59,758 bases of DNA from Alistipes sp. Lineage in GTDB: Bacteria; Bacteroidota; Bacteroidia; Bacteroidales; Rikenellaceae. The stretch is from NCBI GenBank assembly GCA_017937125.1, contig JAGBEH010000009.1:1-59758 (forward strand). The letters run 5' to 3'. Below the pieces are notes generated by a model, which saw only the letters and a program-made list of their open reading frames with translations, ran no database searches and was not told where the DNA came from. Positions 1 to 59,758 of this stretch are shown in pieces. Position 1 is the stretch's first letter; each line of letters begins with the position of its first letter. Position numbers and translations under genes: made by a program.

Positions 1-98
1 GTACCTTTTACCAAAGGTTTAGACAGGCTGCGCTCGGCATAGTTCGCAAGCGACCTCTGCTCTTGCTTGCACTGTCTTTGCGGACAAAAGGTACAAAA
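1..98 (+). repeat. 98-bp intergenic repeat, copy 1 (cut by window start)
   Basis: This stretch is found again at 40713-40810 in the same orientation with a single mismatch (position 84 A, there T). It is bounded by short inverted arms, GTACCTTTT at 1-9 and AAAAGGTAC at 86-94, so it looks like a small palindrome-ended unit. The repeat probably begins before the window. It lies downstream of pyrE in non-coding DNA. Confidence 0.85.
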
Positions 99-330
99 TA
101 AAAGAACCTTTGCAGGCAAAGTCTGCAATTCTTGCAGATTGCGCTCGCCGCAGCTTCGACCTGCGAAGGCTCGCAAAAAAGATGCTCGCCGTTCGCAATC
201 TGCGGCCGCAGAACCTTTTCGCCTAAAACGGTTGTCGCCCAAGTCTTGTCGCCCGAAATCGTCGTGACCGGCCGCGGGGGTCGGCCTTCGGCCGAGCCGC
301 AGAAGATGCGCAACCCCGCAGGATTGCGAA
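99..330. other. Non-coding stretch downstream of pyrE
   Basis: No believable gene is present; the short ORFs here overlap in several frames and resemble nothing. The stretch holds a hairpin TCTGCAA-TTC-TTGCAGA (122-138) and a GC-rich hairpin TCGGCC-TTC-GGCCGA (281-295). Neither has a clear U-tract for the minus-strand pyrE transcript, so a terminator cannot be named with confidence. Confidence 0.6.
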
Positions 331-960
331 CTACTTGATCCAGCTCTCGTCAGACGGGTTGTTGCGGAAAGCGATCAGCCGCGCCTTGTCCTCATTGCGA
401 ATATAGCCCTCCTCGGCCGCCACCTCCACGAGCGTGTCGAGGTCCGACAGCGATACGTTGCGTACATTCGCTTCGGCCAAGCGCTCCAAACCGCGCTTCA
501 TACCATATGTAAAAATGCTCGCTATTCCCAGCACTTCGGCTCCAGCTTCGCGCAGCGCTTCGACGACCTCTATGCAGCTGCCGCCCGTCGAAATAAGGTC
601 TTCGACGACGACGACCTTCTGCCCCGCTTCGAGACGCCCCTCTATGCGGTTCGTGCGGCCGTGATCTTTCGCTCCGCTGCGCACATAACCCATCGGCAGC
701 CCGAGAATGGTCGCCGTAATCGCGGCGTGAGCTATGCCCGCCGTGCTGGTGCCCATCAGCACCTCGCATTCGGGATAGTTCGTGCGGATAATCTCGGCCA
801 ATCCGTTCTCGACGTCGTTGCGTACGCGTACATCCGAGAGCGTCAGTCGGTTATCGCAATATATCGGGCTTTTGATGCCGCTCGCCCACGTAAACGGCTG
901 CTCGGGGCGCAGAAATACGGCGCCTATCGACAGCAGGTCTTTCGCAATCAGTTTCTTCAT
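331..960 (-). CDS. pyrE: Orotate phosphoribosyltransferase
   Basis: This enzyme joins orotate to PRPP to give orotidine 5'-monophosphate, the fifth step of UMP synthesis, in the cytoplasm. The 209-aa product has the usual family length. The PRPP-binding signature [13 protein letters not shown] sits at residues 116-128, the N-terminal part has the [16 protein letters not shown] segment typical of bacterial PyrE, and KDHGR follows near residue 98. The gene is the last of the minus-strand pyr operon, 14 bp after the glutaredoxin-like gene. The ATG at 960 is the only start that keeps the N-terminal helix. The separate pyrF upstream shows that the two activities are not fused here. Confidence 0.95.
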
Positions 961-974
961 CGTTTCGAATATGT

Positions 975-1235
975 TTATTTCAATGCTTTGCGCAAAATCT
1001 CTTCGACTTTCTCGCGGGTTACCTCGCCTTCGTGCACCTTGACCTCGTCGATATAGAATGTCGGGACGTAAAAATAGTCGTACCCGTCGGTTATCTCGGG
1101 GCTTTCGGTCTCCTCGATCATCTCGATTTCCACCTTACCCAATTCGGGAAAGAGGCCTTTGAGTTCTTCGATGTAGCCTATCGCCTTGCGGCAGTAGGGA
1201 CAATTCTTCTGGTAGAAAAGTTTTACGTTTTTCAT
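975..1235 (-). CDS. Small glutaredoxin/thioredoxin-fold protein
   Basis: The 86-aa product is a minimal thioredoxin fold: [14 protein letters not shown] near the N-terminus supplies the CPYC redox pair, and YVPTFYID around residues 59-66 supplies the cis-proline loop. The size and CPYC motif match glutaredoxins, which reduce disulfides with glutathione or another thiol. The start at 1235 was chosen because the codons upstream of it encode a cysteine-rich stretch with no family likeness. The gene lies inside the pyr operon between pyrF and pyrE. Its role there is unknown; it may simply be co-transcribed, or it may serve the iron-sulfur or cysteine-dependent dihydroorotate dehydrogenase. Confidence 0.85.
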
Positions 1236-1349
1236 AATACGGTTGTGTTTACTGGCAGACGGTATGCAATTATTGCACCGCATCCGTTTCCGCCTGTCGC
1301 TTTTCGTCGGCTGCGTATGTGCCCCGTAGGACAGTCGTGCGGGCGCTGC

Positions 1350-2054
1350 CTATGCATTGCCGCAAAACTCCGCGACGCAACGGCAGTATGCGGCTACGGG
1401 GTCTTCGGCAGCCGTTATCGGGCGACCGACGACTATGAAATCCGAACCGATTTCGCGTGCGCGTGCAGGTGTCGTTACGCGAACCTGATCCGCCTTGTCT
1501 CCGTCCGCGAATCTCACTCCGGGGGTTACGGTCAGGAAATTTTCGCCGCAGGCATCCTTGACCATGCGCGCTTCGAGTGGCGAGCAAACTACGCCGTCCA
1601 GCCCCGCCTCACGCGCATTGCGGGCATATTTCACGATGCACTCGTTTATAGTCGCATCGATAAGCAGCTCATCGCGCATACGCTCCTCGCTCGTCGAGGT
1701 GAGCTGCGTTACGGCAATCAGCAGCGGGCGCGTGCCGTCGGGGCGCGTCAGCCCTTCGAGCGCGTAGCGCATCATCTCGACGGTTCCCGCAGCGTGCACG
1801 TTGCACATATCTATATCCAACTGCGACAGCACCGCCATAGCCTTTTTCACCGTGTTGGGTATGTCGTGCAGCTTCAGGTCGAGAAAAATCCTGTGCCCGC
1901 GCCGCTTCAGTTCGCGCACTATCGGCGCCCCTGCGGCATAGAAAAGCTCCATACCTATCTTCACGAAGGGTTTTTCGTCCTCGAACCTGTCCAAAAATGC
2001 GAGCGTCTGCTCGGCACTTGCGAAATCGCAAGCTATGATTACCTCTCTTTTCAT
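1350..2054 (-). CDS. pyrF: Orotidine 5'-phosphate decarboxylase
   Basis: This enzyme decarboxylates OMP to UMP, the last step of de novo pyrimidine synthesis. The 234-aa protein carries the catalytic DxKxxD signature as [10 protein letters not shown], giving D59, K61 and D64, and a C-terminal phosphate-binding segment ([17 protein letters not shown]). The start is the ATG at 2054, whose A is also the last base of the pyrD stop codon (TAATG), so translation of the two is probably coupled. The length and motif order fit the short bacterial type rather than the longer type found in some Bacteroidetes. The open frame continues upstream into pyrD only as a shadow. Confidence 0.95.
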
Positions 2055-2968
2055 TATTTTACTGCTCCTATTATATCGGTTAATTTCTCTATCCCCAACC
2101 GCTCCATTTCGGCGGGCAACGCCTCGATTATCTCCTTGCAGGCATAGGGGTTCAGCAGATTTGCCGTGCCGACCTCTACGGCCGACGCCCCCGCCATCAT
2201 CATCTCTATGACATCGGCGGCCGACGACACGCCCCCGCAGCCGATAATCGGTATGCGGCACGCCTGAGCCGTCTGCCACACCATTCTGAGCGCTACGGGG
2301 AATATGGCCGCCCCCGAAAATCCGCCCGCCTTGTTGGCTATCACCGCACGGCGGCGCACGGTGTCGATGCGCATACCCATCATCGTATTGACCAGACACA
2401 GCCCGTCGGCTCCCGCATCTTCGCAGGCGCGGGCTATAGAGACGATGTCGGTAACATTGGGGCTCAATTTCACGTATACGGGCTTGGTCGTAACCTCCTT
2501 GACGGCGCGCGTAACCTCCGCAGCACACTCGGGCGAGGTGCCGAAGCTCATACCTCCGTGCCGCACGTTGGGGCAGCTGATGTTCACCTCGATGATGCCC
2601 ACCTGCTCCTCTTTATCTATGCGCTCGCAGCAATAGCGGTACTCGTCTATCGAGAAGCCGCTTATGTTGGCTATCACGGGCTTGTGGAAAATCGTCCGCA
2701 GATGCGGCAGCTCGTGCTCTATGACGGCATCGATACCGGGGTTCTGCAACCCTACGGAGTTGATGATGCCGCTCGTGCACTCGGCGATGCGCGGCGTGGG
2801 GTTGCCGAAACGCGGCTCGCGCGTCGTCCCCTTGAACGAAAAGGAGCCGAGTATGTCCAAATCGTAGAACTCGCTGAACTCGCGGCCATAGCCGAATGTC
2901 CCGCTGGCGGGTATCACGGGGTTGTCCAGCCGCAATCCGCTCAATGTTACCGATGTATCTGCTACCAT
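2054..2968 (-). CDS. pyrD: Dihydroorotate dehydrogenase, catalytic subunit (class 1B)
   Basis: This subunit oxidizes dihydroorotate to orotate on FMN. The 304-aa protein has the class 1 layout: [10 protein letters not shown] at residues 43-52 with the FMN-contacting lysine, the substrate-binding NSVGLQNPG, and the catalytic cysteine C132 in [13 protein letters not shown] cysteine rather than a serine marks class 1, and the neighbouring pyrK marks the NAD-linked 1B heterotetramer. The FMN phosphate is held near [13 protein letters not shown] in the C-terminal part. Its start overlaps pyrK by 7 bp and its stop overlaps pyrF by 1 bp, a tight translational coupling. Confidence 0.95.
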
Positions 2969-3696
2969 ATTATTTCGCTCTTTTTAAGTACGGGACCCTC
3001 CTTGCAGATGCGTTTGGCGCCGCCCGCCGTATTGCACGTGCAACCCATACAGGCTCCGAAACCGCATCCCATACGCTCCTCGAAACTGTACTCGCCGTCG
3101 CAGTCCGTCGCCTCGCACACGGCACGCAGCATCGGCAGCGGCCCGCAGGAGTATACGTAGTCGAAATCCATACCGCGCATAGCGTCCGTTACGAATCCTT
3201 TTATGCCTGCCGACCCGTCGGTCGTAGCGATGCGCACGTCGATGCCGAGCGCACGGAACTCGTCGGCGCAGAATATCTCGTCGGCACGGTTGAACCCCAA
3301 CACCGCAGCGACATCCCTGCCCTGCGCCTTCAGCCGTTTTGCCAGATTGTACAATGGCGGTATGCCTACGCCCCCGCCCGCGAGCAGCGGACGACGGGCG
3401 GCATTGTCGGTCGAGAAGCCGTTGCCCAGCCCCGTCAGCAGGTCGAGACGTTCGCCCGCGCGCATACGGCTCATAATCTCCGTGCCGCGTCCGACCGTCT
3501 TGTATATTATCGTTATGTGCCCCTCATCGACATCACATACCGATATGGGGCGGCGCAGGTAGCACCCCTCGACGGCGATATTCACGAACTGCCCCGCGGC
3601 CGTTATGTATTGCGTATCGCCCGCAAGCCGCATCCGCCACACGGCGGCAGTCAGCGGCTCGTTGCTTTCGATTTCGTAAATTCCCTTCTTATACAT
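2962..3696 (-). CDS. pyrK: Dihydroorotate dehydrogenase, electron-transfer subunit
   Basis: PyrK carries electrons from PyrD's FMN through a 2Fe-2S cluster and FAD to NAD+. The 244-aa protein has an FAD-binding LRRPISVCD segment (residues 47-55), a glycine-rich NAD-binding segment LLAGGGVGIPPL (104-115), and a C-terminal cluster site C211-x4-C216-x2-C219-x11-C231. This order is diagnostic for PyrK of the ferredoxin-reductase superfamily. It sits 2 bp after carB and overlaps pyrD by 7 bp, fitting equal production of the two partner subunits. Confidence 0.94.
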   Translation of the reverse strand: MYKKGIYEIESNEPLTAAVWRMRLAGDTQYITAAGQFVNIAVEGCYLRRPISVCDVDEGHITIIYKTVGRGTEIMSRMRAGERLDLLTGLGNGFSTDNAARRPLLAGGGVGIPPLYNLAKRLKAQGRDVAAVLGFNRADEIFCADEFRALGIDVRIATTDGSAGIKGFVTDAMRGMDFDYVYSCGPLPMLRAVCEATDCDGEYSFEERMGCGFGACMGCTCNTAGGAKRICKEGPVLKKSEIIW

Positions 3697-3698
3697 CC

Positions 3699-6600
3699 CT
3701 ATTCCGCATCTATGGTGGATATTCCGAGCGTAATCTCTTCGAGCACGTCGAGCAGTACGCGTACCGTTTCGAGCGCCGTGAATATCGTGATGTTGTTCTC
3801 GACGGCCGTGCGGCGTATCTCGTATCCGTCCAAGCGGGTACTGTGCTGGTCGAGCTGAATGGTGTTTATCACGTAGTTTACGTGCCCCTGGCGCAGCGTC
3901 TCGATAATATCGTTGCTGCCCTCGCTCAACTTGCGGCGCAGACGCGTGCGTATGCCGTGACGGCGCAGGTAGTCGGCCGTTCCCGATGTCGCTTCGATGT
4001 TGAACCCGAGATTATAGAACCGCTGCGCGATCTTCAGCGCTTCGGGCTTGTCCTTGTCGGCGACGGTCATAAGCACCGTGCCGTAGTTCGATACGGGCAT
4101 ACCCGACGACTGCAACGCCTTGTAGAGTGCGCGCGTCAGCGAGTTGTCGTACCCTATGGCCTCGCCCGTCGATTTCATTTCGGGCGACAGATAGGAGTCC
4201 ATACCGCGTATTTTCGAGAACGAGAATGCGGGCGCCTTGACGAACCACCGCTTGCGGTCGGGACGGTATACCTCCGTTATGCCCTGCTCGGCGAGCGAGT
4301 GCCCGAGTATCACGCGCGTCGCGATGTCGGCCATCTGCACGCCCGTAGCCTTCGAAAGGAACGGCACCGTGCGCGACGAACGGGGGTTTACCTCGATGAC
4401 GTAGACCTCCTCGTCGCCGTCGCAGATGAACTGTATGTTGTATAAGCCTATCACGCCTATGCGCAGACCCAATTTCACGGTGTAGTCGATAATCTTGTCC
4501 TTGACTTTTTGGCTGACGCTGAAGGTCGGGTAGACGCTTATCGAGTCGCCCGAATGGATACCCGTCTTCTCGACGTGCTCCATAATACCCGGGATATAGA
4601 CCTGCCGCCCGTCGCAAACGGCATCCACCTCCAGCTCCTTGCCCATTATGTACTTGTCTACCAGCACGGGTGAATTTTCGTTCACCTCTACGGCCGTGTG
4701 CATATATCGGCGCAGGGCATCCTCGTTGCTGACTATCTGCATCGCGCGACCGCCCAGAACGTAGCTCGGACGCACTAAAACGGGATAGCCTATGCGCTCG
4801 GCGGCCTTCACGCCGTCCTCGACCGTCGTCACGGCTTCGGCCTGCGGCTGCGGAATGCCCAACTCCTCCATAATGCGCTCGAAACAACCCCTGTCTTCGG
4901 CGTTGCGGATGGCCGCCACGTCGGTGCCGATGATAGGCACTCCCAGTTCGGCCAGCGGCTCGGCCAGATTTATGGCCGTCTGTCCGCCGAGCGACACGAC
5001 GACGCCTTTCGGCCGTTCGAGACGTATGACGTTCATCACATCCTCGACCGTCAGCGGCTCGAAATAGAGCTTGTCGCTCGTGGTGTAGTCCGTCGAGACG
5101 GTTTCGGGGTTGTTGTTGATGATAATGGCTTCGTAGCCCGCATCGCGTATCGACCATATCGCGTGCACGGTCGAGTAGTCGAACTCGACGCCCTGCCCGA
5201 TGCGTATTGGTCCCGAGCCGAGCACCACTATTTTCTCGCGGTCGCTGACTATCGATTCGTTCTCCAGTTCGTACGTCGAGTAGAAGTAGGGCACGTAGGC
5301 ATCGAACTCCGCCGCGCAGGTGTCTATCATCTTGTAGACGGGGAATATGCCGTACTGCTCGCGCAGGCGGAACATCTCGTGCTCGGTCTTGCCCCACAGC
5401 TGTCCGATGAACTTGTCGCTGAAGCCCATACGCTTGGCATCGCGCAGTGTCTCGGCATCTTCGGGATGCTCGCGCACGACCTTCTCGAACTCGACGATGT
5501 TGCGGAACTTCTCGAGGAAAAAGAGGTCGATTTTGGTGTTGGTGTATATCATCGTCAGGTCTACGCCGTTGCGTATAAGCTGTGCTATGGCGTACAGACG
5601 GTCGTCGGTGCCCTCCTTGACGTACTCCATCATCTCCTCGTTCGACATCGTGTCGAAACGTTTGTTGTAGATGTGGCATACGCCCGTTTCGAGCGACCGC
5701 ACGGCCTTCAGAAGGCTCTCCTCTATCGTGCGGCCTACGCTCATCACCTCGCCCGTAGCTTTCATCTGCGTGCCCAGTCGGTTCGAAGCGTCGGCGAACT
5801 TGTCGAAGGGGAAGCGTGCGATTTTGGTAACCACGTAGTCGAGCGTCGGCTCGAAGCTCGCGGGGGTGTTGGCTATGCGTATCTCGTCGAGTGTGAGGCC
5901 GACGGCTATCTTAGCGCTGACGCGGGCTATGGGGTAGCCGCTCGCTTTCGACGCGAGCGCCGACGAGCGCGACACGCGCGGGTTCACCTCGATAAGGTAA
6001 TATTCGAACGAGAGCGGGTTCAGCGCGAACTGCACGTTGCAGCCGCCCTCGATTTTAAGTTCGCGGATAATCTTCAGGGCGCTGTCGCGCAGCAGCTGAT
6101 ACTCCTTGTTGGTCAGCGTCTGGCTCGGAGCCACGACTATCGAGTCGCCCGTGTGGACGCCTACGGGGTCGATATTCTCCATATTGCAGATGGCTATGGC
6201 CGTGTCGTTGCTGTCGCGGATAACCTCGTACTCTATCTCCTTGTAGCCCTTGATGCTCTTCTCGACGAGCACCTGATGCACGGGCGAGAGGGCGAGCGCA
6301 TTGCGCATAAGCTCGGCGCACTGCTCCTCGTTGTCGGCGAAACCGCCGCCCGTACCGCCGAGCGTGAATGCGGGGCGAAGAATAACGGGATAGCCTATCT
6401 TGCGCGCGGCATCGAGACCCTCTTCGAACGAGTTGGCGATAAGCGACGGCAACACGGGTTCGCCGAGCGACTCGCACAGCTCCTTGAACAGCTCGCGGTC
6501 TTCGGCGCGCTCGATGCTCTCGAACGAGGTGCCGAGAATTTCCACCTGACACTCCTTGAGAATACCCTTTTTGGCGAGCTGCACGGCAAGGTTCAGACCA

Positions 6601-6881
6601 GTCTGCCCTCCCAGACCCGGAACTATGGCGTCGGGACGTTCGTAGCGGATGATTTTGGCGACATACTCCAACGTAAGCGGCTCCATATATACCTTGTCGG
6701 CGATGGTCGTGTCGGTCATTATGGTCGCGGGGTTCGAGTTCACCAGAACGACCTCGTAGCCCTCCTCCTTGAGCGCAAGGCAGGCCTGCGTGCCCGCATA
6801 GTCGAATTCGGCGGCCTGACCTATGACGATCGGGCCCGAGCCGATAACCATTACTTTCTTTATATCGAGTCTTTTAGGCAT
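3699..6881 (-). CDS. carB: Carbamoyl-phosphate synthase, large subunit
   Basis: CarB makes carbamoyl phosphate from bicarbonate, ATP and the ammonia passed from CarA, feeding pyrimidine and arginine synthesis. The 1,060-aa protein is close to the usual length and shows the internal duplication of the family: [22 protein letters not shown] at the N-terminus recurs near residue 555 as [20 protein letters not shown]. Each half has an ATP-grasp segment ([10 protein letters not shown] and [10 protein letters not shown]). The last 130 residues form the MGS-like allosteric domain where UMP or ornithine binds in relatives. It overlaps carA by 8 bp. Confidence 0.97.
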
Positions 6882-7965
6882 TTTTGTACTCCTCCATTAT
6901 GTTTATGAACTTTTCGAACAAATAGTTGCTGTCCTGCGGACCCGGTGCGCTTTCGGGGTGGTACTGCACCGAGAAGATGCGGTCTTCGCGGCATTCGAGA
7001 CCCTCGACCGTGCCGTCCAACAGATTTATGTGCGTAACCTTCAGCGGCGTTGCTGCCAGCGAGTCCGCGTCCACCGCGAAATTGTGGTTCTGGCTCGTAA
7101 TCTCGATTTTGCCCGTCTCCAGATTTTTGACGGGATGGTTGCCGCCGCGATGCCCGAACTTCAGCTTGTAGATCTTCGCGCCGTACGACTGGGCGATGAT
7201 GTGGTGCCCCATACATATCCCGAATATCGGAATGCGCCCCTTAAGCTGCGCCACGACATCCGAAACCGTGCGCAGGTCTTCGGGGTCGCCGGGCCCGTTC
7301 GAAATGAATACGCCCGTAGGCTTGAGGCTCATAATGTCCTCGACCGTAGAGTCGTAGGGGATTATCGTAACGTTGCAGCCCAATGCGTTGAGGCAGCGTA
7401 TGATGTTGTGCTTTATGCCGCAGTCTACCGCAACGACGTTGTAGCGGTGGTTGGGCGTGCACGAGAGCCAGCGTTTGCGGCAGCTTACGCGAGCCACGAA
7501 ATCGTGCGGCATCTCGTAAGCGTGCAGGCGTTCCAAAGCCTCCTCGTAGGGGGTGTTGGCCGAGGTGAGTATGACCTTCTGACACCCTTCGGTGCGGATT
7601 ATGCGGGCTATGGCACGGGTGTCGATGCCCGAAATTCCGGGAATGTGCATCTCCTCGAGCATCTCGCCGAGCGTCAGGGTGCATCGGAAATTGCTCGGAT
7701 AGGCGTTGTACTCGCGGACTATGAGGCCGCCCACGCTCGGAAATTTGGTTTCGTAGTCCTCGCTCGTGATGCCGTAGTTGCCTATCAGCGGGTAGGTCAT
7801 CGCAATCATCTGCCCCGTGTAGGAGGGGTCGGAGACGATCTCCTGATAGCCTACCATCGAGGTGTTGAAGACCAGTTCGCAGACGGTCTCCCTGTCGGCA
7901 CCGAAGCCGTAACCGTAAAATTCGCGACCGTTTTCGAGAATGATTTTCTTGTCGTATGGTTTCAT
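6874..7965 (-). CDS. carA: Carbamoyl-phosphate synthase, small (glutaminase) subunit
   Basis: CarA hydrolyses glutamine and sends ammonia to CarB. The 363-aa protein has the N-terminal CPSase small-chain domain and a C-terminal class I amidotransferase domain with nucleophile C251 in FGICMGHH and the His-Glu pair in [10 protein letters not shown]. The family consensus after the cysteine is LGHQ; here it is MGHH, a mild variant. It is the second gene of the pyr operon. The 272-bp gap between it and pyrC is unusually long for this operon and contains several hairpins. Confidence 0.95.
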
Positions 7966-8020
7966 CTTCCAAATGGTTTCTTCATTATTTTAGTATGCCG
8001 CTTCTGCGGCGGCTGCGCGC

Positions 8021-8172
8021 AATCCTTGAGGATTTTTTTTGCCCGTCTTTTCTCCGCCCTCATCTTCTGCGGCAATTCGTTTTCGCGAACGTAACCTGCG
8101 GAGAGTGAAGCAACGTTTAGTTGCGAGCCTCCGGCAGCGGAGGCTACGGCTCGCGCGTCTCTTTCGAGACGC
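8021..8172. repeat. Cluster of hairpins between pyrC and carA
   Basis: The pyrC-carA gap (7966-8237) has no credible gene. It contains four separate inverted repeats: AATCCT-TG-AGGATT followed by T's (8021-8040, terminator-shaped only on the plus strand), GCAAC-GTTTA-GTTGC (8110-8124), GCCTCCG-GCAG-CGGAGGC (8127-8144) and GCGTCTC-TTTC-GAGACGC (8155-8172). Because the pyr transcript crosses this stretch, the hairpins could be RNA processing or stability sites, or remnants of intergenic repeat units. Confidence 0.6.
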
Positions 8173-8237
8173 AATCTTATCTGCAAAACTTCTTCGCCCT
8201 AAATTATTTTCTGCGAGCTGCAACCTTTGCCAATATC

Positions 8238-9506
8238 TTACTTTTCGTATGCTGTCTTCCCGCCCGCAAGGGTGAGCAGGCACTCGCCCGCCACGTGCCA
8301 TCCCTCGAAAGGTGTGGCGCGCCCCTGCGAAAGGAACCGTTTCGGGTCTATGTCGTATTCGACGTCGAGGTCGAAGACCGCGATGTCGGCACGCCCGCCG
8401 ACAGCCAGGCCGCCTTCGATGCCGAAAATCCTGCGCGGGTTTTCGGACATAAGCTCCGCCAGACGCCCCATGGTTATCCGCCCGCTGCGTACGAAATACG
8501 TGTGCATCAGCGGAAAAGCCGTCTCCAGCCCCACGATGCCGAATGCGCTCTTCTCCAGTCCGCGCGACTTCTCTTCGGCGGAGTGCGGCGCGTGGTCGGT
8601 GGCTATCATATCTATCGTGCCGTCGAGAATACCCTCGACGAGCGCATCCCTGTCGGCCGCGCTGCGCAGCGGCGGGTTCATCTTAAAACGCCCCTCCTCG
8701 CGCAAATCTTCGTCGCAAAGGAGCAGATAGTGCGGTGCCGTCTCGCAGCTGACCTTCACCCCCCGAGCCTTTGCCGCGCGTATGAGTTCGACGCTCTCGC
8801 GGGTCGATATGTGGCAGACGTGATAGGGGCAGCCCGTACGCTCGGCAAGGCGTATGTCGCGCTCGACCTGCCGCCATTCGCTCTCGGAACAGATGCCGCG
8901 ATGCCCTTTGCGGCGGCAATATCCGCCGTCGTGTATGTATCCTCCGCGCAGCAGCTCATCAACCTCGCAGTGAGCGACTATTCGACTGCCGCAGGCTGCC
9001 GCACGGCGCATAGCCTCCTCCATAGTCGCTTCGTCCTGCACGCCGCGGCCGTCGTCCGAGAAGCCTGCGACGAAAGGCCGCAGTGCCTCGAAATCGACCA
9101 GCTCGCCGCGGCCGCGCTGTCCTACGGTTATCGATGCGTAGGGAATGACCTCCGTTACGGCCGTGCGGGCGATGATGTCGCGCTGGACGGCAAGGTGTTC
9201 CGCACTGTCGGGCACGGGGTCGAGGTTGGGCATAGAGCAGACGGTGGTATATCCGCCGTGCGCGGCCGCACGCGTTCCCGACGCTATGGTCTCCTTATAT
9301 TCGAAACCCGGTTCGCGGAGATGTACGTGTACATCGACAAGGCCGCCGAAAAGGTGTTTGCCCGAGACGTCGAGCGTGCGCGTCGAAGCGTCGGCCGGCA
9401 GATTGCCGCCGACAGCCGCGATGCGTCCGTCCTCTATGAGTACGTCGGCCCGTCGGTTTTCGTGCGAGGTATGTATCGTCCCTCCTTTGAGCAGCAGTTT
9501 ATCCAT
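8238..9506 (-). CDS. pyrC: Dihydroorotase (class I)
   Basis: This enzyme cyclizes carbamoyl aspartate to dihydroorotate. The 422-aa amidohydrolase has the zinc motif DVHVHLREPG at residues 58-67 (H60, H62), further ligands in MPNLDP and in AHCEVDE, and the catalytic aspartate in IATDHAPHS. The length and the HVHLREPG form fit class I enzymes that often pair with aspartate transcarbamoylase; no pyrB is present in this window. It is the first gene of the minus-strand pyr operon, downstream of a long repeat-filled leader. Confidence 0.94.
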   Translation of the reverse strand: MDKLLLKGGTIHTSHENRRADVLIEDGRIAAVGGNLPADASTRTLDVSGKHLFGGLVDVHVHLREPGFEYKETIASGTRAAAHGGYTTVCSMPNLDPVPDSAEHLAVQRDIIARTAVTEVIPYASITVGQRGRGELVDFEALRPFVAGFSDDGRGVQDEATMEEAMRRAAACGSRIVAHCEVDELLRGGYIHDGGYCRRKGHRGICSESEWRQVERDIRLAERTGCPYHVCHISTRESVELIRAAKARGVKVSCETAPHYLLLCDEDLREEGRFKMNPPLRSAADRDALVEGILDGTIDMIATDHAPHSAEEKSRGLEKSAFGIVGLETAFPLMHTYFVRSGRITMGRLAELMSENPRRIFGIEGGLAVGGRADIAVFDLDVEYDIDPKRFLSQGRATPFEGWHVAGECLLTLAGGKTAYEK

Positions 9507-9525
9507 ACGGTTCGAATTCTTGCAT

Positions 9526-9586
9526 CTGTTCTCGTCTCAGCATAGCCCCGAGCAGGCTCGGCTCTGCATTCGGTTTATCGAAAAGG
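9526..9586 (+). repeat. Hairpin repeat, copy a (degenerate left arm)
   Basis: This is a member of the 61-bp family with terminal arms CCTTTTC/GAAAAGG; here the left arm has decayed. The central stem is CCGAGC-AG-GCTCGG, which differs in sequence from the other copies but still pairs perfectly. Confidence 0.7.
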
Positions 9587-9600
9587 TTCAAATTCTTGCA

Positions 9601-9661
9601 CCTTTTCTCGCCTCAGCATAGCTCGAATAAATTCGGCTCTGCTCTCGGCTTATCGAAAAGG
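9601..9661 (+). repeat. Hairpin repeat, copy b
   Basis: A full 61-bp unit starting CCTTTTC and ending GAAAAGG, with a central stem CGAAT-AA-ATTCG. It is the outer end of the left long inverted repeat and matches copy j (41021-41081) in reverse. Confidence 0.85.
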
Positions 9662-9823
9662 TTCATTTTCATACACCTGTTCTTGTCGGCTCTTCGCCGC
9701 CATCCACCACCTTTAGGGCGGCGAAGCGAGTTTGCGAGCAAACTCAAAATTCTTTCTTTGGCATCTTTGCCTGCAAAAGTTCTTCTTTTGCCACTTTTGA
9801 CCACAAAATTCTTTATTTCCTTC

Positions 9824-9847
9824 GTACCTTTTGTCCGCAAAAGGTAC
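9824..9847. repeat. 24-bp palindrome GTACCTTTT/AAAAGGTAC (empty form)
   Basis: Arms GTACCTTTT (9824-9832) and AAAAGGTAC (9839-9847) enclose only GTCCGC. At 40713-40810 the same arms enclose about 80 bp, and at 1-98 nearly the same 80 bp. The two forms look like empty and filled versions of one site. Confidence 0.7.
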
Positions 9848-10072
9848 CCAAAACTCCCGCACTGCGAACCTCTTCGGGGTCTGTCGCTCGCTTTCGGGCT
9901 ACGGACGCGTTCGCGGTTTTGTAAACAAAACGTCTCCTCCGCTTCTCCTCAATCTTCGCTCCGCCCTTTTTCCTCGAGTTTCGCGGTGCGGTTTATCTGA
10001 ACCCGCGCTATCCGCGCGGGGTTCTTTTGTCAATTTACTTTGCCGTCCCAAACAGGAGCGGTCGTTTTTCAT

Positions 10073-10133
10073 CCTTTTCCGGCATCAGCATAGCCCGCAC
10101 AAATTCGGCTCTGCATTCGGCTTATTGAAAAGG
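10073..10133 (+). repeat. Hairpin repeat, copy c
   Basis: A 61-bp unit with intact CCTTTTC/GAAAAGG ends. The central stem is decayed (CCGCACAAATTCGG no longer pairs well). Confidence 0.8.
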
Positions 10134-10147
10134 TTCAAATTCTTGCA

Positions 10148-10208
10148 CCTTTTCCGGCCTCAGCATAGCTCGAATAAATTCGGCTCTGCCCTCGGCTTAT
10201 CGAAAAGG
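10148..10208 (+). repeat. Hairpin repeat, copy d
   Basis: A 61-bp unit almost identical to copy b, with the stem CGAAT-AA-ATTCG. The spacer between copies, TCAAATTCTTGCA, is shared by several neighbouring copies. Confidence 0.85.
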
Positions 10209-10222
10209 TTCAAATTCTTGCA

Positions 10223-10285
10223 CCTTTTCTCGCCGCGGCAAAGCCGAAGTAAACTTCGCTTTGCTCGTTCGGCTTATCGAAAAGG
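10223..10285 (+). repeat. Hairpin repeat, copy e (63-bp variant)
   Basis: The arms are intact and the central stem is GCAAAGCCGAAG-TAAA-CTTCGCTTTGC, a longer and differently based stem than copies b and d. Copy i (40428-40490) is the same variant in reverse orientation. Confidence 0.85.
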
Positions 10286-10299
10286 TTTCCTCCAGCAGA

Positions 10300-10360
10300 C
10301 CTTTTCTCGCCTCAGCATAGCTCGAATAAGTTCGGCTCTGCCCTCGGCTTATCGAAAAGG
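10300..10360 (+). repeat. Hairpin repeat, copy f
   Basis: A full 61-bp unit; central stem CGAA-TAAG-TTCG. It ends 5 bp from the U-tract of the terminator-like hairpin at 10365-10392. Confidence 0.85.
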
Positions 10361-10364
10361 TTCG

Positions 10365-10392
10365 AAAAAAAGGGCAACCTCGACGGTTACCC
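10365..10392 (-). terminator. Terminator-like hairpin in the pyr leader
   Basis: On the minus strand the sequence reads GGGTAACC-GTCGA-GGTTGCCC followed by seven T's: an 8-bp stem with one G-T pair, a 5-nt loop and a U-tract. It lies about 200 nt after the possible promoter at 10601-10631 and 860 bp before pyrC, so it could stop or attenuate transcription into the operon. Confidence 0.65.
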
Positions 10393-10401
10393 CTTGTAAA
10401 T

Positions 10402-10506
10402 TCAATAGTAAATGCGAACGGAAAAGAGAGAATGACGGCGGCGGCAATGATCCTGCCCGTCGGCATATTGCCGAACATCCTGCCCGTTGTAGAACTGTCC
10501 TCTCAT
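10402..10506 (-). CDS. Possible leader peptide ORF (34 aa)
   Basis: This short ORF, beginning MRGQFYNGQDVRQY, ends with TGA only 9 nt before the terminator-like hairpin at 10392. A ribosome at its stop codon would cover the hairpin, as in translation-coupled attenuators. No family likeness is recognised. Another frame in the same DNA (from 10478) encodes a hydrophobic stretch (RIIAAAVILSFPFAFTIEF), so the true coding frame, if any, is uncertain. Confidence 0.25.
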   Translation of the reverse strand: MRGQFYNGQDVRQYADGQDHCRRRHSLFSVRIYY

Positions 10507-10527
10507 AAACCCTTCTTTTTTCTTGTA

Positions 10528-10587
10528 CCTTTTCCGGCCTCGGCACAGCCTCTGCGAGCCCGTCCCGCACACGGCTTTTCGAAAAAG
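10528..10587 (+). repeat. Hairpin repeat, copy g (degenerate)
   Basis: The ends CCTTTTC and GAAAAAG are recognisable and the middle keeps GGCCTCGGCACAGCC, but the central stem has diverged. It is the copy nearest the possible pyr promoter. Confidence 0.55.
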
Positions 10588-10600
10588 TCCGATCACGATG

Positions 10601-10631
10601 CAAAGATAGATAAAAAATTATGACGTACCAA
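10601..10631 (-). promoter_or_regulatory. Possible promoter of the pyr operon
   Basis: On the minus strand TATCTTTG (10608 to 10601) fits the Bacteroidetes -7 box TAnnTTTG. A weak -33 box, TTGG, lies 19 nt upstream (10631 to 10628). No other TAnnTTTG was seen on this strand between here and pyrC. If it is used, the pyr leader is about 1.1 kb long. Confidence 0.4.
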
Positions 10632-10711
10632 TTACCCGCACCGAATTTATCGACAATTAACCAACAATCAGGCGGGCATCCGCAGCATACCGCCCGTCTG
10701 TCTCTACGGGC

Positions 10712-12349
10712 CTACTCTCTGTCGTCGGCCTGCCCTGCGGCGCGATAGCGTGCGTAGAGCTTGTCGTAGACGGCGCTGCGGGCATTGTCGGGTGCGTATT
10801 CGTTCGAGAACCCCGAACACATCGCCTGCTGTGCAGCCTGAATCGACGGGTGCAGTCCCGCGACGACCGACGCGTACATCGCTGCGCCGAGTGCGCACGC
10901 CTGCTCGCTGCGTACGACTTTTATGGGCATTCCGATGACATCGCAGAGCGTTTGCATAACGAATCTCGATTTCTTGGATATGCCGCCGACGGCTATTATC
11001 TCGTCTACGGCGACGCCCTCCTCCCTCAACCGTTCGGTGATGGCGCGCGAACCGAATGCCGTAGCCTCGACCAATGCTTTGAATATCTGCGGAGCCGTCG
11101 TCGCGAGTGTCAGACCCGTTATCGCTCCCGTCGCCCGCGGATCGGTGTCGGGCGTGCGGCGGCCGTTGAACCAGTCGATGGCGACGGGGTCGTTTTCGCT
11201 TGGCGGCAGCTGTTCGGCTTCTGCCGTAACCTCGGCCAATATCTTGTCGCACAGCGTCTCGTCGGCTGCGGCTATATGTTTCAGCGGCCATTCCATTATG
11301 CGGCGGAACCAGGCGTATATGTCGCCGAAGGCGGCCTGTCCCGCTTCGAACCCGATGAAGTCGGGCAATACCGAACCGTTCACCTGCCCGCAGATGCCGC
11401 GTACCGTGCGGCCGCCGACGCTCTCGCGGTCGGCGATGGCTATGTCGCAGGTCGAGGTTCCGACGACCTTGACGAGCGTGCCCTGTTTTACTCCCGCGCC
11501 TACGGCCCCTATGTGGCAGTCGATGCCGCCGATGCCGATGGCGATGCCCTCGCGCAGCCCGAGCCGTTCGGCCCATTCGCGGCACAGGGTGCCTACGGGT
11601 TCGTCGCCCGTGCGGGTTTCGGTGTAGAGGTGCGAGCGGAATACGCTCAACAGCGGGTCGAGAGCCGTCAGGAACTCGTCGGACGGAAGCCCGCCCCACG
11701 ATTCGTGCCACATCGCCTTGTGCCCTGCCAGACTGCGGCTGCGGGCTATGCGTTCGGGCGTGGTGTCGCCCGTAAGCAGGGCGCTTATCCAGTCGCCGTG
11801 CTCGACCCATGAGTAGGCCTTGCCGAGCAGCGATATGTCGGTCTTGATGCAGTGCAGCATTTTCGCCCAAACCCATTCGCACGAGTACGTACCTCCGCTG
11901 TAGCGCGTGTAGTCCGTGTGCCAGCGCTTTGCCAGACGGTTGATGTCGTCGGCTTCGGATATGGCCGTATGGTCTTTCCACAGAATGAACATCGCGTTCG
12001 GATTATCGGCGTATTCCGGCAGCAGAGCCAGAGGGGTGCCGTTTTTGTCGGTGAGGGCGGGTGTCGAAGCGGTGGTGTCGAACGATATGCCGCAGATGCC
12101 TTCGGCTGTCTCGTCGCCGCAGGCGGCCAATGCCTCGTGTACGGCCCCTTCGAGCGCTTCGATATAGTCGAGCGGGTGCTGACGGTAGCGGTTTTCGGCA
12201 GGGCAGCAGTACAGCCCCTTTTTCCAGCGCGGGTAGAACCTCACGGCCGAAGCCTTTTCGCGCCCGTCGAGCGCATCGACAATCAGACAGCGAACGGAGT
12301 CGCTGCCGAAGTCTATACCCATTACGTAATGTGCGTTTGTTTTCTCCAT
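10712..12349 (-). CDS. araB: Ribulokinase (FGGY family)
   Basis: This kinase phosphorylates L-ribulose, and in characterised AraB also D-ribulose, using ATP. The 545-aa protein is clearly of the AraB type: GIDFGSDSVR at the N-terminus, YPRWKKG, NPNAMFILWKDHTA, SAGHK-like LAGHKAMWHESWGGLP, VGTSTCDI, and VAIDWFNGRRTP match the conserved AraB blocks in order. No araA or araD lies nearby. It is transcribed away from the glycan operon, from a promoter overlapping that operon's promoter and operator, so it is likely part of the same regulon. Together with the fucose isomerase downstream, which in relatives also acts on D-arabinose, it may serve ketoses other than L-ribulose; that is inference. Confidence 0.93.
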   Translation of the reverse strand: MEKTNAHYVMGIDFGSDSVRCLIVDALDGREKASAVRFYPRWKKGLYCCPAENRYRQHPLDYIEALEGAVHEALAACGDETAEGICGISFDTTASTPALTDKNGTPLALLPEYADNPNAMFILWKDHTAISEADDINRLAKRWHTDYTRYSGGTYSCEWVWAKMLHCIKTDISLLGKAYSWVEHGDWISALLTGDTTPERIARSRSLAGHKAMWHESWGGLPSDEFLTALDPLLSVFRSHLYTETRTGDEPVGTLCREWAERLGLREGIAIGIGGIDCHIGAVGAGVKQGTLVKVVGTSTCDIAIADRESVGGRTVRGICGQVNGSVLPDFIGFEAGQAAFGDIYAWFRRIMEWPLKHIAAADETLCDKILAEVTAEAEQLPPSENDPVAIDWFNGRRTPDTDPRATGAITGLTLATTAPQIFKALVEATAFGSRAITERLREEGVAVDEIIAVGGISKKSRFVMQTLCDVIGMPIKVVRSEQACALGAAMYASVVAGLHPSIQAAQQAMCSGFSNEYAPDNARSAVYDKLYARYRAAGQADDRE

Positions 12350-12598
12350 AGTTTTGCGGTGTTAGCAGTCGGTGCGGTTTCAGCGGTTGAAATTATAAAA
12401 AAAACGTAATCAAATACAATTCTACGCCCTGCGGATTCGCGGTTTCCCCGCTCTCGCGTGTCGGCACTGCCGGCGGCACCTGCGATTTTGCCTCCTACTT
12501 TTCACCGAAATGCTGCCGTAAAATCCGTAATGCCGCAGAATTTCGGAACATAGATCGGGTCGTAATTATATTTAATCGTCTAAAAAATGTAAAAAATG
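12350..12598. other. araB leader region
   Basis: This 250-bp stretch separates araB from the overlapping promoters and would be its 5' untranslated leader. It is AT-rich near araB and again near 12550-12600. No gene, riboswitch or convincing terminator was recognised. Confidence 0.5.
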
Positions 12599-12629
12599 TT
12601 TGCTTGTTAAAACGTTTTAATTACCTTTG
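12599..12629 (+). promoter_or_regulatory. Promoter of the first glycan operon
   Basis: TTTG (12599-12602), 19 nt, then TACCTTTG (12622-12629) is an exact match to the Bacteroidetes promoter form TTTG-N19-TAnnTTTG. The start codon of the first gene lies 67 nt after the -7 box. The spacer contains the palindromic operator. Confidence 0.85.
12607..12620. promoter_or_regulatory. LacI-type operator TTAAAACGTTTTAA
   Basis: A perfect 14-bp palindrome with the central CG usual for LacI-family sites, placed between the -33 and -7 boxes of the plus promoter and just after the expected start of the minus (araB) transcript. Near-copies lie at 40354-40367 (one mismatch) and 40206-40219 (two mismatches), beside the LacI-family gene's own operon. 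Confidence 0.75.
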
Positions 12630-12661
12630 CAAAGGTAAAGGAATTTACCGAAGAAAGCAAA
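12630..12661 (-). promoter_or_regulatory. Promoter of araB, overlapping the opposing promoter
   Basis: On the minus strand TTTG (12661 to 12658), 20 nt, TACCTTTG (12637 to 12630) fits the Bacteroidetes form. Its -7 box abuts the plus promoter's -7 box, together forming the 16-bp palindrome TACCTTTGCAAAGGTA (12622-12637). The two promoters cannot be occupied at once. Confidence 0.7.
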
Positions 12662-12695
12662 TTGTCGGAAACTTTTATAAACAGCCCTGACGAAA

Positions 12696-14681
12696 ATGAA
12701 CTTTTTGCGTATCAAAATCTTTGTGACACTATTTTCTGCCGTCTTCGCGGTCTCCCTATCTTATGCGTCCGCGCCTGCCCCTTGCGGGTGTTCGGTGCTC
12801 AAATACAACAACCCCGACCTTACGGTCGATCTCGGCGTGGGGCTGTGGGGGATCCCCATACCGACGGATTACAACGGCGACGGACTTACCGACCTTATCG
12901 TCTCGTGCCCCGACAGACCTTACAGGGGTTTGTATCTTTTTATAAATATAGGTACGGCGAAAAAGCCGCTCTTCGACCGTGCGGTGCGCATCAGCAACAA
13001 GGGCCTCAACAACATAAAGCTCTCGCAGGTGGACGGCGTATCGTATGTGCTGTCGAACGAAACGGAGCATATCGACTTTTTCGAGCGTCCGTATGCCCGC
13101 AAGGCGGAAATAGTTTATGAGGGCGCCCGACTGAATGAGGGCTACAAGCGTTCGCGCAGCAATATGTGGAGTTATGTCGATTGGGACGGCGACGGCGACA
13201 AGGATATAATCGTCGGCATAGATACGTGGGACGATTACGGTTGGGACAACGCTTTCGATGCTTCGGGACGTTGGACGCGCGGGCCTCTGCACGGTTATGT
13301 CTGTCTGCTCGAAAATACGGACGGCAAGTATGTCAATCGCGGGAAGATAGAGGCCGGCGGCAAGGCCATAGATGTTTACGGTGCGCCCAATCCGTGCGTA
13401 GCCGATTTCGACGGCGACGGGGATTCGGACATCATCTGCGGCGAATTCATCGACGGCCTGACGTGGTTCGAGAATGTGGGGACGCGTACGGAGCCGAAGT
13501 TCGCTGCGGGGCGCCGTCTTGCGAACGGCGAGGGGGAGATACGTATGCATCTGGAGATGATAGTCCCCGTAGTCTATGATTTCGACGGCGACGGCAAGCC
13601 CGACCTCGTTGTCGGCGACGAGGACGGACGTGTGGCGCTCGTGCGCAATACGGGCAGGACGAAGGAGGGTATGCCGCAGTTCGAAAGTCCCGTATATTTC
13701 CGCCAGCGTGCCGATTTGGTGAAGTTCGGCGCATTGTCCACTCCGTTCTGCGTAGATTGGGACGGCGACGGCAAAGTCGATATCGTTGCAGGCAACTCGG
13801 CGGGCGAGATAGCTTTCATACGCAACCTTACGGGCGGCGAAAATCCGTCGTGGGACGAGCCGAAACTCTTCACCGTCGGCGGCAAACCCATACGCATTCA
13901 GGCGGGTTACAACGGTTCGATACAGGGACCTGCCGAGAGCAAATGGGGATATACGGTGCTGACAGTCGCCGACTGGGACGGCGACGGGCTGAAAGACATA
14001 ATCGTCAATTCGATATGGGGTAAAATAGAGTGGTTCAGGAATTTGGGCGGTAAGAGAGGTCTCGAACTCGCTCCTGCGCAACCCGTGCGTGTGGCGTGGG
14101 AGGGCAAGGCTCCGAAACCCGCTTGGAATTGGTGGACGCCCGAAGAGGGGTCGCTCGTTACGCAGTGGCGCACGACGCCCGTCGCGATCGATTGGAACAG
14201 GGACGGTTTGACTGATCTGGTACTGCTCGACAGCGAGGGATACCTCTGTTACTGGGAGCGTTATCGCGCCGAGAACGGCGAGCTGCTGCTCAAGGCGCCG
14301 CAGCGGATATTCTACTCGACGAACTGTTCCGTTTACGATAACCGCAAGGGCGTCGCCGACGCTTCGGAGGGCATATTGCGCCTGAATGCGCTCGAAGCAG
14401 GCAAATCGGGGCGTCGCAAGATATGTCTCGTCGATTGGGACAATGACGGCGATTTCGACCTGATAGTCGATGGCAAGAATGCCGTGCTGTTCGAGAATGT
14501 CCGCGAGGCGGACGGCCGCGTATGGTTCGAATATAAGGGGGCGTTGAGCGATGCCGTGCTCGCGGGGCATACTACGTGCCCGACGGCGGCGGATTTCGAC
14601 GGCGACGGTATTCCGGAGCTGCTGCTCGGTGCCGAGGACGGCCATTTTTACGTTCTTCGGAACTGCAATACACGGAAATGA
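12696..14681 (+). CDS. Secreted VCBS/FG-GAP repeat protein
   Basis: The 661-aa protein starts with a signal peptide (about residues 1-26, ending SYASA). It carries nine calcium-binding loops of the FG-GAP/VCBS type, from DYNGDGLTD near residue 58 to DFDGDGIPE near residue 635; others include DWDGDGDKD, DFDGDGDSD and DWNRDGLTD. Such repeats fold as a beta-propeller that binds calcium. In gut Bacteroidetes these proteins accompany glycan-utilization loci, and some polysaccharide lyases have similar loops, but no catalytic motif is recognised here. It is the first gene after the operator-controlled promoter, so it should be among the most strongly induced products. It is probably exported to the periplasm or surface. 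Confidence 0.85.
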   Translation: MNFLRIKIFVTLFSAVFAVSLSYASAPAPCGCSVLKYNNPDLTVDLGVGLWGIPIPTDYNGDGLTDLIVSCPDRPYRGLYLFINIGTAKKPLFDRAVRISNKGLNNIKLSQVDGVSYVLSNETEHIDFFERPYARKAEIVYEGARLNEGYKRSRSNMWSYVDWDGDGDKDIIVGIDTWDDYGWDNAFDASGRWTRGPLHGYVCLLENTDGKYVNRGKIEAGGKAIDVYGAPNPCVADFDGDGDSDIICGEFIDGLTWFENVGTRTEPKFAAGRRLANGEGEIRMHLEMIVPVVYDFDGDGKPDLVVGDEDGRVALVRNTGRTKEGMPQFESPVYFRQRADLVKFGALSTPFCVDWDGDGKVDIVAGNSAGEIAFIRNLTGGENPSWDEPKLFTVGGKPIRIQAGYNGSIQGPAESKWGYTVLTVADWDGDGLKDIIVNSIWGKIEWFRNLGGKRGLELAPAQPVRVAWEGKAPKPAWNWWTPEEGSLVTQWRTTPVAIDWNRDGLTDLVLLDSEGYLCYWERYRAENGELLLKAPQRIFYSTNCSVYDNRKGVADASEGILRLNALEAGKSGRRKICLVDWDNDGDFDLIVDGKNAVLFENVREADGRVWFEYKGALSDAVLAGHTTCPTAADFDGDGIPELLLGAEDGHFYVLRNCNTRK

Positions 14682-14710
14682 AACGATAATGAATTAAGAT
14701 ACATTGGATT

Positions 14711-15622
14711 ATGAAGAAATTACATGGAATTATCCCGCCTATGGTCACGCCTCTCAAGGGCGATGACACGATAGATGTCGAAGGTACCAAACGCCTTACG
14801 GAGCATATGATTGCCGGCGGTGTGCACGGCCTGTTCCTGTTGGGGACTACGGGCGAGGCACAGAGCCTTTCGTACAAATGCCGTTACGAGTTCGTGGAGC
14901 TGGTCTGCCGCGAAGTGGCGGGGCGCGTGCCCGTGATAGTCGGCATCACCGACACCTCGATGGACGAGAGCGTCAAACTGGCCGTGCACGCGAAAAACTG
15001 CGGCGCCGTGGCCGTCGTTTCGGCGCCTCCCTACTATTTCGCACCATCGCAGCAGGAGCTTATAGAGTATTACACGGCGTTGGCGGATGCGCTTCCGCTG
15101 CCGCTCTACCTCTACAATATGCCGTCGCACGTGAAGGTCGTTTTCGACCCCAAGACGGTGGCTGTGCTGGCGGAACATCCGAATATCGTGGGACTGAAAG
15201 ACTCGTCGGCCAATATGACCTATTTCCAGACGCTGCTGCACCTGCTCGGCGGACGCGAGGATTTCGCGCTGTTCGTAGGACCCGAAGAACTGACGGGCGA
15301 ATGCGTTCTGATGGGTGCCGACGGCGGCGTGAACGGCGGCGCCAATATGTTCCCCGAGCTGTACGTGGGTATGTACGAGGCGGCGATGCGTCGCGACATC
15401 GAACACGTCCGCGAGTTGCAGAGACGCATAATGCAGATCAGCACGTCGATTTACACCGTAGGCAAATACGGTTCGAGCTACCTGAAGGGCGTGAAGTGTT
15501 CGCTTTCGCTCATCGGCATCTGCGACGACTATCTTTCGTATCCTTACCGCAAGTTCCGCCCCGAAGAGCGCGCCAAGATCAAGCGTGCACTTGAGGAGCT
15601 GGGCGTGGCCTGCGGGAATTGA
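14711..15622 (+). CDS. DapA/NanA-family aldolase (sialate lyase-like)
   Basis: This class I aldolase of the dihydrodipicolinate synthase/N-acetylneuraminate lyase family forms a Schiff base with 2-keto acids. The 303-aa length is normal. LFLLGTTGEAQSLS holds the GTTGE carboxylate-binding motif (about residues 45-49), Y135 in LYNMP is the catalytic tyrosine, and K163 in VGLKDSS is the Schiff-base lysine. Next to an SSS symporter and a YhcH gene, a role in cleaving N-acetylneuraminate or a related 2-keto-3-deoxy sugar acid is the likely reading. The GTTGE form is more DapA-like than the GSTGE of characterised NanA, so the substrate is uncertain; cytoplasmic. Confidence 0.82.
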   Translation: MKKLHGIIPPMVTPLKGDDTIDVEGTKRLTEHMIAGGVHGLFLLGTTGEAQSLSYKCRYEFVELVCREVAGRVPVIVGITDTSMDESVKLAVHAKNCGAVAVVSAPPYYFAPSQQELIEYYTALADALPLPLYLYNMPSHVKVVFDPKTVAVLAEHPNIVGLKDSSANMTYFQTLLHLLGGREDFALFVGPEELTGECVLMGADGGVNGGANMFPELYVGMYEAAMRRDIEHVRELQRRIMQISTSIYTVGKYGSSYLKGVKCSLSLIGICDDYLSYPYRKFRPEERAKIKRALEELGVACGN

Positions 15623-15652
15623 TGCAACCGACCTCTAAACTACCGACTCGTT

Positions 15653-17143
15653 ATGGATATAACTTTACTCGATTACATCGTATTTTTCCTCTTCGTGGGA
15701 GGTGTGGCTCTGTTCGGATGCAGCTTCTTCTTCCGCAGCCGCAAAGGTGCTTCGGCATTTACGGCCGCCGACGGAGGGCTGCCTACGTGGGTCGTCGGAA
15801 TGTCGATATTCGCCACGTTCGTCAGCAGCATCAGCTTTCTCGGCCTTCCGGGCGATGCCTACAAAGGCAACTGGAACCCGTTCGTCTTCAGTCTCTCTAT
15901 CCCCGTCGCCACGTGGCTGGCGGCGAAAGTCTTCATTCCGCTCTATCGCGGGATGAACAGCGTTTCGGCTTACCACTATCTCGAAATGCGCTTCGGATAT
16001 TGGGCGCGTTTCTATGTGGCCGTGTGCTACCTGCTGACGCAGCTCGCGCGCATCGGGTCGATACTGCTGCTGCTCGCATTGCCCATAAGCACGATGTTCG
16101 GCTGGGATATTCAGACCATAATAATCTGGACGGGTATTGCGACGCTCGTCTACACGCTGCTGGGCGGTATCGCGGCTGTCGTGTGGACCGATGCCGTGCA
16201 GGGTATAATATTGATATTGGGAGCCATAGCCTGCGCGCTGATACTTACGTTCTCGATGCCTGAAGGTGCGGGGCAGCTGTTCGAAATAGCGCGTGCCGAC
16301 GGCAAGTTCTCGCTCGGCAGCTTCGGCGCGAGCCTTACCGAACCGACATTCTGGGTGGTATTGATTTACGGACTGTTCGTCAATATGCAGAATTACGGCA
16401 TCGACCAGAACTACGTGCAGCGCTATATGACCACCAAGTCTACAGCCGAAGCCGTAAAATCGACGCTGTTCGGCGGGCTGCTCTACATTCCCGTCTCGCT
16501 GGTGTTCGTATATATCGGCACCGCTCTGTACGCATACTATACGGCGCGCCCCGAACTGCTGCCCGCAGGTACGGCGGCCGATAAGGTGTTCCCCTATTTC
16601 ATCGTTCACGGGTTGCCGACGGGTGTTACGGGGCTGGTCATAGCGTCGCTCTTTTCGGCGGGTATGAGTACCGTAGCCACGAGTATCAACTCTTCGGCGA
16701 CGATCGTCCTCACCGACTTCGTGAAGCACTTCTCGAAGCGCGAATTCGGCGACAGGCGCAGTATGGCGGTGCTCTACGGTGCGTCGTTCGTCGTCGGTGC
16801 GCTCGGCATCGTCGTGGGGCTTATGATGATGCGCATCGACGGCGTGCTCGACGCGTGGTGGAAGCTTGCATCTATATTCAGCGGCGGTATGCTCGGACTC
16901 TTCCTGTTGGGGTTGGTTTGCCGCAACGTGAAGCGTGCGCACGCCGTTACGGCCGTCATTCTCGGACTTATAGCCATAGCGTGGATGAGCCTTTCGCCGC
17001 TCATAAACGAGGGGTCGCCGTTCTACTGCTTCCGCAGCCCGCTGCATACCTATCTCACGATAGTCGTAGGCACGACCGTGATATTCCTTACGGGATTTAT
17101 CCTTACATCGTTGTTCAACAGAAATAAGGGAGGGGCGGTATGA
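15653..17143 (+). CDS. Sodium/solute symporter, SSS family
   Basis: The 496-aa protein is an inner-membrane transporter of the SSS family with about 13 hydrophobic segments. FLFVGGVALFG marks the first helix, followed by PTWVVGMSIFATFVSSISFLGLPG, which carries the family's early conserved segment, and YLLTQLARIGSILLLLALP. SSS members in this setting import sialic acid or another monosaccharide with sodium. The gene lies between the aldolase and the yhcH-like gene, and its stop overlaps the next start by 4 bp (ATGA). The substrate is inferred only from neighbours. Confidence 0.88.
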   Translation: MDITLLDYIVFFLFVGGVALFGCSFFFRSRKGASAFTAADGGLPTWVVGMSIFATFVSSISFLGLPGDAYKGNWNPFVFSLSIPVATWLAAKVFIPLYRGMNSVSAYHYLEMRFGYWARFYVAVCYLLTQLARIGSILLLLALPISTMFGWDIQTIIIWTGIATLVYTLLGGIAAVVWTDAVQGIILILGAIACALILTFSMPEGAGQLFEIARADGKFSLGSFGASLTEPTFWVVLIYGLFVNMQNYGIDQNYVQRYMTTKSTAEAVKSTLFGGLLYIPVSLVFVYIGTALYAYYTARPELLPAGTAADKVFPYFIVHGLPTGVTGLVIASLFSAGMSTVATSINSSATIVLTDFVKHFSKREFGDRRSMAVLYGASFVVGALGIVVGLMMMRIDGVLDAWWKLASIFSGGMLGLFLLGLVCRNVKRAHAVTAVILGLIAIAWMSLSPLINEGSPFYCFRSPLHTYLTIVVGTTVIFLTGFILTSLFNRNKGGAV

Positions 17144-17745
17144 AACGGTTGATGACAATTGTGTGCGGTGCGATGATGATTGCGTGCGGAGGCAATGTTT
17201 CGAATGTAGGGAATTGGTCCGACGAGCGCATCGAAGAGTGGTGCGAATCGTCGGAGTGGTTCTCCGAGCTGCCGATGAAGGTAGACGGGCAGACCGACCG
17301 ACGTCGGTTCGTCGAGCAGAATGTCCTCAATCCCGAAGCGTGGCGTGCCGCATACGGGTTTCTGACGAGGAGCGATTTAGTCGATTTGCCCGAAGGTTCG
17401 TATACGCTCGATGATAACGGTACTTTCGCGACGGTCGCGGAGTACGATACCAAGGAGGATGCCCGCTTCGAAGCGCACGAGAGATATATCGACATACAGT
17501 ATGTGATGTCGGGACGCGAGCGTATCGATATTGCCGCTCCCGAAGCGGAGAAGAGCGGGAGGACGCCTTACGACTAGGAGCGCGACATAGAGTTTTTCGA
17601 TGTCGAGGACTATCGCTCGGTCGAGGCGAATTCCGCGAATATCGTCGTTCTGTTTCCGAACGACGGCCACCGCCCCTGTATGAACCTCGACGGGACGGAA
17701 CGGGTGAGGAAAATCGTGGTCAAGATACCTTATAAAGAGATTTAG
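17140..17745 (+). pseudogene. YhcH/YjgK/YiaL-family protein interrupted by TAG
   Basis: The frame encodes a YhcH-type protein (sugar anomerase family often found with sialic acid genes). The first part has EAHERYIDIQYVMSGRERI, matching the conserved HEQYIDIQ-like block. A TAG at 17575-17577 ends the ORF after TPYD. The same frame then continues without shift through ERDIEFFDVEDY and VVLFPNDGHRPCM, the conserved C-terminal PxxxH block, to the TAG at 17743-17745. One GAG-to-TAG change would explain this. The N-terminus (MMIACGG) looks like a lipoprotein signal, whereas most YhcH proteins are cytoplasmic. It is either a pseudogene, a strain-specific or sequencing change, or, less likely, read through. 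Confidence 0.85.
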
Positions 17746-17751
17746 TAAGTT

Positions 17752-18927
17752 ATGCGCAGATTATTTTCGATACTCGTCGCGGTCGCGATGTTCGGCGGTA
17801 CCGCCTTTTCGCAAACGGCGCCTGCACCTGCGGGCGTGATTGTCGATTTCTGCTCGTTGGACAACGGCAAGTATATCGGTTCGCCGAGCATTGCCGTTCT
17901 GCCCGACGGTTCGTATGTGGCGTCCCACGACGAATTCGGGCCGAAATCGGCGGAGTACAAATCGGCCGTTACGCTCGTTTTCCGCTCTACGGACAAGGGC
18001 GCTACGTGGCATAAGATTTCGCGCATCGAGGGCGCTTTCTGGTCTACGCTGTTCGTGCATCGCAACGCTTTGTATATGATGGGCACGAACAAGGCGCACG
18101 GCAATGTGGTGATACGCCGTTCGAATGACGGCGGCGTAAACTGGACCGAACCCTGCGATGCGGAACACGGCCTGCTCGTCGAGGGCGAGTATCACACTGC
18201 TCCGACTCCCGTGCTGGTGGCCGCAGGGCGCATATGGCGTGCCGTAGAGTACGCTACGGGCAAGAGCATCCGGTGGCCCGAACGATATGGCGCCGTGATG
18301 TTGTCGGCGCCCGAGAACAGCGATCTGCTGAATGCCGCGAACTGGACGCGTTCCGAGACGCTGCGTCCCGATTTCTCGAACTGCGGCGATACGGATTTCA
18401 AGGGCTGGCTCGAAGGCAATGCGGTCGTCGGGAAGGACGGGAGTGTCCTCGATATTCTGCGCGTGCACGTCGGCCGTGCCGCCGATGAATACTGTGCCGT
18501 GCTGAAGTGCGACAAAAAGGGGCGTCGAATGAGTTTCGACGGGTTCCGTCCTATGGAGGGCGGCTCGAAGAAGTTCACGATACGCTACGATGCGAAGAGC
18601 GGCAAGTATTGGAGCATAGTCAATTACGTTCAGCCCGATTTTCGCGGGATGTTCCCCGACCGCGTACGCAATCGCTTGGTGCTCGCTTCGTCCGACGACC
18701 TGCAAACGTGGACGATGCGCCGTCTGTTGGTAGCGCATCCCGATTGCCTTACGCACGGGTTCCAGTATGTGGATTGGGTCGTAGACGGCGATGACATCGT
18801 CTATCTCGTCCGCACGGCTTTCGATGAGCCCGACGGACGTCAGGCCAAAGATTATCACAATGCCAACTATCTTACGTTCGACCGCGTGACCGATTTCAGA
18901 CAATATTCCCGAACCGAGATGCAATGA
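17752..18927 (+). CDS. Sialidase-fold (BNR) protein 1
   Basis: The 391-aa exported protein (signal peptide about 1-20, GGTAFSQ) has the six-bladed sialidase fold as judged by Asp-box motifs STDKGATW and SNDGGVNW. Conserved blocks shared with the two following genes are YIGSPSIAV, YVASHD, EYHTAPTPV, EGNAVV, KKFTIRYD, GFQYVDWVVDGDDIV and HNANYLTF. Databases would probably call it an exo-alpha-sialidase, but the XRIP arginine motif of GH33 is replaced by GSP, so neuraminidase activity is doubtful. It is a glycoside hydrolase or lectin acting outside the inner membrane. It overlaps the next gene by 4 bp. Confidence 0.8.
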   Translation: MRRLFSILVAVAMFGGTAFSQTAPAPAGVIVDFCSLDNGKYIGSPSIAVLPDGSYVASHDEFGPKSAEYKSAVTLVFRSTDKGATWHKISRIEGAFWSTLFVHRNALYMMGTNKAHGNVVIRRSNDGGVNWTEPCDAEHGLLVEGEYHTAPTPVLVAAGRIWRAVEYATGKSIRWPERYGAVMLSAPENSDLLNAANWTRSETLRPDFSNCGDTDFKGWLEGNAVVGKDGSVLDILRVHVGRAADEYCAVLKCDKKGRRMSFDGFRPMEGGSKKFTIRYDAKSGKYWSIVNYVQPDFRGMFPDRVRNRLVLASSDDLQTWTMRRLLVAHPDCLTHGFQYVDWVVDGDDIVYLVRTAFDEPDGRQAKDYHNANYLTFDRVTDFRQYSRTEMQ

Positions 18928-20111
18928 AGACGAAAATGATATATCTGTCGGTGCTGGCGATGTTCGCCGTATGGACATCGGCGGCACAGACGCCCGAGCT
19001 TGCTAAACCCGACGGCGTGGTCGTGGCGCATACGCCCAAGAGCGAGACCAAATACGTCGGGTCGCCGTCGATAGCCGTATCGCCGTCGGGGGTCTACGTG
19101 GCCTCGCACGACTTTTTCGGCAAGCGCGCCAACATCAACGGCAAGGCGGTAACCGTCGTTTACACCTCCAAGGACAAGGGTGCTACGTGGAGTCGCGCGG
19201 CGACGGTACTCGGGCAATACTGGTCCAATTTGTTCTATATCGGCGACAATCTCTATCTGCTCGGCGTGGAGCGCGGGCACGGCAACATCGTTATCCGCCG
19301 CTCGACGGATGACGGCCGCACGTGGACGACGCCTGCGGACGAACGCAGCGGCCTGCTCTTTCGCGGGGCTTACCATACGGCGCCCACGCCCGTAATCGTG
19401 GCGAACGGCCGTATATGGCGGGCGTTCGAGAAGGCCGACGCTATGCAGCACAAGTCCAATTTTCGTTACGGGCCGCTGATGATAAGTGCGGCGGCGGATG
19501 CCGATCTGCTCGATGCCTCGTCGTGGCGTATGTCGAACCATATAACCGTCAAGAGCTCGTATGCCGACGGCGAGTGTAAGGGCGTACTCGAAGGCAATGC
19601 CGTAGCCGACAGGGACGGGCATATCGTGGATGTGCTCCGTATGCACGTCTGGCCGGGTGCGGTGGAGCACGTGCTCATAGCGCGGGTTTCGGACGACGGT
19701 GCGACGATGAGTTTCGACCCCGAAAGCGATTTCATACCGTTCGAGGGCGGATCCAAAAAGTTCAGCATACGTTTCGACGTGATTTCGGGGCGTTACTGGA
19801 CACTGGCCAACGACGTGATGAAGGAGCACGCGGGCGAGTATCCCGCTGCCGTGAGAAACAGCCTCGTATTGATGTCGTCGCCCGATCTGCGGAGGTGGAC
19901 CAAGCACCTGCGGGTGCTGCATCATCCCGACACCAAGCTGCACGGCTTCCAGTATGTCGATTGGCTCGCTGACGGCGAGGATATGGTATTCGTGTCGCGT
20001 ACGGCGTTCGACGACGAGTTCGGCGGCGCGGACAACTACCATAATGCCAACTATCTGACATTCCATAGAATAGAAAATTTCCGCAAATACGAAAAAGAGA
20101 TAGTCGAATGA
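18924..20111 (+). CDS. Sialidase-fold (BNR) protein 2
   Basis: This 395-aa paralogue of the preceding gene has a signal peptide (about 1-22, ending SAAQ), Asp-boxes SKDKGATW and STDDGRTW, and the same conserved blocks: YVGSPSIAV, AYHTAPTPV, EGNAVAD, KKFSIRFD, GFQYVDWLADGEDMV and HNANYLTF. The presence of three copies in a row with 4-bp overlaps means recent tandem duplication and division of labour on related linkages. As in copy 1 the GH33 XRIP arginine is absent. A stretch near 19314-19385 is almost identical in DNA to copy 3, suggesting gene conversion. Confidence 0.8.
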   Translation: MKTKMIYLSVLAMFAVWTSAAQTPELAKPDGVVVAHTPKSETKYVGSPSIAVSPSGVYVASHDFFGKRANINGKAVTVVYTSKDKGATWSRAATVLGQYWSNLFYIGDNLYLLGVERGHGNIVIRRSTDDGRTWTTPADERSGLLFRGAYHTAPTPVIVANGRIWRAFEKADAMQHKSNFRYGPLMISAAADADLLDASSWRMSNHITVKSSYADGECKGVLEGNAVADRDGHIVDVLRMHVWPGAVEHVLIARVSDDGATMSFDPESDFIPFEGGSKKFSIRFDVISGRYWTLANDVMKEHAGEYPAAVRNSLVLMSSPDLRRWTKHLRVLHHPDTKLHGFQYVDWLADGEDMVFVSRTAFDDEFGGADNYHNANYLTFHRIENFRKYEKEIVE

Positions 20112-21343
20112 CCTTTTCGGCACGCATATTCGTCTCGGTGCTGTCGCTCGCGTTCGCTGCCTGCGGCAAGAATGTTATCGTTACGACGGTCGATATTCCC
20201 GAAAGCCGCAGCGAAGTGCAGTCGCCGTCGGCGCCTCTCGGTACGGTCATAAGTCATTTCCCGAAATCGGGCGGCGCCTATGTGGGTTCGCCGTCGATTG
20301 CCGTTGCGCCCGACGGAAGCTACGTAGCCTCGCACGACCTTTTCGGCGACGGCGCACCCCTCTCGGAGCGCGGTCGTACGACGCTCGTGTTCCGTTCGAC
20401 GGACAACGGGCTGACGTGGGTGCAGGTGTCGGAGATCGACGGACTTTTCTGGGCTAACCTGTTCTATCTGAATGATAAGTTGTATGCGTTCGGCGTGGAG
20501 CGCGGACACGGGAATATAGTCATAATGCGCTCTGCCGACAACGGCCGCACGTGGACGACGCCGACCGACGAACGCAGCGGCCTGCTCTTTCGCGGGGCCT
20601 ACCATACGGCTCCGACACCCGTAGTTATAGGCAAATGCCGAATATGGCGTGCCGTAGAGTATGCCGATGCCATAGACTCCACGCTGCCGATACGCTACGG
20701 GGCGGCGATGATAAGTGCGGAGACGGGTTCGGACCTTCTGAATGCCGACAATTGGCGTATGACCAACATATTGGCTGCCGATGCGACCGATTTGGGCGGC
20801 GAGATGCGCGGCTGGCTCGAGGGCAATGCGGTCATCGGTCCCGACGGCGGCATTCTCGACATTATGCGCGTGCACGTGTGGCCCGGAACGCCCGAATATG
20901 CGGCGGTGCTGCGCGTCTCCGACGACGGACGGCGCATCTCGTTCTCGGAGGATGATTACGTGGAGTTTGCGGGCGGCGCCAAAAAGTTTACCATACGCTA
21001 CGACAAGAAGAGCGGGTTGTATTGGACGTTGGCCAACAACGTTCGGGAGGAGTATGCGTCGGAATATCCCGCCAGCGTCAGGAACACGCTGTCGCTGTTC
21101 TCCTCGCCGGATTTACGGCACTGGACGATGCGCAAAACGGTGCTGTCCCATCCCGACCGGCTGAAACACGCGTTCCAGTATGCCGACTGGGTCATACGGG
21201 GCGATGACATACTTTTCGTCTCGCGAACTGCGTGGGAGGATGCGGAGGGCGATGCCGCGTCGGCGCACGATGCGAATTACCTGACATTCCACCGTATTGT
21301 GGGGTTCAGAAGTCTGGCGGATACTGTTGCCGATAACGAATGA
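20108..21343 (+). CDS. Sialidase-fold (BNR) lipoprotein 3
   Basis: The third tandem paralogue has 411 aa and a likely lipoprotein signal (SLAFAACG, cysteine near residue 18), unlike the apparently soluble copies 1 and 2. Asp-boxes are STDNGLTW and SADNGRTW. YVGSPSIAV, YVASHDLFG, AYHTAPTPV, EGNAVI, KKFTIRYD and the C-terminal ANYLTFHR are kept; FQYADWVIRGDDILF shows mild divergence. Lipid anchoring would place it on the outer membrane while the other two work in the periplasm or are released. Its substrate is unknown; see the other copies for the missing XRIP arginine. Confidence 0.8.
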   Translation: MTFSARIFVSVLSLAFAACGKNVIVTTVDIPESRSEVQSPSAPLGTVISHFPKSGGAYVGSPSIAVAPDGSYVASHDLFGDGAPLSERGRTTLVFRSTDNGLTWVQVSEIDGLFWANLFYLNDKLYAFGVERGHGNIVIMRSADNGRTWTTPTDERSGLLFRGAYHTAPTPVVIGKCRIWRAVEYADAIDSTLPIRYGAAMISAETGSDLLNADNWRMTNILAADATDLGGEMRGWLEGNAVIGPDGGILDIMRVHVWPGTPEYAAVLRVSDDGRRISFSEDDYVEFAGGAKKFTIRYDKKSGLYWTLANNVREEYASEYPASVRNTLSLFSSPDLRHWTMRKTVLSHPDRLKHAFQYADWVIRGDDILFVSRTAWEDAEGDAASAHDANYLTFHRIVGFRSLADTVADNE

Positions 21344-21359
21344 TTGCTGATACAGATAT

Positions 21360-22781
21360 ATGAAACGGATAATTTCGACTTTGGCGGCCATATTAGTATG
21401 GTTCGCGGCGGATGCGCAACTCGCATTGCCGAAACTCGTGTCGGACAATATGGTGTTACAGCGCGAAACGGAGGTGCGCGTCTGGGGGTGGGGAGCCCCG
21501 AAGGCAAAGGTGAAGATCGATGCCGACTGGCTTGCCAAACCCGTGACGTGCGTCTGCGACGATGACGGATGCTGGGAGCGGTTCATCGCCACTGCGGGCG
21601 ATACGGACACCCACTCTATGACCGTCTCTTCGCGCGGCGAGCGGATTACGGTCGGCGGTATTCTTTTCGGAGAGGTATGGTTCTGCGCGGGGCAGTCGAA
21701 TATGTCGATGCCGTTGCGCGGTTACAGGAACCAGCCCGTAGAGAACTCCGAAAATGTCGTGGCGGCTTCCGACGGGTGGCCGCAGGTGAGGATGTTCACG
21801 GTGGCGAAGAAGATAGACCGTGCGCCCCGCCGCGATGTTATGGGCGGCAGCTGGGTGTCGGCCTCGTCGGGCACGACGGCAGAGTTCAGTGCCATAGGAT
21901 ATATGTTCGCCCGCGAACTGTGCGAGCGGCTGAAAGTCCCCGTCGGGATGATAAATATGAGTATGGGAGGGTCGAACGTGCAGGCGTGGGTGAGCCGCGA
22001 CCTGCTTGCCGAGTTTCCCGAAGTCGCAATGCGTCCCACGGACCTGAGTTCGAAAGCCCCGCAGCGCGAACAGTGCGGGTTGTATAATTCTATGGTGCAT
22101 CCGTCGATTGGATATACGGCGAAAGGGGCGATATGGTATCAGGGCGAGAACAATATCTATACGCCCGACCTGTATGCCCGTATGCTGCCTGCGATGATAG
22201 GGCAGTGGCGCGAACTGTCGGGCAATGCGGATATGCCGTTCTATATGGTCGAAATCGCGCCCTACCGCTACAAGAACGACGATGCGGGTGCCGAAGCCGA
22301 AGATGCCGCTTTGCTGCGGGAAGCGCAGCACGCCGCAGTAGCTTGTACGGCGAATACCGACATAGTCTGTGCGGCCGATCTCGGCGAACTGCGCAACATA
22401 CACCCGCCGAAGAAGTACGAAATAGCCGAACGGCTCGCCGCCGTCGCATTGACGAAGAGCTACGGCTTCGAAGGCATCGTCTGCACATTCCCTGCGTTCG
22501 CGGGTGCCGAGACCGACGGCGATACGATGAAGGTGCGTTTCGACAATGTTTGCGGCGGACTGCATATCGTGCCTTACGGCGGCTTCAGCGGATTTCGAAT
22601 TGCGGGCGACGATATGGTGTTCCGCGATGCCGAGGCCGAGACGGACGGCAATATCGTGAAGCTCCGCTGCGACGGCATCTCTGAGCCGAAGTACGTAAGG
22701 TACGGATTCCGCAACGACTCTACGGCGACGCTTTTCGATGCGGAGGGGCGCCCCGCTTTCCCGTTCAGGAGCGATAATTGA
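21360..22781 (+). CDS. Sialate O-acetylesterase-like SGNH esterase
   Basis: This 473-aa exported esterase (signal peptide about 1-19, FAADAQ) is of the sialate O-acetylesterase/SASA family, which removes O-acetyl groups from sialic acid or other sugars. FCAGQSNMSMP holds the nucleophile serine near residue 112. INMSMGGSNVQAWV and GAIWYQGENNIY are the next family blocks, and NIHPPKKYEIAERLA has the catalytic histidine. It stands between the BNR triplet and the first SusC, and a longer paralogue (55123-57006) ends the second operon, so deacetylation appears to be a recurring step for this glycan. Confidence 0.87.
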   Translation: MKRIISTLAAILVWFAADAQLALPKLVSDNMVLQRETEVRVWGWGAPKAKVKIDADWLAKPVTCVCDDDGCWERFIATAGDTDTHSMTVSSRGERITVGGILFGEVWFCAGQSNMSMPLRGYRNQPVENSENVVAASDGWPQVRMFTVAKKIDRAPRRDVMGGSWVSASSGTTAEFSAIGYMFARELCERLKVPVGMINMSMGGSNVQAWVSRDLLAEFPEVAMRPTDLSSKAPQREQCGLYNSMVHPSIGYTAKGAIWYQGENNIYTPDLYARMLPAMIGQWRELSGNADMPFYMVEIAPYRYKNDDAGAEAEDAALLREAQHAAVACTANTDIVCAADLGELRNIHPPKKYEIAERLAAVALTKSYGFEGIVCTFPAFAGAETDGDTMKVRFDNVCGGLHIVPYGGFSGFRIAGDDMVFRDAEAETDGNIVKLRCDGISEPKYVRYGFRNDSTATLFDAEGRPAFPFRSDN

Positions 22782-22824
22782 CGCATAGCGGTTAAAACGA
22801 TTAAACTACCAAAACCTATCCTAT

Positions 22825-25800
22825 ATGAAGAACTTTTACTTGAAACGTATTTTGGTGCGGGTAATGCTGTCGGCAGCGCTTACGGCGATAGCGGCGAGCG
22901 GTTATTCGCAGCAGAACCAAATCACGGGCAACCTTTTGTCGGCATCGACGGCGGAACCCGTGCAGGGCGCCGTCGTGCGGGATCTCAAGTCCAATACGGC
23001 GGTCGTAACCGATTCGAAAGGCAATTTCCGAATCGGTGTCGCCGAAGGGACGACGCTCGAGATAAGCTGTTTGGGCTATGTTACGATGAACGTGGCCGTG
23101 GACAAGCGTACGAACTACAATCTGGCTATCGAGGAGGATACCAAGATGATAGAGGACGTCGTTGTGGTCGGTTACGGTACGCAGCGGCGCAAGGACCTTA
23201 CGGGCGCCGTAGCCGTAGCCAAGGTTTCGGATATGCAGACGGCTCCCGTGGCATCGTTCGAACAGTCTCTGGCGGGACGCATAGCGGGCGTATCGATAAC
23301 CAGTGCCGACGGTCAGCCGGGGCAGGAGATGAATATCGTCATCCGCGGCGGCAACTCCATAACCCAAAGCAACTCGCCCCTTTACGTGGTGGACGGTTTC
23401 CCGATAGAGGGGTTCAGCCCTTCGTCGATGAACGCGGCCGACATAAAGTCGCTTACCGTGCTGAAAGATGCGTCGGCGACGGCGATATACGGTTCGCGCG
23501 GAGCCAACGGCGTTATAATCATCGAGACCAACGACGGCAAGACGGGGCGTACGTCGATCACCTACGACGGATATGTGGGTGTGCAGTCGCCCGCCAACAA
23601 GATGGAACTTATGAGCCCCTACGAGTTCGTGAAATATCAGCTCGAGGTCAATCCCGTCGATACCAAGGCAGCCTATCTGGCGGACGGGCGGACGCTGGAC
23701 TACTACAAAAACGTCAAGGCTATCGACTGGCAGGACGAACTGATGCGCAATGCCGTCATCCACAGCCATTCGCTGTCGATAAACGGCGGTAACCAGAAGA
23801 CCAAGTTCTCGGTTTCGGGCAACTACACCAGCCACGACGGTATCATCCGATACAGCGGTTACGAACGTTACCGCGCCCGCGTTTATGTCAATCATACGTT
23901 CAACCGCTGGCTTCGCTTCAACGTGTCGGGCGAATATTCGAACGACAAGTCCTACGGCGACATCGCATCGCAGAGTGCGAGTACCACGCAGACCTATTCG
24001 GGTTATCTGATGTACCGTACGTGGGGCTACCGCCCCGTTTTCCCCAACGGCGATTACAACATTATGGATCAGCCTTTGGACGAGGGCGCTATGGACCAGC
24101 GGTTCAATCCCGTGCTCGACGTGCGCAACAGCAAGCGCGTGAAAAAGGGACAGTATATCCGCGGCAATGCCAATGTCCTTATCAAGCTGTACAAGGATTT
24201 GGAGCTTATCGTGAAGGGCGGCATTTACGACCGTACGTGGAAAGAGTCGGCATTCTATAATTCTACCACCTCGCGCGGCTCGTCGGCCTCGGCGAGCAAT
24301 ACGAAGGGAGTGAACGGTTCGGTGAACTTCCGTCAGGCACGCAGCCTGCTCAACGAAAATACGCTCAACTACAAGAAAAAGATAGGCCGCCACGCTTTTA
24401 CGGCAATGGTCGGATATACGTTGCAGGCCAATCAAAACGAGACCTATGAACTCACGGGCGAGCAGATACCCATCGAGAATCTGGGCGTCAGCGGCATCGA
24501 TACGGGTATCCCCGGTGCCAACAAGACCGTAATTACCGAGAACAGACTGATGTCTTGGCTCGGCCGCCTGACCTACAACTACGACGACCGTTATCTGGTT
24601 ACGGCATCGTTCCGTGCCGACGGATCGAGCAAGTTCGCGAAGAAGAACCGTTGGGGATATTTCCCGTCGGCGGCCGTGGCGTGGCGCATCTCCGAAGAGA
24701 AGTTCCTCGAAAACTGGCATTTTCTCGATAATGCCAAACTGCGCGTGAGCTACGGTTTGACGGGTAACGACCGCATCTCCGACTTCGGACGTTTCGAGCA
24801 GATGGGCACGAGCTACGTCTATTATTACTCCTACAATAACGGGACGCCTCAATTCGGCATACGCACCACTTCGATCGGCAATCCCGATCTGAAATGGGAG
24901 ACTACGGCGCAGTTCGATGCGGGTATCGACCTTTCGTTCTTCAACAGCCGTCTGAACATAACGGTCGATTACTACAACAAGCATACGCGGGATCTGCTGC
25001 TGAATGCCGATCTGCCCTATACCACGGGCTTCAGCAAGGTCTACAAGAATATCGGCGCCATCCGCAATCGCGGCTGGGAGTTCACCTTGTCTACCGTCAA
25101 TGTAGACGTACGCAACTTCCGTTGGAGAAGCGACTTCAACATATCGTTCAACAAGAACAAGATATTGTCGCTCAACGACGGCGAGTCGCGCCTGCTCTCC
25201 TCCATAACTTCGGGTTGGGATATGTCGAAAACCAACCTGTATATGGCTCAGGTAGGGCATTCGATAGGTCAGTTCATCGGTCTGATATGGGACGGCGTGT
25301 ACACTTACGATGACTTCGACAAGGTGGGCGACAACTATGTCCTGCGTGCGGATGTTCCCGCCAACGGTTCGTCGCGTTCGACGATCCGCCCCGGCGATAT
25401 CAAGTACCGCGATATCAACGGCGACGGCACGATTACCGACAAGGATGTCGTGGTTATAGGCCGCGCCACTCCGATACATATCGGCGGTTTCAACAACGAA
25501 TTCACCATCGGCCCCGTGAGCGTGTCGTTCCTCTTCCAGTGGAGCTACGGCAACGACGTGATGAACGCCAACCGCATCTATCTGGAAGGCAATGTCTCCA
25601 ACAGACCGATGCTCAACCAGTTCAAGAGTTATGCAAACCGCTGGAGCGAGGAAAATCCCGACAGCAAACTGTTCCGTGCGGGCGGTGCGGGCCCGACGGG
25701 CTATTACAGCTCGCGCACGCTGGAGGACGGCTCGTTCCTGCGTCTGGCCAATGCCAACATAACCTATTCGTTTCCCAAAAAGATATGCAAGTCGATAGGT

Positions 25801-25971
25801 ATGCAGAATCTGAGCCTTTATATCTCGGGGCAAAATCTCTTCGTCTGGACCAAGTACAGCGGTATGGATCCCGAAGTGTCGGTACGCAATACAGCCCTTA
25901 CACCGGGGTTCGACTATTCGGCCTATCCGCGTGCGAGAACATTCGTTTTCGGCGTCAAGGCGACTTTCTAA
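22825..25971 (+). CDS. SusC/RagA-family TonB-dependent glycan importer 1
   Basis: This 1,048-aa outer-membrane protein imports oligosaccharides with energy from TonB. It has a signal peptide (about 1-27), a carboxypeptidase-D-like domain (about 30-105, with ITGNLLSASTAEPVQGAVV), the SusC signature VVVVGYGTQRRKDLTGAV near 112-128, a plug with VVDGFPIEG and YGSRGANGVIIIET, a beta-barrel, and a C-terminal phenylalanine (GVKATF) as expected for barrel assembly. The SusD partner follows 21 bp later. A paralogue of nearly the same length lies at 47462-50617. Confidence 0.95.
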   Translation: MKNFYLKRILVRVMLSAALTAIAASGYSQQNQITGNLLSASTAEPVQGAVVRDLKSNTAVVTDSKGNFRIGVAEGTTLEISCLGYVTMNVAVDKRTNYNLAIEEDTKMIEDVVVVGYGTQRRKDLTGAVAVAKVSDMQTAPVASFEQSLAGRIAGVSITSADGQPGQEMNIVIRGGNSITQSNSPLYVVDGFPIEGFSPSSMNAADIKSLTVLKDASATAIYGSRGANGVIIIETNDGKTGRTSITYDGYVGVQSPANKMELMSPYEFVKYQLEVNPVDTKAAYLADGRTLDYYKNVKAIDWQDELMRNAVIHSHSLSINGGNQKTKFSVSGNYTSHDGIIRYSGYERYRARVYVNHTFNRWLRFNVSGEYSNDKSYGDIASQSASTTQTYSGYLMYRTWGYRPVFPNGDYNIMDQPLDEGAMDQRFNPVLDVRNSKRVKKGQYIRGNANVLIKLYKDLELIVKGGIYDRTWKESAFYNSTTSRGSSASASNTKGVNGSVNFRQARSLLNENTLNYKKKIGRHAFTAMVGYTLQANQNETYELTGEQIPIENLGVSGIDTGIPGANKTVITENRLMSWLGRLTYNYDDRYLVTASFRADGSSKFAKKNRWGYFPSAAVAWRISEEKFLENWHFLDNAKLRVSYGLTGNDRISDFGRFEQMGTSYVYYYSYNNGTPQFGIRTTSIGNPDLKWETTAQFDAGIDLSFFNSRLNITVDYYNKHTRDLLLNADLPYTTGFSKVYKNIGAIRNRGWEFTLSTVNVDVRNFRWRSDFNISFNKNKILSLNDGESRLLSSITSGWDMSKTNLYMAQVGHSIGQFIGLIWDGVYTYDDFDKVGDNYVLRADVPANGSSRSTIRPGDIKYRDINGDGTITDKDVVVIGRATPIHIGGFNNEFTIGPVSVSFLFQWSYGNDVMNANRIYLEGNVSNRPMLNQFKSYANRWSEENPDSKLFRAGGAGPTGYYSSRTLEDGSFLRLANANITYSFPKKICKSIGMQNLSLYISGQNLFVWTKYSGMDPEVSVRNTALTPGFDYSAYPRARTFVFGVKATF

Positions 25972-25992
25972 CACTATAAATATCGTACGGAT

Positions 25993-27612
25993 ATGAAAAG
26001 ATTGAAATATATATTTGCAATGTTGTCGCTTTGCGCCGTGTCGGGATGCAGCTTCCTCGACCTTGAACCGAGCGATTTCGTCAATAACGGGGAGTACTAC
26101 AAAACCGAAGCGGATTTGCAGGCGGCGTTGAACGGCGTCTATTCCGAACTCGCCAGCGGAAATCTCTATAAATCCTATTTCATCGCCCGCGCGGGTCTCG
26201 ATGCCGACCAGGGCTTCCAGCAGCGCGACGGCGATGCCAAGACGCTCGGCGAATACTACGTCGTGGCCACCGACATCAAGGTCCTGAGCATATGGCAGAC
26301 GCTCTATCGCGGCATCAACAACGCCAATATTCTGTTGGAGAACGTCGATAACGAAGCGATAGACATCGAACCCGATGCGCGTCGGCGCATCAAGGCCGAG
26401 ACGCTGTTCCTGCGTGCGTACTACTATTTCCTGTTGGTGCAGAACTGGGGCGACGTGCCCTATATTACCGTACCTACAGAAGGGGCGCGCCCCGAAGATG
26501 TGCAGGTGGCGAGAACGCCCGCTTTGGATGTATACGATCGTATAATCAAGGATATGAACGATGCGCTGCCGTATGTGGCCGACATAGACGAGTTGGGTTA
26601 CGGCGGCAAGATCAGTCGGTCGGCCGTACACGGCATTCTGGCTCGCGTGCACCTCTACGTCGCGGGAGAGCCGTATAACCGCACGGAGGATTACGAACAT
26701 GCGCGCGAACACGCTCGGGCGGTTATCGAGTCGGGCAAACACCGTCTCAATCCCGATTTCCAGCAGATATTCATCAACTATGCCCAAGATAAGTACGATA
26801 TCGGCGAAAGCATCTGGGAGGTGGAGTTCTACGGCAACGGAACGGGACTCTATGCTTCGTTGGGCGGATATGTGGGCTGTGCCAACGGCATCCGCAACAG
26901 CTCCGAGAAGAACAATGTCGGTTACACCTTCGAATATATGAATGCCACCAAATATGCGTACGACCTTTATAAGCAGGTCGGAACGAAGATGGACATACGC
27001 CGCGATCTGACCATAGCTCCGTTCAGGTATTCGACGCCGTCGGGCAGTACCGTGAACGATGCTCCGAATAAGGTGGCTTGGAAAAGTACCGAAATCTTCA
27101 ACCGCAATGCGGGCAAGTTCCGCCGCGAGTATGAAATCCTGCTTCCCAAACACAAGAGCTATACGCCTCAGAATTTCCCGCTGCTGCGCTATTCCGATGT
27201 GCTGCTGATGTTCGCCGAAGCCGATAACGAGGTGAAAAAAGGACCGTCGGCGGAGGCATACGAGGCTGTCAATCAGGTGGTGCGCCGTGCCTATGGCGAG
27301 GACCCGATGACGCCGAATGCGACCTATGACTGGGCGGGTATGGACTACGAAGCGTTCAAGTCCGAAATCCGCAACGAGCGCGGCCGCGAACTCTGTTTCG
27401 AGGCGCTGCGCAAGAGGGACTTGGTGCGCTGGGGAGTATTTATGTCGCAGATGAAGCGCTGCCTTGCGGATGCTCAGGCGGCTCCGAATTTCGGCGACCG
27501 CAACCACGCTATCGATACGTTCTCCAATGCGAGCGAGCGCGATGTGCTGTGGCCGATACCGAGTTACGAAATGGGGTTGAACCCGAAACTTACGCAAAAT
27601 ACGGGTTGGTAG
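25993..27612 (+). CDS. SusD/RagB-family glycan-binding lipoprotein 1
   Basis: The 539-aa lipoprotein forms the lid of the SusC channel and binds glycan at the cell surface. The lipobox is AVSGC (cysteine near residue 19), followed by SFLDLEPSDF, the usual SusD start. TPR-like helices follow (AETLFLRAYYYFLLVQNWGDVPYI) and the C-terminus has RGRELCFEALRKRDLVRWG and the WPIPSYEMGLNPKLTQNTGW ending typical of the family. It pairs with the SusC gene immediately upstream. Confidence 0.95.
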   Translation: MKRLKYIFAMLSLCAVSGCSFLDLEPSDFVNNGEYYKTEADLQAALNGVYSELASGNLYKSYFIARAGLDADQGFQQRDGDAKTLGEYYVVATDIKVLSIWQTLYRGINNANILLENVDNEAIDIEPDARRRIKAETLFLRAYYYFLLVQNWGDVPYITVPTEGARPEDVQVARTPALDVYDRIIKDMNDALPYVADIDELGYGGKISRSAVHGILARVHLYVAGEPYNRTEDYEHAREHARAVIESGKHRLNPDFQQIFINYAQDKYDIGESIWEVEFYGNGTGLYASLGGYVGCANGIRNSSEKNNVGYTFEYMNATKYAYDLYKQVGTKMDIRRDLTIAPFRYSTPSGSTVNDAPNKVAWKSTEIFNRNAGKFRREYEILLPKHKSYTPQNFPLLRYSDVLLMFAEADNEVKKGPSAEAYEAVNQVVRRAYGEDPMTPNATYDWAGMDYEAFKSEIRNERGRELCFEALRKRDLVRWGVFMSQMKRCLADAQAAPNFGDRNHAIDTFSNASERDVLWPIPSYEMGLNPKLTQNTGW

Positions 27613-27635
27613 TATGTTATTTAACTTGTGAAGAT

Positions 27636-28610
27636 ATGAAAACGATGAACAGATTTATATGCGCGGCTCTGCTTGTATCGGCCGCGATGTCGTGCCGAAA
27701 GCTCGAAACGGTCGAGACGCCCGTTTTCGACTTCGAAATCGAGAATGAAACCGTCAAAGCGGGGGAGCCCGTGAAATTCCGCTTCACGGGGGCGCCCGAT
27801 GTCCTGTCGTTCTGGTCGGGCGAGTTCGGCTGCGACTACGAATATCGCAACGGCCGTGTCGTGAAACCCGAATACGGCATATCGTTCGAGTTCCAGCTTC
27901 GGGACGGGTCGCAGGAGAACCAGACGAGCATCCTGCTTTCGACGAAGATGCCCGAAGATATGAGCGAACTCACGACGGACATCATCGAGTCCGACGCCTT
28001 CGATTGGCAGGATATTACCGACAAGTTCTCGATACTCAGGGTCGCCGATCCTGCGCGCCGCGAGTACGAATATGCGGGGTTGGGCAATATTTCGGAGTAT
28101 ATCAACCCTGCGAAGCCCGTAACTAAGATGGTCTTTGCCGTGCGTTATACGACCCGCAACCAGTCGGTATACGGTGGCGGCGGCATCGTGCGCTATCGCT
28201 ATTTTACGCTTAAGACCGTAGTAAACGGCGAGGAGACGACGGTGCTCGAACATCCGCAGTTCGATTGGGCGCTCGTGTCCACGCCCAACAAGCAGGAGGG
28301 ACGTTCGGGATTGTTCGCCGATGCTACGCCGCCGTACGTGCAGCTGCGCAACGGCTGGGGCGGCGAACACACGACGAACGATACGCGCGATTACGGTATC
28401 TCCCGACCTGTGGAGCTGTCGAACGGCGAGATAAATCTCGGACCCGACACATCCGTTCCCATTCGCGGCGTGAATGACGTGGTGATGAAAGGGTATGAAT
28501 ATACGTATGAGAAGGCGGGGACCTACGAAATAGCGTTCGTGGCCAAGAATATCAATATCGACGGCGAGAAGAGTCTCGTGGTACGCAAAACCATAACCGT
28601 AGAGGAATGA
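27636..28610 (+). CDS. DUF5017 lipoprotein 1 (probable surface glycan-binding protein)
   Basis: The 324-aa product is a lipoprotein (VSAAMSCRKLE, cysteine near residue 18). FDFEIENETVKAGEPVKF and the following SFWSGEFGCDYEYRN match the DUF5017 pattern found in lipoproteins that follow SusD genes. The rest has the beta-rich look of a binding protein and ends with an Ig-like strand pattern (YEKAGTYEIAFVAKNI). It is placed as the third member of a SusC-SusD-DUF5017 set and probably holds glycan at the surface. The start at 27636 was preferred to an upstream in-frame ATG inside the SusD gene because it gives a clean signal. Confidence 0.78.
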   Translation: MKTMNRFICAALLVSAAMSCRKLETVETPVFDFEIENETVKAGEPVKFRFTGAPDVLSFWSGEFGCDYEYRNGRVVKPEYGISFEFQLRDGSQENQTSILLSTKMPEDMSELTTDIIESDAFDWQDITDKFSILRVADPARREYEYAGLGNISEYINPAKPVTKMVFAVRYTTRNQSVYGGGGIVRYRYFTLKTVVNGEETTVLEHPQFDWALVSTPNKQEGRSGLFADATPPYVQLRNGWGGEHTTNDTRDYGISRPVELSNGEINLGPDTSVPIRGVNDVVMKGYEYTYEKAGTYEIAFVAKNINIDGEKSLVVRKTITVEE

Positions 28611-30691
28611 AAAGATCGAAATACATATTGCTGCTGCTCGTTTTGTTCTGTTCGGCCGTAAATGCGCAAAAGCGCATAACCGTAGGTGCCGAGATATGGA
28701 TAGAACCGGGACAGACCCGCGAGCAGATAGACGAGTGGTTCCGACTGTCGGCCGAAAACGGGATGATGTCGGCACGTCTGTTCCTTATGTGGAACTATAT
28801 AGAGACGGAGCCGAACAAGTTCGATTTCACGCTCTACGATTATGCGTTCGATGCCGCCGAGCGTTACGGTGTTTCGCTCGAACCGACGCTTTGCGCAATT
28901 CACGGACCCGTGTTTTACAGCGGCAAGTTCGCAGGGCGCCCACAGTTCAACGAGCTTTTCACCGACAGAGAGATTATGGCCAAGTCGGCGGAGTACATAC
29001 GCCGCTGCGTAACCCGCTACAAAGACCGTCGCGCGCTGGAGTGCTGGTGGGTGCTCAACGAGCCGCGCCGCTTCGATGCGACTTCGCCGCTCGCGACGGA
29101 GTTTCTGCAAGAGTGGGTGCGCCGCGAATACGGTACCGTCGGAAAACTGAACGAGGCGTGGATCGAGAACTACGGCGACTTTTCGGATGTGCGCTACAAT
29201 CCGCTGTGGACCACCGGCAACTATTTCTATTGGCCGATACCCTGCGTCGATTGGTACCGTGTGCAGCGCGATTTCCTGACGTTCAATCTTGCGTGGATAA
29301 AGGAGCAGATAAGGCTTTACGACCCTGTTACGCCCGTTACGATGAACCCTGCGAATGTCTTCGAGTCGGCCCATCAGTACGACCTGCCCGCATACCGCCC
29401 GCTGTTCGATATTTACGGTGCTTCGATGCACGCTTCGTGGCAGCTGCGGTTCCTCGACCGCGAACTGTACGCCTACTCCGTGGCGGGAATATCCGAAATG
29501 CTGCGTGCGCACGCCCCCGAAGGGCGGTTCTGGATAAGCGAGTTGCAGGGCGGCAACAACATTTTCAGCGGCCGCGCCCCGATGTGCCCCGACTCTGCGG
29601 ATTTGGCGCAGTGGGTGTGGACTGGTGTGGGCTGCGGCGCCCGCAAGGTTGTCTATTGGAGTCTGAATTACCGCCGTCAGGGCATCGAAGCAGGCGAATG
29701 GGGACTGTTCGGGTTTCGGGGCGAAGAGACGGACCGTTCGCGCGTGACGAAAGCCATTAACGGGACACTGGAACGTTACGGCGATTTCTTCGCCGACGCG
29801 AAGCCCTGCCTGAATGACATTACGCTGCTTGTAAGCCCCGAGACGATGCGCCTGCTGCTGCATATTCGGGCGCACGATGCGGGCGAAAAACTCTATGATG
29901 CCGATGCGCACGTGAAGTCGGCGATGATGTGGTACATAGCCCTCTCGGAACGCGGTATGCAACCGCAGATGCGCTATTTGCGCGATTACGACTGGGAGTC
30001 GAAAGGCAAGGGTTCGGCGGTCGTACTGTCGAGTATGATAGGCATACCGAGCGATGTCGTGCCGCGTATGGAGGCGTTCGTGCGGCGCGGCGGGCGGCTG
30101 GTGTGCGAGGGGCTGAGCGGCCTGTACGACGAGTATGAGGTATGCACCCCGCAGACGGGGTTCGATATGGAAAATCTGTTGGGCGGTGTCTTCGAGGATA
30201 TTCGTTATCGCGACCGCGAGAATATTTTCGACATTGACGGCATCGGGCGCATACAAGGGTTCCGCTGGCGTCCCGTACTGCGTCCTACGACGGCGTCGGT
30301 AGCGGGTTGCGGCGAGGAGGGTATTTGCGCCCTGCGCAACCGTGCGGGCGAGGGCGAAGCCGTATGGCTCGCTCCGTCGATAGCGATGTCGGCGATAGAC
30401 CGCAACTCCACGAAGGAGTTGTCTGCGGTGTGCGGAAAGCTTTTCGGCGATATGGCCTGCGGGCAGCCTTTCCGTTTCGAGGGGTATGCCGAAGGTATGC
30501 TTATGAAGGCGCTCGAAAACGGCGGGCGTTACGTTACGGTCGTAACCAACAGCCGTATGGCGGACGGGCGTGCGAGGATAGTGTCGCCCGACGGGCTGAA
30601 ACCGAAAACGATCTTCGGCGAGGCCGTTGTCGGCAGGCGCGGCGATATAAGGTTGAAAGGACGCGAAACAGTAGTGTTGTTATGGGAATGA
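28607..30691 (+). CDS. GH42-like (clan GH-A) glycoside hydrolase
   Basis: The 694-aa exported enzyme (signal peptide about 1-20, SAVNAQ) has a TIM-barrel like GH42 beta-galactosidases. WWVLNEPRR gives the acid/base E152, and WISELQGGNN gives the likely nucleophile E312; the spacing fits clan GH-A. A second domain near residues 450-530 (SSMIGIPSDVVPRMEAFVRRGGRLV) resembles the GH42 trimerization domain. It probably removes beta-linked galactose, though related subfamilies have other targets. It overlaps the DUF5017 gene by 4 bp. Confidence 0.78.
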   Translation: MKRSKYILLLLVLFCSAVNAQKRITVGAEIWIEPGQTREQIDEWFRLSAENGMMSARLFLMWNYIETEPNKFDFTLYDYAFDAAERYGVSLEPTLCAIHGPVFYSGKFAGRPQFNELFTDREIMAKSAEYIRRCVTRYKDRRALECWWVLNEPRRFDATSPLATEFLQEWVRREYGTVGKLNEAWIENYGDFSDVRYNPLWTTGNYFYWPIPCVDWYRVQRDFLTFNLAWIKEQIRLYDPVTPVTMNPANVFESAHQYDLPAYRPLFDIYGASMHASWQLRFLDRELYAYSVAGISEMLRAHAPEGRFWISELQGGNNIFSGRAPMCPDSADLAQWVWTGVGCGARKVVYWSLNYRRQGIEAGEWGLFGFRGEETDRSRVTKAINGTLERYGDFFADAKPCLNDITLLVSPETMRLLLHIRAHDAGEKLYDADAHVKSAMMWYIALSERGMQPQMRYLRDYDWESKGKGSAVVLSSMIGIPSDVVPRMEAFVRRGGRLVCEGLSGLYDEYEVCTPQTGFDMENLLGGVFEDIRYRDRENIFDIDGIGRIQGFRWRPVLRPTTASVAGCGEEGICALRNRAGEGEAVWLAPSIAMSAIDRNSTKELSAVCGKLFGDMACGQPFRFEGYAEGMLMKALENGGRYVTVVTNSRMADGRARIVSPDGLKPKTIFGEAVVGRRGDIRLKGRETVVLLWE

Positions 30692-31902
30692 AAAGATTGG
30701 CAATGACCGCGATATTGGCGGTTCTCGGTGCGGCAGGCTTCGCCCAGAAGCCAGCCATAACCTTCGTTACCGCCGCAGGCGAGGGCGAAGTCATCAATCT
30801 CAAGATGCGGCTGTCGTATCCCGATGCCGTCGAGGTCGATTGGGGCGACGGCAAGGCCGAGCGCTATCCCGTATTGGACAAATCGACCGATGTTGCAGGG
30901 CGTGCGGCGGGGAAGACGGTGAAGATTTATTCCAACGACATCGTCTATTTCGAATGCGCGTCGTGCGGCATCACCGAACTCGACATCAGCCGAGCCAAAG
31001 GATTGCAGCAGCTTTATTGCGGGCGCAACGCCATAGAGCGGCTCGACGTGTCGGGCAATACGCGTCTGGTGAGAATAGGCGCCAATGACAACCGTCTATC
31101 TTCGTTGGACATATCGCGCAACAAGATGTTGAAAGGGCTGTTTCTTCAAAACAACAGGTTGAGTTTCAAGAGTCTCGATGCGCTTTTCGCCGCGTTGCCG
31201 CCGCTCAAGACCCGCAACGAGAATGTAACTCTGCGCATCTCGGGCAACTCGGGAACGGCGGTGTGCAACAGCGTTGTGGCCGAGGAGAAGAATTGGACCG
31301 TGGATGTGTCGGGCGACGGTACGGGCGGAGTGGCGATAACGCTTGTTACGGAGCGTGCCGTCGGCGACGAGATGATTTTCGAGGTAAGGACGGCGGCCGA
31401 AAGTTCGGTAGTCGTGGACTGGGGCGACGGTAAATCGATGGCATATCCGTCGTCGAAAGAGACTTCGCGAATTGTCGGGCATTTGGCTGCGGGCAATACG
31501 GTGACGCTGTTCTCCGACAACATAATTTATTTGGGCTGCGAGCGCAATGCGCTGACAGCGGTGGATATTACGCAGGCCAAAGGTCTGGAGCAGTTCTATT
31601 GCGGGTATAATCGACTGACGACGCTCGATGTGTCGCGGAACAATATGCTGCGCCGACTGGGCGCCACGGAAAACCGCCTTACCGAACTGTCGTTGGAGCA
31701 TCATCCCGATCTGGGCGGCCTTTATATCCAGAGGAACCTTATGGGCGAGGAGGCGCTGAACCGTACGATACGCCAGCTGCCGCGCCTGAAACCCGATCAG
31801 CAGCGGGTGAACCTGCGCGTCGAGGGAAATACGGGGGCTGCGGGCTGCAAGGCGGATATGGCGGAATACAAAAACTGGAAAATCGATATCTTGAACAAAT
31901 AA
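30688..31902 (+). CDS. Exported leucine-rich-repeat protein with internal duplication
   Basis: The 404-aa protein has a signal peptide (about 1-19, GAAGFAQ) and two copies of one 190-residue unit. Each unit has a short beta domain with VDWGDGK, a pseudo-PKD signature, then internalin-like leucine-rich repeats such as LDISRAKGLQQLYCGRN and LDVSRNNMLRRLGATEN, and ends with a NWxxDI/V strand. No enzyme motif is seen. LRR proteins of this kind serve as surface adhesins or binding proteins. The start at 30688 overlaps the stop of the GH42-like gene; a second ATG two codons upstream is possible. A hairpin repeat begins 2 bp after the stop. Confidence 0.78.
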   Translation: MKRLAMTAILAVLGAAGFAQKPAITFVTAAGEGEVINLKMRLSYPDAVEVDWGDGKAERYPVLDKSTDVAGRAAGKTVKIYSNDIVYFECASCGITELDISRAKGLQQLYCGRNAIERLDVSGNTRLVRIGANDNRLSSLDISRNKMLKGLFLQNNRLSFKSLDALFAALPPLKTRNENVTLRISGNSGTAVCNSVVAEEKNWTVDVSGDGTGGVAITLVTERAVGDEMIFEVRTAAESSVVVDWGDGKSMAYPSSKETSRIVGHLAAGNTVTLFSDNIIYLGCERNALTAVDITQAKGLEQFYCGYNRLTTLDVSRNNMLRRLGATENRLTELSLEHHPDLGGLYIQRNLMGEEALNRTIRQLPRLKPDQQRVNLRVEGNTGAAGCKADMAEYKNWKIDILNK

Positions 31903-31903
31903 A

Positions 31904-31964
31904 CCTTTTCGGTAAGCCGAGCGCAGAGACGAGCTTGTTCGAGCTGTGCCGAGGCGGGAAAAGG
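31904..31964 (-). repeat. Hairpin repeat, copy h (inside the operon)
   Basis: A 61-bp unit in the opposite orientation to copies a-g, beginning 2 bp after the stop of the LRR gene. The ends CCTTTTC and GAAAAGG are intact and the centre has diverged. Within the polycistronic mRNA it would form a hairpin that could alter expression of downstream genes. Confidence 0.8.
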
Positions 31965-32007
31965 TGCAGCACATTGAAACTGAAACAAGAATTTGAACCT
32001 TAAAATT

Positions 32008-32151
32008 ATGAGAAGAACGGATTATTTCGGGTATGTGTCTCCGAGTGTGAGACCGTACGATGTTTCGATCGAGCGGGGTATAGCCGCGAGCGTGGAATCC
32101 GACACGACGCTTGAGGATGTCGGAGACGAGAAAATAGATGTCTGGGGTTAA
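32008..32151 (+). CDS. Small 47-aa protein upstream of fimbrillin-like gene
   Basis: The ORF begins MRRTDYFGYVSPSV and ends KIDVWG. It sits 12 bp before the fimbrillin-like lipoprotein gene. It resembles the 41-aa ORF at 47274-47399 in layout: a basic start, a proline-bearing segment, an ExG[FI]AxS core (here ERGIAAS, there EYGFASS), then an acidic tail. Short peptides with this pattern are common beside lipoprotein genes in this group of bacteria. The function is unknown. Confidence 0.5.
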   Translation: MRRTDYFGYVSPSVRPYDVSIERGIAASVESDTTLEDVGDEKIDVWG

Positions 32152-32163
32152 AACGGGGAAGCT

Positions 32164-34371
32164 ATGAAGAGAACTGTTTTTTTGCTGACAGCCGTTGCCG
32201 TTGCTGCGGTGTCGTGCGTAAAGGATGACAATGCCGTCGTTGAAGGTCGGGACGGTAAATTTACGGTCTATGCCGCCGTGGAAGCTACCCGTGTATCGGT
32301 GGGCGAGAGCGGTTCCGGTGCCGATGGTGTGGGGCGCAAATTGAGTTGGGATGCGGGCGACCGCATAATGTTGTTCGACAACGAGAACTATGCCGAATTG
32401 CAGATAAAAGATGTCGCATCGGGTGCGTTCGACGGCTCGGGTGCGGCCCTCGCGAACGAAACGGAGTATTATGTGATACACGCTCCCGAGGCCGCGACTT
32501 TCCTTGCGGGTACGGGGATGACCGTATCGGCGCCGACCGATTACACCGTAAATCCCGCGAACGAGGAGCATTTGAAGAAGAACATAGTGCTTGCGGGGCG
32601 CAATACGGTCTCGTTCGTAAACGGAGCGGCGCAGTCGGGCGTAACGCTCGGTATGCGTACCGCCTATTTGGAGATACCGTTGCAGCTTCCCGCGGATATG
32701 GCGGATATGGACGTTACGATGCTCGGCATAGAGTCCTCGCGCAAGGGGTATTTCGTGAATTGCCTCAAGCTGGACGGAATGGGCGGGGAGTCGTACGAAT
32801 GTCTCGCGGGGAACAGGATGACCGTGAGGTTCTCGCCCGCGCTTTCGCTTTCGTCGTCGGCTCCTTCGGTCGTGAAACTCGTGGTGTGGATGATGCCGGG
32901 TGTGGAAGTCGCTGCGGGCGATCTGTTCACCTTCACCTTGAGCGACGCATCTAATCGGACGACAGTATTCACGAAGCCGCTGGTGAAACTCGAAGCGGGG
33001 AAATATTATAAGGTCGATAATTTCTCCATAGAGGGTGAGACGGTGACGGATTTCACGCCGACGGCCGTCGAGCGCGCCAACTCGTATATGATACACCCGA
33101 CCGACGGTGTGCAGGAGGTACGTATTCCCGTAGACAAGGTGAACGCCTATTGGGGACGCACGGTGAAAGGCTATGGGAACACGCCCGCCAATACTATCTC
33201 CGAAGGCAACGTTACGGCGTGGACGGCGGAGGTCGTATGGGCCGATTTCGACTGGAAATCTGCGGGTTGCACCGTCGAGACCTCCAACGGTCCCGTCGGC
33301 GGTACGGAGGACCATATCGTGGTTAAGTTCATGCCCTCGGTCAAGACTGGCAATATGGTTGTCGGCATACGTCCGCAGACCGCTACGGCCGATTGTCCCG
33401 AGGGTTGCTATCTGTGGAGCTGGCACTTGTGGATAACCGATTACAATCCCGATGCCGCCGTGCCCGAAAACGGCCGTACGGATATGTGGGAGGGGCTGAC
33501 GCGACCGATGATGGACCGCAATCTCGGATTCCTGCATAACGGCAGCGGCCGTCTGTCGAACGATATGAAGGGTATTCTCTATTATCAGTGGGGACGAAAG
33601 GATCCGTTCCCCGCAAATATCAGGCTGTGGGGCAGCGACGGCGCAGTGCTCGCCGAACCTACCGACGACAAGACTCCCGATTTCATCTCGCGCACGGCCG
33701 TTTTCGGCTCGGCCGTCGAGTGCAGGCAGGGCGTTTTCAATCCGCTGACGTTCTATGCCGCGAACAGCGACTGGAATGCCGACGGCGGTACCGTGACCTG
33801 CATATGGTCGGACCGCGCATCGGCGAAACCGACGGCTTCGGTCGGGTCGGAGGATGATGCCAAAACCATGTACGATCCGTGTCCTCCGGGTTGGAAACTG
33901 CCTCACGGTGCGGTTTTGCAGACGCTCGGCACCTCGTCTTCGGGTGCTGCGGGAGAGGCCGACCATAAGCGCGGCAACGATCGCGGATTCGACATTACGG
34001 CGAAATCGTTCTTCGCGATTTACAGCACCTACAAGACAGGCGTATGGTACGATCCTGCAGGCGAGAGGTCGATGATAGAGGCCGATGCCACGCCTTATGA
34101 CAGGTTCCCCGTATATATTCCCGCCGTAGGATTCCGCCGCGGAACCAAGGCCGAGGAGAAGGGCGGACTGGACCAGTACCAGTATTCGGCACTGCTTTTC
34201 AAGAACGGCGCCAACTCCGCGGGTTATGCTTATCTGTGGTCTTCGACACCCACGTCGGGAGCGAATGCGCCTGCATTATGCGTGGGTCAGGGTCTCGGTA
34301 CCAATGCCGCTACGTTCAACAATTCGGTCAAGTCGATAGGCCTTCCCGTGCGTTGCGTAAAGGCGAAATAA
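32164..34371 (+). CDS. Fimbrillin-family surface lipoprotein
   Basis: This 735-aa lipoprotein (VAAVSCVKDD, cysteine near residue 19) has an N-terminal fimbrillin-like domain (LSWDAGDRIMLFDNENYAEL through LEAGKYYKVDNF, about 50-285). Its C-terminal half has MDRNLGF, YYQWGRKDPFP, YDPCPPGWKLP, YLWSSTP and PVRCVK, the pattern of the paralogous domains attached to Bacteroidetes fimbrillin-like proteins. It may be a fimbrial subunit or tip, or a glycan-binding surface protein. Finding it inside a carbohydrate operon, with similar N-terminal domains on two other proteins here, suggests a binding role. Confidence 0.75.
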   Translation: MKRTVFLLTAVAVAAVSCVKDDNAVVEGRDGKFTVYAAVEATRVSVGESGSGADGVGRKLSWDAGDRIMLFDNENYAELQIKDVASGAFDGSGAALANETEYYVIHAPEAATFLAGTGMTVSAPTDYTVNPANEEHLKKNIVLAGRNTVSFVNGAAQSGVTLGMRTAYLEIPLQLPADMADMDVTMLGIESSRKGYFVNCLKLDGMGGESYECLAGNRMTVRFSPALSLSSSAPSVVKLVVWMMPGVEVAAGDLFTFTLSDASNRTTVFTKPLVKLEAGKYYKVDNFSIEGETVTDFTPTAVERANSYMIHPTDGVQEVRIPVDKVNAYWGRTVKGYGNTPANTISEGNVTAWTAEVVWADFDWKSAGCTVETSNGPVGGTEDHIVVKFMPSVKTGNMVVGIRPQTATADCPEGCYLWSWHLWITDYNPDAAVPENGRTDMWEGLTRPMMDRNLGFLHNGSGRLSNDMKGILYYQWGRKDPFPANIRLWGSDGAVLAEPTDDKTPDFISRTAVFGSAVECRQGVFNPLTFYAANSDWNADGGTVTCIWSDRASAKPTASVGSEDDAKTMYDPCPPGWKLPHGAVLQTLGTSSSGAAGEADHKRGNDRGFDITAKSFFAIYSTYKTGVWYDPAGERSMIEADATPYDRFPVYIPAVGFRRGTKAEEKGGLDQYQYSALLFKNGANSAGYAYLWSSTPTSGANAPALCVGQGLGTNAATFNNSVKSIGLPVRCVKAK

Positions 34372-34380
34372 CATTGGTTG

Positions 34381-34406
34381 CGGGGAGGGATGCCCGTCCC
34401 TCCCCG
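34381..34406. repeat. Strong hairpin between fimbrillin-like and GH2 genes
   Basis: CGGGGAGGGA (34381-34390) pairs perfectly with TCCCTCCCCG (34397-34406) across a 6-nt loop. No U-tract follows, so it is not a classical terminator. It may stabilise or mark the processing of the operon mRNA ahead of the GH2 gene. Confidence 0.7.
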
Positions 34407-34419
34407 ACGTTATGACGAT

Positions 34420-36714
34420 ATGCGAAAATTAAGATACATACTTGTCGCGTTGTGCGCCTTGCAGTGCCTTGCGACGGCTTCGGGGCATTCGTTCGACGCG
34501 GATTGGCGCTTCAGATTTGCCGATCCCGACGCGGACTACTCCTCCGTGCACGTTTCGACGGAGGAGTGGACGCCCGTTACCCTGCCGCATACTCCGCGTT
34601 ACGAAGATTATGCTCTCGTACGCCAGTGGCAGGGGATATGCTGGTATGCCAAGGAGTTCGAGATCGACGGCAGGGTCTCGGGCAAACGTTTCATTCTCAC
34701 CTTCGACGGGGCGATGAACGTTGCGGACGTGTGGATAAACGGCGTGCATCGCACCCGCCACTCGGGCGGCTATCTGCCCGTAGTCGTCGATATTACCGAC
34801 GATGTGCACCGCGGTTGCAACCGCATAGCCGTGCGGTTGGACAACAACGATAACCGTATGACGGGTCCGAAACCCGTGTCGCAGCTCGACTATTTCCTCT
34901 ACGGCGGACTGTATCGCAGCGCGCATCTGACCGTCAAGGATGATGTCCGCATTACGGACCCTTTCCTCGATGCGACGCCTGCCGCAGGCGGCGTCTTCGT
35001 CTCTTATGACAATGTCGGCAGGGATTCGGCCGATGTGAATGTCAGGGTGTCGGTGGCGAACGGACGCAGGCGGAATGTCGAAGTGCGGGTCGTGAACATC
35101 TTGTCGTACGACGGGCGTGAGGTTGCACGTTCGGCGGCGACGCGAAGCGTTGCGGCCGAAGCGACAGTTATTGCGGAGACGAAAATGGTCGTGCAGGAGC
35201 CGCTGCTGTGGTCGCCGCAGTCGCCGCATCTCTATACGTTGAGGACGGTTGTGGAGACGGACGGTCGCCAGACCGACTCCGAGAGCCGCCGCATAGGCAT
35301 AAGGAGTATCGAGATAAAGGATAAGGAGCTGTACGTAAACGGCCGGCGTTGTTTCCTGCGCGGCGTGAACCGCCACCAGAGTTATCCGTATGTCGGCAAT
35401 GCTCTGTGCGACAATGCCCAGCGGCGCGATGCCGTGAAGATAAAGGAGGCGGGTTTCGACTACGTGCGCCTGTCGCACTATCCGCAGTCGCCCGCGTTTC
35501 TGGACGCCTGCGATTCGCTCGGCATCTTCGTGCTCGATGCGATATCGGGCTGGCAGTTTTTCGACGACTCCGAAGAGTTCGCCCTGCACCAGTACCGTTC
35601 CGCCCGTGAACTCATTCGGCGCGACAGGAACCGCCCGTGCGTGCTGGCGTGGGAGCTGTCGCTCAACGAAACGGCTATGCCGCGCGATTTCATAGAACGT
35701 ATGAACGACATCCTGCGCGAAGAGTACCCTGCGCCGTACTGCTATTCCGCAGGGTGGAAAAAGGGGTATGACATCTATCTCGAAGCGCGTCAGCACCGCA
35801 TAAAATATCGCACGAAAGAGTACGATGCCCCGCTTATAGTCTCCGAGTACGGCGACTGGGAGTTCTATGCCATAGACGAGGGTTTTATGCAGCACAAGAT
35901 GCGCTGGTTCCAGAAGCCCGAACTCACATCGCGGCAGTTGCGGGAGTACGGCGAGCGGCGGATGCTGCAACAGCTCGAAAATATCAGGATCGCCCACGCG
36001 GACAACGTGCAGGCCGTACCTGCGATGGCCGACGGATATTGGGCGATGTTCGACTATAATCGCGGACTGGCGCCCGACATAGAGTCGTCGGGCATAATGA
36101 GTCTCGACCGTCTGCCGAAGTATTCCTATCATTATTTCCGTTCGTTGCGCGAAGGCGGCGAGCCGATGGTATTCATAGCGTCGAATTTCGATAAGGATAC
36201 GGGCAGGAAGGTTACGGTGATTTCGAATTGCGAGAGCGTAACCCTATGTCTCGACGGCAAAGAGACAGGCGAATGCCGTCTCGACACGGCTTCGATGCCG
36301 AGACGGACCGTTGCCGAATTCGAATTGCCTGAGGATGCGGCGAATTTCTCCGTATTGACCGCCAACGGGCGTATCGGGGGCCGCGACGTTGCGAGCCATA
36401 CGTTGCGCCGCCCCGAAAAGCCGTCGGCGATAGAGCTCGTTTGCGACGAAAGCGGTGTGAAGCTCGGGCGCAACGATATGGCTTTCGTCTACGTCCGTCT
36501 GGTCGATCGCAACGGCACTGCGATTTTCGAAAACGGCCGCGAGGTATTTCTCTCGGTCGAGGGTGATGCCGCGGTTGCGGGCAGCCGTTTTTCTCCGCTG
36601 CGTGGCGGGACGGCTTCGTTCCTCGTGCGGACGGGTATGCACGGCGGTGAAGTCGTACTGACGGCGCAGTGCGGGAATTTCCGCACATCGAAAAGAGTTC
36701 ATATAGATTTTTAA
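34420..36714 (+). CDS. GH2-family beta-galactosidase-like hydrolase
   Basis: The 764-aa exported enzyme (signal peptide about 1-21) has the GH2 layout: jelly-roll sugar-binding domain (WYAKEFEI, DGAMNVADVWING), Ig-like domain (LLWSPQSPHLYTLRT), TIM barrel (FLRGVNRHQSYP, RLSHYPQSPAFLDACDSLGIFVLD), acid/base E417 in LSLNETAM and nucleophile E476 in VSEYGDWE. A further beta domain closes the C-terminus. Beta-galactosidase is the most frequent activity in this subgroup, but other GH2 activities are possible. The start at 34420 gives a proper signal peptide; the longer ORF start lies in the hairpin. It is followed 10 bp later by the GH20 gene. Confidence 0.87.
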   Translation: MRKLRYILVALCALQCLATASGHSFDADWRFRFADPDADYSSVHVSTEEWTPVTLPHTPRYEDYALVRQWQGICWYAKEFEIDGRVSGKRFILTFDGAMNVADVWINGVHRTRHSGGYLPVVVDITDDVHRGCNRIAVRLDNNDNRMTGPKPVSQLDYFLYGGLYRSAHLTVKDDVRITDPFLDATPAAGGVFVSYDNVGRDSADVNVRVSVANGRRRNVEVRVVNILSYDGREVARSAATRSVAAEATVIAETKMVVQEPLLWSPQSPHLYTLRTVVETDGRQTDSESRRIGIRSIEIKDKELYVNGRRCFLRGVNRHQSYPYVGNALCDNAQRRDAVKIKEAGFDYVRLSHYPQSPAFLDACDSLGIFVLDAISGWQFFDDSEEFALHQYRSARELIRRDRNRPCVLAWELSLNETAMPRDFIERMNDILREEYPAPYCYSAGWKKGYDIYLEARQHRIKYRTKEYDAPLIVSEYGDWEFYAIDEGFMQHKMRWFQKPELTSRQLREYGERRMLQQLENIRIAHADNVQAVPAMADGYWAMFDYNRGLAPDIESSGIMSLDRLPKYSYHYFRSLREGGEPMVFIASNFDKDTGRKVTVISNCESVTLCLDGKETGECRLDTASMPRRTVAEFELPEDAANFSVLTANGRIGGRDVASHTLRRPEKPSAIELVCDESGVKLGRNDMAFVYVRLVDRNGTAIFENGREVFLSVEGDAAVAGSRFSPLRGGTASFLVRTGMHGGEVVLTAQCGNFRTSKRVHIDF

Positions 36715-36724
36715 TTCGTTTGTA

Positions 36725-38302
36725 ATGAAAAAGATTATTTGCATATTGTCCGTATTCGTATGGTGGTCGGCGGTGGCTCAGAAGGCCGTTATTTTCCCCG
36801 AACCCGCGGAGATGACGGTAACGGGCGGTTTCTTTACGTTCGATGCGCGGTGCGCTTTCTCGCTGGCTCCCGATAACGGGGCTATGCGCGAGGCGACGGA
36901 GGTTTTCGCCGAACGCGTGCGCAAGAGCACGGGGCTGGATATCCCCGTTGCGGCGAAAGGAAATATCGAATGCGTCTTGTCGGACCGCATCGCCGACGAC
37001 GAGGGGTACGAGATGACGGTTACGTCCCGAAAGATAAGGATTGCGGCGAAGAGCCCGGCGGGGGTGTTTTACGCCTTGCAGAGTGTACGCCAGCTGTTGC
37101 CTCCGCAAATAGAGGCCGATTCGGTCGTTGCCGGCGCTGATTGGCGGGTGTCGTGCGTGCGTATAGCGGATGCTCCGCGGTTCGCATATCGCGGGGCGAT
37201 GTTCGATGTGTGCCGCAACTTTTTCGACAAGGAGTTCATACTCGAATATCTCGACATCCTCGCCCTGCACAAGATAAACAAATTCCACTGGCATCTTACC
37301 GACGATCAGGGCTGGCGTATCGAGATAGCGAAATATCCCAAGCTGGTACAAAAGGGCGCTTTCCGCGACCGTACGATGCTTACGCAGACGGTGGTGCTGC
37401 CGCGTGTGTGGGACAATACGCCCGTCGGGGGATATTTTACGCGCGAGGATGTGCGCGAGGTCGTCGAGTATGCCCGCAAACGCAACATCGAGGTCATTCC
37501 CGAGATAGAGATGCCGGGGCACGCTTTGGCGGCGCTGTCGGCATATCCCGATCTCTCCTGTACGGGCGGCCCGTTCGAGGTGGACGGCCGTTGGGGCGTG
37601 TTCAACGATATTTTCTGCCCGAAAGAGAAGACGTTCGCGTTCTTGCAGGATATTTTGTCGGAGGTGGCGGATATGTTCCCTTCGAAATACATACATATCG
37701 GCGGCGATGAGGCTCCCAAGGTGCGTTGGAAGCGATGCCACCATTGTCAGGAGCTGATGCGGCGCGAGGGCATCGCGGACGAAGCCGCACTTCAGGCCTA
37801 TTTTACCAACCGTATGGAGTCGTTCCTGCGAAACATAGGCAAGACGGCCATAGGTTGGGACGAGATACTGGACGGCGATATCAACCGCAATGCCGTGGTG
37901 ATGTCGTGGCGGGGATATAAGGGCGGCATAGCGGCTGCGAAGCGCGGGCACGACGTGATAATGTGCCCCAACAAGTTCCTCTATTTCGACTACTACCAGT
38001 TCGATGACGACCGCGGCCCGCTCGAAAAACGGCACCGCATACCTCTCGAAAAGGTATATACGTTCGAACCCGTGCCGTCCGAGCTGACCGAAAGCGAGGG
38101 CAGGCACATAATCGGCGTGCAGGCCAATATGTGGACGGAGTATGTACGTACGCCCGAATATGCCCGATATCTCCTCTTTCCGCGCCTTACGGCCTATGCG
38201 GAAATGGCGTGGGGCACCAACGGCGATTACGCGCGTTTTACGGAACGGCTCGAAATTTTCAAGAAACGATACGATGCACTGAATATAAATTATGCTAATT
38301 GA
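36725..38302 (+). CDS. GH20 beta-N-acetylhexosaminidase
   Basis: The 525-aa exported enzyme (signal peptide about 1-19, SAVAQ) removes terminal beta-GlcNAc or GalNAc. It has the N-terminal GH20b domain, then the catalytic barrel with [20 protein letters not shown], and HIGGDEAPK, giving the catalytic pair D328-E329. [11 protein letters not shown] is the usual block before it. The [27 protein letters not shown] block near the C-terminus is family-typical. Its presence argues for a host-type glycan (mucin or N-glycan) rather than a plant polymer as the target of the locus. Confidence 0.94.
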
Positions 38303-38309
38303 TACGAAT

Positions 38310-40085
38310 ATGAAGAACAATCATTCCAGGATCGGTATCAGACCGATCATAGACGGCCGTCGCGGTGGTATTCGCGAGTCGCTCGAAGATATGACTATGG
38401 GAATGGCGCACAGCGTGGCCGCACTTTTCGCCGAGAAGCTGCGTTATGCCGACGGCACTCCCGTCGAATGCGTTATTGCCGACCGCACGATAGGCGGCGT
38501 CAAAGAGGCGGCTATGGCTGCCGAGAAGTTCGCGGCGAATAACGTGGGTGCCGTGCTGTCGGTAACTCCCTGCTGGTGTTACGGCTCGGAGACCATAGAT
38601 ATGGATCCGCTGATGCCCAAAGCCATATGGGGCTTCAACAAGACCCAGCGCCCCGGGGCTGTTTATTTGGCATCGGCCTTGGCGGGGCATAACCAGAAGG
38701 GGCTGCCTGCGTTCGGCATCTACGGAAGCGACGTGCAGGAGTTGGACGACAATGCCATTACGCCCGATGTCGAGGAGAAGCTGCTGCGCTTCGGACGCGC
38801 GGCCGTGGCCGTTATGGAGATGAAGGGCAAGTCCTATCTGTCGATAGGTTCCGTGTCGATGGGTATCGCCGGTTCGATGCCCGACCCCGATTTCTTTCAG
38901 GAGTATCTGGGGATGCGCAGCGAGTATGTCGATTGTTCGGAGATCGCCCGCCGCATCGAACTCGGGATTTATGACAAGGAGGAGTTCGCGCGTGCTATGG
39001 AGTGGGTCGAAAAGTACTGCAAGACACGCGAGGGCGAGGACCTGAACCCCGAACATCTGCGTTATTCGCGCGGGAAGAAGGACGAGGTATGGGAGTATGT
39101 CGTGAAGATGACCATTATATTCCGCGACCTGATGACGGGCAATCCGAAACTCGCCGAGATGGGCTTCGAGGAGGAGGCTATGGGGCACAACGCTATCGCG
39201 GGCGGTTTTCAGGGGCAGCGCCAGTGGACGGATTTCCGACCAGACGGCGATTTCTCGGAGGCGATGCTCAACACGTCGTTCGACTGGAACGGCATTCGCG
39301 AGCCGTTTACCTTTGCTACCGAGAACGATACTCTCAACGGCGTTTCGATGCTGTTTATGCACCTGCTGACCAATCAGGCGCAGCTCTTTTCGGATGTGCG
39401 CACCTACTGGAGCCCCGAAGCCGTAGAGCGCGCTACGGGGCGTCGGCTCGCAGGACGCGCGGCGAACGGCATAATCCATCTTATAAACTCGGGTTCTTCG
39501 ACTCTCGACGCTACGGGGGCGATGAGCGATGCCGACGGCAACCCCGTGATGAAACCCCATTGGGAGATTACGGAGGACGACGTGCAACGGTGTCTCGAAG
39601 CCACGACGTGGCACCCTGCGGGGCGCGAGTATATGCGCGGCGGCGGCTTCTCGTCGAAGTTCCTCACGCGCGGCGATATGCCCGTTACGATGTGCCGCGT
39701 GAACCTCATCAAGGGACAGGGTCCCGTGCTTCAGATAGCGGAGGGTTGGGCAGTCGATGTCGATCGCGAGATATACGAACACATAGACAAGCGCACCGAC
39801 CCGTCGTGGCCTACGACGTGGTTCGCGCCGCGTCTGACGGGCAAGGGCGCATTCAAGAGCGTCTACGACGTGATGAACAACTGGGGTGCCAATCACGGCG
39901 CGATAACTTACGGCCATATCGGTGCCGACCTCATTACGCTGGCGTCGATGCTGCGCATACCCGTATGTATGCACAATGTCGATGAGAAGAAGATTTTCCG
40001 TCCGTCGGCGTGGGCGGCCTTCGGTATGGATCCCGAAGGTTCCGACTATCGTGCCTGCAACAACTACGGGCCGATATACAAATAG
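38310..40085 (+). CDS. fucI: L-fucose isomerase
   Basis: FucI converts L-fucose to L-fuculose, and D-arabinose to D-ribulose, in the cytoplasm. The 591-aa product is the same length as the Escherichia coli enzyme and matches it block by block: [62 protein letters not shown] and [13 protein letters not shown]. The metal-binding glutamate and aspartate lie in the EEEAMGHN and SFDWNG regions. The ATG at 38310 was chosen over an earlier in-frame one inside the GH20 gene. It closes the first operon. No fuculokinase or aldolase of the fuc type is seen, only the distant AraB-type kinase. Confidence 0.95.
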
Positions 40086-40113
40086 TACGGTTTAGGTTGA
40101 GGTTAGTGGTGAG

Positions 40114-40136
40114 GGGCGTCGGAAGACGCCCTTTTT
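40114..40136 (+). terminator. Rho-independent terminator of the first glycan operon
   Basis: GGGCGTC-GGAA-GACGCCC followed by five T's, 28 bp after the fucI stop: a 7-bp GC-rich stem and a tetraloop. This ends a 27-kb run of plus-strand genes. Confidence 0.9.
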
Positions 40137-40205
40137 CGTGCCTGCCGCAACACGGCAGACGTCCGTGCGGAGTTTAATCGTCGGTGCGTTTCCTTTCGGC
40201 ATATG

Positions 40206-40219
40206 TTATAACGTTTTAT
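40206..40219. promoter_or_regulatory. Possible auxiliary operator
   Basis: TTATAACGTTTTAT matches the operator TTAAAACGTTTTAA at 12 of 14 positions and keeps the AACGTT core. It lies about 148 bp upstream of the main operator of the second promoter, a distance that could allow looping by a tetrameric or paired LacI-family repressor. Confidence 0.4.
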
Positions 40220-40345
40220 CTTTTATCTGCGTTTTCGAATGCCGTATATATGTCTTCGTATCGTCGGACAAAATGCAATAAAAGGCGATATCGGCCTATT
40301 TTACAGTGTTTCATATAAAAAATACGATGTTTTTTATTCGTTTTG

Positions 40346-40376
40346 TTTGCTAATTAAAACCTTTTAATTACTTTTG
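40346..40376 (+). promoter_or_regulatory. Promoter of the second glycan operon
   Basis: TTTG (40346-40349), 19 nt, TACTTTTG (40369-40376) fits the Bacteroidetes promoter form exactly and has the same spacing as the first operon's promoter. Confidence 0.8.
40354..40367. promoter_or_regulatory. LacI-type operator TTAAAACCTTTTAA
   Basis: The site differs from the 12607-12620 palindrome only in its centre (CC for CG) and sits at the same place between the -33 and -7 boxes, 5 nt after the TTTG. The shared placement supports common control. Confidence 0.7.
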
Positions 40377-40427
40377 TCTCTGACTATGCGATTTCCGGAA
40401 AGAAATCGATTAAAAACATAAATCGCA

Positions 40428-40490
40428 CCTTTTCGGTAAGCCGAACGAGCAAAGCGAAGTTTACTTCGGCTTTGCCGCGGCGAGAAAAGG
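40428..40490 (-). repeat. Hairpin repeat, copy i (63-bp variant)
   Basis: The reverse of copy e: GCAAAGCGAAG-TTTA-CTTCGGCTTTGC stem with intact CCTTTTC/GAAAAGG ends. It is the inner end of the right long inverted repeat. Confidence 0.85.
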
Positions 40491-40712
40491 ATGAAAAACG
40501 GCCGCACCTATTTGGGACGGCAAAGTAAATTGACAAAAGAACTCTGCGCGATTAGCGCGGAACCTTAAAACCGCACCGCGAACTTTAAGGATCAGTTCGG
40601 AGTGCAGTCGAACGAAAAGCGAAGGAGACAATTTGTTTACAAATTTGCGCAGCATCCTGAGCCGTTCGACAAACGAACGAACCCGCGAAAGTTCGCCTTG
40701 CGGGAGTTTTGG

Positions 40713-40810
40713 GTACCTTTTACCAAAGGTTTAGACAGGCTGCGCTCGGCATAGTTCGCAAGCGACCTCTGCTCTTGCTTGCACTGTCTTTGCGGTCAAA
40801 AGGTACAAAA
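40713..40810 (+). repeat. 98-bp intergenic repeat, copy 2
   Basis: Identical to 1-98 except for one base, in the same orientation, 40.7 kb away. It is bounded by GTACCTTTT and AAAAGGTAC arms and lies inside the right long inverted repeat at the point where the left copy has only a 6-bp loop. Confidence 0.9.
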
Positions 40811-41020
40811 GAAACTTCGAGTTGCACGCAAACTCACTCGCTATGTGCGTCGGGTGCGGAAGTTTTGAGCCACTTTTGCGGTCAAAAGTGGCAAAGAAAA
40901 AACTTTTGCAGGCAAAGATGCCAAAGAAAGAATTTCGAGTTTGCGAGCAAACTCGCTTCGCCGCCCTAAAGGGGGCGGAGGGCGGCGAAGAGCCGACAAG
41001 AACAGGTGTATGAAAATGAA

Positions 41021-41081
41021 CCTTTTCGATAAGCCGAATGCAGAGCCGAATTTATTCGAGCTATGCTGAGGCGAGAAAAGG
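41021..41081 (-). repeat. Hairpin repeat, copy j
   Basis: A full 61-bp unit in minus orientation; its central stem CGAAT-TT-ATTCG matches copies b and d. It forms the outer end of the right long inverted repeat. Confidence 0.85.
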
Positions 41082-41095
41082 TCTGCTGGAGGAAA

Positions 41096-41145
41096 CCTTT
41101 TCGATAAACCGAATGCAGAGCCGAATTTATTCGAGCTATGCCGAG
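41096..41145 (-). repeat. Hairpin repeat, copy k (truncated)
   Basis: The unit begins CCTTTTCGATAAACCGAATG and keeps the central stem, but the right arm is lost where the sequence passes into the nuclease gene's upstream region. Confidence 0.75.
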
Positions 41146-41178
41146 TTGAAGAATTGTAATAATTTGAACATAATTGAA

Positions 41179-41937
41179 ATGAAAAAAGTCGTAATCTTGC
41201 TTGCAGCTGCCCTGTGCGCAGCCGTTCAGAACGCATCGGCGTGGGGGCGCGTCGGCCACGAAGCCATTGCCGCCATTGCCGAAAACCACCTTACGGAGCG
41301 TGCGAAAGCCAATATCGAGAAATATCTCGACGGCCGTTCCATCGTCTATTACGCCGCGTGGATGGACCAGCAGCACGACCACAAGCCTTACAAGCACACC
41401 GTGACTGTGGATAAGGACAACGAACCGCTGTCGCCCAAAAAACGCCCCGAGCTCGACGGTATGAATGCCATATCGCTTTCGCTCGAACGTCTTCAGGATT
41501 ACAAAAACCAGCCGAAGGATACGGTCGCGCAGGACATAAAGTTCATAGTGCACCTTATCGGCGACATTCATTGTCCGGCGCATATCGTCTACCCGAAAGT
41601 TACGCGTTTCTTCCCCGTTACGATTATGGGGCGCGTGAAGAAATATCATCCCGTATGGGACGGGATGCTCGATTACAACCACGGTTGGGGCTACAACGAG
41701 TGGCGCGAGCAGCTCGATCGCTACTCCGAAGAGGAGATTGCGGCTATGGCCGAGGGGACGCCGATGTCGTGGGCGCGCGAGAATGCGCAGCGCTGCCGCG
41801 TGATTTACGAGTGGGCGAAGAAGGACGATGTGCTCGACCGCAAATTCATCAATCAGGCCTATCCTTTGGCGGAGGACCTCGTGGTAAAGGCATCGTACAG
41901 ACTGGCGAAACTGCTCAACGAACTTTTCGACGAATGA
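41179..41937 (+). CDS. S1/P1-type zinc nuclease, exported
   Basis: The 252-aa protein is of the S1/P1 nuclease family, which degrades single-stranded nucleic acids using three zinc ions. Signal cleavage after NASA would leave W22 as the first residue, as the family needs, because the mature N-terminal tryptophan binds zinc. WGRVGHEAIAAIAENHL, the DQQHDHKPYKHT segment, VHLIGDIHCPAHI and DYNHGWGYNEWRE supply the other histidine and aspartate ligands in family order. It should act in the periplasm or outside. It is the first gene after the second operator-controlled promoter, so it may supply nucleotides or phosphate, or clear DNA in mucus. A run of nine C's follows the stop. Confidence 0.85.
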   Translation: MKKVVILLAAALCAAVQNASAWGRVGHEAIAAIAENHLTERAKANIEKYLDGRSIVYYAAWMDQQHDHKPYKHTVTVDKDNEPLSPKKRPELDGMNAISLSLERLQDYKNQPKDTVAQDIKFIVHLIGDIHCPAHIVYPKVTRFFPVTIMGRVKKYHPVWDGMLDYNHGWGYNEWREQLDRYSEEEIAAMAEGTPMSWARENAQRCRVIYEWAKKDDVLDRKFINQAYPLAEDLVVKASYRLAKLLNELFDE

Positions 41938-41946
41938 CCCCCCCCC
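41938..41946 (+). repeat. C9 homopolymer after the nuclease stop
   Basis: Nine consecutive C's directly follow the TGA of the nuclease gene. The rest of the 177-bp gap to the regulator gene shows no clear promoter or gene. Confidence 0.9.
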
Positions 41947-42114
41947 TCCGATTTTCGGCCGTGCCGTTGGCGGTATCTGCCGTATGTACTCCTGACCGTA
42001 GCGAAATATCGGTCGTATCCGCCGCAGGTTATGCGGCGGATGTACCCGTTTGCGGCATAAACGGTTGCGGCTGCGGCGTTTGCGGCCGCCGTGAAATTTT
42101 GGAATAAGTATATT

Positions 42115-43143
42115 ATGATGAATAAAAAAACAACCATCAAGGATATTGCGGCCGAGGCGGGCGTCTCGATCGCCTTGGTGTCGTTCGTGATGAACAACCA
42201 GTCTCGGAATCCCGAGAAGACTTACAAGGTGAGCGAAGAGACGTCGCGGCGCATTCTCGAAATAGCCAAGCGGCTCGATTATCACCCCAACAATGCGGCC
42301 CGTACGTTGCGTCAGGGCAAGACCAACACCATAGGCGTCATATTGTCGGATATCTCCAACAAGTTTTTCTCCGACATCGCCCGCTGCATCGAGGACCGTG
42401 CCTACAAATACAATTACACCGTGATATTCGGCAGCACCGACGAGAATGCGGGCAAACTCGAAAACCTCGTCAAGGTGTTCATCGACAAGGGCGTGGACGG
42501 GCTGATAATCGTGCCGTGCGTCGGCTCCGAGAAGTGCATCCGTCAGATTGCCGATGCACGCATCCCTCTGGTGCTGATGGACCGCCATATCGGCGAAGAG
42601 GGTATAAGCAGCGTCGTGCTGAACAACCGTTATGCCGTGTCGCTGGCCGTTACGGCCCTGGCGGACAGCGGCTGCTCGAAGATAGAGATGATAGCCTACA
42701 ATATGCGGCTGTCGAATATCATCGACCGCGAGGCGGGTTACAGGCAGACGATGAAGGAGATGAAACTCGACGAACATACCGCCATTCACCGCATAGATTA
42801 CCGCAGGATTGACGAGCAGGTGTCCGAAGTGATGCGCTCGGCCGTGGAACGCGGTGTCGAGGGTTTCGTTTTCGCCACCAATACGCTTACCATCGCGGGG
42901 CTGAAGGCTCTCGACCGTCTCGGCACGGCCGTGCCCGAGCAGATGCGCATCGTGGGATTCGACGACAACGAGGCTTTCGAGCTGTACCGCACGTCGATAA
43001 CGTATGTGAGCCAGCCTGTCGAGCAGTTCGGGTCGGAGGCTCTGGATCTGATGATGAAGCATATCTCCGGCAAGGAGCATATGCAAAGCATAACCGTAAC
43101 GCTCAAACCGCAGCTCGTTACGGGCAATTCTTCGGGAAAATGA
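42115..43143 (+). CDS. LacI-family transcriptional regulator
   Basis: The 342-aa protein has an N-terminal LacI helix-turn-helix (TTIKDIAAEAGVSIALVSFVMNN, about residues 4-27), a hinge with LDYHPNNAARTLRQGKT, and a periplasmic-binding-protein-like ligand domain (IGVILSDISNKFFSDIARCIED, VDGLIIVPC, GFDDNEAFELYRTSITYVSQP). It should bind palindromic operators such as TTAAAACGTTTTAA and respond to a sugar or sugar phosphate from the imported glycan. Two adjacent ATGs (42115, 42118) are possible starts; the longer ORF from 42091 adds a hydrophobic stretch unlike LacI. It lies inside the operon it would regulate. Its ligand is unknown. Confidence 0.92.
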   Translation: MMNKKTTIKDIAAEAGVSIALVSFVMNNQSRNPEKTYKVSEETSRRILEIAKRLDYHPNNAARTLRQGKTNTIGVILSDISNKFFSDIARCIEDRAYKYNYTVIFGSTDENAGKLENLVKVFIDKGVDGLIIVPCVGSEKCIRQIADARIPLVLMDRHIGEEGISSVVLNNRYAVSLAVTALADSGCSKIEMIAYNMRLSNIIDREAGYRQTMKEMKLDEHTAIHRIDYRRIDEQVSEVMRSAVERGVEGFVFATNTLTIAGLKALDRLGTAVPEQMRIVGFDDNEAFELYRTSITYVSQPVEQFGSEALDLMMKHISGKEHMQSITVTLKPQLVTGNSSGK

Positions 43144-43168
43144 CTTGAAACAAACAGATAAGACTACT

Positions 43169-46100
43169 ATGAAAACGAACCTGTTCTATCGATTGACCGA
43201 TTGTCTCGTCAAGGGTTCCGCCTGCGCACTGCTGGTTGCCGTCGCAGGTTGCACCTCTTTCGAAGACGAGAGCGTTTCCCCCCCCCTCGACGGGGCCGAC
43301 AAGGGGAATATTGCCGTAACTTTCAGCGGTAACCTCGCCGCCGATACGCCGTCCGCGCCCGACTCGCGCACCGCTATCGATGCGGCTGACGGTAAGGCCG
43401 ATGTATCGTGGCTCGAGACCGACAATGCGGGTATCTTCGCCGCAACCGACGGTGCCGTGCAGGCGAATGTCCGTTATGAGGTCATCCCCGATGCGTCGAA
43501 TCCCGCGTTATGCGGGTTCTCCGTCCCCGAGGGCGGCAATGCGCTTACCTTCTATGAAGACGCGCGCAACGATTTTTATGCCGTCTATCCGTTCTCGGGT
43601 ACCGAGGGCGAGGGCGACCCTGCGGCATTCGCCGTATCGCTGCCGTCGGTGCAGATACAGAGAGCGGCGAACGACAAGTCGCATCTGGGCAAATATGCCG
43701 TTATGACGGCCGAGCCCGTGAGCAAGGCCGCAGGCGATCTGAGCGCCGTGGGACTCTCGTTCCGCAATGTTTTCTCGGTGCTCGAGGTGGCTGTGGAATA
43801 TACGGGGGCGGCTTCCGAACTCGTAAGCGCCGCACTCGTTTCGGGCGACAGCGACCTCGCCTTTTTCAAGGGCTCGCTCGACATTACGCGTCCGATACCT
43901 ACGGCAAGCAAGACGCTTCCTCTGGAGGTTGCGGACGGCTCGCAACGCATAAATCTCGGTTTCGACGAGAATCCCGCGCTCGGAGAGGGCGGATTGTCGT
44001 TGTGGTTCGTTGTGCTGCCGGGCAGCCACGCTGTCGGCGCGCTGTCGATAGAGCTGGTTATGACCGACGGCCGTACGTGCCGCTATGATTTCGACAAGGC
44101 CGTCGATTTCGTCTCTAACCGCTATTATCGCAAGCGGCTCGCGGTCGGCGAGGCCGATTTCAAGGCCGAACCCGATGCGGCAGGCTGCTCGATACGCGAT
44201 GCCGTTTATACCAATACCCCTATTACGGGCTATCTCTGGACCGACCGCAAATACTCGCTGTTGCAGGCCGACGGCACGATCGCCAATCTCCCCGAGCGCT
44301 TCGAGGGGTGGACGATGGCCTCATCGGGCGCATCGACCTATCCTGCGGGTATGATGGAGCCTTCCGAGGCGGGGTGCGTTTATGTTATGACGCGTGCGAC
44401 GTACGAGAGCCTGCATAACGTTATGACAAAAGAGGGCTGGTGTGCGGTGACGCCTCTGTCGAACGACAATGCCGCGGCGCTGCGGGACGATTCGTCGGGC
44501 AACCCCGCGATGACCGTATGGCGCAAGTCGGCGGGTGCCGGAGAAAAAATCGCGATCCCTTCGGCGAAGGCGGGATGGGGCGGATATACACCCATTGCTC
44601 CCGAACCGTTCGGGTATGAATATTCGGATGCCGAGGTGCTGCTGTATCAGAAAGTCGAGATCGGCGGCAAGACGGCATCCAAGCCTATGGCAGACCGCAT
44701 CACGAATATGCGGAACGGCGCGTTGATTTACAACAGCCGCTGCAAGGAGGGCGGCCATACGTTGGATTTCGCGCTGTGGAACATACCGGGCAGGTTTACC
44801 TATTCGGAGGAGGCGCGTTGGCAGACGCTCTCCTATAAGTCGGCATTCTATCCCGACCCGTCGGTCATCGAGGCCAAGACTGCGGGTATGGTTTACGTGC
44901 TGTTGAAGAACGATGCCAATTACATATCGGGCCTCGAAAAACTCGGCTGGAAGCGAGAGACTTCCGCCGATGTGGCGCTGCCCGCCGATTTCGCCGATCA
45001 TGATGTGTCGGATTTCGTCGGCGACGACAGTTTCTCCATATACTATAACGGCGCCGTGAACAACGGGGCTTCGGATACGACGGGTGCGGGCTATCTGGTC
45101 ATTATGTCCAAGTTCTGCGCTGCGGGCGAGAAGGTGAATCTCTACGATATCTCCCAGAACGTGTTGAAAACCAAGGCGGGATTCCAGTGCATACGTCCCG
45201 TTGCCAAGAACCTCGAGGTCGTTTATCCTTCGGCCGCGATTACCGTGACCGATGTCGATGCGTCCCTCTCGGCGACGGTGCGCGAGTTCCGTATCGGCGT
45301 CAGCCTGCCTGTCGGCACTACGGGCTGTATGATATGCGGCGAGGACGGGTCCGTCGATAACGAGGAATGGGCGGACAAGTATTATTACAAGAAGACTAAA
45401 ACAGGTCTCGACAGGGATTTCCCTGCGGGATTCAGGAACTTCGATTTCCTTGCCGTGCGTCGCAACAGCACGCAGACGACAACTGCCGTGCAGTTCCGTG
45501 CCGAAGAGAGCGGCAAGGTCTACGGTCTGGTGCACGCCATTTACGATGCCGATATGACCGGTGCGGGTTGGACTCTCGTATCGCGCGCATTTACTTTCGA
45601 CTGGAATACCAATCCGTTCAATATCTACGAGCTGGATGTTGCTGCGGGCGAGGTGTACGCTACGCCGCTGCTGACGGCTGCGACGGGCAATCTGTTGAAT
45701 ACCGTGACGCTGCTGTCCCGCTCGATAACCGTAGATACCGCAACGGCGCAGACCGATGTTATGGGCGCGATGGTGGATATTCGCCAACTCAAATCGGGGC
45801 AGATGCTCTATCCACAGAACGATGATTATGCGCTCGACGACTCGAATATCCCCGCAGGGCTGAAAAATATGCAGTATGCCACCTCGCTCAAGGAGTATGC
45901 GGGCGTGGCGCAGGTGCGTGCCGACCGTCCGACGATCTTCCGCGCAGCCGTTGCGCAGGGGGTCGCCGCAGGCGCAGGATGGGTACCTACGGGCGGCAGT
46001 ATGACCGTCGGCGACCGTGCGTTCGATATCTATATGTACAATTACGTCTCGCCGAACAGGTGGGTGAGCGTGCCGTCGGGTGCAGGTACTGCCTCCACGC

Positions 46101-47251
46101 TGCTGTTCGGCCGTTCGCTGAACGTGGCGGGCGTACCCGATGCCCCGGGGACGCTTATCGCCAAGTCCTACGGACTGCGTACGCGCAATGTGGGCAATCC
46201 GAGCATTATGCGTCTCGACGACGGCAGCTATTTCGTAAACTGCACGGGTCCCGACCCAGACGGCAACACCTGCTTCCGCTCCCGTGACAAGGGAAAGACG
46301 TGGAGCAAGGTCTCGAATCCCGAGTTTATGAACTTCAGCAAGGTGTTCGCCAAAGACGGGTACCTTTACGAATTGGGCGTGCGCAACGGCGTGCGCGGCG
46401 ATTTGGTGATTCGCAAGTCTGCCGACGAGGGTGCCACCTGGTCAGGTATGGAGACCCTGTTCGCGGGCAACTACCACGGGGCGCCTACGCCTTTCGTCGA
46501 GCACCGAGGCCGCCTGTGGCACGCTATGGGCGTGAAGAACGACGACGAGATGATGGGCATACTGATGATGTCTATGCCGATGTCCGCCGACCCGATGAAA
46601 TCCGACAGTTGGACGGTCTCGAACACGCTGACGGGCGACAAGTCGTGGATTGCGAATAATCCCGACCACGTATTCAACCAGTGGCAGGAGGGATGCGTGG
46701 TAAAGGCTCCCGACAATACGCTCAAGATCGTGACGCGCATCGACGACTCGAGGTCCAACGACATTATGGCGCTCATAAGCGTCGAGGACGAGAATACCAT
46801 TTCTTTCGACCCGTCGAAGGATTTCCATATTATGCCCGGTGCCGGCAAGAAGTTCACCATCCTCTACGACGAGCCGAGCGGCAAGTATTGGACTGTCTCG
46901 ACGCCCGTGTTCGACGAGGACCGTACACGTACGCACGCGGGCTGGTACAGCGAGAAGATACTGCCCATTTTCCTGCGCAGCCGTCTGGCGCTGTGCTCTT
47001 CGCCCGACCTGAAGGAATGGAAGATGGAAAAGGTGGTGATTTCGAGCAACAACTGCTTTTTCCACGGATTCCAGTATGTCGATTGGATTTTCGACGGCGA
47101 CGACATAGTGGCCGTCTCGCGTACGGCGTTTTCCGAGAACCGCGGGCTGCCCAACCGCCAGCATGATGCCAATATGCTGACATTCCATCGTCTGACCGAT
47201 TTCCGCAACGGCGGGTTCGAGACGGCGGCGGTGACCTTCGACCAGATTTAA
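43169..47251 (+). CDS. Large surface lipoprotein with sialidase-fold C-terminal domain
   Basis: The 1,360-aa lipoprotein (VAVAGCTSFEDES, cysteine near residue 28) has three parts. First comes a fimbrillin-like domain (about 45-345, with DVSWLETDNAGIFAATDG and YAVYPFSG). Next come about four units of an unknown domain (roughly 350-480, 480-685, 690-845 and 855-980), recognisable by GxVYVxxR, a GW pair and aGEkvxiP. Last is a BNR domain (about 999-1360) homologous to the tandem BNR proteins, with GNPSIMRLDDGSY, SRDKGKTW, SADEGATW, YHGAPTPF and GFQYVDWIFDGDDIV. The start was set at 43169; an in-frame TTG upstream is less likely. A C9 run (43278-43286) lies in codons 37-40. It is probably a surface enzyme or binding protein for the target glycan. 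Confidence 0.8.
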   Translation: MKTNLFYRLTDCLVKGSACALLVAVAGCTSFEDESVSPPLDGADKGNIAVTFSGNLAADTPSAPDSRTAIDAADGKADVSWLETDNAGIFAATDGAVQANVRYEVIPDASNPALCGFSVPEGGNALTFYEDARNDFYAVYPFSGTEGEGDPAAFAVSLPSVQIQRAANDKSHLGKYAVMTAEPVSKAAGDLSAVGLSFRNVFSVLEVAVEYTGAASELVSAALVSGDSDLAFFKGSLDITRPIPTASKTLPLEVADGSQRINLGFDENPALGEGGLSLWFVVLPGSHAVGALSIELVMTDGRTCRYDFDKAVDFVSNRYYRKRLAVGEADFKAEPDAAGCSIRDAVYTNTPITGYLWTDRKYSLLQADGTIANLPERFEGWTMASSGASTYPAGMMEPSEAGCVYVMTRATYESLHNVMTKEGWCAVTPLSNDNAAALRDDSSGNPAMTVWRKSAGAGEKIAIPSAKAGWGGYTPIAPEPFGYEYSDAEVLLYQKVEIGGKTASKPMADRITNMRNGALIYNSRCKEGGHTLDFALWNIPGRFTYSEEARWQTLSYKSAFYPDPSVIEAKTAGMVYVLLKNDANYISGLEKLGWKRETSADVALPADFADHDVSDFVGDDSFSIYYNGAVNNGASDTTGAGYLVIMSKFCAAGEKVNLYDISQNVLKTKAGFQCIRPVAKNLEVVYPSAAITVTDVDASLSATVREFRIGVSLPVGTTGCMICGEDGSVDNEEWADKYYYKKTKTGLDRDFPAGFRNFDFLAVRRNSTQTTTAVQFRAEESGKVYGLVHAIYDADMTGAGWTLVSRAFTFDWNTNPFNIYELDVAAGEVYATPLLTAATGNLLNTVTLLSRSITVDTATAQTDVMGAMVDIRQLKSGQMLYPQNDDYALDDSNIPAGLKNMQYATSLKEYAGVAQVRADRPTIFRAAVAQGVAAGAGWVPTGGSMTVGDRAFDIYMYNYVSPNRWVSVPSGAGTASTLLFGRSLNVAGVPDAPGTLIAKSYGLRTRNVGNPSIMRLDDGSYFVNCTGPDPDGNTCFRSRDKGKTWSKVSNPEFMNFSKVFAKDGYLYELGVRNGVRGDLVIRKSADEGATWSGMETLFAGNYHGAPTPFVEHRGRLWHAMGVKNDDEMMGILMMSMPMSADPMKSDSWTVSNTLTGDKSWIANNPDHVFNQWQEGCVVKAPDNTLKIVTRIDDSRSNDIMALISVEDENTISFDPSKDFHIMPGAGKKFTILYDEPSGKYWTVSTPVFDEDRTRTHAGWYSEKILPIFLRSRLALCSSPDLKEWKMEKVVISSNNCFFHGFQYVDWIFDGDDIVAVSRTAFSENRGLPNRQHDANMLTFHRLTDFRNGGFETAAVTFDQI
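43278..43286 (+). repeat. C9 homopolymer inside the large lipoprotein gene
   Basis: Nine C's occupy codons 37-40 (S-P-P-L), just after the lipoprotein signal. A one-base slip here would truncate the protein soon after its anchor. Confidence 0.9.
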
Positions 47252-47273
47252 CAGCTTGTAATCCCAAAAAGAT

Positions 47274-47399
47274 ATGACAATGAAACGGAAAATATACGAT
47301 AGTCCCGACATAACGGCTGTCATTATGCGTGTCGAGTACGGCTTCGCGTCGAGCAACCCTTCGGGAGAGACCGATCCGATGGAGTACGAAGAACTTTAG
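47274..47399 (+). CDS. Small 41-aa protein before SusC 2
   Basis: The ORF begins MTMKRKIYDSPDI and ends DPMEYEEL; a second in-frame ATG lies two codons in. It has the same pattern as the 47-aa ORF at 32008: basic start, proline segment, ExG[FI]AxS core and acidic end. It lies 22 bp after the large lipoprotein gene and 62 bp before the SusC gene. No function can be assigned. Confidence 0.5.
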   Translation: MTMKRKIYDSPDITAVIMRVEYGFASSNPSGETDPMEYEEL

Positions 47400-47461
47400 T
47401 CCGACCTGTTGCGGTGCCGTGACGGGCACCGCACTGCGGAACTCTAACCAAACCTTAAAAT

Positions 47462-50400
47462 ATGAAACGAAATCTACAATCGATCGCACTTTCGGCGGTG
47501 TGGCTTCTGGCGGTCGTCGTGTCTCTGCCCGTACATCGTGCCGAGGCGCAGACGGCGGCGAAAATCACGGTGTCGGGAGTGGTTACCGATGCTTCGCAAC
47601 GCCCGATACCCGGTGTTACGGTGATCATAAAGGACAGCTTTTCGGGTACGACGACCGACGGTAACGGCCATTACAGCATAAAGGCGGGCAGGAACGATGT
47701 CCTCGAGTTCAGCTCGCTGGGATATGCCACGCAGAACGTATCCGTCGCCGCGCGCACCGATATAAATGTGACGCTCGCCGAGGATACGCAGCAGATCGAA
47801 ACCGTCGTGGTGGAGATAGGCTACGGCGAGCAGCGCAAAAAGGACGTGAGCGGCTCGGTCGGCATAGTCAATATCGACGATATGGTCAAGGCGCCCGTTT
47901 CGTCGTTCGACCAGGCCTTGCAGGGGCGTATCGCGGGAGTGAACGTAACCTCATCCGACGGACAGCCGGGTACGGACTTCAACGTGGTTATTCGCGGCGC
48001 CAACTCGCTGACGCAGGACAATTCCCCGTTGTACGTAATAGACGGATTCCCGATAGAGAACCTCTCAACCTCGGCATTGAATCCCGAGGAGATAGAGTCT
48101 ATGACGGTGCTCAAGGACGCCTCCGCCTCGGCCATCTACGGTTCGCGCGGCGCCAACGGCGTGATAATCATAGAGACCAAGAAGGGTAATGAAGGCCGTC
48201 CGACGGTAACCTATTCAGGTACGTTCGGCGTACAGTCGGTAACCAAGACGATGGAGATGATGACCCCTTACGAGTACGTTACCTACCTTATCGAGCGCGA
48301 CCCGTCGAACGAGGCCAAGTTCCTCGAGGGGCAGGGACGCACGATGGAGTATTACAAGAATGCCAAGGGCATAGACTGGCAGGACAAGATTTTCCGTACG
48401 GCTTTCGTGCATATGCACAACGTATCGGTGCGCGGCGGCAACAAGATGACGAAATACTCCGTTTCGGGGTCGTACAATAACCAGAAAGGCATAATCGTGA
48501 ATTCGGGTTACCGCAAGATTCAGGGCCGCGTGTCGCTGGACCAGCGGCTGAGCAAGTATGTGCGGTTGAACGTGAATGTCAATTATACGCAGGACAAGGT
48601 TAGCGGGCAGACGACCTCGGCGGCGCTTTCCTCCAGCAATTCGTACGCCACCTATCTGATGTACCGCACGTGGGCGTTCCGTCCCGTGCTGATGGCGGGG
48701 CAGACTGCCGACGACCTGTTCGACGACGAGTCGGACGGCACGGGTTCGTCGGTGATGAACCCCTATATCACCACGATGAACGAAGACCGTCACAACGTGC
48801 GCCAGACCCTTATGTCGAATGCCAAGCTCGATTTTCAGCTCGCGCGCGGGTTGAAGCTCACCGTGCGCGGCGGATATACGAACTACTCGTACCGCCTTAC
48901 GGAGTTCAACGGTTCGGAGTCGTACAAGGGCTATCCGCGTCCGAGCAACAGCAAAGGAGTGCACGCTTCGGTTACGAACTATATGCGTGAGGACTGGATG
49001 AACGAGAACATACTCTCGTATGCGCGCAAATACAACAAGCTGCATAATTTCAACGCTATGGTCGCCTTTACCGTTCAGGGTACGCGGCCGCAGCGCTATT
49101 CGTTCGAGAATACCCAGATTCCGAACGAAAAGCTCGGCCTGAGCGGTATGGACGACGGCATTCCTTATACGACCACCGTCACGCTTTCGGAGAACCGTCT
49201 TATGTCGGCACTGGCGCGCGTGAACTACAACTACAAGTCGCGTTATATGCTTACGGCATCGTTCCGCGCCGACGGTTCGTCGAAATTTATGAAAGGGCAT
49301 CGCTGGGGATATTTCCCGTCGGGCGCCGTTGCGTGGCGGATAGGCGAGGAGCCGTGGCTGCGCAGGGCCAAGTGGCTCGATGAGGCCAAGCTGCGCTTCA
49401 GCGTCGGTATGACGGGCAACAACCGTGTCGGCGACTTTTCGGCATACCCCACGATAGCGATGAACGATTACTATTCGTTCGACAATACGACGCCGCAGGA
49501 GGCCTATATTATGACCAATATGGGCAACCGCAATCTGACATGGGAGACCACGACGCAGTATAATCTGGGTCTCGACCTTGCGTTCCTCGACAATCGCATC
49601 AATGTTACGTTCGACATCTACCGCAAAAATACCGACGATCTGCTGCTCAACGCCAATATGCCTTACAGTTCGGGCTTTACGAAGGTGTATAAGAATATAG
49701 GCTCGGTGCGCAACGACGGTCTGGAGTTCTCGTTCAGTACGGTGAACGTCCGTACGCGCGATTTCCAGTGGACTTCCGATTTCAACATCTCTTTCAACCG
49801 CAGCAGGGTGCTGGCGCTGACCGAAGACGAGGAGTTCCTGCTCTCGAAGGTGTCGTTCACCAACGATTTCAACAATACGTACCTCTATATCGCCCGCGTG
49901 GGCGGCCCCGTAGCGTCGTTCTACGGCTACCAGTGGGACGGGGTATACGGCTATGACGATTTCGACCGCGACGCCGCAGGCAACTATACGCTGAAAAAGA
50001 ACGTCCCCTCTAACGGCGACGAACGCGACAAGATACAACCCGGCGATATAAAATACATTGACCAGAACGGCGACGGGATAGTCAATGACAAGGATATGGT
50101 CGTCATAGGCCGCTGCGAGCCGATACATACGGGAGGATTCAACAATAACTTTACGTATAAGGGGTTGAGCCTAAATATATTCTTTCAGTGGTCGTACGGC
50201 AACGACATTATGAACGCCAACCGAATAATGTTCGAGGGCAATGCTTTTGGCAGGAACATCAATCAGTTCCGCTCGTATACCGACCGATGGTCGCCCGACA
50301 ACCAGGGCAGCCGCAATTTCCGGACGGGCGGTCAGGGTCCGACGGGCTATTACAGCTCGCGCACGATAGAGGACGGCTCGTTCCTGCGACTGAAGACCGT

Positions 50401-50617
50401 GCAGTTGAGCTACAAACTGCCGCAGCGCTGGATGAAGCGCATACGAATATCTTCGTTGGAGGTCTTCGTTTCGGGGCAGAACCTGTGGACGTGGACGAAG
50501 TATTCGGGTCTCGACCCCGAGGTCTCGACGCGTCCGTCGGCATTGACGCCCGGTTTCGACTATTCGGCCTACGCCCGCAACAGAATATTCACGGGCGGCA
50601 TAAAACTTACATTCTAA
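47462..50617 (+). CDS. SusC/RagA-family TonB-dependent glycan importer 2
   Basis: The 1,051-aa outer-membrane importer has a signal peptide (about 1-30, RAEAQ), a carboxypeptidase-D-like domain (VSGVVTDASQRPIPGVTVII, about 36-110), the SusC signature ETVVVEIGYGEQRKKDVSG near 112-130, a plug (VIDGFPIEN, YGSRGANGVIIIET), a barrel and a C-terminal phenylalanine (GGIKLTF). It is a close paralogue of the first SusC in length and motif order, including the NADLPYTTGFSKVYKNIG-like block. Its SusD partner follows 12 bp later. The two importers probably take up different products of one glycan. Confidence 0.95.
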   Translation: MKRNLQSIALSAVWLLAVVVSLPVHRAEAQTAAKITVSGVVTDASQRPIPGVTVIIKDSFSGTTTDGNGHYSIKAGRNDVLEFSSLGYATQNVSVAARTDINVTLAEDTQQIETVVVEIGYGEQRKKDVSGSVGIVNIDDMVKAPVSSFDQALQGRIAGVNVTSSDGQPGTDFNVVIRGANSLTQDNSPLYVIDGFPIENLSTSALNPEEIESMTVLKDASASAIYGSRGANGVIIIETKKGNEGRPTVTYSGTFGVQSVTKTMEMMTPYEYVTYLIERDPSNEAKFLEGQGRTMEYYKNAKGIDWQDKIFRTAFVHMHNVSVRGGNKMTKYSVSGSYNNQKGIIVNSGYRKIQGRVSLDQRLSKYVRLNVNVNYTQDKVSGQTTSAALSSSNSYATYLMYRTWAFRPVLMAGQTADDLFDDESDGTGSSVMNPYITTMNEDRHNVRQTLMSNAKLDFQLARGLKLTVRGGYTNYSYRLTEFNGSESYKGYPRPSNSKGVHASVTNYMREDWMNENILSYARKYNKLHNFNAMVAFTVQGTRPQRYSFENTQIPNEKLGLSGMDDGIPYTTTVTLSENRLMSALARVNYNYKSRYMLTASFRADGSSKFMKGHRWGYFPSGAVAWRIGEEPWLRRAKWLDEAKLRFSVGMTGNNRVGDFSAYPTIAMNDYYSFDNTTPQEAYIMTNMGNRNLTWETTTQYNLGLDLAFLDNRINVTFDIYRKNTDDLLLNANMPYSSGFTKVYKNIGSVRNDGLEFSFSTVNVRTRDFQWTSDFNISFNRSRVLALTEDEEFLLSKVSFTNDFNNTYLYIARVGGPVASFYGYQWDGVYGYDDFDRDAAGNYTLKKNVPSNGDERDKIQPGDIKYIDQNGDGIVNDKDMVVIGRCEPIHTGGFNNNFTYKGLSLNIFFQWSYGNDIMNANRIMFEGNAFGRNINQFRSYTDRWSPDNQGSRNFRTGGQGPTGYYSSRTIEDGSFLRLKTVQLSYKLPQRWMKRIRISSLEVFVSGQNLWTWTKYSGLDPEVSTRPSALTPGFDYSAYARNRIFTGGIKLTF

Positions 50618-50629
50618 ACAGACGACGTT

Positions 50630-52228
50630 ATGAAAAAGTTACGATATATAATTGTCTGCGCGGTTGCGGCGGCGACGGTATCCTGCTCGTTTCTGGATAC
50701 CTATCCCGAGGATTTCTCGACGCCGGAGGATTTTTACGAGACTTACGACGAGCTGAATTCGGCGCTGTTGGGCGTTTACGCCACTTTGGCCGACGGCTCG
50801 CTCTACGGCAACAATATGCTCGGCCGTATGGGGTTGAGCGCCGATCTGGGTTACGAACGTTACAGTTACGACGAGATGTCGGTGGGGTATTACGACGTTT
50901 CGGTCGCCGACGCGAAGATTCTGGGTTACTGGCGCGACCTCTATGCGGGTATCGGCCGCGCCAATACGGTGCTGGCCAATCTCGACCGGCCGAAGGATAT
51001 GACCGACGAGCAGCGTACGTCGGTCGAGGCGCAGGCGCGTTTCCTGCGTGCGTATTACTATTTTATGCTGACTTCGAGGTTCGGCGCCGTGCCGCTCATA
51101 ACGCGTGTTCCCGACGATTCGGGTAAAAAACACGTGCAGATAGCGCAGACGCCGCAGCGCGATATCTACCTCTTCGTGATTTCGGAGATGGAGCAGGTCG
51201 CCGAGTCGCTGCCCGATGCGTCCTCGCTCGCGGGCGGCGGGCGGTTGAGCAAGTCGGCCGCTTACGGCATTCTGGCGCGCGTGGCTCTCTATATGGCGGG
51301 CAACCCGCTCGATGAGGAGGGTATGTACGGCAAGGCCAAAGAGTATGCCGAGCGGGTTATCGGCTACGGATGTCACCGCCTGAACCCCGTTTACGAGGAT
51401 ATTTTCAAGAATTATATTCAGGACAAGTACGACATTGCCGAGAGCATCTTCGAGGTGGAGTTCTACGGCAACAACCAGTCCGCCTATACCACGACGGCGG
51501 GTCAGGTGGGACGTATCAACGGCATCTACTACTATACCGTCGTCGAGGGTAAGGACTGGGGCGCGAGTCTGGGAGCTTTGCGCGCTTCGTCGTATTTCTA
51601 CGAGCTTTTCGATGCTTCCGACGTCCGCCGCGACTGGACTATCGCTTCGTACGAATTCGACGGTACGACGGGCGACAAGGTCGAAATATCTGCGGGCGAC
51701 CACTGGAAACGCTGCTGCGGCAAGTTCCGCAGGGAATTCGAACTCGTTTCGCCCAAGGATTTGCAGTATACGCCCATAAATTTCCCGATACTGCGATATG
51801 CCGACGTGCTGCTGATGTATGCCGAGGGCGTCGCGTGCGACCCGTCGAGCAGTGCGGCGGAGATAGCGCAGGCGTACGAGTATGTCAATATGGTGCGCCG
51901 CCGCGGCCACGGACTGGATGCGGATACGCCCGATGCGGCCGTGGATCTTGAAAACGAGGGGCGCGAGATGCTGCTCGAACAGATAAAGGACGAACGTGCC
52001 CGCGAACTCGGCTTCGAGTTGCTGCGCAAGGACGATCTCGTGCGCTGGGGAGAGTTGTACGACCGTATGCGTGCCGTCAGGGCGACCATTCCCGATCACT
52101 ATACATCGTCGTGGTATGTCGCCGCGCGTCTCTATTTCGGCAATGTTTCGCGGCGCGACATACTGTGGCCCATACCATCCTACGAAATGGGTGTAAACCA
52201 TAAACTCGTGCAGAACGATGGCTTTTAA
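50630..52228 (+). CDS. SusD/RagB-family glycan-binding lipoprotein 2
   Basis: The 532-aa lipoprotein (ATVSCSFLDTYPEDF, cysteine near residue 18) pairs with the SusC just upstream. Helical repeat features include AQARFLRAYYYFMLTSRFGAVPLI, the C-terminal block RARELGFELLRKDDLVRWG and the ending WPIPSYEMGVNHKLVQNDGF. The endings of both SusD proteins in the window are very alike, supporting duplication of a whole SusC-SusD-DUF5017 set. Confidence 0.95.
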   Translation: MKKLRYIIVCAVAAATVSCSFLDTYPEDFSTPEDFYETYDELNSALLGVYATLADGSLYGNNMLGRMGLSADLGYERYSYDEMSVGYYDVSVADAKILGYWRDLYAGIGRANTVLANLDRPKDMTDEQRTSVEAQARFLRAYYYFMLTSRFGAVPLITRVPDDSGKKHVQIAQTPQRDIYLFVISEMEQVAESLPDASSLAGGGRLSKSAAYGILARVALYMAGNPLDEEGMYGKAKEYAERVIGYGCHRLNPVYEDIFKNYIQDKYDIAESIFEVEFYGNNQSAYTTTAGQVGRINGIYYYTVVEGKDWGASLGALRASSYFYELFDASDVRRDWTIASYEFDGTTGDKVEISAGDHWKRCCGKFRREFELVSPKDLQYTPINFPILRYADVLLMYAEGVACDPSSSAAEIAQAYEYVNMVRRRGHGLDADTPDAAVDLENEGREMLLEQIKDERARELGFELLRKDDLVRWGELYDRMRAVRATIPDHYTSSWYVAARLYFGNVSRRDILWPIPSYEMGVNHKLVQNDGF

Positions 52229-52246
52229 CGGTTAAAAACTACCATT

Positions 52247-53230
52247 ATGAAACGTATATTCGTAATACTTACGGCCGTGATGCTGCTCGCAGGCTGCCGC
52301 AAAGGCGAGGTGGAGACTCCGAAATTCGGGGTGCGCACCGCGTCGAAAACGGTCCGTGCGGGCGTTCCCGTCGTCTTCGACTTCGAGGGTACGGCCGACA
52401 TAATATCATTCTATTCGGGCGAGACGGGCAACGAGTACGCCTATCACGACCGCGACCGCATCATTCCGACCGATATGGTCGTTACCTTCTCGACGGTAAC
52501 CACGACCGGAAATATCGCCAGTCCCAATCCCGTGAAGGTGCCGATACTCTGTTCCACCGACTTCGCGGGGGGCGACGAGTACACCGTGGAGGCCGTCGAG
52601 GCTGCTACGTGGACGGATATTTCCGACCGTTTCAGGATGCCGACGGGAACGGACCAGACCGTTTTTTCGGGCGACGTCAGCATTCTCGACCTGTTTCCCG
52701 ACAACGAGACGCCGCTGTACCTCTGCTTCCACTATTACTGCGATAAGTTCGACAGTGCCAGAAACAACTTGCGAACGGTGTATAACATCCAGAGTTTCCG
52801 CGTGAACGGCGTTACGGATGCGGGGTCGTCGATACTCTATCCGTTTGCCGACTGCAACTGGAAAATGGCGCTCGGCTATCCTTTGGAGAACGAAGGCGTC
52901 AAGCCCGACATCAATACCACGCGCGTACTGATGCGTTGCGACTTCCGTCCTGCGAGCGACCGCGACAGCTACTTCATCGCAGGTCCGTTCTACCGTCACG
53001 GCGAGATAAATACGGGACCCGATATGGCCGTAGGCATCAAGTCGATATCGACGCCTATGCTTGCGAGCTACAGGCACACTTACGAAAAGGCGGGGAAATA
53101 TACCGTAACTTTCGTGGCGTCGAATGCGAGCGTGTACGGCCGTCGGCAGGTGGTGCGTACTATGGACATAACGGTTGTGGACGACGGCGGTACTATCGTA
53201 CCTCCCGAAAATGAAGAGTGGAACGATTAA
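52247..53230 (+). CDS. DUF5017 lipoprotein 2 (probable surface glycan-binding protein)
   Basis: The 327-aa lipoprotein (MLLAGCRKGE, cysteine near residue 16) matches the DUF5017 pattern closely: FGVRTASKTVRAGVPVVFDF then GTADIISFYSGETGNEYAYHDRD. Later blocks TWTDISDRFRMPTGTD and LYLCFHYYCDKFDSARNN are also seen in relatives. The final segment (YEKAGKYTVTFVASNASVYG) parallels that of DUF5017 lipoprotein 1. It probably binds glycan at the surface as part of the second SusCD complex. Confidence 0.82.
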   Translation: MKRIFVILTAVMLLAGCRKGEVETPKFGVRTASKTVRAGVPVVFDFEGTADIISFYSGETGNEYAYHDRDRIIPTDMVVTFSTVTTTGNIASPNPVKVPILCSTDFAGGDEYTVEAVEAATWTDISDRFRMPTGTDQTVFSGDVSILDLFPDNETPLYLCFHYYCDKFDSARNNLRTVYNIQSFRVNGVTDAGSSILYPFADCNWKMALGYPLENEGVKPDINTTRVLMRCDFRPASDRDSYFIAGPFYRHGEINTGPDMAVGIKSISTPMLASYRHTYEKAGKYTVTFVASNASVYGRRQVVRTMDITVVDDGGTIVPPENEEWND

Positions 53231-53241
53231 AATCGAAAACT

Positions 53242-55116
53242 ATGAAATTCAGCAGAATATATATACTCGCGCTTGCGGTTGCTACGGCCGCAGGCTGTCG
53301 CGACGCGGCGGTCGAAACCGTCGTGCCGAACAGCGGCACGGTCGTGGAGTTCAGCGGCCGCAGCGCATCGACGCGCATCGATGTGTCGGAGCAGGAGGGT
53401 TCGATACGCCTCGCGTGGAGCGACGGCGACAATGTCGGGCTCTACGGCCTACGCAACGGCCGTCCGCTCGGCGGCAACTTCTCCTATTATGCGGTGGCGA
53501 ACGGGGATGACCCTTCGACCTGTACGTTCCGTCCCGTATCGTCGGGCAATGCTTTCCGCGATGCGGCGGCGGGCGATGCGTATTACGGTTATTATCCCTA
53601 CTCCCGTGCGGCGGGCGACGACCCCGCGCACACGGAGGTCAGCCTGCCTGCGACGCAATATCAGAAAGCTGTCGGCGATATGTCGCATATCCCTGCCTAC
53701 AACGTTATGAAGGCACGCACTGCCGCAGTGGCGGCCGACGGCGACGATGTGGCGTTGGAGTTTCACGGCATATTCTCTATCGTCGAACTCCGCCTGCGCC
53801 TTTCCGACGGTTCGGTTCTGGACGAGGTGCCGATAAAGAAGATTGCCCTTACCTCCGCTTCGGCCGATATGGCCGTAGTGCGCGGCGAACTCGACCTTAC
53901 GGCCCCGCTCGGAGAGAATGACCTCCGTGTCGTCGAAGGCGGCCGTTCGGTTGCGCTGCTTTTCGACGGATTGCAGACGCTGACGGAGGAGTACGGCAGT
54001 TTCTATTTCGTCGTGGCGGCGGGTGCGCATCCGTCGGGCGATATTACGCTCGAAGTCACGGCCGTAGACAATTCGGTGAATACGACGGTATTGACGGGCG
54101 TCGTCGATTTCAAGCCCAATCGCCGTTATGTGAAAAGCGTCGAACTCGCGGTAGACGATTTCGCGGCGGGCGAACCGTTCGACGCGGTGCCGTCGGCAAC
54201 GACAATCCGTGCGGGCGAGACTGTGGACATCGTTTTCTCGGGTTCGGCCGACAAGATAGAGTTCTTTTCGGGCGAAAAGGGGCACGAATACCGTTATTCC
54301 GTTCTCGGCAGACCTGCGGCGGTGTATATGAACTTCTTCTCGCTCTATTATAACGGGGCGCAGCGCGAGTGCGTGAAGTTGAAATATTCGACCGATTTCG
54401 TACTGCGATATGCCGATGACGGTACGTTGCTTTCGACCGAGGACGATATATCGAACGCCTCGTGGACGGATGTAACGGACGAATTCGTGCTACCGCCCTA
54501 TATCACCAATACAGATCCCGAAGCGAATGTCATAACCAATCCTTACGATTCGGGCACGGTCGATGTTTCCGCGTGGTTCGCCGACGATAAGCCCGTGACT
54601 TTCGCATTCTTCTACCACGTCGATAAATTCGATGCGTCGTACATCGACGAGAAGACGGGCAAGACGGGCAACGGCCGCACGTGGTACCAGCTCTACACAT
54701 ACCTCGCGCAGGCGCGTTTCGACGACGGGACGGAGCCGTCTACGCTCGTGGAACTGAAGGCGACGGATCAGAGCCAGCTCGAAATCATCCACGGCGCATC
54801 GTATGCGGACGAGCCCGCAAATCAGCATTGTATGAAAAACGTTTCGAGCGGCGGCACGAGGATTATCCGAATGCAGGCATCGTTCAGGCCGACATCCGAC
54901 CGCGACGCCTATGTGGTTACAAAGCCCGTGGTGCGTCCGCGGCACGCTGCCGATACGGGCATTACGGTCAAGGATACGGCAGACACGCAGCCCGCGAAGT
55001 ATGCGTATCTTTTCTCCGAAGCGGGGACGTATACCGTGACGGTGAAAGGTACGGTCGTAACGCTGGCCGGAAGCGAAGAGGTGATAAAAGAGTTCGTAAT
55101 AACGGTACAAGAGTAA
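53242..55116 (+). CDS. Fimbrillin-like/DUF5017 fusion lipoprotein
   Basis: The 624-aa lipoprotein (TAAGCRDAAVE, cysteine near residue 14) joins two modules. Residues about 25-315 form a fimbrillin-like domain (IRLAWSDGDNVGLYGLRNG, YGYYPYSRAAGDD, FKPNRRYVKSVEL). Residues about 320-624 form a DUF5017 domain (FDAVPSATTIRAGETVDIVFSG, DKIEFFSGEKGHEYRYS, WTDVTDEFVLPP, and the end AYLFSEAGTYTVTVKG). The start at 53242 was preferred to the ATG at 53218, which lies inside the upstream gene's end. It probably binds glycan at the surface, carried away from the membrane by the fimbrillin-like stalk. Confidence 0.8.
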   Translation: MKFSRIYILALAVATAAGCRDAAVETVVPNSGTVVEFSGRSASTRIDVSEQEGSIRLAWSDGDNVGLYGLRNGRPLGGNFSYYAVANGDDPSTCTFRPVSSGNAFRDAAAGDAYYGYYPYSRAAGDDPAHTEVSLPATQYQKAVGDMSHIPAYNVMKARTAAVAADGDDVALEFHGIFSIVELRLRLSDGSVLDEVPIKKIALTSASADMAVVRGELDLTAPLGENDLRVVEGGRSVALLFDGLQTLTEEYGSFYFVVAAGAHPSGDITLEVTAVDNSVNTTVLTGVVDFKPNRRYVKSVELAVDDFAAGEPFDAVPSATTIRAGETVDIVFSGSADKIEFFSGEKGHEYRYSVLGRPAAVYMNFFSLYYNGAQRECVKLKYSTDFVLRYADDGTLLSTEDDISNASWTDVTDEFVLPPYITNTDPEANVITNPYDSGTVDVSAWFADDKPVTFAFFYHVDKFDASYIDEKTGKTGNGRTWYQLYTYLAQARFDDGTEPSTLVELKATDQSQLEIIHGASYADEPANQHCMKNVSSGGTRIIRMQASFRPTSDRDAYVVTKPVVRPRHAADTGITVKDTADTQPAKYAYLFSEAGTYTVTVKGTVVTLAGSEEVIKEFVITVQE

Positions 55117-55122
55117 AACGAT

Positions 55123-57006
55123 ATGAAAAGGAGTGTTTTTATAAGATTGTTTTCGACCGTCGCCGCCGTTGCGGCGATAACGGTCGCGTCGGCGCAGCCG
55201 ATATTGCGCCTGCCGTCGATTATCGGCAGCCATATGGTATTGCAGGAGAACAGCGACGTTACGCTGTGGGGGTGGGCCGAGCCGCGCAACGAGGTGATGA
55301 TTATCCCGTCGTGGGGACAGGATACGCTGAAGACGAAATCGCTCGGCGATACCAAGTTTTCGGTTACTCTCCGAACCCCTGCGGCGAGCGATACGCCGTA
55401 CACCATAACTTTCAAGACCAAATTTTCGGAACTCGTCGTCGAGGATGTGCTCATAGGGCAGGTGTGGTTGTGCGGCGGCCAGTCGAATATGCAGTGGAGC
55501 GCAGCGCGCGGCATCGCCGATATGAAGGCCGAGCTCAAGAAGCCGATGAATCCGCAGCTGCGTCTGTTCACGGTCGTGAACAACAGTTCGGCGTACTATC
55601 AGGAGGATTGCATAGGCGAATGGCGCGTATGCGACAGCAGGAGCGCCGAGTGGTTCAGCGCCGTAGGCTATTTCTTCGGCAAACATCTGAACGAGGGCAT
55701 AGGTCAGCCCGTAGGGTTGGTCAATGCCTCGTGGGGCGGCTCTCCTATCGAGACGTGGATACCCGCGTCGGAGATGAAACATCACCCCGACCTTGCGGAG
55801 AAATGGAAAGAACACGGCAAGAGCAGAGGCTGGGGTTTCCGCATAGGCTCGATGTACAACGCTATGATCTTCCCCATACTGCGCACTTCGTTCGCGGGCG
55901 TGATATGGTATCAGGGCGAGTCGAACGTCAATAACGGCGACCGCTATGCCGATATGTTCTCGCTGTTGATAGACTCTTGGCGCAAGTGGTTCAAGCGCGA
56001 CCTGCCGTTCTATTTCGTGCAGATAGCGCCCTATGCGAAGTACAAGAACAAGGATGTCGCAGCGGCATTGCGCGAACAGCAGGCATTTGTCGCGGCGACG
56101 AAGCCGAAGACGGGAATGGTCGTGGTTTCCGACCTGGTGGACAATATCAACGGCATACATCCCAAATACAAGAACGATGTCGGCCTGCGTCTGGCCAACT
56201 ACGCTTTGGCGGAGGTCTACGGCAAGGAGGTGGGCAAATACAAACACGCCACCTATGCGGGAATGAAAATCAAGGGCAACCGCGTGTTCGTATCGTTCGA
56301 TAACGCCGAAGGCGGCATCACGAGCGGCGGACAGCGTGTCGAAACCGTCGAAATCTGCGACGAGACGATGAATTTCGTCCCTGCGAATGCCATAGTCGAT
56401 GAGGCCAAAGGAATGCTTATCGTCTGGGGCGACAATATCAAAAAGCCCGTGGCGGTGCGCTACGCATACGGCAATGCGGCCGTCGGCAACCTCAAGGATG
56501 CGGCGGGGCTGCCCGTAGCCCCGTTCCGTACGGACGGACTGAATGCCCTGCCCGTGAAGGAGGAGCCGAAAAAGCAGGCGAAAGAGGCCGTGTCGAATAT
56601 CGGCGTGAAGGCCGAAGGTGCGGATTACGTGCTTCGCAAGTTCGAAAAGGGCGCCGAACTCTTCCGCAACCGCAAATATCCGATAAGCATCCTGCTGCCC
56701 GAGGAGTTTGCGGGCTTCGATATGCTGGTGCGCAATGCGGGCGGCGGCACTCTGTCGCAGCAGTGTCTCCTGACGCCCGATGCCGACGGGTATGTATATA
56801 TCGTGGCGCGCAAGAACGACCGCACGCAGGACGACCTTTACGGCTGGCGCGAGGTGAGCGGCTCGGAGGTATGCTATTCGACGAGCAAGGGCGACGAGAA
56901 ATTGTCTATCTTCGCCAAGAAGGCTAAGCGCGGGAAGGCTGTGGCGTTGCCTCAAACGAAGGATTTCTGCGGTATTATACCCATAGCCCGCAAGATAGAG
57001 TATTGA
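55123..57006 (+). CDS. Sialate O-acetylesterase-like SGNH esterase with extra C-terminal domain
   Basis: The 627-aa exported protein (signal peptide about 1-25, ITVASAQ) has the sialate O-acetylesterase blocks: LCGGQSNMQW with the nucleophile serine near residue 121, VNASWGGSPIETWI, GVIWYQGESNVNNGDRY and GIHPKYKNDVGLRLA with the catalytic histidine. Residues after about 490 form an added domain (RKYPISILLPEEFAGF, GYVYIVARK, YGWREVSG, RGKAVALP, CGIIPIA) that resembles the repeated units of the 1,360-aa lipoprotein. The paralogue at 21360-22781 lacks this tail. It likely removes acetyl groups that block glycan breakdown, the tail helping in binding. Confidence 0.87.
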   Translation: MKRSVFIRLFSTVAAVAAITVASAQPILRLPSIIGSHMVLQENSDVTLWGWAEPRNEVMIIPSWGQDTLKTKSLGDTKFSVTLRTPAASDTPYTITFKTKFSELVVEDVLIGQVWLCGGQSNMQWSAARGIADMKAELKKPMNPQLRLFTVVNNSSAYYQEDCIGEWRVCDSRSAEWFSAVGYFFGKHLNEGIGQPVGLVNASWGGSPIETWIPASEMKHHPDLAEKWKEHGKSRGWGFRIGSMYNAMIFPILRTSFAGVIWYQGESNVNNGDRYADMFSLLIDSWRKWFKRDLPFYFVQIAPYAKYKNKDVAAALREQQAFVAATKPKTGMVVVSDLVDNINGIHPKYKNDVGLRLANYALAEVYGKEVGKYKHATYAGMKIKGNRVFVSFDNAEGGITSGGQRVETVEICDETMNFVPANAIVDEAKGMLIVWGDNIKKPVAVRYAYGNAAVGNLKDAAGLPVAPFRTDGLNALPVKEEPKKQAKEAVSNIGVKAEGADYVLRKFEKGAELFRNRKYPISILLPEEFAGFDMLVRNAGGGTLSQQCLLTPDADGYVYIVARKNDRTQDDLYGWREVSGSEVCYSTSKGDEKLSIFAKKAKRGKAVALPQTKDFCGIIPIARKIEY

Positions 57007-57030
57007 ATAGTCGATGATATTCTATTGAAA

Positions 57031-57052
57031 AGGGCTGCATTTATGCAGCCCT
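57031..57052 (+). terminator. Hairpin ending the second glycan operon
   Basis: AGGGCTGCAT-TT-ATGCAGCCCT is a perfect 10-bp stem 24 bp after the esterase stop. The plus-strand U-tract is weak (ATCTGTTG), so termination may be imperfect; the minus strand has a better T-tract (TTTT). Confidence 0.7.
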
Positions 57053-57129
57053 ATCTGTTGATGTGTCGTATTCGTTGAGGATAATTAGCTGCGGACAATA
57101 TGCCAGTAGCTTTTTAGTATACACCAATG

Positions 57130-57153
57130 AAAAAGACGACTCGAAAGTCGTCT
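57130..57153 (-). terminator. Minus-strand terminator-like hairpin
   Basis: AGACGACT-CGAA-AGTCGTCT (57134-57153) is an 8-bp perfect stem with a tetraloop; on the minus strand it is followed by a short T-tract. The transcript it would end is not clear. Confidence 0.55.
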
Positions 57154-57271
57154 GTACTGTCGTAACGGAAAATCGGTATGACCTTGCTTGACGGAAAGTC
57201 TCGTTCGTAAGACCTCGGCGCCTGTTTTGTGGCGGAACGGTACGATAGTGATTCCGGTATCGTAAAGCCGC

Positions 57272-57305
57272 AAAAAAAACGACTGAATTTTTCAGTCGTT
57301 TTTTT
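57272..57305 (-). terminator. Terminator downstream of the tRNA-like fragment
   Basis: The stem ACGACTGAA-TTT-TTCAGTCGT is flanked by A8 and T6, so it works on either strand. On the minus strand it begins about 9 nt after the tRNA-like 3' end, the place expected for a tRNA terminator. Confidence 0.8.
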
Positions 57306-57313
57306 GCGAATCT

Positions 57314-57335
57314 GCGGAGAGAGAGGCTCTCGAAC
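57314..57335 (-). other. tRNA-Ser-like 3' end: probable attachment site
   Basis: On the minus strand the sequence reads GTTCGAGAGCCTCTCTCTCCGC. It matches a tRNA from the T-loop (TTCGAGA) through the T-stem and acceptor 3' strand (TCTCTCC) and a G discriminator, which fits tRNA-Ser. The part 5' of the T-loop does not continue as a tRNA. This is what remains when an element integrates at a tRNA 3' end. A tyrosine recombinase gene starts 150 bp away. Confidence 0.45.
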
Positions 57336-57427
57336 TTATACTTTCACAGAATATCATAAAACTGCAAACGACTGATAATCAAGTGTAAATTACAATATAG
57401 AGTAAAAGTAAATGTTTCTAAATGTCT

Positions 57428-57458
57428 TTTGCTATCTCAATAATTGGGTGTATATTTG
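57428..57458 (+). promoter_or_regulatory. Recombinase promoter with overlapping repeats
   Basis: TTTG (57428-57431), 19 nt, TATATTTG (57451-57458) fits the Bacteroidetes promoter. TTGGGTGTA occurs twice (57444-57452, 57456-57464), and TAATTGGGTG (57441-57450) has a perfect inverted copy CACCCAATTA (57477-57486) ending at the start codon. These repeats are candidate sites for autoregulation. Confidence 0.7.
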
Positions 57459-57485
57459 GGTGTAGAATTTCAAACGCACCCAATT

Positions 57486-58769
57486 ATGAATATCAAGCGC
57501 AACATCATTTTTGCATTGGAGAGCCGGAAAAAGAACGGTGTGCCAATCGTAGAGAACGTACCCATCCGTATGCGTGTCATCTTTGCCAGCCAACGCATCG
57601 AGTTTACAACGGGCTACCGGATTGACGTAGCCAAATGGGATGCAGATAAGCAGCGGGTAAAGAACGGATGTACCAACAAGCTAAAGCAAAGTGCAGCCGA
57701 AATCAATACGGACTTGCTGAAATACTATGCCGAAATCCAGAATATTTTCAAGGAATTTGAGGTGCAGGAGGTCATGCCAACGACCCAACAGTTGAAGGAA
57801 GCTTTCAACATGAGAATGAAAGACACCAGCGAAGAACAGCCGGAAGAAGCCCCTGTCAGCTTTTGGGAGGTGTTCGATGAGTTTGTAAAAGAGTGCGGTA
57901 ACCAGAATAACTGGACGGCATCCACCTATGAAAAATTTGCAGCAGTGAGGAACCACCTCAAAGAGTTCAAGGAGGATGCAACGTTCAACTATTTCAACGA
58001 GTTTGGATTGAACGAATACGTCAACTTCCTGCGTGACACCAAGGATATGAGAAACAGCACCATCGGCAAGCAAATGGGATTCCTCAAATGGTTCCTGCGC
58101 TGGAGCTTCAAGAAAGGACATCATCAGAACATTGCATACGATACGTTCAAACCGAAACTGAAAACCACCTCGAAAAAAGTAATCTTCCTGACTTGGGATG
58201 AACTGAACAAGCTGAAAGACTACCAGATACCCAAGGATAAGCAATACCTGGAACGTGTGCGTGATGTTTTCCTGTTCTGCTGCTTTACGAGTTTGCGGTA
58301 TTCGGATGTTCGCAATCTGAAAAGAAGCGATGTGAAGTCCGACCACATCGAAATAACCACAGTCAAGACTGCCGACAGCCTGACGATTGAACTGAACAAA
58401 TACAGCAAAGCCATACTGGACAAATACAAGGACATCCATTTCGAGAATTACATGGCTCTGCCCGTCATCAGCAACCAGAAGATGAACGATTACCTGAAAG
58501 AGCTGGGCGAACTGGCAGAAATCAACGAGCCTGTACGGGAAACCTACTACAAGGGAAATGAACGTATTGATGAAGTCACACCCAAATACGCTTTGCTCAG
58601 TACCCATGCAGGAAGAAGGACATTCATCTGCAATGCGCTGGCTCTCGGAATCCCGGCACAGGTGGTCATGAAATGGACGGGACACAGCGACTACAAAGCT
58701 ATGAAACCCTACATTGACATAGCGGATGATATTAAGGCAAATGCCATGAACAAGTTTAATCAACTATAA
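57486..58769 (+). CDS. Tyrosine recombinase/integrase
   Basis: The 427-aa protein is a site-specific recombinase of the type that integrates Bacteroidetes mobile elements. It has an N-terminal arm-binding domain (about 1-100), a SAM-like core-binding domain (VSFWEVFDEFVKECG to WFLRWSFKKG, about 120-215) and a catalytic domain with R271 (TSLRYSDV), a beta-hairpin lysine (TVKTADSL), H374 and R377 (THAGRRTF), H400 (TGHSDYK) and nucleophile Y409 (MKPYIDIAD). All catalytic residues are present. The DNA is AT-richer than the glycan locus. It lies beside a tRNA-like fragment, so it probably defines the left end of an integrated element. Confidence 0.92.
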   Translation: MNIKRNIIFALESRKKNGVPIVENVPIRMRVIFASQRIEFTTGYRIDVAKWDADKQRVKNGCTNKLKQSAAEINTDLLKYYAEIQNIFKEFEVQEVMPTTQQLKEAFNMRMKDTSEEQPEEAPVSFWEVFDEFVKECGNQNNWTASTYEKFAAVRNHLKEFKEDATFNYFNEFGLNEYVNFLRDTKDMRNSTIGKQMGFLKWFLRWSFKKGHHQNIAYDTFKPKLKTTSKKVIFLTWDELNKLKDYQIPKDKQYLERVRDVFLFCCFTSLRYSDVRNLKRSDVKSDHIEITTVKTADSLTIELNKYSKAILDKYKDIHFENYMALPVISNQKMNDYLKELGELAEINEPVRETYYKGNERIDEVTPKYALLSTHAGRRTFICNALALGIPAQVVMKWTGHSDYKAMKPYIDIADDIKANAMNKFNQL

Positions 58770-58832
58770 AAGTATCAAACAGTTTCATAGATAGTTACCA
58801 ATGACTATATTTGTAGAAATTATCATCACAAT

Positions 58833-59758
58833 ATGAGCAACAAGGAATCCAACATAGAGAAAACGAATTTTGATGCATTCATACAAGCGGTCGGTTCGGA
58901 AATAGAACAGGCACAAGTAAGGCTGATTGTTGCAGCCAATGCACAAATGCTGTTCCATTACTGGAAGATAGGCAATTACATCCTTTATCACCAGCAGCTG
59001 CACGGATGGGGAAGCAAAATCATCAAGCAGTTGGCAAAGGCTATCCGACTGCATTACCCTGAAAAGAAAGGCTATTCGGAACGTAACCTTACCTATATGT
59101 GCCAGTTTGCAAAAGCATATCCTTTAAGAGCGTTGCAAAGTTTCATAGAAACAGATGCAAGCCTGTCTGTCCCAACCATACAGAGTGTGACCAATGAAGT
59201 ATTAAAACTGAATGACAAGCAATTTACGCAGGAACTTACTGCGCAAATACAATCGATTGATTGTCAATCATTAGCAATTACGCAGGAAGTTCCTGCGCAA
59301 TTTGAAGATGTGGGAAAAACCGTGTCTGCCATTTACAGGATGGGAATCAGGGAAATAGAAGAAGTTTTCTTGACCTCTCCTATAGCCAAAATAAACTGGA
59401 CAAGCCAAATGACTATACTTGACAGTTCGCTACCTTTAGGTCTAAGCTACTGGTACATGAAGCAGTCTGTGGAAATGGGATGGAGCAGCAATGTATTGAA
59501 AATGCAAATTGACAGTGATTTGTATAGCCGACAAATCAGCAACAACAAGGTAAACAATTTCACGACCACACTTCCGGCTCCACAAAGCGACCTTGCCAAT
59601 TACCTACTCAAAGACCCGTACATCTTTGATTTGGCAGGAGCCAAAGAAAAAGCAGACGAAAGGGATATTGAAGAACAGCTGGTGAAACACGTTACCCGCT
59701 ACCTGTTGGAAATGGGCAACGGTTTTGCCTTCGTTGCCCGGCAGAAGCACTTCCAAGT
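58833..59758 (+). CDS. DUF1016/YhcG-type PDDEXK nuclease-family protein (3' end outside window)
   Basis: The frame is open from the ATG at 58833 to the window end, giving 308 residues so far. The N-terminal part (QAQVRLIVAANAQMLFHYWKIGNYI, WGSKIIKQLAKAI, GYSERNLTYMCQFAKAYP) matches the DUF1016 N-terminal domain, and the later LSYWYMKQSVEMGWSSNVLKMQI and LLKDPYIFDL match the region before the nuclease core (ERDIEEQLVKHVTRYLLEMGNGFAFVARQKHF). The catalytic PDDEXK residues should lie beyond the window. Members are often found in restriction-modification or defence clusters on mobile elements. The gene follows the integrase by 63 bp. Confidence 0.82.
   Translation, partial: MSNKESNIEKTNFDAFIQAVGSEIEQAQVRLIVAANAQMLFHYWKIGNYILYHQQLHGWGSKIIKQLAKAIRLHYPEKKGYSERNLTYMCQFAKAYPLRALQSFIETDASLSVPTIQSVTNEVLKLNDKQFTQELTAQIQSIDCQSLAITQEVPAQFEDVGKTVSAIYRMGIREIEEVFLTSPIAKINWTSQMTILDSSLPLGLSYWYMKQSVEMGWSSNVLKMQIDSDLYSRQISNNKVNNFTTTLPAPQSDLANYLLKDPYIFDLAGAKEKADERDIEEQLVKHVTRYLLEMGNGFAFVARQKHFQ

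Follow-up and report, generated by a model that had tools for sequence, protein, structure and literature searches.

A probable LacI-family regulon with promoter-embedded operators in a glycan locus of Alistipes, and Kdo as its possible substrate

To our knowledge, the regulators of the gut genus Alistipes have been little studied. The closest described counterparts of the locus analyzed here are the local sugar repressors of the LacI/GalR family (RbsR, CcpA, GalR, and LacI type), bidirectional promoters of E. coli such as acrA/acrR, sialic acid utilization loci (with NanA, a SiaT-type symporter, sialidases, and an esterase), and the L-arabinose regulon of B. thetaiotaomicron. AcrR is reported to repress both RNAs arising from the acrA/acrR promoter (PMC12825309), and AraR of B. 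thetaiotaomicron is a factor of the NrtR family (PMC4666351).

The window, i.e., the whole analyzed stretch of 59,758 bp, resembles the LacI/GalR systems in that its regulator combines a LacI helix-turn-helix with a periplasmic-binding-type domain, the operator at site 1 is palindromic with a central CG, sugar genes are adjacent, and relatives carry the operator upstream of their own lacI. It differs from them because its LacI fits no listed NCBIfam equivalog above cut-off, the operator lies in the spacer of a Bacteroidota-type promoter (TTTG/TAnnTTTG), and the predicted targets are a SusC/SusD locus with an aldolase, FucI, and ribulokinase. With acrA/acrR it shares a near-symmetric core promoter, which here would serve two directions; unlike in that promoter (PMC12825309), the mirrored element is a Bacteroidota -7 box, two boxes abut without a shared element, and the repressor is LacI-type. 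The aldolase superfamily, an SSF symporter, a protein with a modeled sialidase fold, and SASA esterases are reminiscent of sialic acid loci, whereas the core of the window has FucI and ribulokinase, no epimerase was found in the cluster, and the aldolase scores below the NanA cut-offs. The AraR regulon (PMC4666351) is likewise a gut Bacteroidota sugar regulon involving ribulokinase, but the regulator of the window is LacI-type and AraA was not found in its own genome (90% complete). The regulon belongs to an already known kind, that of LacI/GalR local sugar repressors, and its probable substrate is the interesting part.

With two adjacent SusC/SusD pairs and GH2, GH20, and GH42-like proteins, the window qualifies as a SusC/SusD polysaccharide utilization locus. 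No Rfam family matched within it at the gathering threshold. Its genes are the following:

10712–12349, minus strand: araB-type ribulokinase (NCBIfam models), divergent from operon 1
12696–14681, plus: secreted FG-GAP repeat protein
14711–15622, plus: DHDPS/NanA-superfamily aldolase
15653–17143, plus: sodium:solute symporter, SiaT-like (best solved match 5nv9)
17140–17577, plus: YhcH/YjgK/YiaL protein
17752–21343, plus: three BNR proteins, the first modeled with a sialidase fold
21360–22781, plus: SASA-family esterase
22825–27612, plus: SusC/SusD pair a
27549–38302, plus: DUF5017 protein and GH42-like, LRR, Fib_succ_major, GH2, and GH20 proteins
38292–40085, plus: L-fucose/D-arabinose isomerase FucI (above model cut-off)
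41179–41937, plus: S1/P1-type nuclease family protein, first gene of operon 2 (start at about 41179, by alignment with the related locus L064)
42115–43143, plus: LacI-family regulator (PF00356 and PF13377 matches)
43145–47251, plus: 1368-aa protein with a C-terminal BNR part
47462–52228, plus: SusC/SusD pair b
52247–57006, plus: two DUF5017 proteins and a SASA esterase

The assignment of the gene at 42115–43143 to the LacI family in the original prediction was confirmed by matches to the LacI helix-turn-helix domain (PF00356, 51.2 bits, cut-off 27) and the periplasmic-binding-like ligand domain (PF13377, 82.4 bits, cut-off 26.5). Among the 19 NCBIfam equivalogs listed, none was matched above its cut-off, the best being the RbsR model (198 bits versus 382). 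Relatives of lacI in genome contigs were found by an alignment-based search, whereas a single-sequence search found none. The predicted control elements of the window, with scores from a matrix trained on relatives alone, are:

12599–12629, plus (rightward): promoter 1, TTTG-N19-TACCTTTG (TTTG at 12599–12602, TACCTTTG at 12622–12629)
12607–12620: operator O1, TTAAAACGTTTTAA, inside the promoter 1 spacer; score 28.4
12622–12637: mirrored -7 core, TACCTTTGCAAAGGTA, compared across sites of relatives
12630–12661, minus: leftward promoter toward araB, TTTG-N20-TACCTTTG, from mirrored boxes
22792–22805: operator O2, TTAAAACGATTAAA, 19 bp upstream of susC; score 19.0
40206–40219: operator-like site O3, TTATAACGTTTTAT, 148 bp before O4; score 15.9
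40346–40376, plus: promoter 2, TTTG-N19-TACTTTTG (TTTG at 40346–40349, TACTTTTG at 40369–40376)
40354–40367: operator O4, TTAAAACCTTTTAA; score 21.2; site conserved in L064
40377–41100: dispersed-repeat DNA between promoter 2 and operon 2 (60 genome matches, itself included; region largely repeat)

Both main promoters read as originally described, with a 14-bp operator at an equal position between the boxes of TTTG-N19-TAnnTTTG: the spacer is 19 and the gap from TTTG to the operator 4 bases at both, and a distance of 27,747 bp separates the two operator starts. Operators are present at both sites, but the description as palindromes holds less well for TTAAAACCTTTTAA, which is asymmetric at its center (CC). 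The joined pattern TTTG-N4-TTAAAACSTTTTAA-N1-TAnnTTTG is found at 12599–12629 and 40346–40376, and a genome-wide scan revealed no other copy without mismatch in the 2.16-Mb genome. Allowing up to three mismatches yielded three matches genome-wide, namely sites 1 and 2 (no mismatch) and one with three, while the reversed-pattern control under the same settings gave none. The operator with up to two mismatches had 8 strand-matches (4 places) in the window versus 0.37 expected. The bare palindrome TTAAAACNTTTTAA occurs exactly at three places in the whole genome, sites 1 and 2 and position 243295 of contig C4; at one tolerated mismatch its frequency hardly exceeds background (13 strand-matches, 9 in the control). 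The copy on C4 precedes a GDPD lipoprotein gene.

The matrix ranked sites 1 and 2 first and second in the window, followed by weaker sites at 22792 and 40206, which the original site list, correct in the two main sites, had missed. Since a score of 19.0 was reached by 1 of 60 shuffles, these two are weaker claims. The letters of O2 are identical to those of the post-lacI operators of two related loci (L082 and L085). For O3, two roles were considered: it may be an auxiliary site and looping partner of O4 (148 bp, about 14 turns), or the remnant of a former promoter of lacI, which agrees equally with the gene order of L064.

Comparison with relatives connects these sites to LacI. In 26 of 31 loci the operator core precedes the orthologous lacI by at most 150 bp (2.36 expected), it was not found within 150 bp of lacI in the other five, a strict in-register test was passed by 19 of the 31, and a second operator follows at most 360 bp downstream of lacI in 24 of 30 (0.98 expected), although these counts are not independent because the loci are mutually related and in part come from records that also appear among the G-numbered genomes. 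In 120 genomes of the family, nine sites with no or one mismatch were found, each being a window site or followed by a lacI orthologue at a distance of no more than about 100 bp. Locus L064 has kept both sites at the same places, including the site-2 island upstream of the nuclease, which supports the proposed membership of the nuclease unit. The cultured Alistipes muris DSM 112343 (L078) is another relative that possesses the cluster. The sites, their register, and their conservation beside lacI are direct observations, as is the gene content. The originally proposed link between LacI and the sites is well supported by this comparison, in that this LacI lineage appears to use such sites, and the two units of a bipartite regulon are likewise supported. 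We are thus fairly confident that the locus is a conserved local regulon of a LacI-family repressor, whatever its substrate.

The -7 core mirrored next to site 1, TACCTTTGCAAAGGTA, was present at all 20 sites flanked by a divergent kinase versus 1 of 10 lacking one. Since this box adjoins the operator, O1 probably governs two face-to-face predicted promoters, leftward for araB and rightward for the sugar operon. The kinase exceeds both ribulokinase cut-offs (NF003154, 700 bits versus 428; TIGR01234, 602 versus 583) and scores far below the fuculokinase model (TIGR02628, 59 versus 471); together with the conserved mirrored promoter, this upholds the inclusion of AraB. The original prediction had overlooked this face-to-face promoter, as well as the third site in the genome, ahead of the GDPD lipoprotein, and the repeat DNA between promoter 2 and operon 2. 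The mirrored -7 core hints at a way in which Bacteroidota may construct a bidirectional promoter and repress it.

For LacI binding, repression, start points, and ligand we infer the following. Ligand-free LacI would occupy the operators in the -33/-7 spacers and exclude RNA polymerase, so that at site 1 a single operator would close both the rightward promoter (FG-GAP protein, aldolase, symporter, and onward to FucI) and the leftward araB promoter, and at site 2 LacI would close the nuclease–lacI–SusC/D–esterase unit. As lacI is part of the latter, it would control itself. The weaker operators at 22792, ahead of susC, and at 40206, in the vicinity of promoter 2, may act as well. The derepressing ligand is probably a pathway intermediate, i.e., the acid sugar, D-arabinose, or D-ribulose.

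The substrate is presumably an acidic 2-keto-3-deoxy sugar, with about an even chance that it is Kdo. This pathway is suggested by the NanA-like aldolase, the SiaT-like symporter, FucI, and ribulokinase, with AraA and a class-II aldolase of the FucA type (PF00596) undetected in the own genome, whose 90% completeness makes these absences less than certain. Kdo would enter via the symporter and be cleaved to pyruvate and D-arabinose, which FucI would turn into D-ribulose for phosphorylation to ribulose-5-phosphate by the ribulokinase; a candidate D-arabinose isomerase and D-ribulokinase, both above model cut-offs, indeed stand beside the aldolase. Cleavage of KDO has been reported for NanA of E. 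coli and for human NPL (PMC13220900). The aldolase of the window is below both NCBIfam NanA cut-offs (128.8 versus 281 and 105.7 versus 382) and also below that of DapA (TIGR00674, 190 versus 206.15). At the arginine position of YNxPxR, which we take to be a mark of DapA, it has His, as does 4xky, whereas 3pud has Arg. A Clostridiales MAG also combines FucI–FGGY kinase–DHDPS–TctCBA–LacI. In the literature collection that was searched, no gene cluster for Kdo catabolism was found.

Some observations count against Kdo. At the place of the RIP motif, which presumably contains the first arginine of the GH33 sialidase triad, all three BNR proteins read GSPSIAV (by sequence reading, without structure overlay), and the own genome has NanE. 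As a candidate Kdo-releasing hydrolase, the first BNR protein combines the modeled sialidase fold with a lack of this motif. PDB sequence searches returned only weak matches for the first small BNR protein, whose six-bladed sialidase fold was taken from a fold model, and nothing for the 1368-aa BNR protein. The modeled fold, the SASA esterases, GH20 and GH2, a symporter nearest to 5nv9, NanE, and AGE in 8 of 13 genomes with a close lacI would suit a regulon for host mucin, in which sialic acid (through N-acetylneuraminate lyase and BNR sialidases), L-fucose, and hexosamine caps are consumed. We consider this rather unlikely, as the kinase is a ribulokinase and not a fuculokinase, the FucA type was not found in the 90% complete own genome, the aldolase misses both NanA cut-offs, and AGE and NanE are both below cut-off in 4 of the 13 genomes (G072, G113, G088, and G098). 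The argument that a lack of both AGE and NanE excludes sialic acid fails, because the own genome has NanE.

It is distinctly unlikely that one LacI serves two separate sugars, with one glycan yielding D-arabinose for FucI and the ribulokinase, and with the aldolase and symporter handling a keto acid unrelated to it. More distant Bacteroides LacI relatives (38–42% identity; L092, L098, L099, L100, and L102) do precede FucI, several with a kinase, and their loci gave no aldolase match; in the close clade, however, the aldolase adjoins the symporter, mostly followed by FucI, and aldolase, FucI, and kinase co-occur in distant taxa too. Still less credence is due to binding by another regulator or activation by LacI. 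Contig C1 carries the only other LacI-family gene of the genome, but the recognition stretch of that gene product differs (TVDRVL versus LVSFVM), and LVSF is invariant in nine aligned orthologues, all from operator-carrying loci; spacer position alone is no proof of repression, but operators overlapping core promoters usually block polymerase. An AT-rich coincidence in two promoters, to which the near-background number of one-mismatch palindromes might point, is hardly credible given the genome-unique joined pattern, the conservation before lacI, and the ranking by the relatives' matrix. 

A more far-reaching reading, with a probability of roughly 0.45, is that gut Alistipes and relatives strip off and eat the Kdo of plant RG-II or of the LPS or capsule of bacteria, passing the resulting D-ribulose on to the pentose pathway, with LacI as sensor and one operator closing a face-to-face bidirectional promoter. 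The secreted phosphodiester-cleaving nuclease and the GDPD lipoprotein would then belong to the same scavenging program. If so, gut bacteria would use the Kdo of LPS or pectin as a carbon source, and 4xky, a B. thetaiotaomicron structure assigned to DHDPS, might represent a Kdo-type aldolase. The locus offers candidate genes for Kdo breakdown and a clean, testable operator map in Alistipes.

The original description needs correction in that operon 2 begins well away from promoter 2: the nuclease start is 802 bp downstream. This gap of about 800 bp before nuclease and lacI, mostly dispersed-repeat DNA, counts against the regulon model. A related repeat is located inside operon 1 at 31903–31964.

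The original prediction of two promoters with the same operator in their spacers was borne out by reading the sequence at both places, which stand among the following features:

12599–12629: promoter 1 (site 1), operator at 12607–12620, ahead of operon 1
40346–40376: promoter 2, operator at 40354–40367, ahead of the second unit
10712–12349, minus strand: araB-type ribulokinase, divergent from operon 1
14711–15622: aldolase of operon 1
42115–43143, plus strand: LacI-family regulator, in the second unit

In the genome to which the window belongs (G000; 2,159,937 bases in 12 contigs, 90% complete, the window being contig C8), the joined pattern TTTG-N4-TTNAAACNTTTNAA-N1-TAnnTTTG was perfect at these two sites only; three mismatches added one further place, and the reversed control pattern gave no match. 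The bare palindrome TTAAAACNTTTTAA was exact at three places, namely the two window sites and C4:243295 (L044:10296), located 21 bp upstream of the ATG of a BACON-LamG-GDPD lipoprotein gene and lacking a clear −33/−7 pair. With one mismatch, the count of the palindrome was near background.

Local repressors of the LacI family with operators in promoters are textbook knowledge, and the predicted link of both sites to this LacI agrees with the sites found beside orthologous lacI genes. Relatives of the window LacI occur in 23 of 120 family genomes, its own included (E ≤ 1e-40), and the named collection contributed another 79 loci, drawn from the best 80 of 238. The 31 of these 79 loci with a LacI identity of at least 45% formed the comparison set. 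At least 9 of the 10 bases of the core AAAACGTTTT were present within 150 bp upstream of lacI in 26 of the 31 loci, against 2.36 expected from dinucleotide shuffles. No such core was found in these 150 bp in L067, L077, L086, L087, and L090; in L086, however, a perfect core lies slightly farther out, 184 bp ahead of lacI, and L087 has an 8-of-10 core within a promoter. Under a stricter test, in which the operator had to lie in the spacer and keep the register while each box could carry one mismatch, 19 of the 31 loci passed. The 120 family genomes, several of which are the same records as named loci so that the two sets overlap, contained nine promoter-operators with 0–1 mismatches: the two window sites, plus seven others that each lie within about 100 bp upstream of a lacI orthologue. 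Thirteen further matches had 2–3 mismatches, one of them (G086) upstream of lacI, and the reversed control gave five matches. None of the 19 listed NCBIfam equivalogs scored above cut-off with the window LacI.

An operator matrix trained on 21 sites of relatives (6 distinct), with the window sites excluded, scored 28.4 at 12607, 21.2 at 40354, 19.0 at 22792, and 15.9 at 40206, followed by 6.5 at the next position; 0.27 sites were expected at a score of at least 12, and the top of 60 shuffles was 19.0. The operator at 22792, TTAAAACGATTAAA, lies before susC and is identical in its letters to the operators that follow lacI in L082 and L085. Such a second operator just downstream of lacI was found in 24 of 30 loci versus 0.98 expected, L065 being excluded because its contig ends there.

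The gene order in many relatives is, with variations, a divergent kinase followed by lacI, FG-GAP, aldolase, SSF, FucI, and SusC. Since their promoter-operator upstream of lacI is nearly identical to site 1, the latter looks like the old lacI promoter, with lacI now residing in the second unit in the window lineage. The nearest relative, L064 from an uncultured Alistipes (LacI identity 72%), has operators at 1198 before FG-GAP, at 9940 before one lacI, and at 11328 before the nuclease, and carries a second lacI upstream of a large BNR protein, a position as in the window; by its arrangement L064 shows what would be a middle state between the ancestral and the window order. In the interval from fucI to the nuclease, the sole DNA match between window and L064 is a 48-bp stretch (83%) with promoter 2 and its operator. 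Directly 3′ of fucI, a hairpin read from the sequence and absent from the scan listing (GGGCGTC-GGAA-GACGCCC-TTTTT, 40114–40136) is the likely terminator of operon 1.

At site 1, a mirror image of the −7 box lies directly to its right (TACCTTTGCAAAGGTA, 12622–12637), and a leftward TTTG oriented to araB follows at 12658–12661, 20 bases beyond the mirrored box. With the boxes in this arrangement, one operator can span the spacer of one promoter together with the initial transcribed bases of its partner, given the putative start points. CAAAnnTA follows the site in 20 of 20 cases with a divergent kinase but in just 1 of the 10 that lack one (p = 7e-7 by Fisher's test, a value that overstates the independence of these related rows), in a table that omits L067, L077, L086, L090, and L091 and uses our own kinase assignments; 16 of those 20 sites have a leftward TTTG at 17–21 bases. 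The mirrored core occurs at four places in G000 (control, 0); at three of them, reading frames begin no more than 500 bp away to the left and to the right. Two of the three other than site 1 (TAnnTTTGCAAAnnTA at C1:32606, C4:516934, and C12:45112; L178, L179, and L181) lie between divergent reading frames, and mirrored −7 cores possibly represent a class of bidirectional promoters. Bidirectional promoters are described for E. coli, including one with a repressor that closes both directions (PMC12825309).

The kinase scored above both ribulokinase cut-offs and far under the L-fuculokinase cut-off, and the isomerase is a clear FucI by model score. FucI enzymes are described as also converting D-arabinose into D-ribulose (PMC6894278). 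Neither AraA nor a PF00596 member (AraD/FucA/RhaD type) was found in the 90% complete G000; among the 13 genomes with a close lacI (LacI identity at least 48%), AraA was found in none and PF00596 in three (one match each in G036, G101, and G113). Given these assignments and the large absence of both families, the simplest point at which the ribulokinase and FucI reactions would join is D-ribulose. By superfamily the aldolase is DHDPS/NanA, but it scores under the DapA and NanA cut-offs; it retains an invariant lysine, K163 (9 of 9). It reads YNMPSH versus YNVPGR in 3pud, and 7 of 9 aligned relatives share the His, which is replaced by Asn in L060 and by Leu in L122. Its closest solved relative, 4xky, which we take to be from B. 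thetaiotaomicron, has the identical His where 3pud has Arg and, judged by this residue, may be misnamed as dihydrodipicolinate synthase. The closest solved match of the symporter is 5nv9, presumably SiaT. Cleavage of KDO is described for E. coli NanA and human NPL (PMC13220900), the reverse reaction of NanA-type enzymes from D-arabinose and pyruvate to KDO likewise (PMC4016182), and Kdo hydrolase activity is listed under GH33 (PMC9120202). A Clostridiales MAG contains the cluster FucI, FGGY kinase, DHDPS, TctCBA, and LacI, and in another MAG DHDPS adjoins FucI. Together, the enzyme assignments, the cited activities, and these clusters make Kdo the first-choice substrate, with a probability of about one half. 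A literature search on Kdo catabolism found no fitting title; the LacI regulon itself is of known type, and any novelty would lie in the assignment to Kdo, should it hold.

A composite dispersed repeat (window 40377–41100, 31903–31964, 9526–10363, and 1–102; 60 matches listed in the genome) also occurs at the ends of other contigs and may have broken the assembly there. The window further contains:

331–9506, minus strand: pyrimidine-type genes (carbamoyl-phosphate synthase large and small chains, dihydroorotase-like, dihydroorotate dehydrogenase, phosphoribosyltransferase)
57428–58769: tyrosine-recombinase gene, with a perfect TTTG-N19-TAnnTTTG at 57428–57458 that overlaps the listed start at 57444
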